Assembly: GCA_948144175.1 (NCBI GenBank)
Contig: CANXME010000853.1
Location: 372,001 to 436,000, forward strand
Reading direction: 5' to 3'
From: Closterium sp. NIES-65
Lineage: Eukaryota > Streptophyta > Zygnematophyceae > Desmidiales > Closteriaceae
DNA length: 64,000 nt
This document shows positions 1-64,000 of the stretch, in pieces (positions within the stretch are counted from its first letter, which is position 1; every line of letters starts with the position of its first letter). Made by a program: the position numbers and the translations under genes. The notes under the pieces are model-generated. The model saw only the letters and a list, made by a program, of their open reading frames with translations. It did not search any database and was not told the DNA's origin.

Positions 1-660
1 CGGCTGCTGGGCGGCTCGGCGGCTGGGCTGCTTGGCTGCTGGGCGGCTCGGCGGCTCGGCAGCTTGGGTGTTGGACGGCTCGGCTGCTGGGCGGCTCGGC
101 GGCTCGGCGGTCGGCTGCTTTTCGGCTCGGCGGCTCAGCGGCTGGGCGGCAGGCGTGCCGCAGGTAGGGCGTCTGGCGGGCCGCTGAGTAGGGCGGCGGG
201 GCCGTGACGTAGTACGGCGGGGCCGTCGAGTAGGGCGGCGGGGGCCGCAAAGTAGGGCGGCGGGGCCGTCGATGGAGGGTAGGGCGGCGGGGCCGCAACG
301 TAGGGCGGCGGGGCCGCGAAGTAGGGTAGGGCGGCGGGGCCTCGACGTAGGGCGGCGGGGTCGTCAAAGTAGGGCGGCGGGGCCGCAACGTAGGGCGGCG
401 GGGCCGCGACGTAGGGCGGCGGCGCCGTCGAAGGGTAGGGCGGCGGGGCCGCAACGTAGGGTAGGGCGGCAGGGCCGTGACGTAGGGCGGCGGGGCCGTC
501 GAAGTAGGGCGGTGGGGCCGCGACGTAGGGCGGCGGCGTCGTCGAAGGGTAGGGCGTCGGGGCCGCGACGTAGGGCAGCGGGGCCGCGAGAGTAGGGCGG
601 CGGGGCCGCGACCGAAAGGCGGCGCGACGGGCCGCTGGGGGGGGGGGGGGGGGGGGGGGC
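1..660 (-). repeat. GC-rich minisatellite leader of R0, ending in a G23 run
   Basis: Positions 160-610 hold imperfect tandem copies of a unit built on TAGGGCGGCGGGGCCG, with variable joints. Positions 1-150 hold CGGCTCGGCGG-type repeats, and 637-659 is a run of 23 G. Open frames on both strands here are a by-product of the GC repeats. The same type of array sits between LTR and gag in I, A and M. Confidence 0.8.
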
Positions 661-753
661 GACACGACGGGTCGCTTAAAAAAACGCGCGCCTCGGGGCG
701 CGCTTCGGTGGGCCCAAGAAACAGTCCCTAGGAGGGGACCTGCTCTGATTCCA

Positions 754-884
754 TGTGAGAATGAGAACGAGAATGAATGAACTATGAGTGAAGTGGGTAC
801 AAGTACTAACCCTAATTGGGTTGTACCCCCTATGGGATACCCCACTATAGCCTACACAAAAGCATAAGCTATAATGTTCTGACA
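754..884 (-). repeat. 5' LTR of R0
   Basis: 131 bp. In sense it begins TGTCAGAACATTATAGC and ends CTCACA. The ends are set by homology to the A LTRs and by the adjacent primer-binding site. Confidence 0.88.
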
Positions 885-886
885 CC

Positions 887-3345
887 AACGCCTCGGACAC
901 CCTTCACGCGCGACGCTGAAAAACTGCATCGACGCAGGCGTCTTCGCTCCTGGCGCACTCCTGCGCCCTGATGGCACTGAAGTGAGAGGCGCGATAGACC
1001 CGCGCAACTGCAGTGTCTACCCCGAATCTGCGCTGAACCACCAACCGTTCCCGCTGCTTGAGCCTGGGACAAACCGCTACCCCAAGCTGCACATGGTGTA
1101 CAACGACTTCCTAAACGTGGGGCACTGCGGAGTCGACAACGGAATGTACACGCTTACCTTCATCGACGCAGGAACGCGCTATGTGTGGGTCGTGAACGTC
1201 GAATCCCGCGATAGAGCCTACGAAGTGTTCCGCCTCTGGCTCGCGCACGCGCAGCGGCAGTCCGGGGAGAAGTTGAAAATTTGGCAATCTGACGGCGCGG
1301 CAGAATTCAGGAGCAACCGGATGCAGACTTACCTGACGCAAAAGGGGATCGAGCATCATATTTCTCTCCCCTACGCGCACCAGCAGCAGGGCGTAGCTGA
1401 GCGGACAAACCGCACGCTGATGACAAAGGTGCGGGCACTGATGAAGCAGTCAAAGCTGCCTCCTACCTACTGGACCTACGCGATGCACCACGCCGTGCGG
1501 GTGCACAACCTGCTGTCAACCACCGCCATCACCGGCAACTTGTGCCCACACATCAAGTGGACCGAGACCAAGGGGGACACGTCCATGCTCCGCGTATGGG
1601 GGTGCATGGTACAATACCGCCCGCCGACGTGAACCATCGGCAAATTCGCGAGCCGCGCACGCTGGGGTATTCACCTCGGCATCAGCCACGAGTACAAGGC
1701 GTGGATCGTGCTGGACCTACGCAGTCAGAAGATTACCCATGCTCGCGACGTAATTTTCTACGAGCGCCTCTTCCTCGACCAGTTCCGCCACGACGAGCAG
1801 ATGAACGCAAACTGCGTTTACGCAAATAATGGGCACAGCTACGCAACACCCGAAGATGAAGCTGCTGCAACAATTTTGGAGCAGGATACTAGGGGTGAGT
1901 TTACATGGGAAGTTCGGCGCAGCAGTGACGACGACGACGACGATTCCTCGGGAGGAGGAATGGGCGGAACAGGCGGAAGCGGCAGAGGTGCAGCACCACC
2001 AGCGCCACCTGAACCAGAAAGCGATGACGACGTTGTGTAGGAAGTCATCCCGCAACGTCGCCACGACAGCACCGTTTCAGGACTACAACTGCTCGGGCTT
2101 CACACCGCAACCTCAAAGGCGCCATGTGTCGCCGAGCCCCGAAACCCGCGTGAGGCTCTCTCTGTACCACATAGCAAGGAATGGCGCGATGCGATGGACG
2201 CGGAAATTAAGGCGCTTGAGTCCCGAGACACCTGGGTGTTGGTCGACCATGCGGCAATCAAAGACGCAAGGATCCTCTCGGGGAAGTGGGTCTTCCGCGT
2301 AAAGACCGCAACGGATGGGACGATCGAGCGCTTTAAGGCGCGTTGGGTGGTGCGTGGCTATGACCAGAGGCATGGCGTCGACTTCGACGAGACGTTCGCT
2401 CCAGTCAGCCGCCACACTTCCGTTCGAACCTTGCACGGAATCGCGGCTGCAAGGCACCTGCCACTCCGCCAGATTGACGTGAAGAACGCGTTCCTGTACG
2501 CGTTAGTGGACGCCGTGATCTACGTGGAGCAGCTGCACACATACGGCAAAGGGGACTCGTGCGTGTGCCAGCTGCGCAAGTCGCTCTACGGGATCAAGCA
2601 GGCGCCGAGGTTGTGGTAGCAATACTTACACAACATCCTGCTTGAAATCGGGTTCAAGCAGATGCCCCACGATCCAGGGATGTACCGCCGCGGCTTCCGC
2701 GGCAAATACATTATTCCCACGGTTTACGTCGACGACCTGGTCTACACAAGCTCAAACAACGAGCTACTAGAGCAGTTCGAGAAAGCTTTGGTGGGGCGCG
2801 TTAACATCACATACAACTACGAGGTGAAGCAGTTCTTAGGCCTCAACATCTCCTACGCTCCTGAAGCCATTCACCTTTCAGCAGCTAATTACGCAGAGGA
2901 GTTAGGGAAGCGGTTCAACATTTCACCTGCACCCCTTTCAACTCCCTACCGAACCCTTGGACCGAACCACAAGCCAAACAACAAAGCCCTATCCCCTGCT
3001 GGAGTTCAGACCTACCAGCAGCAATTGGGATGCCTGCTCTTCGCCTCTGTCACCTGCAAGCCAGATCTCTCCTACATCGCAAGCCAGTTGGCCCAGTACT
3101 CACGCAAACCAACGGCTGAGAATGACCTGCAGCGCACCCTGCAATTCTTCATTTCGACGCCCAAGATTGGGCTGTGCTAATCAACTGCGCCAACCCCATC
3201 CTTCAATCTCATCGGCTATGTGGACGCCGATCATGCAGCAGATCCCGACAATCGACGGTCCACGGCAGGCTTCCTATTCCGACTCGAACCAACGGGACCA
3301 ATCTCACCAAGCGACTACCATGCCAACAGTACCAGCACTAATCCG
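887..3345 (+). pseudogene. K2 pol remnant (integrase, RT, RNase H start)
   Basis: The integrase starts in its HHCC region and carries the catalytic acidic residues in the SDGAAEF context and in the QGVAERTNRT context, which is typical of copia. RT motifs include WVFRVKT, RWVVRGYDQ, VKNAFLYA, SLYGIKQAP and TVYVDDLVY (YVDD). RNase H begins with GYVDADHAADP. These proteins would copy element RNA into DNA and insert it. The gene is broken with several breaks and nothing suggests function. Family assignment rests on the motif order integrase, RT, RNase H. Confidence 0.85.
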
Positions 3346-3472
3346 TGTCAGAATCAACAAGTGAATGAACTATGAACAATAGGTGATACAAGTAGCAAAC
3401 CCTAGAATGATGTACCCCTTAGAGGCTAACCCACTATAGCCTACACAACAATAACATGTATAATGTTTGACA
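3346..3472 (-). repeat. 3' LTR of C
   Basis: 127 bp. In sense it starts TGTCAAACATTATA and ends TTCTGACA. The polypurine complement CACCCCCATAGG follows at 3473. Confidence 0.92.
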
Positions 3473-3714
3473 CACCCCCATAGGCTAAGTGGGGTAGAGC
3501 AAGGGGTCACAAGACCAGTCAAGAATGAGAACGCAAGCTCAGGGTGGATCACAAAGTCACCACACAGACTAAGCACAAGCAAAGAGCCACAAGGCCAGTT
3601 CATATGCAGAGGCAAATATGCATCACAAACATCAAAGTGATCTCTACCTAGCAGTACAAGCATGCAGGTATAAGTATATAGATCACACTACAGGCAAGGT
3701 CTGCAGCAAGTGAG

Positions 3715-6700
3715 GCAAAGTGGGCACAAGCCCTAACAAAGTACAGAAGCGCTGATGATCACCAGGCTGAAGTGCCTTGGTGAATATATCAGTAGTGTTG
3801 GCCTAAGTGGCCACGTAACGCAGACGAAGCTGACCGCACTGCTGCAGCTCTCGAGCCAGAAAGTAACGTAGAGCGATGTGCTTTGTTCTGTGCTCCAGTC
3901 TGTGCTCGTGACACAATGCAATGGCCGCCTTGTTGTCGACGTACAGCACTGGAGGAGAACGAGGCCGATCTCCTAGGTCGGTCAGCAGGTAGGAGAGCCA
4001 GTGTAACTCCTGTGCAGCCATGGCTGTGGCGTAGATCTCAGCCTCACAACTGGAGCTGAGAACTGAAGACGAACGCGTAGAACGCCACGAAACTGAGCTA
4101 GAGCCAAGGCTGAAGGTGTAACCCTGTGACGACCGCTGAGTAGCCTGGTCGTCAACCCAAGAAGCGTCTGAGTGCCCAATGAGAACAACTGAGCTCCCTC
4201 CTCCAAGCACGAGCCCCATGCCCGATGTACTACACAAGTAGCTCAATACCCTCTTTGCAGCATCCCAGTGCACCTTTCGGTGCCTGCCAGGAGCCACGTA
4301 GCGGGCCAAAAGGCCAAGAGGGTACGCTAGGTCACGACGAGTGCAAGTCATCAGGTATTTGAGGCAACCAACTAGCTCTGGGTAAGGACCACTCGGCTCT
4401 ACGGACTCATCCGAAGGCAGAGCTGAGAGAGAGTGACCTATAGCCATAGGAGTAGCCTGTGTTAAGGACCAGGTGAAGCCGAAGCGCTGAAGGACCTGCT
4501 GCACCATGTGTGAATGAGTCAGTGTGATGGTGCGGCGTGCTCTGTCCCGGTTGATCTGCAAGCCAAGGTAGCTGCGCAGTTCACCCAGGTCTGTGCACGT
4601 GTGTCTCTTCTGCAGCTCCGACTTCACGTGGGCGAGAGCCTCAGTGTCAGCAGTGGCAAAGACCAAGTCATCGACGTACACGAGGATGTAGAACGGCGGC
4701 AGTGAAGTGTCGGTGCGTAGAAACAGCGACGGGTCAGCAGTAGAAGGCGCGAACCCAAGTGCCGCAAGAGTAGTCCTCAGTGTGTCGTGCCACTCACGTG
4801 GCGCCTGGCGGAGACCGTAGACCGGGCGCCGGAGGCTCCACTGGGTACTGGGAGGAAACAACCCAGTGAAGCCAGGAGGGCGGCGCAGCCAGATCTCCTC
4901 GTGCAGGGTGCCCTGCAAGAAAGCTGTGCTGAAGTCAAGAGAGTGAAGCTCGTAGTCACGCTGAGCAGCAACGTGCAGTAGCACCCGAAGAGTGGTCATC
5001 TTCGGGGTGGGGGAGAACGTCAGAAAGAAGTCTACTCCCTCTCGCTGACTGAAGCCTCGAGCGACGTAACGAGCCTTGAAGACAGGTGGAGAACCCGGCG
5101 GCCGCTTCACCCTGAAAATCCACATGCCACTGACGATGTTCGCCCTAGGAGGGGGAACCTCGTCGACGTAAGTGCCTGTGGACTTCCAGGATGCCATCTC
5201 TGCGTCCATAGCTATCAGCCACTGAGAGGAGTACTCACCCGCGATCGCCTCAGCGTAAGAGCGCGGAGTCGGGATGTCTGGAGCATCCGGGTCTCCCTCA
5301 GGGGCAATCAGCATGGACACGAGATGAGGCGCAGCGGCTGCAAGACACTCAAGGTCCTCTTGTCTATCCTCAAGGACGTCAGTGCCTAGAGCACACTCAC
5401 CCCCGACGGACGGAGGACAGACAGACTCAGACTCAGCAACAAGACTCGCAGCGTAGTCTAGATGACAGTGAGCAACAAAGTCCAGAAGCTCAGCAACTAG
5501 GGCAGACGCAGCAGCAGACTCAAAGGAAGGGTCAGTGACAGCAGTGGCCAGGAGACGCGTGGCTGTAGGACTAGCAGCACGAAGAGAGTCAGACTCCGGG
5601 TCAGCAAGGATAGGAAGAGAGGACTCAGTAGGAGACGGCAAAGGGACACGCTGTGGAGCAGTGGAAGGACGCAGAGTCATAAAGTTTGTGCCAGGCACAG
5701 GTGGAGGACGCTCACGGTGACCATGACGTCCAGTGCGAGCAGCACGAACAGGTGACATAGGACGAGAAACAGGCGACACAGGACGAGACTCAGGCTCACA
5801 ACGCTCGGTAAGACCGCCTGTAGGACCAGTGTAGGGAGAAGGACCAGGAAGTGGCGAGGCAGGCGGGAGCTGGGACTGCGACTGCACAGGCGGAGGACAC
5901 TCTAAGGAGGGAGGAGGACTAGGAGGAGGCGGCAGACCAAGAACCTGTTGAAGGAGCGGAACGAAGTACGGCCGCAGCCGCGAAGTGCCCCCAGAAGCAG
6001 CAGAGACAGCACCTGAACCACCAGCTGAACCAGCACCAGCAGCACCTCCAGCAGCTCCAGAGCCTCCTGCAGCACCGGCAGCACCTCCAGCAGCTCCAGA
6101 ACCGCCAGCAGCACCAGCACCACCTCCTGTAGCACCAGAACCACTAGCTGAACCAGCACCAGCAGCGCCTCCAGCCGGCGGTACCTCAACACCAGGAGCT
6201 CCTCTCGTGAGGCTGCAGCACCGAGCGTACCACTCACGTAGCTGCTGAGGGGAGGGAGGCTCTGGTTGCCGCACTGCACCTGCGGGGCCACCAGCCCCGA
6301 CTCCAGCAGACCCCCCAGCTCAAGGAGCCCCATGACGGAAGCTGTAGCGCTGGGAGTACCACTCACGCAGCTGCTGCGAAGAGGGAGTGCCACCAGGCTC
6401 AACACCCCCAGTCTCAGCACCCCCAGTCTTAGCACCCCCAGACTCAGCACCCCCAGTCACCACACCCCCAAGCTCAGCACCCGCAGTCTCTGCACCCCTA
6501 GGCTCAGCACCCCCAGTCTCCGCACTCCCAGGCTCAGCACCCCCAGGCTCAGTGCCCCCACACCCAGCACCACCAGGCTCAGCACGCTCAGTACCTCGCG
6601 CAGGACTAGAGTCAACAGCTACCTCGACAGGCTCGACCGGGTCTACCTGGGAAACACCTGAGGGAGCAGCACCCTAGGGAGGGAGGGGGTCTACCAACGG

Positions 6701-8373
6701 GACACCTGGGGTGAGGAAGAGTGGCGGGGGGGGGGGGGGGAGCGGGGCAGTGCGGTAGGGGAAGAGACGGTAAAAGGGTACCGACTCGTCAAAGGTGACG
6801 TCCTGAGAGGCGAAGACATGACGCGAGGTGGGGTGGTAAAACTGCCAGCCAGGCGCGTCAAGGACAAAGCCAAGGAAGACACAGGGAACGGCACGGGAGG
6901 AGAGCTTGTCCGCGGACGTATCGCGGACAAAAGCTCGACATCCCCAGACGCGGAATACCGACGCTTCACCAACCTCCCCCGTCCAACGCAGGGTGGGCGA
7001 GGTCTCCGGAACGGAGACACGGGGCCAGAGGTTGAGTTGATGCGCGGCGTATTGCACTGCAAACGGCCACAGGAAATGGGAGGCAGCCGCATAGATCATG
7101 GAGGTACGAGCGACCTCCATGACAAGACCAATGCGGCGCTCAGCAACCCCATTCTGCTGCGGAGAGGCCGGGAGAGTGAACGTCTGGCGGATGCCGTGCT
7201 CCGCACAGTAGGCTGCCAAGTGGTCAGAGGAAAACTCGCCACCTCTGTCAGAGTGCAGACGTAGGACAGGAAAGTCCGACTGGAACCGCTGGCGGAGCTG
7301 GAGACGAGCAGCGCGGATCCAGGGGATCCAGACATCAGGGACCTCACCCTTGGTACAGAAGGGGAAGACCGTGGTGTAGCGCGTGTAGTCGTCGACGACC
7401 AGCAGAAAGTACCGCTCGTGGCCCTGTCCCCGGACGCGGGCGGGGCCCCATACGTCCAGGTGGAGAGTCCGCAGGGGAGCCTCTGTGGGAGGGAACGAGG
7501 AGGAGTGAGGAGCGGCGCGCTGCCGCCCCTCGATACAGGGAAGACAGGGAGGAGCAGGCGAGGGTGGCAAGGGAGGAAGAACTCTGGGAAGACCAGAGAC
7601 AAGGTACCTTGAGTGCATGCCGCGAAGGCGCTGCACTGACGGGTGACCAAGGCGGTGGTGCCAGATGACAGTCCTGTGCGACAGGGAACGACCCGAGTAG
7701 GGGGCCGACAGCTGACCTGACGCAGACGCAGACGCAGCTACCTGAGGGGACTCAGTGGTCAGTGTGTACAAGTCCGACCCCGGCTGCCGAGTGAAGATAG
7801 CCAGGTGACGACCCGTCCGGGCACACGTGCAGTGCGTCACACGCTCGTAGGCAGGGGTGAACTGGTGAGCACTCGCGTCCTGGAGCGCGGACCCTGCCAC
7901 CAAGTTCGTAGAGAACAAGGGGAGGTAGAGGCCCGACAGCGTGCCAGACGGGACAGCAGGATAAGGGAGGGCAGTGGTGGAGGTCGCAAGGACCGGACCC
8001 CCAAAGGGGTCAGCCAGAGAGACAGCAACGGGTCTAGGAAGCTGCTCTAGGGCAGTGCGGTCACGAAAGAAACAGCGGGAAGCACCTGAGTCCAGTGTGA
8101 AGGTGTGTAGTGCCTCAGTAAGTGCTCGCGCTCATCTAACGGCAGGTGGCTGCAAACGGCTAGGCGAGCGTGAGCATCACGGGTCTGCCACTGGGAGCGA
8201 GCAGTACTGTCAGCAGTAGCGGGAGGTGCGGGAGCAGCGCCTTACGTGTGGTCGTACAGGGAGACATCGTCCTTGGCAGTGATCTGGAGGAACAGGTGGA
8301 GGTCATCTAACCAAACCTCAAACTTAATCGGGCGGCCCTCAGCGTCAAAGGTGAGAATAGAGGGAGTGGCCAT
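3715..8373 (-). pseudogene. C gag-pol remnant
   Basis: The start is MATPSILTFDAEGR, matching the gag start of A, I and M. Protease is followed by an integrase with HHRLGHP and CLPC zinc ligands, then the acidic triad in the contexts DVWGPARV, HSDRGGEF and QNGVAER. A GA/P-rich linker holds one QLREWYA motif. RT carries FKARYVARGF, FSTAFLQG, VYGLRQAPREWH and YVDDLVFAT. RNase H carries SDASWVDD, SSCEAEI and YVDNKAA. The integrase and the linker-RT-RNase H parts each stay open for long distances, which fits the low LTR divergence. Broken, few breaks. The GC-rich leader lies at 8440-8940. Confidence 0.9.
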
Positions 8374-9000
8374 AGTGGCAGTAGGAACAGTAGTAATAGT
8401 AGCAGTAGTATGCTAGGAACAGGAGCAGGAGTCGCTGCAGGTGGGGCACAGTAGGGCGGCGCGGCTCGGTTCGGGCGGCGCGGCTCGGTTCGGGCGGCGC
8501 AACTCGGTTCGGGCGGCGCGGCTTGGTTCGGGCGGTGCGGCTCGGCCCGGGCTGGGCTACGCGGCGGTGCGCGGCTGGGGGCATGCTCGTGGGCGGCTGT
8601 AGCGGGCGGGCCGTGGCTGCGCTTGGGCCTGACTAGCGCGTGGGCGGCGGCCTAGAGAGGGCGTCGTGGCGGCCTACGGGCGTGGCTGCGACGCTCTAGG
8701 CGGCGGTCGACGGGTGGCTAGGGGCTGCTCGTGGGCGGCGCCAGTCGCACGGGCGGCTAGGGGTGGGCGCGCGCTCACAAAAGGGGCCGCGCGCGGGCGG
8801 CTAGCGGGCTACGCGGGCAAAAAACGGGCCGCGCGAGCGACTAGTGGGCGACGCGGCCGGAAAAGCGGGGCGCTCGAGGGCGCACTAGGCGTGAGGCACA
8901 CGAGGGCGCGATTAGGAGAAGGCGCACGAGGGCACAACTAGCGGAATGATGGGCCCTTAGGTAAGTGGTCCTAGGGCTAGGACCTACGCTCTTAATACCA

Positions 9001-9127
9001 TGTCAGAATCAACAAGTGAATGAACTATGAACAATGGGTGATACCATTAGCAAACCCTAGAATGATGTACCCCTTAGAGGCTAACCCACTATAGCCTACA
9101 CAACAATAACATATATAATCTTTGACA
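9001..9127 (-). repeat. 5' LTR of C
   Basis: 127 bp, about 96% identical to the left copy. The primer-binding site complement ends at 9000. Confidence 0.92.
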
Positions 9128-9190
9128 CTCCGAACTCAGCGGCGTGGTCAAGCAGGTCAAGTCGAGCTACGGCTAGGAGTGAAGGGGGGT

Positions 9191-9505
9191 GTTACGAAGA
9201 GTAATATTTGATTATTACTGTGCACTCCGCACCGCAGCAAGAGAAGCATGTAGTATCCAGAACGAACACAAAGAGTCAGAGTCGACTCGAAGCGTCAGAC
9301 GGTTAAGGAGCATCTGGACCGTCGAAGCATACGGCATCGGGCAGCTGCAGGCAAAGTGATTTCAGCGGGAACAGTTTCGTAACTGTACGCGCCGCACGGT
9401 TGGGAATGAATTTGAATAAGGGAATGTACCCCTTAGAGTACATGGCTGGCTAGGTCGTTTCGTCTTCCCTGTACTCATGTTTTAATCATCTCAAAGCATT
9501 TTACA
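9191..9505 (+). repeat. Probable 3' LTR of K2
   Basis: Starts TGTTACGAAGAG directly after a purine-rich tract at the end of K2 coding sequence. The right end (TTTTACA) is a guess because no second copy is in the window. It shares a short GCGGGAACAGT...CTGTACGCGCCG block with the gypsy LTR near 45050, which is unexplained. Confidence 0.45.
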
Positions 9506-9958
9506 TTCACTATGCTATTGAGGTCAAGGGCCCATCAACTCTACTTCTCAGTGTGTGAACCTTCCCGAGTAGATCCCGGCAGCGATCGACATCTAATCGC
9601 AGCACTATCAATGTCTGGTTTTAAGCACATAATTAGACATAGAAATTGTACCTACACAGCAGGTATTTCGTCTAGCATTGTTAGTCAAGGTAACCAGGTG
9701 TCTAGTCCTCATTTGTACACTGTAGCCATTGAATCTACAACAGAGAGCTTGCGCGATGAGCATTTCAAGGCTTCAGCGCGCCTGCTATCAGTCTCATCAA
9801 GCAAGGCAATATCAAGGAGCAACAACAACCAAGGCCAAGATCAAATTCTATCGCTTTTCAGGTATCACAAGAAGAAGTTCAAAAGGAAAATGGTGCTCAG
9901 ACTCGGCCCATTATAAGCCAAAGGCTGTTGTTTTCGAGCCAACTATCATCATTGCACA
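9506..9958. other. Unassigned stretch between K2 and the LINE ORF1 start
   Basis: About 450 bp, AT-richer than its surroundings, with no recognised domain. An open frame of 134 codons (9512-9916, plus) has no motif that I recognise. It may be LINE 5' untranslated sequence or the original flank of K2. Confidence 0.4.
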
Positions 9959-10341
9959 ATGGCTTCCAACACAACCGCTGCTGTAGTGACTGCCAAGGGT
10001 GCGCCGACTGAGCACGCCTCTCCAAGGATGCCGGTACGCTCGTCGCTGGTGATGGGCCCGCTGGTTGAGTCGCCGTCCTTAATCACCAAAAGGACAGTCG
10101 GACCCTTCGAAGAACTGTTGAACACTGCACCTGCGAATGTTGACGCCACGAAGGAGGGAGACAAGGGAAATAACGCAAGTGGAGCGGATAAGGTCATAAA
10201 GCCGCCTGTTGCGGAAAGCTCCGTGCAAGCGACGCTGAAGCGAAGGAGATGGAAGATGATGGCTACCCTAGCGACGATCCCGATGAGGCAGTAGATCTGG
10301 CGAAGCTGGGTGAACTCGCCGCACACACAATGTTCACGATT
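9959..10341 (+). pseudogene. LINE ORF1, N-terminal part
   Basis: Begins MASNTTAAVVTAKGAP and continues through a Pro/Ser/Ala-rich stretch to an acidic segment (EDDGYPSDDPDEAVDL) and KLGELAAHTMFTI. The acidic part is in a different frame from the start, so one frameshift lies near 10220. The last bases before the gypsy element are CGATT, and CGATT recurs at 45126 on its far side. There the frame resumes as MDTMKEMLVFWEEKLTK, so the two stretches appear to be one ORF1 split by the gypsy insertion. Assignment to ORF1 is by continuity with the downstream zinc-knuckle part, not by a domain of its own. Confidence 0.55.
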
Positions 10342-10364
10342 ATTTTGCTTGTACCTGACAAATA

Positions 10365-10430
10365 TGTCTTTTACGAGTGCAATTGAGTGAACGAACGAGA
10401 ATTGCACTATCGAAGCAAGGGTACAATCAG
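10365..10430 (-). repeat. Partial 3' LTR of the gypsy element
   Basis: About 60 bp match the end of the LTR at 44757 (shared TTACGAGTGCAATTGAGTG and the following 40 bases with few differences). The rest of the LTR is not seen here. Confidence 0.6.
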
Positions 10431-10842
10431 AATGCGTGATGATTGGCTCGGTCGGCGGTCGTGTCATGCTGGCGGGGCGGTTGCGAGGCAGTTGGCTGGT
10501 GGATGGTACGTAAGGACGAAGCAGGATGACGTGGAAGGACGGGCTGACGTACCAGTCAGCAGGGAGGAGGAGGTGGGCGGTGAAGGGTGTGATCATATGG
10601 CTTATGCGAAATGGCCCGCAATTTCGGGGGTTAAGTTTTGGGGTGATGGGCAGGCGGAGGTTCTGGGTGTCGAGTAAAACTAGGTCGTCGGGCTGGTAAG
10701 TGACAGGTCGGCAGTGGCGATTGGCGTTGCGTTTAGTGATGATGTTCGATAATTCTATTGCGTCTGCTGCTTGCAAAATTACGGCGAACTGTTGCGCGCG
10801 TAGCACCGGATTTTTGAGATTTGGGGTCATGGGTACTGTGGG

Positions 10843-11105
10843 TGTCAGAATTATATTCTTATACCTGCATGTAGTTCTAGCTGTAGTGTAGATATGAACT
10901 TTATAGGTGGTGCACCTCTTTCTTCACTTGTTTGCTATATGTACTCTCTTGCTATAGTGAAAAACACCATTTTCCCAACTTTCTTGACACCCTTGCCTTG
11001 GCACAACCTACTCGACATCCTCCTTGGGCCTAGGCTACTAAGCCTAGGCCCTAGTTAAACCCAGCATCTAACTACATCATTCTCGTTCACTCTTAGATTT
11101 TCACA
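10843..11105 (+). repeat. 5' LTR of S1
   Basis: 263 bp, TGTCAGAATTATATTC...TTTTCACA. It contains the palindrome CCTAGGCTACTAAGCCTAGG. It differs in sequence from the shorter copia LTRs but is related to the solo LTR at 39092. Confidence 0.93.
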
Positions 11106-11964
11106 TGGATTCAGAGCGTGTTTCGTCCTGGCCTGTGGGCCCGCCTTATGATTCCGCTGCTATTTTTCCGGTCGCGCGCCTAGGGCGCGTGGCGATTTTC
11201 GTCTTGTCCCGCCCCCGGGTGGCGAGTGACACCTTCTCTGCACGTCGCGCGCCCCGTGGCACGCAACGGTGCCTTAAACTTGCCCGTCGTGCGCCCCGTG
11301 GCACGCGACGGTGCCCTGCTCGTCGTGCGCCCCGAGGCACACGACGGTGCTCTAAACTTGAACTTGCCCGTCGTGCGCCGCGTGGCACGCGACGGTGCTC
11401 TCCGCACCTGCACTCCCTGCAGCCGCCCTTGACCTACGTGCGCCGACCCTATTTAGCCGCTCTGCGGCTTTCTTCTCGCCCACCCCCTCCTCCTTCGTCT
11501 CCCTGCAGCCGTGGGGGGGAGGGTATGGGGGTGGCGGGTGTTGGAGTGTTGGGTAGAGAGCTTCCCTTCCCCTCCTCCTCCTTTCGTTCCCACTGCTGCA
11601 GCTGCCGCTAGGTGGGAGGGTGTGAGGGTGTGGGGGAGCAGGGGGAGTGGCACCGGGGTGGCGGGTGTGAGGCAACCAGCAGCCGTCCCTCCACCTCTCC
11701 TCTCTTCCCCCCCCCTCTGCTGCTCCTGCAGCAGTGTGGGGGAGGGGAAGGAGGAGGGTGAGGAGATGGAGTGGGTGACCAGCTCCTTCCCCTCCTGTGG
11801 TTTGGGGGGGGGGAGAGGGTAAGGGGGTGGCAGGAATTTCTTGCTTTAGACCTACTGCACCTGCTCATTTACCGTACCTGCTGTTGCTTGTTTTATTAGT
11901 ATGTGGTGTACCCCAGCAGGTTGTGTTTTGCACTTAGCTATTCCTGCATGCAGTTATGGGGGAG

Positions 11965-12227
11965 TGTCAGAATTATATTCTTATACCTGCATGTAGTTCT
12001 AGCTGTAGTGTAGATATGAACTTTATAGGTGGTGCACCTCTTTCTTCACTTGTTTGCTATATGTACTCTCTTGCTATAATGAACAACACCATTTTCCCAA
12101 CTTTCTTGACACCCTTGCCTTGGCACAACCTACTCGACATCCTCCTTGGGCCTAGGCTACTAAGCCTAGGCCCTAGTTAAACCTAGCATCTAACTACATC
12201 ATTCTCGTTCACTCTTAGACTTTCACA
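11965..12227 (+). repeat. 3' LTR of S1
   Basis: 263 bp, 4 differences from the 5' copy, followed by the GTGGG duplication at 12228-12232. Confidence 0.93.
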
Positions 12228-12636
12228 GTGGGGTCTTGTCCGTCGTTCAGGTAAAATGGTGACTGTTGGGTCGCGATGGATGGTGAGTTGTTGTATGCGA
12301 ACTCGATGAGTGGCAGCTGCTGTTCCCAGGTGGTCGGGTCGTCGCACATGGCTCGAAGAACTTGCTCCATGGTCTGGTTTGTCCGTTACGTCTATCCGTC
12401 AGTCTCGAGGTGGTACGAAGAACTAAACTGTAGTCGCGTGCCGAACTGTTGCCACAGGTTCCGCCAGAAGTTGCTGGTGAATTTCGTGTCGCGGTCGATG
12501 ATGATTGGTGCTGTTATCCTGTGCAGCCGAACGATGGTGAAGATGAAGAGGCGGGCTGTTTTTTGGGTTGTGATCGATTTGTACCAGGCTGCGAATTGTG
12601 CCGTTTTAGTCAGCCGATCGACGACGACCAGGATCG

Positions 12637-12767
12637 TGTCGGAACATTATAGCTTATGCTTTTGTGTAGGCTGTAGTGGGGTATCCCATAAGGGGTACAA
12701 CCCAATTAGGGTGAGTACTTGTACCCACTTCATTCATAGTTCATTCATTCTCGTTTCACTTTTCTCA
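12637..12767 (+). repeat. 5' LTR of A
   Basis: 131 bp, TGTCGGAACATTATAGC...TTTTCTCA, followed directly by the primer-binding site at 12768. Confidence 0.95.
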
Positions 12768-12879
12768 TGGTATCGAGCAGGTTCCCTCGTGGGAACTGTG
12801 CCTAGGGCCCACCAAGTCGAAAGTTTTTTTCCTGCCCGGAGCGCGCTCAGCCCGAGTCGTGCTCCCCTCTCTGACTTCG

Positions 12880-13730
12880 TCGAGCCGCCCTAGCGGCCAA
12901 GTCGCGCCGCCTTAGCGGCCCCTGATTCGTCGCCCTAGCGACCCCGTCGCCCTACCTACGGCCCCGGCCCCGTCGCCCTACCTGCGCCCCGGCCCCGTCG
13001 CCCTACCTGCGCCCAAGCCCCGTCGCCCTACCTGCGCCCCGGCCCCGTCGCCCTACCCGCGACCCTGGTCTCGTCGCCCCACCTGCGACCCTGGCCCCGT
13101 CGCCATACCTGCGGCCCCGGCCCTAGCCCCGTCGCCCTACCTGCGCCCCGGCCCCGGCTTCGTCGCCCTGCTGCGACCCCGGCCCCGTCGCCCCACCTCC
13201 GACCCCGGCCCCGTCCCCCTACCTGTGCCCTGGCCCCAGCCCCGTCGCCCTACCTGCGTACCGGCCCCGTCGCCCTACCTTCAACCCGGCCCCGTCGCCC
13301 TACCTGCGGCCCACCCGCCCTACCTGCGGCCCACCCGCCCTACCTGCGGCCCCGCCGCCCTCACCTGCGGTCCCCGCCGCCCTTACCTGCGGTCCCCACT
13401 GCCCTTACTTGCGGTCCCCGCCGCCCTCACTTGCAGCCCCGCCGCCTTCCCTGCGGCCTCGTCACCTGCTGCAGCGCCGCCCGCCACCCGAGCCGCCTCA
13501 CCTAGCCGAGCAGCCGACCGCCGCGCCGCCGTGCAGCAGCACAACCGAGCCGCCCAGCAGCTGAGCAGCCGGACAGCCGAGCATCCGAGCCGCCCAGCAG
13601 CCGAGCAGCTGAGCCGCCCTGCAGCCGAGCCGCCCAGCAGCCGAGCCGCCCTGCAGCCGAGCCGCCGTGCAGCCAAACCACCGAGCCGCCGAGCCGCCCT
13701 ACCTCCAAGCCGCCCGAGCAGCCCCGTCCG
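12880..13730 (+). repeat. C-rich minisatellite leader of A
   Basis: Tandem imperfect copies of GTCGCCCTACCTGCG plus CCCCGGCCCC, then CCGAGCCGCCCAGCAG-type repeats. It ends at 13731 with GTAAGCACAG, a splice-donor-like sequence, 68 bp before the gag ATG. Overlapping open frames here reflect the repeat. Confidence 0.8.
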
Positions 13731-13798
13731 GTAAGCACAGCGCCTCTGTCACTGCACTGCCCTTTCCCTACTGTGTGCGCTGCTAGTCTACTGTTGTC

Positions 13799-16700
13799 AT
13801 GGCTACCCCTAGTGTCCCCGCTTTTGACGCCGAGGGTCGAGCCATTGACTTTGACGTCTGGGTAGATGACCTGCAGCTATTCTTAAAGTGCGATAGGGCA
13901 GACGGTCTCTCCCTCTTTGACCTCACCTCTGGTGCCTCTCCTGCTCCTGCTGCTGATGCTGACGCCACTGTTCGCTCACAGTGGGCCACGCGCGATGCTG
14001 CTGCACGTCTTGCTGTGCGTCGCTACCTCCCTACCTCTGAGCGTGCGTACTTTAGTCAGTACAAGAGTGCTCAGACCTTGTACGACGCTGTAGTTGCACG
14101 CTACTCCTCCCCTTCCACTGCTGCACTGAGCCGTCTCATGCTACCGTACCTCTTCCCTGACCTTGCTGCCTTTCCCACAGTCACTGACCTCATAACGCAC
14201 CTCCGCACTAGTGACACTCGCTACCGCGCTAAGCTTCCTGCTGAGTTCTGCGCCAAGAACCCCCCCCCCCCATGTACATCACTCTCTACTACATAGTCAC
14301 TCGCCTCCCTGACTCACTTCGCGTAGTCAGGGACCACTTCCTCTCAGTCTGTCCCACCACTCTCACTGTTGACCTCCTCGAGAAGTCCCTCCTAGCGGCC
14401 GAGAAGAGCATAGTCGCTGTAGGGGCCTCTCGTGGTGACCCGCGCACCCCCATCTTTGAGGGGTGTTCCCCCTCCCCCCTTCTCCCCTCTATTGCCTCTG
14501 CTGCTGCAGCCGACCTCCTTGGTCTTGAGTCGGTCGGTGCGGCGTCTGCCCCTAGCGGGAGACACCGCTCTGGCAAGGGCAAAGGGGGCAGGGGCACTGG
14601 AGGAGCGAGCGGGGGCGGTGGAGGTGGAGGCGGCGGGGGAGTGGGGGTGGCGGTGGGAGTGGAGGTGGGGGTGGAGGTGTCGGTGGCGGCAGTGGAGGCG
14701 GAGGCGGCGGCGGCGGTGGCGGTGGGAGCGGAGGTGGCGGAGGTGGTGGCGGTGGAGGAGGCGGCGGAGGCGGCAGTAGTAGCGGAGGCGGCGGAGGCGG
14801 CAGGGGTGGAGGTGGAGCTGGTCACGGGTCTACGCAGAGGAGTGGCTCCGGTGATGGTCCACGCCAGCAGCAGTAGAGCGGTCGTGAGACCCTGTCCCCT
14901 CAGCAGCTCCGTGAGTGGTACACTTCACGCCAGCGGGGTGGGGGTTTTGGTCCGTGCACCTACGTCCTGCGCACCGGCGACCGTGCGGGTGAGCAGTGTG
15001 GGGGTGCGCACCCCACCCAGCGATGCTTTGGCCGCCTGACGGACGCGTGGCGCCACCAGTTCCCGGAGGCCACACAGATCCCTCACTGGGGCGAGCTGTC
15101 TAGGGCGGGAGTTGCCATCTATGATCTTGATTTTGATGCTATCCTTTCTGCCATGTATGCTGTGTCTATTAGTGATGAGGGTGACTGTTACCGGTGTTTC
15201 CCGCCCAATCCGGGCATTGAGACTGCTGCTCTAGGTACTGGTGAGGCTGCTGCCCTAGGTGCTTGCGACGCTGCTGCTCTAGGTGCTAGTGCGTCTGCGT
15301 CCTCAGGTACTGGTGAGTCTGCGCTCTCAGGTACTGAGTCGGCTTCGGCCTCCCTAACCTTCACCCTTGACTCTGGGGCTTCTCGCTCCTTCTTTCAGGA
15401 CCGTACCACACTCACGCCGCTTAGTTGGCCGGTTGCGGTGTCTCTAGCTGACCCCTCTGGGGGTCCTGTCCTGTCTCACTTCTCCACAGTCCTCCCGTGT
15501 CTGGCGGCTCCCTCTGGCACCCTGTCTGGTCTCTACCTCCCCTCGTTCTCTACGAACCTAGTGAGTGGTGCTGACCTACAGGATGGGGGAGTACACCAGT
15601 TCACTCCTGCGCGTCAGCGGGTGACGCACTGCACAGAGGCTAGCACAGGCCGACACTTGGCTACGTTTACCCGTCAGCCGGGGTCGAGCCTGTACACACT
15701 GACCACTGCGTCTCCTCCAGTTGTTGAGTCTGGTAGGGTAGCTGCGTCGGGTCAGGTGTTTGCTGCAGCGTCCAGGTCTGGTCCTGAGTCTGCCCCCTGT
15801 TCGTGTCGTCTCCTGTGTCACGAGACTCTTCTCTGGCACCACCGCCTTGGTCACCCCTCTCTGCTTCGGCTCAAAGGCATGGCCACCCGTCTTCTTGTTT
15901 CTGGTCTCCCCCGGTCCCTCCCTCCCCTTCCTTAGGGCCCTGGCCCTACCTGTGTCCCCTGTGTCGAGGGGCACCAGCGGGCTGCCCCTCACTCCTCCCA
16001 GTTTCCTCCGACAGAGGCCCCGCTACAGACGCTTCACATGGACGTGTGGGGCCCAGCCCGCGTCCGTGGACAGGGTCACGAGCGCTACTTCCTGCTCGTT
16101 GTTGACGACTACTCGCGTTACACCACAGTCTTCCCCTTGCGCAGCAAGGGTGATGTCACTGAGGTGCTGATCGACTGGATCCGCGCAGCTCGTCTCCAGC
16201 TCAGGCAGAGCTTTGGCTCGGACTTTCCTGTTCTGCGTCTGCACTCTGACAGAGGCGGAGAGTTTTCCTCTGGCCTTCTGAGAGCCTACTGTCACGCACG
16301 AGGCATCCGTCAGACCTTCACGCTTCCGGATTCCCCGCAGCAAAATGGGATTGCTGAGCGCCGCATTGGCATGGTCATGGACGTCGCTCGTACGTCTATG
16401 ATGCATGCGGCTGCTCCCCTTTTTCTGTGGCCGTTTGCGGTGAGGTACGCGGCGCATCAGATCAACCTACACCCCAGGGTCTCCAGGCCGGAGACCTCCC
16501 CAGCCTTGCTGTGGACGGGGAAGGTTGGCGATGCGTCGGCGTTCCGGGTCTGGGGATCTCGGGCGTTTGTCCGCGACTTGTCTGCTGACAAGCTATCCCC
16601 TCGTGATGCTCCTTGCGTCTTCCTGGGGTTCCCCCCTGACGCGCCTGGGTGGCAGTTCTACCACCCCACCTCTCGCCGTGTTCTGTCCTCCCATGACGTC

Positions 16701-19700
16701 ACGTTTGACGAGTCGGTCCCGTACTACCGCCTCTTCCCCTACCGCACTCCGTCCCTCCCCCCCCCCCCCGCTCTTCCTTGTACCAGGTCCCCCCCCGATA
16801 GACCCCCTCCCCCCTCAAGGTCCTGCCCCTTCAGGTGTGTCCCAGGTAGACGCAGTCGAGCCTGTCGAGGTTACTGGTGACTCTCGTGCTGCTGAGGGTA
16901 CTGTGCTTGGGGGTGCTGAGACTGGGGGTGCTGAGCCTGGGGGTGCTGAGCCTGGGGGTTCTGAGCCTGGGGGTAGTGAGCTTGGGGGTGCTGAGCCTGG
17001 GGGTGCTACGCCTGGGGGTGCTGTGCCTGGGAGTGCTACACCTGGGGGTGCTGAGCCTGCGGGTGCTGTGCCCGGGGGTGCTGAGCCTGGGGGTGCTGAG
17101 CCTAGGGGTGCTGAGCTTGGAGGTGCTATGCCTGGAGGTTCTCCGGTTGCTTTGTCTCTACGGGAGCCACTCTCTCCACAGGAGCTGCGCGAGTGGTTTG
17201 CCCGGCGCTGGAGCCGTGCTGCTGGTGCTAGAGGTTCTTCGGCTACTGAGGGTGCTGCTGTCGCGGGTCCCGGAGGTGCTCGTACTAGGAGTACTGGAGC
17301 TGCTGGGCCTGCGGGTTCGACTGGAGCTGGTGCTGCTGAGGGTGTTGGCGCTGAGACTTCCGCTGGCGGTCCTGCTGGGGGTACTCCTGGTGCTGCTGGA
17401 GGTTTTGGAGCTACTGGAGGTGCTGCTGGAGCGGGTGCTCCTATTGGGGGTACTAGTGCTGTCTCTGCTATGTCTGGCGTCGCCACGCGGCCTCGACCGT
17501 ACTTCGTTCCACTCCTGCAGCAGGTGCTTGGTCTTCCACCTTCTACTGGTCCTCCTCCTCCCTTAGAGTGTCCACAGCCTGTCCCGTCACAGTTACAGTT
17601 GCAGCCTACCTCCCCTTTGCCTACTCCTTCTCCCTACACTGGTCCTACTGGAGGTCTTGCTGAGCTTCGTGAGCCTGCGTCTCGCCCTACGTCGCCTGTC
17701 CGTCCTGCTCGCGCTAGTGGTCGTGTTTCGCGTCAGCGTCCTCCTCCTGTCCCTGGCACACACCGGATGTCTCTGCGTCTGTCCACTGCTCCTCTGCGTG
17801 CCCCTTTGCCTTCTCCTCCTGAGTCCTCTCTTCCTGCTCTTGCTGACCCAGAGTCAGAATCTCTTCGTGCTGCCAGTCCTACTGTCACGCGTCTGCTGGC
17901 TACTGTCGTCAGTGACCCTTCTTTCGAGTCTACTGCTGCGTCTGCCCTAGTTGCTGAGCTCGTCGACTTTGCTGCTCGCACTATGCTGCTAGTCTTGTCG
18001 CTGAGTCTGAGTCTGTCTGTCCTCCGTCCGTCGGGGGTGAGTGTGCCCTTGGCACGGACGTCCTTGAGGACAGGCAGGAGGAGTTCCAATGTCTGGGTGC
18101 TGCTTCACCTCATCTCGTGTCCGTACTGCTTACCCCTGAGGGAGACCCGGATGCACTTGACATCCCGACTCCGCGCTCCTACGCGGAGGCAATAGAGGGT
18201 CCCTACTCCTCTCAGTGGCAGGCAGCTATGGACACAGAGATGGCTTCCTGGAAGTCCACAGGCACCTACGTTGACGAGGTTCCCCTGCCTGGGGCAAACA
18301 TCGTCAGTGGCATGTGGATCTTCAGAGTGAAGCGGCCGCCGGGTTCTCCGCTTGTCTTCAAGGCACGTTACGTGGCTCGTGGCTTCAGTCAGCGGCAGGG
18401 AGTTGACTACTTTCAGACCTTCTCTCCCACCCCGAAGATGACCACTCTTCGGGTACTGCTGCACATTGCTGCTCACCGTGACTACGAGCTACACTCTCTC
18501 GACTTTAGCACAGCTTTCTTGAAGGGCAGCCTGCATGAGGAGATCTGGATGCGCCGCGCAACTGGCTTCACTGGGTCGTTCCCTCCCGGTACCCAGTGGA
18601 GCCTCCGGTGCGAGTTTACGGTCTTCGCCAGGCGCCACGTGAGTGGTAGGACACACTGAGGACTATAGTTGCGGCTCTTGGGTTTGATCCTTCTACTGCG
18701 GACCCGTCGCTGTTTCTACCCACCGACACCTCTCTGCCGCCGTTCTACGTCCTCGTGTACGTTGACGACTTGGTCTTTGCCACACCTGACACTGCTGGAC
18801 TTGCCTACGTGAAATCCGAGCTGCAGAAGAGACACACGTGCACAGACCTGGGTGAACTGCGCAGCTACCTTGGCTTGCAGATCACCCGGGACAGAGCACG
18901 CCGCACCATTACCCTGACTCAGTCACACATGGTGCAGCAGGTCCTTCAGCGCTTCGGCTTCACGTACTCCTCGCCTCAGGCCACTCCTCTGCCTACTCGC
19001 CACTCGCTCTCAGCTCTGTCTTCGGATGAGTCCGTAGAGTCGAGTGGCCCGTATCCAGAGTTTGTTGGCTGCCTCATGTACGTGATGACCTGCACACGAC
19101 CTGACCTTGCATACCCTCTTAGCATTCTCGCACGCTATGTTGCTCCTGGAAGACACCGACCAGAGCACATGGCTGCAGCGAAGAGGGTGTTGCGCTACTT
19201 GTGCAGTACGTCGGGCATGGGGCTAGTGCTTGGAGGGCACAGTCCAGTGGTCCTCACTGGGCACGCGGACGCTTCTTGGGCTGACGACCAGGCTACGCAG
19301 CGGTCGTCACAGGGTTACACCTTCAGCCTTGGTTCCGGCTCTGTCTCGTGGCGGGCTACTCGCTCGTCTTCTGTTCTCGGCTCCAGTTGTGAGGCTGAGA
19401 TCTACGCCGGGGCCATGGCTGCATTGGAGCTTCGCTGGCTCACCTACCTGCTGACTGACCTCGGAGAGCCGCCTCGTTCTCCTCCAGTGCTGTACGTAGA
19501 CAACAAGGCCATGCTGGCCTTGTGTCGCGAGCAGCGACTGGAGCACAGAACAAAGCACATTGCTCTCCGCTACTTCCTTGCTTGTGAGCTACAGCAGCGT
19601 TGACAGTTGCGGCTTGCGTACGTGGCCTCTGAGGCCAACACTGCTGATGTTTTCACCAAGGCACTTGCGCCTTGTGATCATCAGCGCTTCTGCACTCAGT

Positions 19701-19741
19701 TGGGTCTTGTCCCTGTCTTGCCTCACTTGCTCACCTCTTGA
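13799..19741 (+). pseudogene. A gag-pol remnant
   Basis: Gag begins MATPSVPAFDAEGRAIDF and includes LYDAVVARYSSPSTAALSRLM. A glycine-rich stretch and the knuckle (starting CTYVLRTGDRAGEQC) follow. Protease has LDSGASRSFF. Integrase has HHRLGHP, CVPCVEG, DVWGPARV, HSDRGGEF and QNGIAER. The linker is built of GGAEPGG-type repeats and a QELREWFARR motif. RT has FKARYVARGF, FSTAFL and YVDDLVFAT. RNase H has HADASWADD, SSCEAEIYA and YVDNKA. The end is LVPVLPHLL, as in M. Broken, several breaks. Confidence 0.92.
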
Positions 19742-19952
19742 CCTTGCTTGTACTGTTACATATATATATACCTGCTCTTGCTTGTCTAGCCTTACATATA
19801 TATGTACTCCTGCATGTGAACTGGCCTTGTGGCCTTGTACTTGAGCTCGGAATGTGTGGTGACTTTGTGATCCACCCTGAGCTTTGCTTTGTTTTGCTTT
19901 GCTTGACTGGTCTTGTGACCCTCTGTTCTCCCCCACTTTGCCTATGGGGGTG

Positions 19953-20083
19953 TGTTAGAACATTATAGCTTATGCTTTTGTGTAGGCTGTAGTGGGGTAT
20001 CCCATAAGGGGTACAACCCAATTAGGGTTAGTACTTGTACCCACTTCATTCATAGTTCATTCATTCTCGTTTCAGTTTTCTCA
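19953..20083 (+). repeat. 3' LTR of A
   Basis: 131 bp, 4 differences from the 5' copy, preceded by the polypurine tract at 19941-19952. Confidence 0.95.
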
Positions 20084-23000
20084 GATCGCATCGTTTCCAC
20101 TTGCTCCGGCCGGTAATCCCGAGACGAATTCCATCGCCACCTGCTGCCAAGCACGATCGGGGGTATTATCGGCTGCAACTGTCGTGCCGGCCGCTTGTGT
20201 GATGATTTCATGAGCTGGCAAGTGGGACACGATGCCACGTGTCGCTGTACGTCGGTCAACATTTCGGGCCAGTAATAATACCGCTGCAGCCGCTGCCGTG
20301 TTTTCTCAACCCCGAAATGGCCTAAGGTAACTCCGCCGTGTGCCTCTTGTACAAGTAATACCCGTAGTAGTGAGTACCTTGGTACCCAGATGCGGTCACA
20401 ATAAACTCCCTTTACTGCTGCGAACTGCTGTGAATTTCCTTCTGTGAAGAATGGACCTGTTTGGTATCTGTGGATAAATAGTCCTGTCAGTAGTGGGCTG
20501 GTCTGGGCAAGTAGTACCGCATGGATCTAGACAATGGGGCGGGTCAGTGCGTCGGCGATGTTCAATGCCCCCTTTTTGTAGGTGACCGTGTAGTGAGAAT
20601 TGGACTCGAGGATATCGAGCCAGCGGATCTGTCATGGGTTGAGGTGTAGCTGTGCGCGGAGGTACTGTAGCGATTTATGGTCTCTCTGTACGGTCACGTC
20701 TGCGCCAGTCAATTAACAGTGCCACACTTTGAATGCGTGCACGATGGCGAGCATTTCGCGGTCGTGCATCGAGTAATTTTTCTCGGGCGATGTCGGTTGC
20801 GTCGGTGACAACTTCAAACGGGCAGTGTGGGTCGGCGATGCGCAGTACTGGTGGGGAACAGAGGAGAATTTTCAGGGCAGAGAAGGCAGCATGCTTTTTC
20901 TTCCCCCGCGTAAAAGTGACCCCCTTCTGCAGCAGATTCGTCAATGGGGCTGTTAACTGGGCCATGTCGGGGACGAACCGATGGACGTAATTAACGAACC
21001 CTAAAAAACTTTGGAGCTCCGTAATGTTCGTTGGAGGGTGCCATGCTTTGATCATGTCCAGCTTCTTCGGGTTGATTTCAACCCCAGCCTTCTAAATAAC
21101 GTTCCCCATAAACTCTAGCTTGTCCTGAAAATAACCCGCACTTCGAACCCTTAGTAAGTAGCCGGTGCTCGTATAAGATTTTAAATAGTGCTTCCTGATC
21201 AGCTAAGTGCTGCTGCTTATCGCGACTGTAGACGAGGATGTCGTCGACGTAAAAGTGGCCTAAACGCCTCATTCATGGTTATCTGAAATGTTGCCGGTAC
21301 GTTGATCAGCCCGAATGGCATCACGGTGTACTCAAATGACCCATACCTAGTCCTCAAAGCTGTCTTGGTGCAGTTCGATGGTTTGACCCGAATCTGATGG
21401 TAACCTCCCGGTAAATCTATTTTCGAAAAGACCCGTGCTGTTCGCAGTTGATCTATCAGTTCGTCGGCGCGGGGAATGGGGTATCGCGACTTGACTGTTA
21501 CCCTATTCAGTGCTCTGTAATCGATGCACATGCGAAACCCTCCGTCCTTTTTCGGCGTGAACAGTATCGGTGCTGCGAATGGTGACAAACTCGGCCGGAT
21601 GAATTTCTTCTCTAACAGGTAATCTAACTACTTCCTCAGTTCGTCGAGCTCGGGCTATGTCAGTCTGAACTGTCGCTGTACTGTTGGCTGTGCCCCTGGT
21701 TATAACTCTATTTGGTCGTCGTGTGCTCGCTGAGGTGGCAGTCCCTCTGGTAAGTCGTCGGGAAAAATCCCCGGGTACCGTTTCAACAATTCTTGCAGTT
21801 CGGGTGGTACCGCTGCCAGCAGCTTCTGAAAATCGCTTGGCTGCTCCGTTTCTCCTACCACTGCGATGTCCACTGTGTACACGTCAGCTCCAGCGGCGAC
21901 AGCCCGTTTCATTGTGATGGCGTTGACGTGGACCGTTGAAGACTCAGGCGACTGCCAGAGAGGTAGTTTAACCCAGTTACCGCTACTTCACATAGTGCAG
22001 CTACCCGTCGTCCAGTGAATTTGCGGGTTATATCGTTGCAGCCAATCACGTCCCAGTAAAATGCCGTGCCCATCCAGTATCGTCGCGAGCATTTCCTGTG
22101 TAAACCCGAAGTTTCCCCCGCAGCGGACTTTTACTCTCTCCACCCTTTCCTGTATGGCCAGCGGCGTGCCGTCAACTAAGCGTGCGTCTATCTCCGGTAA
22201 ACAATGACTAAGTGTAAGTTGCAGTTTTCGTGCGGTCGCGGTATTAACTAAACTGTGACTTGCACCTCCGTCGATAAAAATCTTCACTACTGCTCCCTGT
22301 GTTTTCCCGTAAATAAGTACTGGGCAATCTGTCGCCGTACCCTCCTTATTCATCCGAGCCCGATCGATGGCGTGAATCGGTACCGTGACTCGGTGAGGGT
22401 CGGTGAGGTTGGGCGAGCGGGTAGTCTCGTCAGTAGTTGGCCCAATCTCAACTGACTGCTGGCGTTTCCCTGTCTCCAAGACTCCCTCCCCTGCTCTGCT
22501 CCGCGGTGCCTCAGCCCCTCTGGGCATTCGCTCTTGCGATGGCCCGGCCGATTGCAAGCAAAGCAACGCCTCTTAAACGGCGCGGCAACTGGGTTCATCG
22601 CAACGGCATGTACAGTGGCGTGCTCGGTCGGTCCCCGAGGGCGATATCCGTAATATGACCCCAGTCTCGGACAGCGCAGAATGCCGGTTTTCTCGGCGAG
22701 CGCAAGAATCTCGTTGAAATTCGAGAGTATGTGTAGCATGATTTCATGCGAGATGTCCGGCTTCAGCCCTCCGACGTAACGGTCCACCCACTCTGCTTCG
22801 TGCACATAGCCGACTTGCTCCCATAATGCGAGAAAACCGCTCGTATAGTCTTGAACCGACCCGAGCTGCCGCCAAGTACGCAGTCTCTGACGCGTAGAAG
22901 CCGCGATTGGCTCGAAGCGCGGCCGAAGCCCTGCGCACCACGCATCCCACGTGCTGTACTGGGTGGTTTCACAGAATGAACTCCAGGTGACGGCTGGACC

Positions 23001-23408
23001 CGTGTGCCCTTCCTCTTGCGACGGTGGCTCGTAGGCACGTAGCGACGTCACGATGACTCGCCACCAGTCCATGGCGGGGCCCCTCAGCAGCGAGACGGCA
23101 TATCTGATCATCGCTGCGTCCGACTCGACGTAGTTTGTGTCGAAAAACACTTTCATCGTGAAGACCACGACTCAACCGATGGACCTCTACGCTGGCTTGG
23201 ATTGAAACAGCTCGGGCGCTGCGGCTTGAGTGGCATTGGTGCCATTATGGCGTGGTCACCACTTGTCGCCGCAAACTCCACGTGCCAACAGGCTTCGCGA
23301 GGCTCCCCCAGGCTTGGCGCGGTCTATTCCTTTCCATGCCATGCATCGATTGAGCGGCGCCATCACTGGCTACGCCTGAGCGCTGTCCCACGCGGTCGTT
23401 TTGTGTTG

Positions 23409-23584
23409 TATCAAAATAGTAGGTATAATAAATACCATAGCTAGGGTTTACCTAAATAGGCAAGAGAGAGTTAGGCAAAAGAGAGGATTGCACTAGCAAG
23501 AATGAGGATACAAATAGCAAACCCTAAAAGGGTTGTACTCGCTATAGAGCACCCCACTACAGGCTAGAGCATAATATTCTGACA
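23409..23584 (-). repeat. 3' LTR of S2
   Basis: 176 bp. In sense it starts TGTCAGAATATTATGC and ends TTTTGATA. It shares the CTGTAGTGGGG core with the copia LTRs. Confidence 0.9.
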
Positions 23585-24344
23585 CACCCCCATAGCCAAA
23601 GTGGGGTGTAATCAGCAGTACAAGCTCAGGGTGGATCACAATGTCACCACACATTCTGAGCACAAGTTCAAGAAGCAATAGTTTAAAGTTCACAATTATG
23701 AGCAAAGCTAGAGGCTATCGCAGAGGGCTAGTGTGGAGGAGGAGGGACTATGAGAGGAGAGGAGGTAGTGGGCGGCAGCAGAAGCTGCTGGCACACGGCG
23801 CAACTGGAGCAACTGGCACACGGGCAACTGTAGCAACTGGCACACTGGCAACTGGAGCAACTGGCACACGGGCTACTGGAGTAACTGGCTCCGCGGCTAA
23901 AAGTAGCGGCAGACGAGCAACGGACTCACGAGCGACTAGAGCAACGGGCTCACGGGCGACTGGCGCAACGGGCTCACGGGCGACTTGCGCAACGGTCTCA
24001 CGGGCGACTGGAGCTGCTGGCTTCTCGGCGGCCACCCCCTTCAACCTTCCCAAACTATCCCACCCCCATTTCACACACCCCCTACTGCACCCCTAGGGTC
24101 ACTCACACCCCACCCCCTAGCACCACTCCGTCGACTCCCACACACCCACCCCCCTCAGCGGCAGCTGCAGCAGTAGGAGACAGAGGAGAAGGAGGAGCAG
24201 GTGACGGCTCACACACCCGCCACCCCCATACCCGTCACCCCCATACCCTGAGTGTGCAGTAAGCGACCTCAGGTGTGCGCGAATCGTGCACAAGTGTGCG
24301 GGAAGCGAACTCAGGTGTGCGGTAAGCAGACTCAGGTGTGTCGG

Positions 24345-24377
<33 letters not shown>

Positions 24378-24804
24378 GGAGGGCGACGCATGGGTCGACG
24401 GGGACGAGCGCACAGGTCCCCGGGGGCAGCGCGCGGGTCGACGGGGCCGCCGTGAAGGGCGACGGGGATCCGCGCGCGGGTTGACGGGGCCGCCGCAAAG
24501 GTCGACGGGTAGCCGCGGGCGGGTCGACGGGGCCGCCGCGAAGGGCGACGGGGAGCCGCGGGCGGGTCGACGGGGCCGCCGCGAAGGGCGACGGGGAGCC
24601 GCGCGAAGGTCGACGGGGACGGGCGCGCGGGTTGACGGAAACCGCCACGCGTCCCGAGCGCATGGTGGGCAGAAAACCGCCACGCGCCACGAGCGCGTGG
24701 CGGGAAGAAAAAATGTACATCGCACGCCACGGGGTGCGCGACAGACAGTAGGGCAGCGGAAGCAGACGGGCCCACAGGCCAGGAGTGACACTGCTCTAAT
24801 AGCA

Positions 24805-24981
24805 TATCAAAATAGTAGGTATAGTGAGGAGCCATAGCTAGGGTTTACCTAGCTAGGCAAGAGAGAGTTAGGCAAAAGAGAGGATTGCACTAGCAAGAAT
24901 GAGGATACAAATAGCAAACCCTAAAAGGGTTGTACTCGCTATAGAGCACCCCACTACAGGCTAGAGCATAATATTCTGACA
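24805..24981 (-). repeat. 5' LTR of S2
   Basis: 177 bp, about 95% identical to the left copy, followed by TGTTG at 24982. Confidence 0.9.
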
Positions 24982-25363
24982 TGTTGGTGTGCCTGATGAA
25001 ATGACGATCGGCTCCTCCGATTGTGCAGGTGCATTTGCAGGTGCGCCTGTTTGCACTGGAGCATTCACCGTGGATTGCTGACGAGCGGAGTCGCGTTCCG
25101 CCGTGAGTGTCGCAATTTCGAGCGCCGAGTCCTTGATTTGGCGCACGAGACGGTCCAGTTGCTCCCGCATCATTCTCGCGAGAGTGAATTCGGCCATGGC
25201 GGGGGTGTCGGGCAAGCTCAGCGAGAGCCTCTATCAAGGCCGTGCGTGCTTACGAGAGAGCATTACGAGCGGCGGTGCTTGTTTCACTGAGAAACGTCTA
25301 CCCCCCCCAAAAAATTGAGATATTGGGGAAGCGAAGGTGTGGATGCGGTCCGAGAGGAGATCG

Positions 25364-25495
25364 TGTCAATCATACATGACATAATCTGTGTAGGCTGTAG
25401 TGGGGTAGACCATATGGGGTACAACACTGCTAGGTTTTCCGACTTGTACCCATCTCCTTGCTACTTCAGACATTCCTTGTTCTGTCATTCTCACA
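25364..25495 (+). repeat. 5' LTR of E
   Basis: 132 bp, TGTCAATCATACATGAC...TTCTCACA, with the shared core CTGTAGTGGGGTA. Confidence 0.88.
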
Positions 25496-25599
25496 TGGTT
25501 TCAGAGCAGGTTCCCTAGTGGGACCGGTTTTTTTAGGGCCCACCACAAATTTTTTTTTCTGCCCTGCCCGAATCGCACTGTCGTGCCTGCCTGCCCTGT

Positions 25600-26375
25600 C
25601 ACGTGCCTTGCGCCTGACTACCCGCGCCCTCGAGCGCCTGCCTACCCGCGCCCTCGAGCGCCTGCCTACCCGCGCCCTTGAGCGCCTGCCTACCCGCGCC
25701 CTTGAGCGCCACCCTGCCGCCCTGCCCTGCAGGCTGCGCGCGGGCCTGTCCTGCACCCGCGCAGCCAACCCTAGACCCCACGACGCGTCGCCCTGCTCGT
25801 CGCAACGCCTTTGCGGGACCCGGGCATCGCCCCTGCCTCGTCGCGACGCCCTTGCGAGACCCGCGCGTCGCCCCCGCCTCCTTGCAACGCCCCTGCGGGA
25901 CCCGCGCGTCGCCCCTGCCTCGTCGCGACGCCCCTGTGGGACCCGCGAGGCGCGGCTCCTGCGCGTCGCGCCGCCCCAACGGGACCCGGGCGTCGCCCCC
26001 GCTCGTCGCGAGGCCCCTGCGGAGCCCGCGCGGCGTCAACCCTGCCCGCCGCGTCGCCCTGCCCTACCCCGCACCCGCCCTTTGGACGGCCGCCCCTGCC
26101 CCGCCCTGCAGCAGCTGCCGTCGCGGCCCTGCCCTGCCCTACAGCAGCGGCCGTCGCGGACTGCCCCGCCCTGCAGCAGCTGCCATCGCGGACTGCCCCG
26201 CCCTGCAGCAGCTGCCGACGCGGCCCTGTCCCCGCCCTGCACCAGCTGCCCTCGTGGCCCGACCCCGCCCTGCAGCAACTGCCGCAGAGCTCCCTGCCGC
26301 GGTCGCGGCCCCGCCCTGCCGCTGTAGCGGCCCCACCGTCGCCGCCGTTGTGCACCTGCCCTTCCCTCCACTGGT
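25600..26375 (+). repeat. GC-rich minisatellite leader of E
   Basis: Three arrays in a row: CTGCCTACCCGCGCCC units (25615-25710), GACGCCCCTGCGGGACCC units (25790-26010) and CCCTGCAGCAGCTGCCGTCG units (26095-26300). It ends in CCACTGGTGAGCA at 26369-26380, the same donor-like end as in D and G. Long overlapping frames on both strands are artefacts of the repeats. Confidence 0.75.
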
Positions 26376-26619
26376 GAGCACTGCCCTGCTTGCGCTGCTA
26401 CCGCTACTACTGCTGCTACACCTGATACTGCTGTTGATGCTGCTACTGCTGCTCCTGGCGTGGCCAGATGAAGCTCCAGGGCCGTCTGCGTGAGTCTCTC
26501 ATGCCCCAGCAGCTTCGTGAGTGGTACTCTAGTTGGGGTTGTCGGGGTGGCCGTAGTGGGAGTCGCCCTGGAGTGGGTAGTCCGGGAGCTTCTGGTAGTG
26601 GCTAGGTGCAGCTGCAGCG

Positions 26620-26743
26620 TGTCAAATATTATATATGCTATATATGTTTAGGCTGTAGTGGGGAAGCCAATACGGGGTACAGCCCACTTTAGGGTTTCAT
26701 ATTAGTACCCAACACTTTCATTGTTCATCATTCCTACTGCCAG
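26620..26743 (+). repeat. 5' LTR of F
   Basis: About 124 bp, TGTCAAATATTATATATGC...ACTGCCAG. The end is placed where homology to the 3' copy stops and Q' begins. Confidence 0.8.
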
Positions 26744-26905
26744 TGTTCGAATCCCACAGTGTTCACTTCGGGCATCGTAGTGCGGGGGGGTGTCAGAGGT
26801 CCACTGGTGATCCCCGATTGATCATAGGGAAGGGTTATAGGCATGTTGGCCTGGGGGGTTATGGGCGCATTGACCCGCTACTTAACAAGCCCTTTTATCC
26901 CAATG
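26744..26905 (+). repeat. Q-like fragment inside F (Q')
   Basis: It carries TGTTCGAATCCCAC (B-box-like), a G-run tract (GTGCGGGGGGG) and then about 115 bp matching the Q terminal repeat (TGTCAGAGGTCC...TTTTATCCCAATG). The match ends just where Q carries its A-box-like sequence. Confidence 0.7.
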
Positions 26906-29900
26906 CTGCAGGTGCTGGTGAGTCTGCTCTCTCTGGTACTGCGCCTGCTAAGGCCTTGTACACCTTCACACTTGACTCTAGTGCTTCTCGCCCCTTCTTT
27001 CGCGACAGCACCACCCTCACGCCGCTCAGTCGGCCGGTTCCAGTCTCCCTGGCAGACCCCTCTGGGGGTCCAGTCCGTGCGACCTCCTCCACTGACCTCC
27101 CTTGTCTTGCTGTCCCGTCCGGCACACTGTCGGGTCTTTACCTCCCCTCGTTCTCTACGAAATTGGTGGCGGGTTCTGCGCTCCAGGTCGCGGGTGTTCA
27201 CCAGTTCACCCTTGCCTACAAGCGTGTGACACACTGCACGCGTGCTCAGACGGGTAGACACCTGGCTACCTTCACTCGGCAGCCGGGGTCGGGCCTGTAC
27301 GCACTGACCACTGAGTCCCCTCAGGTAGCTGCGTTTGCGTCTGCGTCAGGTCACTTGTCGGCCCCCTACTTGTGTTGCGCCTTCTCGCACCAGACCCTCC
27401 TTTGGCACCACCACCTTGGTCACCCCTCGGTGCAGCGCCTTCGCAGCATGCACCGCCATGTCCTAGTCTCTAATCTTCCCAGGGTTCTCCCTCCCCTCCC
27501 ACCCTCGCCTGCTCCTCCTTGTGTTCCCTGTGTCGAGGGGCGGCAGCGCGCCGCTCCTCACTCCTCCTCGTTCCCTCCCACAGAGGCTCCCCTACAGACT
27601 CTCCACCTGGACGTGTGGAGCCCAGCCCGCGTCCGTGGACAGGGCCACGAGCAGTACTTCCTGCTGGTCGTCGACGACTACACGCGCTACACCACGGTCT
27701 TCCCCTTGCGCACCAAGGGTGAGGTCCCTGATGTTTTGATCCCTTGGATCCGCGCTGCTCGTCTCTAGCTCCGCGAGCGGTTCGGTACGGAGATTCCCGT
27801 CCTGCATCTGCACTCTGACTGAGGTGGGGAGTTTTCCTCCGACCTCTAGGCAGCCTTCTTTGTGGAGCACGGCATCCGCCAGACGTTCCCGTTTCCGGCC
27901 TCTCCGCAGCAGAATGGGGTTGCTGAGCGCCGCATTGGCTTAGTTATGGAGGTCGCTCGATCTCCATGATCCATACAGCTGCCCCCCATTTTCTGTGGCC
28001 GTTTGCGGTCCGGTACGCCGCGCATCAGCTCAACCCCTGGCCTCGTGTCTCCTTGCCGGAGACCTCGCCCACACTGCAGTGGACAGGGAAGGTTGGCGAT
28101 GCGTCGCGTTTCCGGGTCTGGGGTGCTCGTGCCTTTGTCTGCGATACCACCTCGGACAGGCTCTCCACTCGCGCTATTCCTTGTGTCTTCCTTGGCTTTG
28201 TCCTTGACGCGCCTGGTTGGCAGTTTTACCACCCCACCTCGCGCCGTGTCTTCCCCTCTCAGGACGTCACGTTCGACGAGTCGGTTCCCTTTTACCGTCT
28301 CTTCCCCTACCGCACTACCCCTTCCCCCCCCCCCGTCGCTCTTCCTCGCTCCAGGTGCTCCCCAGGTAGACCCCCTCCCCGCTCCCAGTCCTGCTCCTTC
28401 TGGTGTGTCTCAGGTAGACCCGACTCCCTTGACTGCGCCGGCTGAGGTCACTGGTGACTCAGGTCCTGCTGAGGGTGGTCCTGCTTGGGGTACTAATTCT
28501 GGGGGTGCTGAGCCTGGGGGTGCGGAGCCTGGGGGTGCTGAGCCTGGGGGTGCGGAGCCTGGGGGTGCTGAGCCTGGGGGTGCGGAGACTGGAGGTGGTG
28601 AGCCTGGACGTGAGGAGTCTGGGGGTGCTCAGCCTGGGGGTACTGAGTCTGGGGGTGCTGCACCTAGGGGCGCTGAGGCGTCTCCCTGGGGCGGCCGTCT
28701 CCGCAGTCGCTCTGCTGGTACCTGGCTGCTGCACTCTCGTCGTCGACTCCCTCTCTCCCAACAGCAGCTGCGTGAGTGGTACGTTGGCCGTCAGGGTCGC
28801 GCTAATAGAGCTAGGGGCCCTGCTGCGCGAGGCGCTGGTGCTGGTGTCTGTGCTACTAGAGTTGTTTCTGCTGGAGATTCTGGAGCTGGTGCGGATGCTG
28901 GAGCTGGAGGTTCTGGAGCTGCTGGGGGTGCTGGCATTGGAGGTTCTGGAGCTGCTGCGGGTGCTGGCGCTGAGGGTTCTGAGTCTGCTGTTGCACGGTC
29001 TCCTTGGAGTAGCCGCCTTCATCCGCGTGTGCCTCTCACCTCACAACAGCTGTACGACTAGTACGGTCGCCGTCAGGGTCGCGCTTCTGGAGCTCGGGGC
29101 TCTACCGCTGGAGGTACTTCTGCTAGCGTCACTGGAGCTTGGAGTGGTGCTGGTCCCGGAGGTGCTTGTACTGGAGGTACTGGAGCTGCAAGGGTTGGAG
29201 GTGCTGAGCCTGAGGGTGCTACTACTGGAGAGCGTGGGTCTGGGGGTGCTGCTTCTGGAGACACTGAGACTGGAGACCCTGGGACTCGAGGTGCCGGTTC
29301 TGGGGGTGCTGCTGCTGGTGGAGCTGGTCCTGGACGAGCTGGCACTGAGGGTTGTGGAGCAACTGGAGGTGCTGGAGCTTCGGGGGGTGCTGGAGCTGCT
29401 GGTGCTGGTGGCGCTGCATACTCGCGCCTGTTCTTCGCTCCACCGTCTCCGTTGTCTCAGCCACAGTCTGACTTTGTACCTCGCCAGGTTCTTAGGCTCC
29501 CTTCATCTACTGGTCTTGCATTACAGCCTGGCTCACCGCTGCCTGCTCCTTCTCCTTACACTGAGCAGACAGGGGGTGTTACTCAACGTCGTGAGCCTGC
29601 GTCACGTCCTGTCTTGCTTGTCCGTCATGGTCGTCGTGTTCCTCGTTCGCGTCAGCCAACTGTCACCGGCACCCTCCTCGTAGTCCGTCGTCCTTCCTCT
29701 CCTCTGCAGCGTGTTCCCCTGCCGTCCCCTCCTGCGTCTTCTCTGCCTACCATTCCTGAGCCTGAGCCGGACCGCACCTGTGCTGCTCACCCTATTGTCA
29801 CGCGTCTGCTAGCCACAGTTGTCACTGACCCGTCGTTTGAGTCTGCTGCTGCATCTGCCTTAGTCGCTGAGCTTGTTGACTTTGATGCTGCCTGCCGTCT

Positions 29901-31060
29901 AGACTACGCCGCTAGTCTTGTTGCTGAATCTGAGTCTGTCTGTCCTCCGTCCGTCGGGGGTGAGTGTGCTCTTGGCACAGACGTCCTTGAGGACAGGCAC
30001 GAGGACCTTGAGTGTCTTGCAGCCGCTGCGCCTCATCTCGTGTCCATGCTGCTTGCCCTTGAGGGAGACCCGGATGCACCAGACATCCCGACCCCGCGCT
30101 CTTACGCTGAGGTGACCACGGGTGAGTACTCCTCTTAGTGGCAGACAGCCATGGACGCAGAGATGGCATCCAGGAAGTCCACAGGCACTTACGTTGACGA
30201 GGTTCCCCCTCGTGGGGCGAACATTGTCAATGGCATGTGGATTTTCAGGGTGAAGCGGCCGCCAGGTTCTCCGCCTGTCTTCAAGGCTCGTTACGTTGCT
30301 CGAGGCTTCAGTTAGCGACAGGGAGTTAACTTCTTCAAGCCCTTCTCCCCCACCCCGAAGATGACCACTCTTCGGGTGCTGCTGCACGTTGCCGCTCAGC
30401 GTGACTACGAGCTTCACTCTCTTGAGTTCAGCACAACTTTCTTACAGGGCAGATTGCACAAGGAGATCTGGCTGCGCCGACTTCCTGGCTTCACTGGGTC
30501 GTTCCCTCCTGGTACCCAGTGGAGCCTCCGGTGGCCAGTCTACGGTCTCCGCCAGGCGCCGCATGAGTGGCACGACACACTGAGGACTACGCTTATGGCT
30601 CTTGGGTTTGCTCCGTCGACTACTGACCTGTCGCTGTTTCTGTGCACCGACACGTCGCTGCCGCCATTCTACATCCTCCTGTACGTCGACGACTTGGTCT
30701 TTGCCACTACTTCATGACCTGCACTCGACCTGACCTTGCATACCCTCTTGGCCTTCTGGCTCGCTACGTGGCTCCTGGTCCGCACCGAAAGGTGCACATG
30801 GATGCTGCGAAGAGGGTACTGCGCTACTTGTGTGGTACATCGGGCATGGGGCTCGTGCTTGGAGGGCGGAGCGCAGATGTCCTCACTGGGCAATCAGACG
30901 CTTCTTGGGTTGACGACCAGGCTACGCAGCGGTCGTCCCAGGGTTACACCTTCAGCCTTGGCTCTGGTTTAGTTTCTTGGCGTTCTACACGCTCGTCTTC
31001 TGTTCTCAGCTCCAGTTGTGAGGCTGAGATCTACACCACAGCCATGGCTGCACCCTGACG
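26906..31060 (+). pseudogene. F pol remnant
   Basis: Protease begins near AGAGESALSGTAPAK and has LDSSASRPFF in place of the usual DSGAS context. Integrase, a linker with GGAEPGG repeats and QQLREWY/QQLYD modules, RT (FKARYVARGF, YVDDLVFAT) and RNase H (SDASWVDD, SSCEAEIY) follow. Closest to C and D. Broken, many breaks. Confidence 0.85.
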
Positions 31061-31159
31061 TGGTGTGTGTGGTGACGTTGTGATCCACCCTGAGCTTGCT
31101 TTGGTTCTCTTGACTGGTCTTGTGACCCCATGCTCTCCCCCACTTTGCCTATGGGGGTG

Positions 31160-31303
31160 TGTCAAATGTGATATCTGCTAAATATGTTTAGGCTGTAGTG
31201 GGGTAGCCAACTAGTAGCCAATATGGGGTATAGCCAACTTCAGGGTTTCATATTTGTACCCAGCTCTTTCATAGTTCATCATTACCACTGCCAGATTCTA
31301 ACA
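31160..31303 (+). repeat. 3' LTR of F
   Basis: 144 bp, TGTCAAATGTGATATC...ATTCTAACA. It contains an extra TAGCCAACTAG-type duplication relative to the 5' copy. Confidence 0.88.
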
Positions 31304-31308
31304 CAGCG

Positions 31309-34020
31309 TCGTCCACGCGTGGCTCTTTTGCCCCAGCAGCTTCGTGAGTGGTACGCTCAGAGTAGAGGGTCGCTGAGTACTGCTCGCTCCTCGTACGTCA
31401 TTCGCACGGGTGTCTGGACTGGTCAGTCTTGCGGGACGGTTAGTCACACAAAGTCCTCCTGCTTCTCCCGTCAGAGCGACGCTTGGCATACAGAGTTTGG
31501 CAACGACGCTGAGCTCCCCGACTGTGTGGAGCTGCTTAGGCAGAAATTAGATATCTTTGCTCTTGAATATGGTGCTATCCTCACTGCCATGTATGCAGTG
31601 TCTACTAGTGCTGAGGGTGCCTGTCACCTGTGTGTGCCGCCTGACCAAGGTATCCAGTCTGCTGCTCTAGGTGCTGGTGAGTCTGCTGCTCTAGGTGCTG
31701 GTGCGTCTCCTGCTCCAGGTGCGGGTGAGGCTGCTGCTCTAGGTGCTCGTGCATCTCCTGCTCCAGGTGTTGGTGAGGCTGCTGCTCAAGGCGCTGGTGA
31801 GTCTACTGCTTCAGGTGCTGGTGAGTCTGCTCTCTCTGGTGCTGGGCCTGCTGCGGTCTTGCACACCTTCACCCTTGACTCGGGTGCTTCCCGCTCCTTC
31901 TTTCGAGATCGCACCACACTCACGTCGCTTAGTCGGCCGGTTGCAGTCCCACTAGCAGACCTCTCTAGGGGTCCTGTCCTTGCCCACTACTCCACTGTCC
32001 TACCGTGTCCGGCGGCCCCGTCTGGCTCCCTGTCAGGTCTTTACCTCCCCTCGTTCTCCACAAACTTGGTGAGTGGTGCTGGCCTACAGGATGGGGGGGT
32101 TGACCGGTTCAGTCCTGCGAGTCAGCGAGTGACCCACTGCACGTGTGCTCGGATAAGCCCACACTTGGCCACGTTTACCCGTCAGCCGGGGTCGAGCCTC
32201 TACACACTGACTACCGAGTCTCCTCCGATTACTGTGTCTGGTCAGGTAGCTGCGTTGGGTCAGGTGTTTGCTGTAGCGTCCAGGTTTGGTCCTGAGTCTG
32301 CCCCTTGCTCGTGTCGTCTCCAGTCTCACCAGACTCTCCTCTAGCACCACCGCCTTGGTCACCCCTCTCTGCCTCGTCTCCGAGGCATGGCCTCTCGTGT
32401 CCTTGTCTTTGGTCTCCCCCGGTCCCTCCTTCCCCTTCCCCCGGGGCCTGCCCCTACTTGCGTTCCCTGCGTCAAGGGGCGGCAGCGCGCCGCTCCTCAC
32501 TCCTCCGAGTTTCCTCCGACAGATGTTCCACTACAGACTCTCCACATGGACGTGTGGAGCTCAGCCCACATCCGTGGACAGGGTCACGAGCGTTACTTCT
32601 TGCTGATCGTCGACGACTACTCGCGTTACACCACAGTCTTCTCCTTGCGCTGCAAGGGTGAGGTCACTTAGGTGTTGATCGACTGGATCCTCGCTGCCCG
32701 TCTCTAGCTCAGAGAGAGGTTCGACTCCGACTTTCCCGTTCTGCGTCTGCACTCCGACAGAGGTGGAGAGTTTTCCTCCGACCTTCTCCAAGCCTTCTGA
32801 CGTGCGGAGGGCATCCGCCAGACGTTCACGCTTCCAGCCTCTCCACAACAAAATGGGATTGCTGAGCGCCGCATTGGCATGGTCATGGATGCCGCTCGTA
32901 CGTCCATGATCCATGCGGCTGCCCCCCATGTTTTGTGGCCGTTTGCGGTTCAGTACGCGGCGCATCAGATCAACCTTCAGCCCCGAATCTACATGCCGAA
33001 GACCTCCCCTACTCTGCGGTGGACGAGAAAGGTTAGCGATCTCCATGTCTGGGGATCTCGAGCTTTTATCCGCGACTTGTCTGCGGACAAGCTATCCTCC
33101 CGTGTTGTTCCGTGCGTCTTCCTTGGCTTCCCCCCTGACGCGCCTGGTTGGCAGTTTTACCACCCCACCTCGCGCCGTGTTCTGTCCTCTCAGAACGTCA
33201 CGTTTGACGAGTCGGATCCGTACTCCCGTCTCTTCCCCTACCACACTGCTACCCTTCACCCCCCCGTTGCTCTTCCTCGCGCCAGGTCCCCCCCCCGGTA
33301 GACCCCCTCCCCCCTCAGGGTCGTGCCCCCTTAGGTGTGTCTCAGGTAGACGCAAACGAGCCTGTCGAGGTAGCTGTTGACTCAGGTGCTGCTAGGGGTG
33401 CTGTGCCTGCGGGTACCGGGTCTGCGGGTGCTGAGCCTGAGCGTGCGGAGCCTGGGGGTGTTGGGTTTGGGGGTACTGAGCCTGGGGGTGCTGAGTCTGG
33501 GGGTGCTCAGCCTGGGGTTGCTGAGTCTGGGGGTGCGGAGGCTGAGGGTGCTGGGCCTGCTTGTGTGGAGTCTCGCGGTGCTTGGCCTGTAGGTTTTTCG
33601 GGTGCTTCGTCCCGGTGGGGGCTAGTCTCTTGGCAGGAGCTGCGCGAATGGTTTGCTCGGCGCCGGAGCCGTGCTGCTGGAGCTGGTGGTGCTTCCGGCG
33701 CTGGAGGTTTTGCTGCTGGGGCTGCTGGGGGTTTTGGAGCCACGGGTCCCGGAGGTGCTCGTACTGGAGGTACTGGAGCTGCTGGGCCTGGTGGTGCTAC
33801 TGGTGCTGGAGTTGCTGGTGGTGCTGGAGCTGGCGGTGCTGCTGAAGGTTCTAGAGCTGGAGCTGCTTCGTCTTACAGTGGTCTTGCTGGAGCTGCAGCT
33901 ACTAGAGGTGCTGGAGCTGGAGGTGCTGCTGGAGCTGGTGCTCCTGTGGGTGCAGGAGTTGGCGCTAATGGAGCAGATGGTGGTGCTGGTGGAGCTGTTG
34001 GAGCTTACGCTAGGGGTGCT
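31309..34020 (+). pseudogene. E gag-pol remnant right of F
   Basis: Starts in the gag module QLREWYAQSRG and the variant knuckle (CGT...H...C context), then the conserved stretch ELLRQKLDIFALEYGAILTAMY. Protease has LDSGASRSFF. Integrase has the DVWSSAH, HSDRGGEF and QNGIAER contexts. The linker has GGAEPGG-like repeats and a QELREWFARRRSRA module. Broken, several breaks. Confidence 0.85.
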
Positions 34021-37000
34021 GGTCATCAGGTACATGAGGCAGCCAACAAGCTCTGGGTACGGGCCACTCGGCTCTACGGACTCATCTGAAGGCAGAGCTG
34101 AGAGCGAGTGGCGAGTAGACAGAGGAGTGGCCTGAGGCAAGGAGTACGTGAAGCCGAAGCACTGAAGGACCTGCTGCACCATGTGTGACTGAGTCAGGGT
34201 AATGGTGCGGCGTGCTCTGTCCCGGGTGATCTGCAAGCCAAGGTAGCTGCGCAGTTCACCCAGGTCTGTGCACGTGTGTCTCTTCTACAGCTCCGACTTC
34301 ACGTGGGCGAGTCCAGCAGTGTCAGCTGTGGCAAAGACCAAGTCGTCGACGTACACGAGGATGTAGAAAGGCGGCAGAGAGGTGTCGGTGCGTAGAAACA
34401 GCGACGGGTCAGCAGAAGAGGGAGCAAACCCAAGAGCCGCAAGTGTAGTCCTCAGTGTGTCGTGCCACTCGCGCGGTGCCTGGCGAAGACCGTAGACTGG
34501 CCGTCGGAGGCTCCACTGGGTGCCAGGAGGGAAAGTCCCAGTGAAGCCAGGTGGACGGCGCAACCAGATCTCCTCGTGCAGGCTACACTGCAAGAAAGCA
34601 GTGCTGAAGTCAAGGGAGTGAAGCTCGTAGTCACGCTGAGCGGCTAGGTGTAGCAGCACTCGAAGAGTGGTCATCTTCGGGGTGGGAGAGAAGGCCTGAA
34701 AGTAGTCAACTCCCTGCCGCTGACTGAAGCCACGAGCCACGTACCGCGCCTTGAAGACAGGTGGAGAGACCGGCGGCCGCTTCACCCTGAAGATCCACAT
34801 GCCACTGACGATGTTCGCCCCACGAGGGGGAACCACGTCAACGTAGGTGCCTGTGGACTTCCAGGAAGCCATCTCTGCATCCATAGCTGCCTGCCACTGA
34901 GAGGAGTAGGGACCCTCTACGACCTCCGCGTAAGAGCGCGGAGTCGGGATGTCTAGTGCATCCGGGTCTCCCTTAGGGGTAAGCAGTACGGACTCGAGAT
35001 GAGGTGAAGCAGCAGCCAGACACTGGAACTCCTCCTGCCTGTCCTCAAGGACGTCCATGCCAAGAGCACACTCACCCCCGACGGACGGAGGACAGACAGA
35101 CGCAGACTCAGCAACAAGACTAGCAGCGTAGTCTAGACGACAGCGAGCTACAAAGTCGACGAGCTCAGCAATAAGAGCAGACGAAGCAGTGGACTTTAAG
35201 GAGGGGTCAGTGACGTCAGTAGCAAGGAGACGCGTGATAGTAGGACTGGCAGCACGAAGAGAGTCCGACTCAGGGTCGGCAAGTACAGGAAGAGAGGACT
35301 CAGGAGGAGAGGGCAAGTGGGCACGCAGAGGAGCAGTGGACGGACGCAGAGACATCCAGTGCGTGCCAGGGACAGGAGGAGGACGCTGACGCGAACTGCG
35401 ACCACTAGTGCGAGCAGCACGAACAGGCGACGCAGGACGAGACGCAGGCTCACGACGCTCAACAAGACCTCCAGTAGGACCAGTGTACGGAGAAGGAGAA
35501 GGCAGTGGGGAGACCGGTGGTAACTGTGACTGCGGCTGGACAGGCGGTGGACACTCTAAGGGAGGAGGAAGACCAAGAACCTGCTGAAGGAGCGGAACAA
35601 AGTAAGGCCGAGGCTGGGCGGCGACTCCAGGCACAGCAGGGACAGCACCAGCACCCCCAGTAGCAGTACCACCGTCAACAGCACCTCTAGCTCTAGTAAC
35701 TCCTGCAGCACCAGTAGCACTCGCAGCAGGACCGCCGCCAGGACTGACAGCAGTAGCCTCCGCGCCAACACCCTCAGCAGCTCCGACTCCAGTAGCACTC
35801 GCAGGACTAGCACCTCCGAGATCTGCGGCACCAGCACCCTCAGCAGCCGAAGAAGCACCAGCTCCAGTAGTACGCCTCCAGCGCCGGGCAAACCACTCGC
35901 GCAGCTCCTGTAGAGAGAGTGGCTCCCGCCGAGACGAAGCACCCGGAGAACCAGCAGGCCCAGCACCGCCAGACGCCACACGAGCAGGTCCAGCGGCCGC
36001 GGGCTCCGCACCCCCAGGCTTAGTAGCTCCAGACTCAGCACCCTCAGGCTCAGACGCTCCAGACGCAGCACCCCCAAGCGAAGGACCCCCAGGCTCAGCA
36101 CCCCCTGTCGTAGCACACCCAGGCTCAGCACCCGAAGTCGTAGCACCCCCAGGCTCAGCACCCCCAGGCTCAGCACCCCGAGTCGTAGCATCCCCAGACG
36201 CAGCACCCCCAGGCTCAGCACCCACACGCGCAGCACCCCCAGACGCAGCACCCCGCGGCTCAGCACCCGCAGCAGTACCAGAGTCACCAGCAACCTCGAC
36301 CGGCTCAACTGCATCTACCTGGGACACACCTGAAGAGGCAGGACCCTGAGGGGGGAGGGGGTCTACCGGGGGGGAAACCTGGCACAAGGAAGTGCGGTGG
36401 CGAGGGGAGGGAAGGAGTGCGGTAGGGGAAGAGGCGGTAGTAGGGTACTGACTCGTAGAACGTGACGTCCTGGGAGGACAGAACACGACGAGAGGTGGGG
36501 TGGTAGAACTGCCACCCAGGAGCGTCAGGGGGGAAGCCAAGGAAGACACAAGGAGCAGCACGAGGGGACAGCTTGTCCGCAGACAAGTCGCGGACAAACG
36601 CCCGAGATCCCTAGACACGGAATGTAGACGCATCGCCGACCTTCCCCGTCCACAGCAAGGCTGGGGAGGTCTCCGGTCTATAGACCCTGGGGTGAAGGTT
36701 GATCTGATGCGCCACGTACCGAACCGCAAACGGCCACAAAAAATGGGGGGCAGCCGCATGCATCATGGACGTACGAGCGACGTCCATGACCATGCCAATG
36801 CGGCGCTCAGCAATCCCATTTTGCTGCGGAGAGTCCGGAAGCGTGAAGGTCTGGCGGATGCCTCGCGCACGACAGTAGGCTCGCAGAAGGCTAGAGGAGA
36901 ACTCTCCGCCTCGGTCAGAGTGCAGACGCAGAACTAGGAAAGTCCGAGGCGAAGCTCCTCCTGAGCTGGAGACGAGTTGCGCGGATCCACTCGATCAACA

Positions 37001-39596
37001 CCTCAGCGACATCACCCTTGCTGCGCAAGGGGAAGACTGTGGTGTAACGCGAGTAGTCGTCAACCACCAGCAGGAAGTAGCGCTCGTGACCCTGTCCACG
37101 GACGCGGGCCGGGCCCCACACGTCCATGTGAAGCGTCTGCAGCGGGGCCTCTGTCGGGGGAAACTGAGAGGAGTGAGGGGCAGCTCGGAGCCGCCCCTCA
37201 ACATAGGGGACTTTGGAAGGACCAGGCCCCGGAGGAAGGGGAGGGAGGGACCGGGGAAGACCAGAGACAAGGACACGGGAAGCCATGCCTCGGAGACGAG
37301 GCAGGGAGGGGTGACCAAGACGGTGGTGCCTGAGGAGAGTCTCGTGAGACAGGAGGCGACACGAGCAGGGGGCAGACTCAGGACCAGACCTGGACGCTGC
37401 AGCAAACACCTGACCCGACGCAGCTACCTGACCAGACGCAGTGACTGGAGGAGACTCACTGGTCAGTGTGTACAGGCTCGACCCCGGCTGACGTGTAAAC
37501 GTGGCCAGGTGTCGGCCTGTCCGAGCGTCCGTGCAGTGGGTCACCCGCTGACTCGCAGGAGAGAGCTGGTGAACCCCTGTATCCTGCAGGTCAGCACCAC
37601 TAACCAAGTTTGTTGAGAACGAGGGGAGGTAAAGACCAAACAAGGTGCCAGAGGGGGCAGCCGGACACGGGAGGACAGTGGAGAAGTGAGAGAGGACAGG
37701 ACCCCTAGAGGGGTATGCCAAGGAGACTGCAACTGGCCGACCAAGCGGCGTGAGTGTGTTGTGGTCTTTAAAGAAGGAGCGAGAAGCCCCTGAGTCAAGT
37801 GTGAAGGTGAGGGAGGCCGAAGCTGACGTGGTACCTGAGAGCGCAGACTCACCAGCACCTGAGGGCGCGGACGCACTGGCACCTACAGCAGCAGCCTCAC
37901 CAGTACCTAGAGCCGCAGTACCAATCCCCGGGTTGGGCGGGAAACACCGGTAACAGTCACCCTCATCACTAACAGTCACAGCATACATGGCAGCAAGAAT
38001 AGCATCAAAGTCAAGATCAAAGATAGCTACGCCTGCCCTAGACAGCTCTCCCCAGCGGGGGATCTCACTAGCCTCCGGGAACTGCTGACGCCAAGCGTCC
38101 GTCAGGCGGGCAAAGCAGCGCTGGGTGGGGTGAGCACCCCCACACTGCTCACCCGTGCGGTCGCCGGAGCGGAGGACGTAGGTGCACGGGCCAAAACCCC
38201 CACCACGCTGACGCTGCGTGTACCACTCACGGAGCTGCTGAGGAGGTGGGATGTCCCGAGAACGCTGCTGCTGCTGCTGCTGCTGCTGGCACTGATCACT
38301 CCCGGAGCCACTCCACTGAGAAGTACCACCTCGACCAGCTCCACCTCCTCCACCACCGCCGCCTCCACCTCCGCCGCCACCGCCGCCTCCGCTCCCACCG
38401 CTACCGCCACCGCCGCCTCCGCCTCCGCCGCTGCCACCGCCACCTCCACCCCCGGCACCACTCCCACCGCCACCCCCACTCCCTCCGCCGCCTCCACCGC
38501 CACCTCCACCACCCCCGCTAGCTCCACCCGCGCCCTTGCCCCCCTTGCCCTTGCCAGAGCGGCGTCTCCCGCTAGGGGTAGACGCCGCACCAACCGACTC
38601 AAGACCAAGTAGGTGGACCGCAGCAGAAGAGGCGACAGAGGGCAACACGGGGGAAGGGGAACACCCCTCAAAGATGGGGGTGCGAGGGTCACCACGAGAG
38701 GCTCCTACAGTGACTATGCTCTTCTCCGCTGCTAGGAGGGCCTTCTCTAGGAGGTCAACAGTGAGAGTGGTGGGACAGACTGAGAGAAAGTGGTCCCTGA
38801 CTACGCGAAGGGAGTCAGGGAGGCGGGTGACTATGTAATAGAGAGTGATGTACATGGGGGGGGGGGGGTTCTTGGCGCAGAACTTAGCAGGCAGCGCGGC
38901 GCGGTAGCGAGTGTCACTAGTGCGGAGGTACGTAATGAGGTCAGCAATTGTGGGAAATGCAGCAAGGTCAGGGAAGAGGTACGGTAGCATGAGGCGGCTC
39001 AGTGCAGCAGTGGCAGGGGAGGAGTAGCGTGCAACTACAGCGTCGTACAAGGTCTGAGCACTCTTGTACTAGCTAAAGTGCGCACGCTCAGTGTCGAGAG
39101 TAATAGAAATGAAGAGTTAAAAGGTGGGGCCTAGGCTTAGTAGCCTAGGCCCGAACTTAGGTATCGAGCGGTATTTTCCTTAGGAGCGATGTCGAGTGAG
39201 TTGAGAGAGAAATTGGTGAAAAGGTGGTTTTACTATAGGTTCAGGGGTACATATAGCATAGAAACAAAATAAGGTGCACCACCAACAAAAGTTTACATAA
39301 CTACACTAACTACAACTACAAGCAATTATAAAACATGACAAAATATTTCGACACTCAGAGGTAGGCAGGTGGCGACGCACAGCAAGACGTGCAGCAGCAT
39401 CGCGGGTGGCCCACTGAGAGCGAACAGTGGGGTCAGCATCAGCAGCAGGGGCAGGAGAGGCGCCCGAGGTGAGGTCAAAGAGAGAAAGACCGTCCGCCCT
39501 ATCGCACTGTAAGAATAGTTGCAGGTCGTCGACCCAGACCTCAAAGTCAATGGCTCGACCCTCAGCGTCAAAAGCGAGGACACTAGGGGTAGCCAT
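34021..39596 (-). pseudogene. I gag-pol remnant
   Basis: Gag starts MATPSVLAFDAEGRAIDFEV as in M. A glycine-rich stretch and the knuckle (CTYVLRSGDRTGEQC...H...C) follow. Protease LDSGASRSFF, integrase HHRLGHP, the DVWGPARV context and RT (FSTAFLQ, VYGLRQAPREWH, YVDDLVFAT) are present. The proline run in gag is coded by a run of 13 C, against 10 in M, and both keep the frame. Broken, few breaks. Confidence 0.9.
39092..39353 (-). repeat. Solo LTR related to the S1 LTR
   Basis: 262 bp flanked by perfect CTCAG duplications (39087-39091, 39354-39358). In sense it begins TGTCGAAATATTTTGTC and ends CTCGACA. It shares GGTGGTGCACCT and the GGGCCTAGGCTACTAAGCC palindrome with S1. No internal region is present, so it probably arose by recombination between two LTRs. 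It lies within the gag of I. Confidence 0.9.
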
Positions 39597-39659
39597 GACG
39601 ACGGTAGACTAGCAGTGCACGCAGTAGGGGAAGGGCACGCAGTGAAAGAGAGGCTGTGC

Positions 39660-40620
39660 TCACCGGACAGGGCTGCTCGGGCGGCTCAACTGTAGGGCGG
39701 CTCGGCGGCTGGGTGGCTCGGCTGCTGGTCGGCTCAGCGGCTCGGCTGCGGGGCGGTTCGGCTGCTGGGCGGCTCGGGTGCTCGGCGGCTCGGCGGCTGG
39801 GCGGCTCGGCTGCACGGCGTTTCGGCTGGTGGGCGGCCGGGCGGCTCGGCGGCAGGGCAGCTTGGCTCCTCTGGTACAGGGCGGCGCGGCGGTCTGCGGC
39901 TCGGGCGCGTTGCTGCAGGAGGGGAGAGCGGCGGGGCCGCAGCAGACGGGCGGCGGGACCCGTTGACCTAGGGCGGCGGGGCCGGTGAAGTAGGGCGGTG
40001 GGGCCCTTGAAGTAGGGCGGCGGGGCCCTTGAAGTAGGGCGGCGGGGCCGCAGGTGTAGGGCGGCGGGGCCGCAGCAGACGGGCGGCGGGGCCGCAGACG
40101 TAGGGCGGCGGGGCCGCTGAAGCAGGGCGGCGGGGCCCGTTGAAGTAGGGCGGTGGGGCCGCGAAGTGGGGCGGCGGGGCCGTGAAGTGGGGCGGCGGGG
40201 CCACAGCAGACGGGCGGCGGGGCCGCTGAAGAAGGGCGGCGGGGCCGCGAAGTGGGGTGGCGGGGCCGCAGCAGACGCGCGGCGGGGCCGCTGAAGCAGG
40301 GCGGCGGGGCCGCGAAGTGGGGCTGCGGGGCCGCGAAGTGGGGCGGCGGGGCCGCTGAACAGGGCGGCGGGGCCGCGACGTAGAGCGGCGGGGCCGCGAA
40401 GTAGGGCGGCGGGGCCGCAGGAGTAGGGCGGCGGGGCCGCAGTTAGGGCGGCGGGGTCACGACGTAGGGCGGCGGGGTCGCGACGTAGGGCGGCGGGGCC
40501 ACGAATGCGGGTGGCAAGGCCAAGCTGGTAGGTGGCGGGGCCGCACGAACGGGCGACGGGGCCGCTAAGGTAGGGAGGGCCGCTAGGGCATAGGGGCCGC
40601 TAGGGCGGCTCGACGAGGTG
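39660..40620 (-). repeat. GC-rich minisatellite leader of I
   Basis: GGCGGCTCGG-type repeats (39665-39850) are followed by tens of copies of a unit around GGGCGGCGGGGCCGC with GAAGTAG, GAAGTGG or AGCAGAC joints. The gag-side end in sense is GTGAGC (plus 39658-39663). Confidence 0.8.
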
Positions 40621-40723
40621 AGAGCGCGACTGTGGCGGAGCGCGCTTCGGGCAGGAAAAAAAAAAAAATCGAAATTTGGTGGGCCCTAGGCACAGTTCCC
40701 ACAGGGGAACCTGCTCGATACCA

Positions 40724-40844
40724 TGAGAAAATGAGAACGAGAATGAATGACTAAGGAATGGAAGTGATACAAAAATGCAACCCTAGAAATGTGTACCCCA
40801 TATAGGCTACCCCACTATAGCCTACACAATATTATAATTTGACA
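40724..40844 (-). repeat. 5' LTR of I
   Basis: 121 bp. In sense it starts TGTCAAATTATAATATTG and ends ATTTTCTCA. Confidence 0.88.
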
Positions 40845-40902
40845 ACACAAATGCACGCACACGGACAAAAAGCCGAGTGCAAACCGTAGGGTTGCACCAA
40901 CA
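40845..40902 (-). repeat. Fragment of P
   Basis: 58 bp matching the first bases of P at 54534 (TGTTGGTGCAACCCTACGG and on), in reverse orientation. It starts exactly at the TGTT end, at the edge of the copia fragment J. Confidence 0.75.
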
Positions 40903-41350
40903 CTATGTTGCTCCTAGGAGACACCGACCAGAGCACATGGCTGCAGCGAAGAGGGTGTTGCGCTCCTTGTGCAGTACGTCGGGCATGGGGCTCGTGCTTG
41001 GAGGGCGGAGTCCAGTGGTCCTCACAGGTCACACAGACGCGTCCTGGGTTGACGACTTGGCTACGAAACGTCCAGGGTTACACCTTCAGCCTTGGTTCCG
41101 TGGCGGTCTACCCGCTCGTCTTCTGTTCTCACCTCCAGCTGAGAGGCTGAGATCTGCACAGGGGCCATGGCTGCACAGGAGTTACGCTGGCTCACTTACC
41201 TGCTGACTGACCTTGGAGAGCTGCCTCGTTCTCCTCCAGTTCTGTACGTAGACAACAAGGCCATGCTAGCCTTGTGTCGGGAGCACAGACTGGAGCACAG
41301 AAACGAAGCACATTGCTCTCCGCTACTTCCTTGCTCGTGAGCTCCAGCAG
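40903..41350 (+). pseudogene. Copia fragment J (RNase H part)
   Basis: Plus-strand RNase H of the A/M type: YVAPRRHRPEHMAAAKRVLR, HTDASWVDD, YVDNKAMLALCREHRLEHR. Left neighbour is the P fragment, which was inserted into J. At 41350 it meets the minus-strand element D. Broken. Confidence 0.85.
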
Positions 41351-43660
41351 TAGCACCTCCCGCTCCAGGAAACCCAGCAGTAGTAGCCTACGGCTCAGCA
41401 GCACCTCCAGCCCCAGCATCTCCAGTACCTCCAGTACGAGCACCTCCGGGACCAGCACCATTCCCAGCTCCAGTGACAGTAGCAGAAGTACCTCCAGCGG
41501 TAGAGCCCCAAGCTCCAGAAGCGCGACCCTGACGTCGAACGTACCAGTCGTGCAGCTGCTGTGAGGTGAGAGGCACACGCGGACGAAGGCGGCTACTCCA
41601 AGGCGACTGCACAACAGCAGACTCAAAACCCTCAGCGCCAGCACCCGCAGCAGCTCCAGAACCTCCAGCAGCAGCACCCTCAGCAGCTCCAGAACCTCCA
41701 GCGCCAGCACCCTCGGCAGCTCCAGAACCTTCCGCGCCAGCACCCTCAGCAGCTCCAGAACCTCCAGTAGAAACGACTCCAGTAGTACAGTCACCAGCGC
41801 CTCCCGCAGTAGGGCCCCTAGCTCCAGCAGCACGACCCTGACGGCCAGCGTACCACTCACGCAGCTGCTGTGGGTAGAGAGGGGGTCGACGACTAGAGTG
41901 CGGCGGCGAGGCTCCAGCGGAGCGACTGCGGAGACGGTCGCTCCAGGGAGACTGCTCACCAGCCAACCTTCCCCGTCCATAGCAGTGTGGGCGAGGTCTC
42001 CGGCAAGGAGACACGGGGCCAGAGGTTGAGCTGATGCGCGGCGTAGCGGACCGCAAACGGCCACAGAAAATGGGGGGCAGCCGCATGGACCATGGAGGTA
42101 CAAGCGACCTCCATGACCAAGCAAATGCGGCGCTCAGCAACCCCATTCTGATGCGAAGAGGCCGGAAGCATGAACAACTAGGTGATGCCGTGCTCCTCAC
42201 AGAAGGCTGCCAAGAGGTCGGAGGAAAACTCACCACCTCTGTCAGAGTGCAGACGAAGAACGAGAAACTCCGTCCCGAACCGCTCGCGGAGCTGGAGATG
42301 AGCAGCGCAGATCCAAGGGATCAAAACATCAGGGACCTCACCCTTGGTGCACAAGGGGAAGACCTTGGTGTAACGCGTGTAGTCGTCGACGACCAACAGG
42401 AAGTACCACTTGTGGCCCTGTCCACGGACGCGGGCTGGGCCCCACACGTCCAAGTGGAGAGTCTGTAGGGGAGCCTCTGTGGGAGGGAACGAGGAGGAGT
42501 GAGGAGCGGCGCGCTGCCGCCCCTCGACACAGGGAAGGCAGGGAGGAGCAGGCGAGGGTGGGAGGGGAGGGAGAACCCTGGGAAGACCAGAGACAAGGAC
42601 ACGGCGGTGCATGCTGCGAAAGCGCTGCACCGAGGGGTGACCAAGGCGGTGGTGCCAAAGGAGGGTCTGATGCGACAAGGCGCAACACCAGCAGGGGGCG
42701 GACAACTGACCTGACGCAGACGCAGCTACCTGAGGGGACTCAGTGGTCAGGGTGTACAGGCTCGAGCTAGGCTCGCAAGTAAATGTGGCCAGGTGTCGGC
42801 CCGTCCGAGCACACGTACCGTGAGTCACTCGCTGACTCGCAAGAGTGAACTAGTCAACCCCCCCATCCTGGAGGTCAGCTCCAATCACTAGGTTCATAGA
42901 GAACGAGGGGAGGTAGAGACCTGACAGCAAACCAGACGAGGCGGCCGGACACGGCAGAACCCGTGGAGTAGTGGGCAAGGACTGGACCCCCAGAGGGGTC
43001 TCCCAGGGAGACTGCAGCTGGCCGACTAAGCGGCGTGAGTGTGGTGCAGTCGCGAAAGAAGGAGCGGGAAGCTCCTTAGTCAAGGGTGAAGGTGTGCAAG
43101 GTCGCAGCAGGCGAAGTACCAGAGAGAGCAGACTCACCAACACATGGAGTAGCAGCCTCACCAGCACCTAGAGCAGTAGACGCACTAGCACCTAGAGCAG
43201 CAGCCTCACCAGCACCTAGAGCAGCAGGCTCTGTACCTGGGTCAGGCGGTACGCACAGGTAACAGGCACGGTCAGCACTAGTAGGCAATACATACATGGC
43301 AGTGAGAATAGCATCATAGTCAAGAGCAAATATATCTTCCCTCTGCCCAAGCAGCTCCACCCAGTGCGAATGACGTAAGGGCAGCGAGCGATACTGAGAG
43401 ACCCTCTACTCTGAGCGTACCACTCACGAAGCTGCTGGGGCGTGCAAGACTCGCGCGGACGTCGCTGGAGTTGCATCCAGCCACCGCCATTAGCAGCAGT
43501 AGCAGTAGGAGCAGCAGTAGCAGCAGTAACAGCCGTAGCAGCAGTAGCAGCAGTAGCAGCGTGGCCACCCCTACAACCCCAACTAGCGTACCACTCACTA
43601 AGCTGCTGGGGCGTGAGGGACTCACGCGGACGTCGCTGGAGCTGCATCTGGCCACCGTTA
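41351..43660 (-). pseudogene. D gag-pol remnant
   Basis: Gag part: QLQRRPRESLTPQQLSEWYA and then QLQRRPRESCTPQQLREWYAQ, followed by ELLGQREDIFALDYDAILTAMY. Protease, then integrase with HHRLGHP, CLPCVEGRQR, DVWGPARV, HSDRGGEF and QNGVAER. The linker has QQLREWYAGRQGRAAGARG and QQLHDWYVRRQGRASGA. Broken, several breaks. Confidence 0.87.
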
Positions 43661-43689
43661 GTAGCAGTAGCAATAGCAGTAGTAGCAGC

Positions 43690-44400
43690 AGCAGCAGCGC
43701 GTGCAGGGCAGGCGCGACAGGCAGGCAGGCAGGCCGGCAGGCAGGTAGGCAGGCCGGCAGGCAGGTCGGCAGGCAGGCAGGCGACACGGCAGGCAGGCGA
43801 CACGGCAGCGCGCTAACAAGGCAGGTGCTCACCAGTGGTGGGAAGAGCATGCGTTCACCGGGCGAGCAGGGCCGGTGCTCGGCGGATGGCGGCACGGTCG
43901 GCGCACGACGGCGGCGACGGCGGGGCCGCAACAGCGGCTACAGTGAAGGGCCGCGTCAGCTGCAAGGCTGGGGCCACGACAGCGGCATGTCAGGGCCGCG
44001 GCACTTGCTGTAGGGCCGGGTTGAGTCAGCGGCAGGGCGGGGCCATGTCGGCGGCAGGGCGGGGCCAGGTCGTGTCAGTGGCAGGGCGGGGCCGTGTTGG
44101 CGGCAGGGCAAGGCCGTGGCGGCGGTAGGGTGGCGCGCGCCGCTGCCTAGGGCCGCGCAGCGCGGCGCGGGTTGCGCGGACGGCGCGCAGCGCGCTGCGG
44201 GCCGCGGACGCGCCGCGCAGGCTCTGGGCGGGCTGCGCGGGGCAGCGGCGAGCCGAGCGCGCGCTGCGCGGGCTTGGTGCGGGCCGCGCGGGGCAGGTGT
44301 GGGCCGCGCGCGCGTCGCGCGGGCTCGGGGCGGGCTGCGCGGGGCAGCTGCAGACAGCGCGCGGACGCGACGCGGCTGCCGAGGCGCGATTCGGGCAGGA
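43690..44400 (-). repeat. Repetitive leader of D
   Basis: GGCAGGCAGGCC units (43715-43800), then GGCGGGGCCATG-type and GCGCGGGCT-type repeats to 44400. The gag-side end in sense is CCACTGGTGAGCAC (GTGAGC complement at 43827-43832). Confidence 0.7.
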
Positions 44401-44604
44401 GAGGGCGACCCGCGGGGGTAAAAACGAGGCAGCGCGTTAGAATTAGGTCTAAAAGCAGACAGCTCAGACAGTAGACAGTAGGCAGCAGGCAGACACTGCT
44501 CGCAGCGCAGCACGTCCTAGGTACAGTGACGGGCACATTCGTGGGGTAGCGGTAGGTGGGCCTGAAAAAAAAGACGGTCCTACGGACCTACTGCTCTGAA
44601 ACCA

Positions 44605-44735
44605 TGTCAGAAGTATAGGCAGGAATGAATGAACTATGGAAGAGTTGGGTACAAATATCAAACCCTAGAAGGGGTTGTACCCCATATTGGCTACCCCACT
44701 ACAGCCTAAACATATATAGCTTACATAATCTGACA
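44605..44735 (-). repeat. 5' LTR of D
   Basis: 131 bp. In sense it starts TGTCAGATTATGTAAGC and ends TATACTTCTGACA. Confidence 0.88.
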
Positions 44736-44756
44736 ATCGTAGGCTCTGATACCAAG

Positions 44757-45125
44757 TGTTACGAGTGCAATTGAGTGAACGAACAAGAATTCCACTATCG
44801 AAGCAAGACTACAATGAGCGAAGGCATGAGCGAAGAATATATAGCGAATCTACAGTGGTAACGGTAATGTGTGGAAAATGGGGTGTGCGACGGGCCTAGC
44901 GCCGAAGTCGGAAAATGTTGAGGCGGAGGTCTGGAGCGCGGGTTACTAACCGAATCGTGAGGTTGGGTCGCGTCGTCAACAGTGGCGGGAACAGTGTCGA
45001 GGCGAGTGTCGCGAGTGGTAACGGTTTACTGTTTGGTGTTGTTGGCGGGAACAGTGCTGTACGCGCCGAGTAGGGGCGCGAAGTAAGGAAAAAAAAATTT
45101 CCTTATAATGCCTCTGAAGTGCCCA
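44757..45125 (-). repeat. 5' LTR of the gypsy element
   Basis: About 369 bp. In sense it ends CACTCGTAACA, and the primer-binding site complement GGCTCTGATACCA lies 2 bp beyond at 44742-44754. A TATATATTC box sits near the sense 3' third (plus 44837-44850). CACTGTTCCCGCC recurs in it. The right limit is taken from the CGATT duplication. Confidence 0.65.
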
Positions 45126-45182
45126 CGATTATGGACACGATGAAGGAAATGCTTGTTTTCTGGGAAGAGAAGCTTACCAAAC

Positions 45183-45311
45183 TGTCAAAACATTATAGCT
45201 TATGCTTTTGTGTAGGCTGTAATGGGGTAGCCTATATGGGGTACAACCCAATTAGGGTTAGTACTTGTACCCAACTCTTTCATAGTGCATTCATTCTCGT
45301 TCATTTTCACA
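45183..45311 (+). repeat. 5' LTR of G
   Basis: 129 bp, TGTCAAAACATTATAGC...CATTTTCACA. Close to the A and R0 LTRs. Confidence 0.9.
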
Positions 45312-45479
45312 TGGTATTAGAGCACATATGCTCCTGGCCTGTGGGCCCTACTACTGCTTCCGCTGCTACTCGATCTGTCGCACGCCCCGTGGCGTGCGAC
45401 CTATTTTTCATCTCTCTGGCGCGCGCCCCGAGGCGCGCGGCCCGTTCCTTCTAGGCGCGCCACTCCCCACTACCCCGTC

Positions 45480-46500
45480 GAGCGCCCATGGGAGCCGCGC
45501 GCGACCACTCGCTGCCCCGTCGCGGCCCCATCTCGTCGCGCCGCCCTAGCGGCCGCATCGCGCCGCCCTCGCGGCCCCGATCCGCCGCCCTAGCGGCCCC
45601 GTCACCTACCCCTGCGGCCCCGGCGCCGCCCATTCTGGCCCCGGCTCCGCCCATCCTGGCCCCGGCCCCACCTCGGCTGGCCCCGTCGCCTACACCGGCG
45701 ACCCCAACGCCGCCCTTCCCGACCCGGCCCCGCCTCTGCTGGCCCCGTCGCCTGCCCCTGCGGCCCCGGCTCTGCCCTTCCTGGCCCCGGCGCCACCTCG
45801 GCTGGCCCCGTTGCCTACCCCGGCGACCCCGACGACGCCCTTCCCGACCAGGCCCCGCCTCTGCTGGCCCCGTCGCCTATCCCTGCGGCCCCGACGCTGC
45901 CCTTCCCGACCCCGGCGCCACCTCTGCTGGCCCCGACGCCGCCCTTACCGGCCACGGCGCCGCCTCTACTGGCCCCGTCGCCTACCTCTGCGGCCCCGGC
46001 GCCGCCCTTCCCGGCCCCAGCGCCGCCTCTGCTGGCCCCGTCACCTACCCTGCGGCCACGGCGCCACCTCTGCTGGCCGCGTCGCCGCTCCACCCGGCCC
46101 CGCCGCCGTCCCCAAGCGGCCCCGCCGTCACCACCGAGCCGCCGGCGCCGCCGAGCTGCTATCGAGCCACCCGAGCCACCCGAGCCACCTGAGCCACCCG
46201 AGCCACCCGAGCCACCCGAGCCACCCGAGCCACCCGAGCCGCCCGAGCCACCCGAGCCGCCGTTTCGCCGAGCCGCCGAGCTGCAATTGCTGCCGAGCCG
46301 CCGTACCGCCGAACCGCCCGAGCCGCCTGAGCCGCCGAGTCGCCGAGCCGTAGTTGCCGCCGGGCCGCCCGAGTCGCCCGAGCCGCCAAGCCGCAGTTGC
46401 TGCCGAGCCGCCAAGCCGCAGTTGCTGCCGAGCCGCCGAGCCGCCCGAGCCGCCCGCACCGCAGAGTCGCCGAGCCTGCTCTTCCCACCACTGGTGAGCC
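45480..46500 (+). repeat. Repetitive leader of G
   Basis: CGGCCCCGGCGCCGCC-type repeats (45540-46100), then a run of CACCCGAGC units (46150-46260) and CCGAGCCGCC units. It ends CCACTGGTGAGCC at 46489-46500. Confidence 0.75.
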
Positions 46501-46613
46501 CCTGCCCTGCTAGCACGCTGCGCGCCGCCTGCTTGCCTGCCTGCTTGCCTTTTGGCCTGCCTGGCTTCCTGCCTTACTGCTGCTACTCCTGCTCCTGCTT
46601 CTACTGGCGGAGC

Positions 46614-48440
46614 CGGATGCAGCCCCAGCGACGTCCGCGTGAGTCCCTCACGCCCCAGCAGCTACGTGAGTGGTACGCTGGTTGGGGTTGTAGGGGTGGC
46701 GGCACTGCTACTGCTACCACTACTGCTGCTACTACTACTGGCGGCGGCCAGATGCAGCTCCAGCGACGCCCACGCGCGTCTCTCACGCCCCAGCAGCTTC
46801 GTGAGTGGTACGCTCAGAGTAGAGGGTCTCTCAGTTCTATTCACTGCTCTTACGTGATTCGCACTGGTGCTTGGACTGGTCAGCCTTGTGGGACACCTAG
46901 TCACACACAGTCCCGCTGCTTCGCCCGTCTGAGCGACGCCTGGCGTACCGAGTTTGGCGACGAGGCTGAGCTCCCCGACTGGGTGGAGTTGCTTAGGCAG
47001 AGGGTAGATATATTTGCTCTTGCCTATGATACTATTCTCACTGCCATGTATGCATTGCCTACTAGTGCTGACCGTGCCAGTCACCTATGCGTACCGCCTG
47101 ACCCGGGTATAAAGCCTGCTGCTCTAGCTGCTGGTGAGGCTGCTGCTCTGGGTGCTAGTGAGTCTCCTGCTCCAGGTACAGGTGCGGTTGCTGCTCTAGG
47201 TGCTAGTGAGTCTGCTTCCTAAGGTGCGGGTGAGTCTAGTCTCTCAGGTACCGCGCCGGCTCCGGCCTCTCACACCTTCACTCTTGACTCGGGGGCTTCC
47301 CGCTCCTTCTTTCGAGACCGCACCACACTCACGCCGCTTGGTCGGCCAGTTGCAGTCTCTTTGGCACACCCCTCTAGGGGTCCTGTCCTTGCTCACTTCT
47401 CCACTGTCCTCCCGTGTCCAGCGGCCCCCTTTGGCACCCTGTGTGGTCTTTACCTCCCCTCGTTCTCTACGAACTTGGTGAGTGGTGCTGACCTACAGGA
47501 TGCGGGGGTTCACCAGTTCACTCCTGCGAGTCAGCGGGTGACCCAGTGCACGGACGCTCGGACAGGCCGACACCTGGCCACGTTTACACGTCGGCCGGGT
47601 CGAGCTTGTACACGCTGACCACTGCGTCTCCTCCAGTCACTGCGTCTGGCCAGGTAGCTGCGTCGGGTCAGGTGTTTTCTGCAGCGTCCAGGTCTGGTCC
47701 TGAGTCTGCCCCCTGCTCGTGTCGTCTCCTGTCTCACGAGACTCTCCTCTGGCACCACCGCCTTGGTCACTCCTCCTTGCTTCGTCTTCGAAGCATGGCC
47801 TCCCGTGTCCTTGTCTCTAGTCTTCCCCGGTCCCTCCCTCCCCTTCCTCCGGGGCCTGGCCCTACCTGCGTCCCCTGTGTCGAGGGGTGGCAGCGGGCTG
47901 CCCCTCACTCCTCTCAGTTTCCTCTGATAGAGGCCCGCTGCAGACGCTTCACATGGACGTGTGGGGCCCGGCCCGCGTCCGTGAACAGGGTCACGAGCGC
48001 TACTTCCTGCTGGTGGTTGACGACTACTCGCGTTACACCACAGTCTTCCCCTTGCGCAGCAAGGGTGGTGTCACTGAGGTGTTGATCGACTGGATCCGCG
48101 CAGCTCGTCTCCAGCTCAGGCGGAGCTTCGGCTCGGACTTTCCTGTTCTGCGTCTGCACTCTGACAAAGGCGGAGAGTTCTCCTCTGGCCTTCTGCGAGC
48201 CTACTGTCGTGCACGAGGCATCCGCTAGACCTTCACGCTTCCGGACTCTCCACCGCAAAATGGGATTGCTGAGCGCCGCATTGGCATGGTCATGGACGTC
48301 GCCCGTACGTCCATGATGCATGCGGCTGCCCCCATCAGATCAACCTTCAGCCCAGGGTCTCCATGCCGGAGACCTCCCCAGCTTTGGTGTGGACCGGGAA
48401 GGTTGGCGATGCGTCTGCGTTTTGTGTCTGGGGATCTCGG
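46614..48440 (+). pseudogene. G gag-protease-integrase remnant
   Basis: Gag part with two modules, MQPQRRPRESLTPQQLREWYAG and MQLQRRPRASLTPQQLREWYAQ. The knuckle CSYVIRTGAWTGQPC-GTPS-H-TQSR-C and ELLRQRVDIFALAYDTILTAMY follow. Protease has LDSGASRSFF. Integrase has HHRLGH, CVPCVEGWQR, DVWGPARV, a HSD-GGEF context and QNGIAER-like text. Broken, several breaks. Confidence 0.85.
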
Positions 48441-48712
48441 GCATTTTCACACAAACGACTTTTCAGGATTTGCTTTCTTCGTACCTGTCAAAGAAGCGCT
48501 ACGGTCGCCTGCTTGCTACCTTCATTAATGCTGCTGACGCCAACTTCGTCTGGTGCCAGTCGGTGGATCACAAGTGTCTGGATATGGCTATCAGTACGCT
48601 ACGCTGGCAGTACCAAAGAACGTGCCACTAACCCGGGTCTTATTGAGGTGCTGTTCAGGGGAGATCCGGCTGATATCTCTTCGGAAATGATAAGGAAGGC
48701 GCTGGTTGATGT

Positions 48713-48847
48713 TGTTAAGAACTGAGGAATGAAGAAGAGAGGAGGGGTTGCACTAGCAGCAGTTGGCATACATATAGGAAACCCTAATTGGGTTGTTCTC
48801 TCTATAGAGTACCCCACTGCAGGCTAGACAATTATAACATTCTGACA
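48713..48847 (-). repeat. 3' LTR of L
   Basis: 135 bp. In sense it starts TGTCAGAATGTTATAATTG. Confidence 0.9.
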
Positions 48848-50277
48848 CACCCCCATAGCCAAAGTGGGGTGTAATCAGCACAATGAGCAAGCAGGCATAG
48901 AGTAGGAGTTCACAATAGCGAGCAAAGCTAGAGTTAATCACAGCGGGCAAGTGAGGAGGAGGAGGAATTGTGGAGGCAGAGAAGATGGGAGGCAGCAACT
49001 GAAGCTGCAGAGGCACGGGCACAAGAGCGGCTGACTCAGTGGCTACCGAAGCAAGGGCGACGGACTACTGGAGTAACTAGCTCCGCGGCTATAGACGAGC
49101 AGCAGGAGCAACGGACCCACTGGCGTCTGGTGCAACAAGCTCACTGGCTACCGAAGCAAGGGTGACGGACTATAGGCGCTGCAGGCGACACGACAGCTAC
49201 CTTCACACAACCTCCTCCAGCTGCCCCACACCCTCGACACACACCCCCTGCTCAAACCCTAGTTCCACTCCCACAGCACCCCCCTTTCACACACCCCTTG
49301 CTGCACCCTAGGTTCACTCGCACCCCACCCCCTAGCACCACTCCGTCGACTCCCACACACTCACCCCCCTCAGCGGCAGCTGCAGCAGTGGGAGGCAGAG
49401 GAGGAGGAGGAGGAGCAGGGGAGACCACACACCCGCCACCCCCTACTCGCCACCCCTAGACCCTAACACAGGGCAGGGCGGGACGGCGGGTAGGGAGGTT
49501 ACGGGGGGGGGGGAGGGGGGGCCGACGCGCGGCCTCCCAGGGCGCCAAAACAGGCGGCAGAAGGGGCGACGCTCGCCCCCCCCCCCCCCCCCCCCCCCCC
49601 CCGTAGGTCGCGGCCCCCTCAGGTCGCCTCGACAGGCGACGGGAAAAGAGGGGGGGGGGGGGCGGTGCACGGGCCCCCGGTGCGCCGCGACAGGCGACGG
49701 AGCATGGCCGGGGCGGGTCCGGGGCAGGGTCGAGGCAGGGCCGAAAGGGGCGGCGACGGGGCCGCAAGTGGCGGCGACGGGGCCGCTGGAGGCGGCGACA
49801 GGGCCGATAGGGGCGGCGACGGGGCTGCTAGGGGCGGCGTCGGGGCCGCTGGTGGCGGCGACGGGGCCGATAGGGGCGACGTCGGGGCCGCGAGGGGCTT
49901 GGAAGGGCGGCGACGGGCCGCTAGGGGCGGCAACGGGGCCGCGAAGGGGTCGCGAGGGGCCTGAAAGGTCGGCGACAGGGCCGCTAGGGGCGGCGACGGG
50001 GCCGCGAAGGGGCCGCGAGGGGCCTGGAAGGGCGGCAACTGGGCCGCTAGGGGCGGCGACGGGGCCGCGAAGGGGCCTCGAGGGGCCGAGAAGGGCGGCG
50101 ACGGGGCCGCTAGGGGTGGCGACGGGGCCGCTAAGGGTCGCGCGAGGGGCCGTGAGAGGGGCCTCTAGGAGGGGAAGAAAAAGGTCCGTCGCACGCCACG
50201 GGGCGTGCAACACACAGAGTAGCAGCGGAAGCAGTTAGGTGAGCCCACAGGCCAGGAGCGTAGATGCTCTGATAGCA

Positions 50278-50412
50278 TGTGAAGAAATGAGGAATGAAGA
50301 AGAGAGGAGGGGTTGCACTAGCAGCAGTTGGCATACATATAGGAAACCCTAATTGGGTTGTACTCGCTATAGAGTACCCCACTGCAGGCTAGACAATTAT
50401 AACATTCTGACA
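50278..50412 (-). repeat. 5' LTR of L
   Basis: 135 bp, 97% identical to the left copy, followed by GATGT. Confidence 0.9.
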
Positions 50413-51204
50413 GATGTCGCTTTGGAGAAGCGTGGTCGCAGTGCTTTTGCCAAGGGTCTGGCTTTTCATCGGGTGCAGAACCCGGTTAACGGAATGAACA
50501 CGGACAAGATCAAAGGTCTGGTGTCGACTCACGAGGGTGACTTGTACCGCTGGCGTCATGTGTTGGAAGTCACACCTGGGAGGTTTTTGATGGTGCACTA
50601 CCCTGAGCTCACCTGCTCTCTCTGTAACGGACAGCATGCGTCAAAGAACCATGATGCTTATGTGTGTGACTGGAAGGAGAACATCAGCAAGTGGAATCTC
50701 ACGCTGAAGCGGGTTCACGAGCTCAACGGTACAGAGATAGCCTTTTTTTGCTCTGTCATTACTACTGCTGTTTCTCTCAACTTACTGTTTGCTAACAATG
50801 ATTTTGTGCGCTCGACACACAGCTGCCTCGCTGAAAGCCGCAGGTGTAGTCAAGGACATCCTCCTGGATCCGGCTATTGCGCTTATCTCAACAGGAGGGT
50901 CGAAGGAGACTTTGGTATGCGTGCAGACTGTGTCCAAGAAGGCCCGTGTCACGACCTTCGACGTCGCATATGAAGTCCTTCAAGCATTTCTCGGGCCTGA
51001 ACAAAGACGGGCTGCGACACGCAACAGCAGGGGTGCAACTAACCTGTTAGCAATCAAGAAGGAGTTCGGAGTTTAAATGCTGTGATGGTCTGTGCATCGA
51101 CAGTAGTGGTAGAGGGGTGGCTAGTATCAGCGGCTCACCTGCTCTAGTAGTTGTTTGTATCTTTACAGCCCGTGGATGCGAGGGGACTTCTCAGTCATTG
51201 ATCA

Positions 51205-51960
51205 ATGGATAAGGCCCACATGGTCACTTTTTGGGAGTTCAACATCAACGGACTCGGAGGCAGGGAAACACAAAAGAAGTGTAGAAAATGGATGAGAGAG
51301 AGAACAGACGTGACAATAATCACAGACACCAGGATACAGGCAGACCATAATTTCTGGACACAAATAAATCCGAGTGTAGTTGCAGTGTACGGGTCAGACC
51401 CTGACCAGTCGACGGGGGGGGGGGGGGGGGGGGGGGTTGCTATAGTGAGCTTCATACCTGGATTTGTGCCCGCAGACGGTTTCACTCATGAGTCTAGCAG
51501 GCTCCTAGCGGTGGTTGTCCATTGGGGTGGTTTGGAGATATTGCTGGTGGCAGCATATATCCCGGCGCGGGCGGTCAATAGGAGCAGCTTCTACAGAGAT
51601 AGCCTGAGGCCATTATTGCAGTCCTTGCCGGCGATCCCGAACGTTATGGTGATGGGAGATTTGAACGTTGTCGAGGATCCAGACCTGGACCGCACCTCTC
51701 AGTCCGGCTCTTCTGCGGAGAATCAACGGCTTCTGAGCTGCTAGGGGAACACGGACCCGAGGGATGCTTTCAGGCACATGCATCCGGAAAAAAGGGAATA
51801 TACTTTTTTTTCGCGAAAGCAACAAGGTCCAGCTCAAGGATCGACAGAGCACTGATAACACAACCACTACTGAGCAAACTGGTGGACACAAAGCATGTGG
51901 CGATCACGAACGGGATGACTGATCACTGGAACGGGATAGGAGTGATGCTGGAATCAGCGG
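51205..51960 (+). pseudogene. LINE ORF2, APE-type endonuclease
   Basis: Starts MDKAHMVTFWEFNINGLGG, 129 bp after ORF1. NINGLGG holds the metal-binding Asn, and TDTRIQ stands where the family has an ETR/E-type motif (Asp for Glu). VMGDLNVVED gives GDxN, and SRIDRALI...TDHW gives the C-terminal Asp/His pair. The endonuclease nicks target DNA to prime reverse transcription. A run of about 20 G near 51414-51436 codes a glycine stretch and may be unstable. A stop follows GDLN text at 51744, and the last motifs are in another frame. Confidence 0.8.
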
Positions 51961-53445
51961 ATGCAGTCATGAACGGGCCGGGCATCTGGAGGTTCCGAGC
52001 AGCACAGGCGAAAAAGAAGGGGGCCAGGAAGATAATTAAAAGGATTATCGAAGGATCAGCAGGGTCAGTTGACAAGCTGCTGGAGAGACTAATTGCGTGT
52101 CTGAAGGCATACTCGAGAGAAGAGAGGAAGCGGGAGAAGGCAACCAGGGACCACCTCACCAGGGAGGTTGAGCGGCTCAGAACTTGGGTGCCACGCTATC
52201 CGCACTGCCAAAGGACGGGGGGAGTTCTGGTCCGGAAAGAGGAACTACTTGAGGCGTACGAGAAGAGTCACAAAGAAAAACTGCAGGCTTGGGCAGGCAT
52301 TGAATCGGAGCTGGATGGGGAGGTTGCTTCGGGTACCCTGTCGGCGCAAGTCAAAACCAAAAAGGCAAAAACAGCAATCTGTGAAGTGTCAAGGAACGGG
52401 GTTACCCTCTCAGGGGTGAAAGGGGTCCTCTCGGCGGCAACGGACTTCTTCTGGGAGGCTTTCGGTTGTACGGGTGGAGAATCGGTGTTCGCCACAGTCG
52501 GCCATCGAATGGAGCGGCAGCTGGGGGAAGAGAGCAGGAAGATGTTGAGCGCACCTTGGACGGAGGAGGAAGTATGGAAGGCGGTACGAGAGCTTGCTTT
52601 GGGGAAGTCACCAGGAGCAGACGGACTACCAAAGGAGCTCTTCAATAGCAACTAGGACCTGATGGGGCCAGTGCTAATGGATCTGGTGAAGAGACACAAG
52701 GGGAGAGGAGCTACCGCAAAGCGTCTCAACAGCGGTGACCATTCTGCTGCATTAAAAAGGGGAGAAAGGAGACCTAGGGAGATTATCGGCTGATAACGCT
52801 CCTGAGCACGGTGTACAAGATCGTGGCGAAATTAATAGCGAGCAGGCTCAAAATGGTGCTACATGAGGTCATTTTGGAGGGCCAGTACGGTTTCATACGT
52901 GAACGGCGGCTGGCGGAAGTGGTGTCAATGGTAGCAGACGCAATCGAAGCAGGAGCCAATGGGAAAGAGGACTGGTACCTGTTGATGGTTGACTTTCAAA
53001 AGGCGTTTGACTCAATCTTGCGTACCTTTTCAATACGATGCGGAAGCTGGGCTTGCCGGAGGAGTTTGTACTCTGGACGGAGGGGCTGCACAAAGAGGCA
53101 GGAACAAGCTTGCACATCAACGGTGGATCCATTGTGTCAAGAGATCAATCGAAAGAAGCTGGGGGTCGGGAAGAGAGGAGTGGGTAAGTTGGCGTATCTG
53201 GGCTACGCCGACAACACCTCTCTCGTGCTGCACGGTGCGGAGCAGCTGGAAGCAGAGGCGAAGGTGTTGTCAAGTTTCGGTAAGGAGTCGTGGCTGAAAG
53301 TGAACGAAGGAAAAACAGTGGTTTTCCCCCTGGGGAAAAACCGGGGGAAGCTGGCACCATAGAATCAGCAGTATAAATGGGCAGACAGAGGCGAGCCTGA
53401 GCGACTGCTGGGGATTTGGATTACACCCAATGGAGACCCGACTCT
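51882..53445 (+). pseudogene. LINE ORF2, linker and reverse transcriptase
   Basis: A lysine-rich linker (KKKGARKIIKRIIEG...KREKATRDHL) leads to ALGKSPGADGLPKELF (RT block 1). Next come a block with LL..KGEK.DLG, VYKIVAKLIASRLKMVL, GQYGFIRERR, LMVDFQKAFDS and LGYADNTSLVLHG, then WLKVNEGKTVVFPLG and LLGIWITPNG. The catalytic YADD is read as YADN, which should abolish activity. Stops and shifts occur after ELFNSN and in the region 53020-53150. RT type fits plant-like LINEs. Q interrupts the frame at 53446. Confidence 0.85.
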
Positions 53446-53740
53446 TGTCAGTAGATCTGCACTGTGGATGCCCGATTGATCCTGGAGAGGGTTACAGGCA
53501 CGTTCGCCTGGGGGGTTATGGGCGCACTGACCCGCTATTGAAACAAGCCCTTTTATCCCAATGGTATAGTGGTTGGGATTCTGACATGGTATCAGAGCGG
53601 TCTCGGGTTCGATTCCCGGTGTATGCACATGTAGGCCTTTGCCGCTGTGCTTAGTCCTGAGCCTCCCAGTGTGGGGGGGTGTCAGTGGATCTGCACTGTG
53701 GATGCCCGATTGATCCTCGAGAGGGTTACAGGCACGTTCG
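53446..53740 (+). mobile_element. Miniature LTR element Q with tRNA-like promoter
   Basis: A 141-bp repeat (53446-53586, TGTCAGTAGATCTGC...ATTCTGACA) is followed by a primer site TGGTATCAGAGCGG, a 93-bp interior, a G-run purine tract (GTGTGGGGGGG) and the first 61 bp of a second copy (53680-53740), differing at 2 positions. That is TRIM architecture, under 300 bp in all. A box-like and B box-like sequences of a tRNA gene span the repeat/primer-site junction. No flanking duplication is visible, and the second repeat is incomplete. Inserted in LINE RT. A relative forms part of F. Confidence 0.75.
53562..53617 (+). promoter_or_regulatory. tRNA-like A box and B box in Q (candidate pol III promoter)
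   Basis: TGGTATAGTGGTT (53562-53574) resembles the A-box/D-arm text of tRNA-Asp, and GGGTTCGATTCCC (53605-53617) is a canonical B box/T-arm with perfect GGG/CCC stem and TTCGATT loop. Spacing is 44 bp start to start, normal for a tRNA gene. The part between them holds the repeat end CTGACA and the primer site. No transcript data are available. Confidence 0.5.
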
Positions 53741-54533
53741 GGAAACAGAAAGGGACGGAAGTGCTGCTGGGCATGCGCATGGGTGACTTGATACAAGAGT
53801 CAGCGGACGGGGCGTGCAGCCTCAAGGGAGTGGGTATACTGGCGAGGGAGCTAGGAAGCAAGGAAAAGGCAAAATGGGCATTGAAGGCTTTCAACGCGGC
53901 ACCCCAAAGCAGGAGAAAGTTGGTGCTCAAGAAGCTGACAAGTGAGGAGGTGGTAGCCACGGTAAAGCTATTACGGACGCAGAATAGTGCTACCGGAAAA
54001 TACATCTACTGGCAAATCGAGGGAGCGAAGGAAGACAAGGTGGTATGGAGGCTTTGTGACGTGGGAGTCGGCGGCCGCTACACGCCGTGCACGGGGAATC
54101 TGACGGTGGATTTCGGACTCCGACATGGAGTGCCGATGGTCACGGAGGGTGGCGTGTTTTTGGGGGCCATGGGATAGGTACGAACTAAGCTGCTGCTATC
54201 AGGGGTGTGCAAAGGGGGAGAGATGCTTCCGCTGAGGGAAATTAGGAAGGCGTTAGCAAGCTTGGCTGGCGCGCAGGAAAATAAGAGGAGATGGTAAGGG
54301 CAAAGGAGAGAGATTGAATGGAACAGGGTCATCAACCACAGGGTCTCACTTGCCACTCCCCGTCGGGCACGTGAAATCCTTCTGTGACTTCACTGTAGAA
54401 ACCTGCAGGTGGGCTGGAAACCTTTCTTCATGGGGGTGGTCTGCCCACACTACCGAGGGGAAGAAACACCAGAACACTGCCTTCTCGGCTGCCAGGCAGT
54501 GCAGGAGGTGGTGGGCCTTCTGAGAAGGGGTTT
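53741..54533 (+). pseudogene. LINE ORF2, post-RT region with zinc motif
   Basis: LLGMRMGDLIQESADGACSL...KKLTSEEVVATVKLLRTQ, WQIEGAKEDKVVWRL, then after several shifts VGWKPFFMGVVCPHYRGEETPEHCLLGCQAVQEVVGLLRRG. The C-P-H...ETPEHC...C pattern is the zinc-binding region found after RT in many plant-type LINEs. The frame stops where P is inserted at GGTTT and reads on at 62876. Confidence 0.8.
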
Positions 54534-54867
54534 TGTTGGTGCAACCCTACGGTTTGCACACGGCTTGTTGTCCGTGTGCGTGCATGTGTGTGTGTATGGA
54601 ATGGTATGAGGGCATGGGATAATATATATTTCATGCTTATAATTGTGTGTGAATGTTGAGTCATGATGTCGAGTGTGTGTGTCGAGTCAATAGCGAGTTA
54701 TCGCTAGACGCGTGTTACGGGGTCGTTTGTGTCTCGCGCGCGGTTTCTATTTTTGTCGTGCGCGGTTTCTATTTTGTCCTGTGTCGAACGTTTGGTGTGT
54801 CGCAGGTTTGTGCAGCAGACCCATCAAGAACTCAAGGATGAGTTTGTGATGAAGAGCCCGAGCCTTG

Positions 54868-55005
54868 TGTGAAGATAGGAAAACAGGAAATGAATGAACT
54901 ATGAATGAAAGTGGTACAAATATGAAACCCTAACTGGGTTGTACCCCCTATGGGATACCCCACTACAGCCTACACAGCAGTATAAGCTATAGATATGTTC
55001 TGACA
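54868..55005 (-). repeat. 3' LTR of M
   Basis: 138 bp. In sense it starts TGTCAGAACATATCTATAGC and ends CTATCTTCACA. Identical to 62242-62379. Confidence 0.97.
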
Positions 55006-55017
55006 CACCCCCATAGG
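55006..55017 (-). other. Polypurine tract of M
   Basis: In sense CCTATGGGGGTG directly before the 3' LTR. It primes plus-strand DNA in LTR retrotransposons. The same text precedes the 3' LTRs of A, F, C and N. Confidence 0.85.
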
Positions 55018-55212
55018 CAAAGTGGGGGAGAACAAGGGGTCACAAGACCAGTCAAGCAAGACAAAGCAAAGCTCAGGGTGGATCACAAAGTCACCACACA
55101 GTCCGAGCACAAGAGCAAGGCCAAAGGCCAGTTCACAAGCAAGAGTACAGACATATATATAAAGCTAGACAAGCAAGAGCAGGTATATATATATGTCACA
55201 GTACAAGTGAAG

Positions 55213-58200
55213 TCAAGAGGAGAGCAAGTGAGGCAAGACAGGCACAAGACCCAGCTGGGTGCAGAAGCGCTGATGGTCACAAGGCGCAAGTGCCTTGGTG
55301 AACACATCAGCAGTGTTGGCCTCAGAGGCCACGTACGCAAGTCGCAACTGACCACGCTGCTGCAGCTCACGAGCAAGGAAGTAGCGGAGAGCAATGTGCT
55401 TCGTTCTGTGCTCCAAGCGCTGCTCTCGACACAAGGCCAGCATAGCCTTGTTGTCTACGTACAGCACTGGAGGAGAACGAGGCGGCTCTCCAAGGTCAGT
55501 CAGCAGGTAGGTGAGCCAGCGAAGCTCCTGTGCAGCCATGGCCCCGGCGTAGATCTCAGCCTCACAACTGGAGCCGAGAACCGAAGACGAGCGAGTAGAC
55601 CGCCACGAGACAGAGCCGGAACCAAGGCTGAAGGTGTAACCCTGTGACGACCGCTGCGTAGCCTGGTCGTCAGCCCAAGAAGCGTCCGCGTGGCCGGTAA
55701 GGACCACTGGACTCCGCCCTCCAAGCACTAGCCCCATGCCTGACGTACTGCACAGGTAGCGCAATACCCTCTTCGCTGCAGCCATGTGCTCCGGTCTGTG
55801 TCTCCCAGGAGCAACATAGCGTGCAAGAATGCTCAGAGGGTATGCAAGGTCAGGTCGTGTGCAGGTCATCAGGTACATGAGGCAGCCAACAAGCTCCGCA
55901 TACGGACCACTCGACTCTACGGACTCATCCGAAGGCAGAGCTGAGAGTGAGTGGCGAGTAGGCAGAGGAGTGGCCTGAGGCGAGGAGTACGTGAAGCCGA
56001 AGCGCTGAAGGACCTGCTGCACCATGTGTGACTGAGTCAAGGTAATGGTGCGGCGTGCTCTGTCCCGAGTGATCTGCAAGCCAAGGTAGCTGCGCAGTTC
56101 ACCCAGGTCTGTGCACGTGTGTCTCTTCAACAGCTCGGACTTCACGTAGGCGAGTCCAGCAGTGTCCGCTGTGGCAAAGACCAGGTCGTCGACGTACACG
56201 AGGATGTAGAACGGCGGCAGGGAAGTGTCGGTGCGAAGAAACAGCGACGGGTCAGCAGTAGAAGGAGCAAACCCAAGAGCCGCAAGCGTAGTCCTCAGTG
56301 TGTCGTGCCACTCACGCGGTGCCTGGCGGAGACCGTAGACTGGCCGTCGGAGGCTCCACTGGGTGCCAGGAGGGAAAGTCCCAGTGAAGCCAGGTGGACG
56401 GCGAAGCCAGATCTCCTCGTGCAGGCTACCCTGTAAGAACGCAGTGCTGAAGTCGAGAGAGTGAAGCTCGTAGTCGCGCTGAGCGGCTATGTGCAGCAGC
56501 ACCCGAAGAGTAGTCATCTTCGGGGTGGGAGAGAAGGTCTGAAAGTAGTCAACTCCCTGCCGCTGACTGAAGCCACGAGCAACGTACCGTGCCTTGAAGA
56601 CAGGTGGAGAGCCTGGCGGCCGCTTCACCCTGAAGATCCACATGCCACTGACGATGTTCGCCCCAGGAGGGGGAACCGCGTCAACGTAGGTGCCTGTGGA
56701 CTTCCAGGAAGCCATCTCTGCATCCATAGCTGCCTGCCACTGAGAGGAGTAGGGACCCTCTACGGCCTCCGCGTAAGAACGCGGAGTCGGGATGTCTAGT
56801 GCATCCGGGTCTCCCTCAGGGGCAAGCAGTACAGACGCGAGATGAGGTGAAGCAGCCGCTAGACACTGTAACTCCTCCTGCCTGTCCTCTAGGACGTCCG
56901 TGCCAAGAGCACACTCACCCCCGACGGACGGAGGACAGACAGACGCAGACTCAGCAACAAGACTAGCAGCGTAGTCGAGACGACAGCGAGCAGCAAAGTC
57001 GACTAGCTCAGCGACTAGAGCAGACGCAGCAGTGGACTCAAAAGAGGGGTCAGTGACGACAGTAGCAAGCAGACGCGTGACAGTGGGACTGGCAGCACGA
57101 AGAGAGTCCGACTCAGGGTCCGCAAGCGCAGGAAGAGAGGACTCAGGAGGAGAAGGCAAAGGGGCACGCAGAGGAGCAGTGGACGGACGTAAAGACATCC
57201 GGTGCGTGCCAGGGACAGGAGGAGGACGCTGACGCGAACTGCGACCACTAGCGCGAGCAGCACGAACAGGCGACGCGGGACGAGACGCAGGCTCACGACG
57301 CTCAGCAAGACCTCCAGTAGGACCAGTGTAAGGAGAGGGAGCAGGCAGTGGAGAGGAAGGCTCCAGCAGGGACTGCGACTGGACAGGCGGTGGACCCTCT
57401 ACTGGAGGAGAAAGACCAAGAACCTGCTGAAGGAGCGGAACGAAGTACGGCCGAGGCCGCGCGGCAGCTCCAGACTCAGCAGGGACAGCACCAGCACCCT
57501 CAGCGACAGCACCAGCGCCACCCACACCTCCAGCGGCAGGACCAACAGCAGCAGGCTCAGCACGAACGCCCTCAGCAGCTCCAGCTCCAGGAGGACCTGC
57601 AGGGCCAGCAGCTCCGGGACCGGCTGCACCCGCACCCTCGACGGTCGAAGAAGCTCCAGCTCCAGCTCCAGCAGCACCTCCAGACTCAGCAGCACGCCTC
57701 CAGCGGCGAGCGAACCACTCGCGCAGCTCCTGTGGAGAGAGGGGCTCCCGGCGAGACGCAGCAGCAGGAGAAACCCCAGGCTCAGCAGCTCCAGACGCAG
57801 CACCCCCAGGCTCAGCAGCTCCCAGCTCAGCACCCCCAGGCTCAGCAGCTCCCGACCCAGCACCCCCAGACCCAGTACCTCCAGGCACAGCACCCCCCGG
57901 CTCAGCACCCCCAGGCTCCGCACCCTCCGCAGTAGCACCCTCAGGCCCAGCACCCCCAGCAGTAGCACCCCCAGGCTCAGCACCCCCGCGCACAGCACCC
58001 CCAGAGTCAGCACCCCCAGGCTCAGCACCCGCAGCAGCACCAGAGTCACCAGTAACCTCGACCGGGTCAACGGCGTCTACCTGGGACACACCTGAGGGGG
58101 CAGGTACCTGAGGGGGGAGGGGGTCTACCGGGGGGGGAACCGGCACAAGGAAGTCCGGGGGAGGGGGGAGGGAAGGAGTGCGGTAGGGGAAGAGACGGTA

Positions 58201-61140
58201 GAAGGGGACTGACTCGTCGAACGTGACGTCCTGGGAGGACAGAACACGACGAGAGGAGGGGTGGTAAAACTGCCACCCTGGGGCGTCAGTGGGGAAGCCA
58301 AGGAAGACACAGGGAGCAGCACGGGGGGACAGCTTGTCTGCAGACAAGTCGCGGACAAACGCCCGAGATCCCCAGACACGGAACACAGACGCATCGCCAA
58401 CCTTCCCTGTCCACAGCAAGACTGGGGACATCGCAGGCCGAGAGACCCGGGGGTGAAGGTTGAGCTGATGCGCCGCGTACCTCACAGCAAACGGCCACAG
58501 AAAATGGGGGGCAGCCGCATGCATCATGGACGTACGAGCGACATCCATGACCATGCCAATGCGGCGCTCAGCAATCCCATTTTGCTGAGGGGAGTCCGGA
58601 AGCGTGAAGGTCTGGCGGATCCCCCGTGCACGACAGTAGTCTCGCAGAAGGCGAGAAGAGAACTCTCCGCCTCTGTCAGAGTGCAGACGCAGAACAGGAA
58701 AGTCCGAGCCGAAGCTCTTCCTGAGCTGGAGACGAGCCTCGCGGATCCAGTCGATCAGCACCTCAGTGACCGCACCCTTGCTGCGCAAGGGGAGGACTGT
58801 GGTATAACGCGAGTAGTCGTCAACCACTAACAGGAAGTAGCGTTCGTAACCCTGCCCACGGACGGGGGCTGGGCCCCACACATCCATGTGAAGCGTCTGC
58901 AGGGGAGCCTCTGTCGGGGGGAAGTGGGAGGAGTGAGGAGCAGCCCGGAGGCGACCCTCGACACAGGGGACACAGGAAGGTCCTGGCCCGGAGGGGAGAG
59001 GAGGGAGAGACTGGGGAAGACCAGAGACAAGGACACGGGAAGCCATGCTCCGAAGACGGGGCAAGGAGGGGTGACCAAGACGGTGGTGCCACAGGAGAGT
59101 CTCGTGAGACAGGAGGCGACAAGAACAGGGGGCAGACTCAGGACCTGACCGGGAAGCAGCAGCAAACACCTGACCTGACGCAGCTACCCGACCAGACGCA
59201 GGGACAGGAGGAGACGAAGTGGTCAGGGTGTAGAGACTCGACCCCGGCCGACGCGAGAAAGTGGCCAGGTGTCGGCCTGTGTCTGCGTCCGTGCAGTGGG
59301 TCACCCGTCGCCTCGCAGGAGTGAACTGGTGAACCCCCGCATCCTGTAGGTCCGCACCACTCACCAAGTTCGTAGAGAACGAGGGAAGGTACAGACCAGA
59401 CAGGGTGCCCGAAGGGGCAGCCGGACACGGGAGGACAGTGGAGAAGTGAGACAGGACAGGACCCCCAGAGGGGTCAGCAAGGGAGACCGCAACCGGCCGG
59501 CCAAGAGGCGTAAGGGTAGTGCGGTCTCGAAAGAAGGAGCGAGAAGCCCCAGAGTCAAGTGTGAAAGTGAGGGAGGACGAGGGCGACGCAGTACCTGAGA
59601 GCGCAGTCTCACCAGCACCTGAGAGCGCAGTCTCACTAGTACCTGAGAGCGCAGACGCACTGGCACCTAGAGCAGCAGCCTCACAAGTACCTAGCGCAGC
59701 AGTACCAATGCCCGGGTCGGGCTGGAAACACCGGTAACCCTCATTCTCCTCACTATAAGTCACAGCATACATAGCAGAAAGGATAGCATCAAAATCAAGA
59801 TCAAAGATCGCTACACCAGCCCTAAGGAGCTCATCCCAGCGAGGGATCTCACTAGCCCCGGGGAACTGCTGACGCCAAGCGTCCGTGAGGCGGCCAAAGC
59901 AGCGCTGGGTGGAGTGGGCACCCCCACACTGCTCACCCGCGCGGTCGCCGGAACGAAGAATGTAGGCGCAGGGACCAGTACCCCCACCCCTCTGACGCGC
60001 AGCGTACCACTCACGAAGCTGCTGAGGCGGAGGGATGTCCCGCGAACGCTGCTGCTGCTGCCGCTGCGAGCGCTGGGCACCACCACCGCCGCTCCGCTGC
60101 TGGGTACCACCACGACCAGCTCCACCTCCTCCACCACCACCGCCTCCTCCGCCGCCGCCTCCACTGCCTCCACCTCCACCGCCTCCGCTCCCGCTGCTGC
60201 CTCCACCACCACCGCTGGCACTACCACTACCGTCTCCGCCGCTGCTGCCACCACCACCACCACCACCACCACTACTCCCGCCGCCACCCCCACTTCCTCC
60301 GCCGCCTCCGCCGCCACCGCCACCGCCCCCTCCAGCTCCGCCCGCGCCCTTGCCCCCCTTGCCCTTGCTAGAGCGACGTCTCCCACTAGGGGCAGACGCC
60401 GCGCCGACCGACTCAAGACCAAGCAGGTCGGCCGCAGCAGCAGAGGCAACAGAGGGCAGCAAGGGGGAAGGAGAGCACCCCTCAAAGATGGGGGTGCGAG
60501 GGTCACCACGAGAGGCACCTACAGCGACTATGCTCTTCTCCGCTGCGAGGAGGGCCTTCTCGAGGAGGTCGACGGTGAGAGTGGTGGGACAGACTGCGAG
60601 AAAGTGGTCCCTGACTACGCGGAGGGAGTCAGGGAGGCGCGCGACTACGTAGTAGAGAGTGATGTACATGGGGGGGGGGTTCTTAGCGCAGAACTCAGCA
60701 GGAAGGGCGGCGCGGTAGCGAGTGTCACTAGTGCGGAGGTGCGTAATGAGGTCAGTGACAGTGGGAAAGACAGAGAGGTCAGGAAAGAGGTAGGGAAGCA
60801 TGAGACGGCTCAGTGCAGCAGTGGCAGGGGAGGAGTAGCGCGCAACTACAGCGTCGTACAAGGTCTGAGCACTCTTGTACTGACTAAAGTGCGCACGCTC
60901 AGAGGTAGGGAGGTGGCGACGCACAGCAAGACGTGCAGCAGCATCGCGGGTGGCCCACTGAGAGCGGACAGTGGGATCAGCATCGGCAGCAGGAGCAGGA
61001 GAGGCGCCAGAGGTGAGGTCAAAGAGAGAAAGGCTGTCAGCTCTGTCGCACTGTAAGAAAAGCTGCAGGTCGTCTAGCCAGACCTCAAAATCAATGGCTC
61101 GACCCTCGGCGTCAAAGGCTAGGACACTAGGGGTGGCCAT
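55213..61140 (-). CDS. Gag-pol polyprotein of M (1975 aa)
   Basis: Single frame from MATPSVLAFDAEGR to LVPVLPHLLSS. Domains in order: copia-type Gag (1-230); Gly-rich run (about 265-340); QQLREWY module (about 372); unusual knuckle with Cys391, Cys405, His409, Cys414; protease LDSGASRSFF (about 528); integrase zinc ligands HHRLGHP (about 685) and CVPC (about 725), with acidic triad near 753 (DVWGP), 818 (HSDRGGEF) and 857 (NGIAER). A linker of about 470 residues follows, with GGAEPGG repeats (about 1027-1123) and QELREWF (about 1137). RT has FKARYVARGF (about 1517), FSTAFLQG (about 1565) and YVDD (about 1650). RNase H has DASWADD (about 1820), SCEAEI and YVDNKA. At 1975 aa it is longer than the 1300-1500 usual for copia, owing to the Gly run and linker. 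The ATG lies about 60 bp after the leader end. Protease is expected to release the enzymes. Confidence 0.96.
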   Translation of the reverse strand: MATPSVLAFDAEGRAIDFEVWLDDLQLFLQCDRADSLSLFDLTSGASPAPAADADPTVRSQWATRDAAARLAVRRHLPTSERAHFSQYKSAQTLYDAVVARYSSPATAALSRLMLPYLFPDLSVFPTVTDLITHLRTSDTRYRAALPAEFCAKNPPPMYITLYYVVARLPDSLRVVRDHFLAVCPTTLTVDLLEKALLAAEKSIVAVGASRGDPRTPIFEGCSPSPLLPSVASAAAADLLGLESVGAASAPSGRRRSSKGKGGKGAGGAGGGGGGGGGGGGGSGGGGGSSGGGGGGGGSSGGDGSGSASGGGGGSSGSGGGGGGGSGGGGGGGGGGGGGGAGRGGTQQRSGGGGAQRSQRQQQQRSRDIPPPQQLREWYAARQRGGGTGPCAYILRSGDRAGEQCGGAHSTQRCFGRLTDAWRQQFPGASEIPRWDELLRAGVAIFDLDFDAILSAMYAVTYSEENEGYRCFQPDPGIGTAALGTCEAAALGASASALSGTSETALSGAGETALSGTASPSSSLTFTLDSGASRSFFRDRTTLTPLGRPVAVSLADPSGGPVLSHFSTVLPCPAAPSGTLSGLYLPSFSTNLVSGADLQDAGVHQFTPARRRVTHCTDADTGRHLATFSRRPGSSLYTLTTSSPPVPASGRVAASGQVFAAASRSGPESAPCSCRLLSHETLLWHHRLGHPSLPRLRSMASRVLVSGLPQSLPPLPSGPGPSCVPCVEGRLRAAPHSSHFPPTEAPLQTLHMDVWGPAPVRGQGYERYFLLVVDDYSRYTTVLPLRSKGAVTEVLIDWIREARLQLRKSFGSDFPVLRLHSDRGGEFSSRLLRDYCRARGIRQTFTLPDSPQQNGIAERRIGMVMDVARTSMMHAAAPHFLWPFAVRYAAHQLNLHPRVSRPAMSPVLLWTGKVGDASVFRVWGSRAFVRDLSADKLSPRAAPCVFLGFPTDAPGWQFYHPSSRRVLSSQDVTFDESVPFYRLFPYRTPSLPPPPDFLVPVPPPVDPLPPQVPAPSGVSQVDAVDPVEVTGDSGAAAGAEPGGADSGGAVRGGAEPGGATAGGAGPEGATAEGAEPGGAEPGGAVPGGTGSGGAGSGAAEPGGAELGAAEPGGAASGAAEPGVSPAAASRREPLSPQELREWFARRWRRAAESGGAAGAGAGASSTVEGAGAAGPGAAGPAGPPGAGAAEGVRAEPAAVGPAAGGVGGAGAVAEGAGAVPAESGAAARPRPYFVPLLQQVLGLSPPVEGPPPVQSQSLLEPSSPLPAPSPYTGPTGGLAERREPASRPASPVRAARASGRSSRQRPPPVPGTHRMSLRPSTAPLRAPLPSPPESSLPALADPESDSLRAASPTVTRLLATVVTDPSFESTAASALVAELVDFAARCRLDYAASLVAESASVCPPSVGGECALGTDVLEDRQEELQCLAAASPHLASVLLAPEGDPDALDIPTPRSYAEAVEGPYSSQWQAAMDAEMASWKSTGTYVDAVPPPGANIVSGMWIFRVKRPPGSPPVFKARYVARGFSQRQGVDYFQTFSPTPKMTTLRVLLHIAAQRDYELHSLDFSTAFLQGSLHEEIWLRRPPGFTGTFPPGTQWSLRRPVYGLRQAPREWHDTLRTTLAALGFAPSTADPSLFLRTDTSLPPFYILVYVDDLVFATADTAGLAYVKSELLKRHTCTDLGELRSYLGLQITRDRARRTITLTQSHMVQQVLQRFGFTYSSPQATPLPTRHSLSALPSDESVESSGPYAELVGCLMYLMTCTRPDLAYPLSILARYVAPGRHRPEHMAAAKRVLRYLCSTSGMGLVLGGRSPVVLTGHADASWADDQATQRSSQGYTFSLGSGSVSWRSTRSSSVLGSSCEAEIYAGAMAAQELRWLTYLLTDLGEPPRSPPVLYVDNKAMLALCREQRLEHRTKHIALRYFLARELQQRGQLRLAYVASEANTADVFTKALAPCDHQRFCTQLGLVPVLPHLLSS

Positions 61141-61201
61141 GATGACGACAGCGAAGCAGTGTAAGCAGTAGGGAAAGAGGGCGCAGTGACAGAGGGACTG
61201 T

Positions 61202-62228
61202 GCTCACCAGGCAGGGCAAGTCGTGCAGCTCAGCAGAAAGGCGGATCGACTCCCGGGCAGCTCGGCAGCTGTGGGGCGGCTCGGGTGCTGCTGGGCGGCT
61301 CGGCCGCTGCTGGGCGGTCCGGCTGCTGCTGGGCGGCTCGGCTGCTGCTGGGCGGCTCGGCTGCTGCTGGGCGGCTCGGCTGCTGCTGGGCGGTCCGGCT
61401 GCTGCTGGGCGGCTCGGCTGCTGCTGGGCGGCTCGGCTGCTGCTGGGCGGGCCGGCTGCAGTGCAGCGGCGGGGCCTGGACAGAGGCCGGCGGGGCCGGG
61501 ACAGGTGCAGTGGCGGGCCGGGAAAGGTGCAGCGGCGGGCCGGGACAGGTGCAGCGGTGGGCTGGGACAGGTGCAGTGGCGGGCCGGGACAGGGGACGGC
61601 GGGGCCGGGTGTGCAGTGGCGGGGCCGTCAGGGTGCAGCGGCGGGCCGTCAGCAGGTACAGCGGCGGGCCGTCAGGGTGCAGCGGCGGGCCGTCAAAAGG
61701 TGCAGCGGCGGGCCGTCAGCAGGTACAGCGGCGGGCCGTCAGGGTGCAGCGGCGGGCCGTCAAAAGGTGCAGCGGCGGGCCGTCAAAAGGTGCAGCGGCA
61801 GGCCGTCAGGGCTCAGCGGCGGGCCGGGAAGGTGCAGCGGCGAGGCCGGGAGAGGGGACGGCGGGGCCGTGACAGGAAACGGCGGGGCCGGCAGAATGCA
61901 GCGGCGGGCCGTCAAAAAAAAAAAAAAAAAAAAAAAAAAAACGGGGCCCGCGGCCGCGACGAAGCGGCCGCGTGGCCGATTCGAGGGCGGCGGGGCACAG
62001 CCGGGCCGAGAGGGCGGCGCGGCGCGGCCGTAAAGCCCGCGCGACGTGGGCCCGAGCCGCGCGCGCTAAAAAAAAAATTTTCGCGCGCTACTCGCGGGGG
62101 GGCCCACAAAGGCAGCGGGAAATGCACTAAGGGGGGAGGGGGGGGAGCGCGCCTCGGGGAGAGTAGGGCGCTCCGGGCAGAGAGAATATCGTGGGTGGGC
62201 CCAAAAAAAATCGGTCCTTAAGAGGGAC
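61202..62228 (-). repeat. Minisatellite leader of M
   Basis: Units around GTGCAGCGGCGGGCCGTC (61470-61910) and GCTGCTGGGCGGCTCGG (61280-61460), plus a run of about 27 A (plus strand) near 61914. In sense the gag-side end is GCCTGGTGAGCAC (GTGAGC complement at 61202-61207). Three long overlapping plus-strand frames at 61186-62221 are repeat artefacts. No gene is seen. Confidence 0.8.
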
Positions 62229-62241
62229 CCGCTCTATACCA
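62229..62241 (-). other. Primer-binding site of M
   Basis: In sense TGGTATAGAGCGG directly after the 5' LTR, a variant of the plant-type TGGTATCAGAGC site complementary to the 3' end of initiator tRNA-Met. Confidence 0.8.
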
Positions 62242-62379
62242 TGTGAAGATAGGAAAACAGGAAATGAATGAACTATGAATGAAAGTGGTACAAATATGAA
62301 ACCCTAACTGGGTTGTACCCCCTATGGGATACCCCACTACAGCCTACACAGCAGTATAAGCTATAGATATGTTCTGACA
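62242..62379 (-). repeat. 5' LTR of M
   Basis: 138 bp, identical to the 3' copy, followed by CCTTG. Confidence 0.97.
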
Positions 62380-62875
62380 CCTTGGTGTCAAGCCTCAAGT
62401 GATTTCGAAGCTCGCCAAAAGGGTACACCTCAAGAGATTGAAGATAGTTACATTACTTTGTGTAGTGTAACATTTCACTTGGTGTAGGCCCTAGTGAAGG
62501 GTAGTTTCGAGACCCTTCGTGGTTGGGGACAGTGTGGCACTGTTCCATATCACTGTGCCTCGGCTCTTGGGGTTTGTAGGAGCTGGGAGTCATTCCCAAC
62601 TCGTAACTCTTCCTAACTCTTCCTATCTTGTGTTCTAAGGCTATATTGCTGCCATAGTGCTGTTCATTCAAACCGACGCTGTGTCGTCAATACTCGTGCG
62701 ATTTAAATTGCCTAGTGTAGGCGAGAACACGACGCTCCAGATCCAAGTTGAATCAAGTCATTTACTGTTGTGACCAGAACGCTATGAACGTTTGAAGCCG
62801 CTGTGCAGAAATCCGACTGTGCACTCTATCTTTCGTTTTAGGCACATTGGAGCCTACCGTGACTATAACAGGTTT

Positions 62876-63319
62876 GGCGGCAATGAATTCGGAGTTGACA
62901 TGGCAGGACCTCGAGGATCTGCTCTTCATGGAGAGGAGCACGAAATCAGGTTTTCTGGAGGGGATTTGGATTGCCACTGTGGTGCACCAAATATGGCTGG
63001 CGAGGTGCAACACAGTATGGCGAAACGAGCCTTTTCAAGCTGGGAGGGTGGCCCGGCAGGCAGTGGTGAATTTTTTCGCACACGCAAGGGTTTACCGCTT
63101 GGCGCGGGAGGTGACAAAGCGAAAAAAGGGTCAGGTGCTGAATGGTGACTCGGCACACCTGGCAACCGACGAGGCGACGGTGATGAGACAGATCTGCAGC
63201 GGCCGCGCACCGCTGACGTGGAGGATCAGCTTCAGATCAATCTAGGACAACCCGAGGACGACGCATCAACCATCGTAGATGCACTAGAGGGGATCTTCGA
63301 TACTGGCTATTGTAGCGCT
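62876..63319 (+). pseudogene. LINE ORF2, C-terminal tail
   Basis: Continues in frame from 54533 across P: ...LLRRG + LAAMNSELTWQDLEDLLFMERSTKSGF, LEGIWIATVVHQIWLARCNTVWRNE, then VTKRKKGQVLNGDSAHL to a stop at 63245. The IW...IW.AR.N.VWRN text is the usual tail after the zinc region. N was inserted just beyond, at 63320. Confidence 0.8.
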
Positions 63320-63445
63320 TGTCAGAAACAAGAAGTGATTGAACTAGGAACATTGGTGGTACAAGTAGGAAACCCTAGAGTAGTGTACCCCCTAAAGGCT
63401 AACCCACTATAGCCTACACAGCAATAACATATATAATGTTTGACA
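63320..63445 (-). repeat. 3' LTR of N
   Basis: 126 bp. In sense it starts TGTCAAACATTATATATG and ends GTTTCTGACA. It is close to the C LTRs. Confidence 0.9.
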
Positions 63446-63673
63446 CACCCCCATAGGCTAAGTGGGGTAGAGCAAGGGGTCACAAGACCAATCAAGAAAG
63501 AGAACGCAAGCTCAGGGTGGATCACAAAGTCACCACACACACTGAGCACAAGCAAAGAGCCACAAGGCCAGATCACATGCAGAGGCATATATGCAACACA
63601 AACATCACAGTGATCTCTACCTAGCAATGCAAGCATGCAGGTATATATATATAGATCACAGTACAGGCAAAGT

Positions 63674-64000
63674 CTACAGCAAGTGAGGAAAAGTGGGCAC
63701 AAGCCCTAACAAAGTGCAGAAACGCTGATTATCACCAGCCTGAAGAGCCTTGGTAAATATATCAGCAGTGTTGGCCTGAGTGGCCACGTAACGCAGACGA
63801 AGCTGACCATGCTGCTGCAAGTCTCGAGCAAGGAAGTAACGTAGAGCGATATGCTTCATTCTATGCTCCAGTCTGTGCTCCTCACACAAGGCAATGGCAG
63901 CCTTGTTGTCAACGTAAAGCACTGGAGGAGAACGAGGCTGCTCTCCCAGGTCGATCAGCAGGTAGGTGAGCCAGCGTAACTCCTGTGCAGCCATGGCTGT
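63674..64000 (-). CDS. N RNase H, C-terminal part (partial)
   Basis: Reads MAAQELRWLTYLLIDLG, VLYVDNKAAIALCEEHRLEHRMKH, ALRYFLARDLQQHGQLRLRYVATQANTADIFTKAL and ends LGLVPTFPHLL. YVDNKA holds a catalytic Asp of RNase H. The same C-terminus is seen in C, A and M. The upstream part lies outside the window. Confidence 0.85.
   Translation of the reverse strand, partial: TAMAAQELRWLTYLLIDLGEQPRSPPVLYVDNKAAIALCEEHRLEHRMKHIALRYFLARDLQQHGQLRLRYVATQANTADIFTKALQAGDNQRFCTLLGLVPTFPHLL

Follow-up and report, generated by a model that had tools for sequence, protein, structure and literature searches.

Do the LINE fragments scattered along one stretch of the Closterium sp. NIES-65 genome belong to a single element, and in what order did the elements between them arrive? 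The stretch analyzed here, called the window, is 64,000 nucleotides long (C852:372001-436000) and comes from an assembly of 874 Mb in 2400 contigs; coordinates above 64000 lie beyond its right end. The original prediction described a LINE of about 5 kb spread over 53 kb by nested insertions at least four levels deep. Our analysis showed that an old LINE has indeed been cut up here by at least five younger retrotransposons, several of which were themselves invaded.

The LINE pieces are colinear and all on the plus strand, as predicted, and their net length is about 5.2 kb. The end predicted at 63319 was wrong, since the copia element Q interrupts the LINE there and the last piece (70464-70538, +), which carries the poly(A) at the 3' end, lies outside the window; the LINE therefore spans about 61 kb, and at least 60.7 kb, rather than 53 kb. 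The first piece (9864-10368, +), with the 5' part and ORF1, was aligned from 9864 to L033 on contig C2111, the nearest relative of the 5' part (71% identity), and its right edge was corrected; the true 5' end of the LINE lies between 9615 and 9864, or farther left. The second piece (45113-45182, +; aligned to L033) ends in CAAAC, and the third (48457-48712, +; ORF1), delimited by the L033 alignment and by protein matches in relatives, ends in GATGT. A domain search and comparison with relatives gave the fourth piece (50418-53437, +), which holds the end of ORF1 and ORF2 with the reverse transcriptase, and comparison with relatives gave the fifth (53741-54533, +; left edge approximate; ending in GGTTT) and the sixth (62876-63319, +; ending in GCGCT). 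Identity to the relatives L010-L026, which are not all independent since they may include pairs of homologous contigs, was about 68-79% in the main blocks and fell to 56-64% in places within the 5' region. The reverse transcriptase (PF00078) was detected at 52778-53362 (E 1.2e-17; 9e-40 in the relative L014), and an endonuclease (PF03372) was scored ahead of it in ORF2 of L014 (E 2e-6). The tail consists of 14 A (70525-70538), and tails were also found in 12 of 13 relatives. From the reverse transcriptase, the poly(A) and the endonuclease of L014, the LINE is of the EN-RT (L1-like) class. When a target duplication of the whole LINE was sought from -10000 to 74000, the bases after the tail gave no match of 10 or longer.

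The first interruption is a gypsy element on the minus strand, which with its own insertions occupies 10369-45107. Its gag, protease and H2C2 integrase zinc domains were identified (PF03732, PF13975 and PF17921), and no long open frame was found upstream of the integrase, where the reverse transcriptase and RNase H would be expected. The left LTR starts at 10369 and is truncated beyond about 10430; the right LTR ends at 45107, as judged by alignment with a full LTR of this type kept in L031, a sequence discussed below. The junction with the LINE is therefore 10368/45113, where the flanks (ATGTC and ATGCC) agree in four of five bases. The original prediction had placed it at 10341/45126, with CGATT as the target duplication and an in-frame join once one CGATT was discounted. 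CGATT does occur at both marked positions, and a boundary there would mean that the LINE had lost about 40 bases. L033, however, is homologous to the LINE at 10342-10366 and from 45113 onward, and in total LINE sequence homologous to L033 extends 27 bases beyond the left mark and begins 13 bases before the right one. When the pieces are fused at 10368/45113, the LINE frame is kept and 122 of 168 columns agree with L033, with a single gap column away from the junction, as against 78 of 127 columns for the predicted join, and the gypsy LTR ends agree with those of the LTR preserved in L031. A boundary at CGATT is thus hardly credible, and we rejected CGATT as a chance match, because the LINE sequence continues through it.

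Farther right, other copies of the LINE served as empty sites, as the original prediction had proposed, and the duplications that it gave for G, L and P proved exact. The copia element G (45183-48451, +; duplication CAAAC), shared with contig C520, has lost its right half: it retains the left LTR and only the last approximately 10 bp of the right LTR, joined to integrase-region sequence at CATTT. Its flanks form an imperfect empty site, since the LINE around it is 17 nt shorter than L033, as counted from the alignment, and its frame is changed. The short LTR element L (48713-50412; duplication GATGT) is absent from L033, which aligns base by base across the site, and both sides of the site were found in order as protein in 14 of 17 relatives (one side in L013 and L023, none in L026).

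P (54534-62870; duplication GGTTT) is a solo LTR of about 820 bp that is split by M. The LINE sides of P (54533/62876) are joined in 15 of the 17 relatives L010-L026; among these, L020-L023 leave about 45 bases around the junction unaligned with equal lengths, while L018 and L026 show no match past it. Full elements of the P type exist elsewhere: among the best 40 of 2592 candidates, four same-strand pairs of P matches lie 5.63-5.67 kb apart and one pair 10.7 kb apart. M (54868-62379, -; duplication CCTTG) has identical LTRs and an open frame of 1996 amino acids in which rve (766-872) precedes RVT_2 (1513-1747), that is, the integrase precedes the reverse transcriptase; with its single polyprotein, LTRs and 5-bp duplication, it is a Ty1/copia element. 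The sequence of C520 is the exact empty site of M, and the predicted order LINE > P > M was borne out. The copia element Q (63320-70458, -, of which 63320-64000 lies in the window; duplication GCGCT) is bypassed in 12 of the 13 relatives listed, where the LINE continues without a break as far as its 3' terminus and poly(A); in the remaining one, L024, a different LTR-like sequence interrupts the LINE there. In addition, a multicopy element of about 300 bp (53438-53740), with direct repeats of about 58 bp at its ends, replaces about 585 bp of the LINE. At least 15 other copies are 97-98% identical to it (among the best 40 of 958 candidates). ARAGORN found no tRNA in 53300-53900, and we therefore call this element only short and multicopy.

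Within the gypsy element lie the short LTR element E (10843-12227; duplication GTGGG), the copia element F (12637-20083, +; duplication GATCG), the short LTR element S (23409-24981; duplication TGTTG) and a block of 19.4 kb (25364-44738), which, according to the piece map, contains about five pieces of copia, some on each strand. The other gypsy copies (L035-L039) are continuous across both the E and the F sites in all five cases, indicating that E and F are siblings in the gypsy element; a nesting of F in E, which had been predicted, is ruled out if the letters of the prediction denote these two elements. The block is an insertion, because the gypsy copy L041 joins 25363 to 44739; its flank repeat, ATCG, has four bases. 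A solo LTR of 262 bp (39092-39353; duplication CTCAG), absent from C520, lies within a copia element of the block. These nested elements, together with their empty sites, support a depth of four (LINE > gypsy > copia block > solo LTR), and the predicted minimum of four levels held.

Could the nest be an artifact, in which unrelated LINE copies had been stitched together through repeats? The region consists almost entirely of repeats, and C852 alone shows the junctions of F, M and the solo LTR. A partner contig bears on this question. C520 matches the window at 1-3328 (93%), 23954-25064 (97.75%) and 24987-25358 (99%), and at 38940-74000 it matches in colinear blocks of 94-98%. It apparently lacks 9616-23405: no allelic match on C520 was found for 9616-10341 (all seven of seven candidates scored), for 12228-12636 (best 40 of 2859 candidates) or for 20090-23405 (best 40 of 7226 candidates). 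The two contigs may be alleles or a recent duplication. Light-harvesting and GRAS genes, with 146 and 98 matches respectively, fit a green plant or a streptophyte alga, GRAS genes being typical of streptophytes. Since many of them score equally on two contigs, much of the genome may be assembled twice. C520 carries the right end of the gypsy element, G, L, P and Q separately at the same places, the left LINE-gypsy junction is carried separately by L031 and L032, and mis-joining would not create the exact 5-bp duplications found at nine insertions (E, F, S, G, L, P, M, Q and the solo LTR). Mis-assembly is thus unlikely at most junctions of the nest, and as an account of the whole it is barely tenable.

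These comparisons demonstrated the order, strand, duplications and empty sites of the nest, the last being provided by LINE copies (gypsy, L, P and Q), by L041 (the block) and by C520 (the solo LTR and M). We regard it as almost certain that later LTR retrotransposons struck a single LINE, that some of these were themselves interrupted afterward, and that deletions trimmed the nest. The enzymology of insertion is established for these families. Judging from its tail and domains, the EN-RT LINE would have inserted with its poly(A) by target-primed reverse transcription. LTR retrotransposons (gypsy, G, L, the parent of P, and Q) then entered it singly, each with a short target duplication; E, F, S and the copia block entered the gypsy element, the solo LTR the block, and M entered P. 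Deletions removed the right half of G, most of the left LTR of the gypsy element and about 585 bp of the LINE. M and the solo LTR probably arrived after the separation of C852 and C520.

By nesting, gypsy, G, L, P and Q are younger than the LINE; E, F, S and the block are in turn younger than gypsy, the solo LTR is younger than the block that contains it, and M is younger than P. The original prediction had expected about a dozen families to be placed in relative time; a partial order was obtained, and the full order does not follow because nesting gives no sequence of arrival among siblings. The K2P divergences between paired LTRs, which have wide errors because the LTRs are only 126-263 bp long, were 0.109 for gypsy (with the left LTR taken from L031), 0.040 for A, 0.035 for S, 0.031 for F, 0.030 for L, 0.015 for E and 0 for both M and Q. 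They fit every pair of known nesting order, with the outer element older and the inner one younger.

A search with LINE sequence 9616-10341 gave two matches of 98% beyond the window, at C852:569357 (L031) and C520:1211969 (L032), and these represent one chimeric element at homologous sites. The carrier is an E-type element with the duplication CACCC, sitting in a copia element, and it contains the LINE from 10181, the full left LTR of the gypsy element, gypsy sequence 10431-10842, and the part of E between 10843 and about 11.8 kb. This full copy shows that the left gypsy LTR of the window was once whole. The captured segments in L031 have 97.8-98.8% identity to the window, the gypsy LTR excepted; the LTRs that belong to the carrier itself form a separate type, 92-95% like those of the window. 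The copy on C520 is without the inner LTR and the E body, and its outer LTRs show 1 difference in 252 bases, as against 6 in 251 on C852.

The fragment probably entered the other E-type element by DNA repair, with the nest as template for gap repair or break-induced copying. We favor this route over a new retrotransposition because only about 185 kb of the same contig separates the source in the nest from the copy, and the chance of a new insertion so near is about 4 in 10,000 (2 x 185 kb / 874 Mb). At one edge of the chimera there is a switch within shared E sequence near 11.8 kb, and the other edge is a 2-base match; such edges are consistent with repair, although the same pair is expected from template switching by reverse transcriptase. 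The carrier also has LTRs and the CACCC duplication, as a newly inserted element would, though so would any E element repaired later. It is accordingly conceivable, if rather improbable, that an RNA started upstream, ran through the LINE, gypsy and E, and was reverse-transcribed with a switch of template to yield a new E element. If this were the origin, the nested repeat would have been the donor of a mobile unit, in a 5'-transduction by an LTR element. All seven candidates were scored, and none of them placed the chimera at an unlinked site. Origin by DNA repair remains our preferred reading, and the captured fragment, if more are found, would inform how repeats exchange sequence.

Our narrower literature searches found nothing on read-through or template-switch capture by nested LTR retrotransposons, and nothing on the subject for relative age from interrupted LTR retrotransposons or for copia and other LTR retrotransposons of the Closterium genome. 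The nest is an ordinary structure for a repeat-rich genome, with a history that is legible almost base by base; its outermost host, a LINE, and the captured fragment are interesting as details but do not make it a new kind. Nests yield an insertion order without a clock, and since the nesting, the divergence between LTRs, the empty sites and a homologous second contig can be set side by side here, the locus can serve to check how LTRs are dated in this lineage. Nested retrotransposons have long been known and are well described in plants, as in the account of 1491 nested pairs of LTR retrotransposons from 12 genomes (PMC6911290). In common with the nests outlined there, younger elements lie in older LTR elements, with 4-5-bp duplications and younger LTR ages inside; unlike them, the present nest has a LINE as its outermost host and a second homologous contig that allows checking. 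L031 resembles the complex LTR elements of Triticeae attributed to template switching (PMC1950507) in that it is chimeric, has an LTR in its interior and is flanked by a target duplication; it differs from those elements, as they are portrayed in that report, in also having LINE and gypsy sequence from upstream of the E element and in lying near its source. The chimera is also similar to the products of retrotransposon transduction and gene capture in plants (PMC13317346) in that flanking sequence is found inside a retrotransposon, whereas, relative to the cases outlined in that source, what was captured here is itself nested repeat sequence, and it more likely arrived through DNA repair.

The nest of the LINE includes a gypsy element (10369-45107) whose left LTR is truncated at position 10430 of the window. 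The whole of this LTR is retained in the copy at L031 (C852:566000-571000), on the window contig and about 185 kb from the source nest. There, and at the homologous site L032 (C520:1209500-1213000) on the homologous contig C520, a LINE-gypsy-E fragment of the nest is carried inside an E-type LTR element with the duplication CACCC.

Within the gypsy element, the LTRs at the two ends of the copia block (25364-44738) are oppositely oriented; both are apparently 5' LTRs facing inward, and one guess is that they represent two insertions into the same target. Relative to the window, C520 has about 2.7 kb of extra copia sequence (C520:1067119-1069858) at 41342-41350, and this sequence may have been lost from the window, because the window junction at this site is a 9-base match. 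A 637-bp part of the LINE (53713-54349) is absent from C520 (corresponding site, L009 7212-7214), in which the ends flanking the missing part meet at a short match.

The LTRs of the copia element Q (63320-63445 and 70333-70458, the second lying outside the window) are identical to each other on the window contig and also to those of C520 (126/126 each), despite 133 mismatches in 6894 aligned columns between the Q interiors of the two contigs. The identity of the LTRs may be due to chance, since a region of 126 bp is expected to gain few mutations.

In other copies in the genome, such as those on contigs C2053, C160 and C1944, only about 346 bp separate the regions that correspond to 878-3305 and 9132-9604, so the two regions are parts of a single element split by copia A (3346-9127). 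Throughout the genome (G000), matches to light-harvesting and GRAS sequences were frequently paired, with equal scores on two contigs, as if the assembly contained two haplotypes or homeologues.
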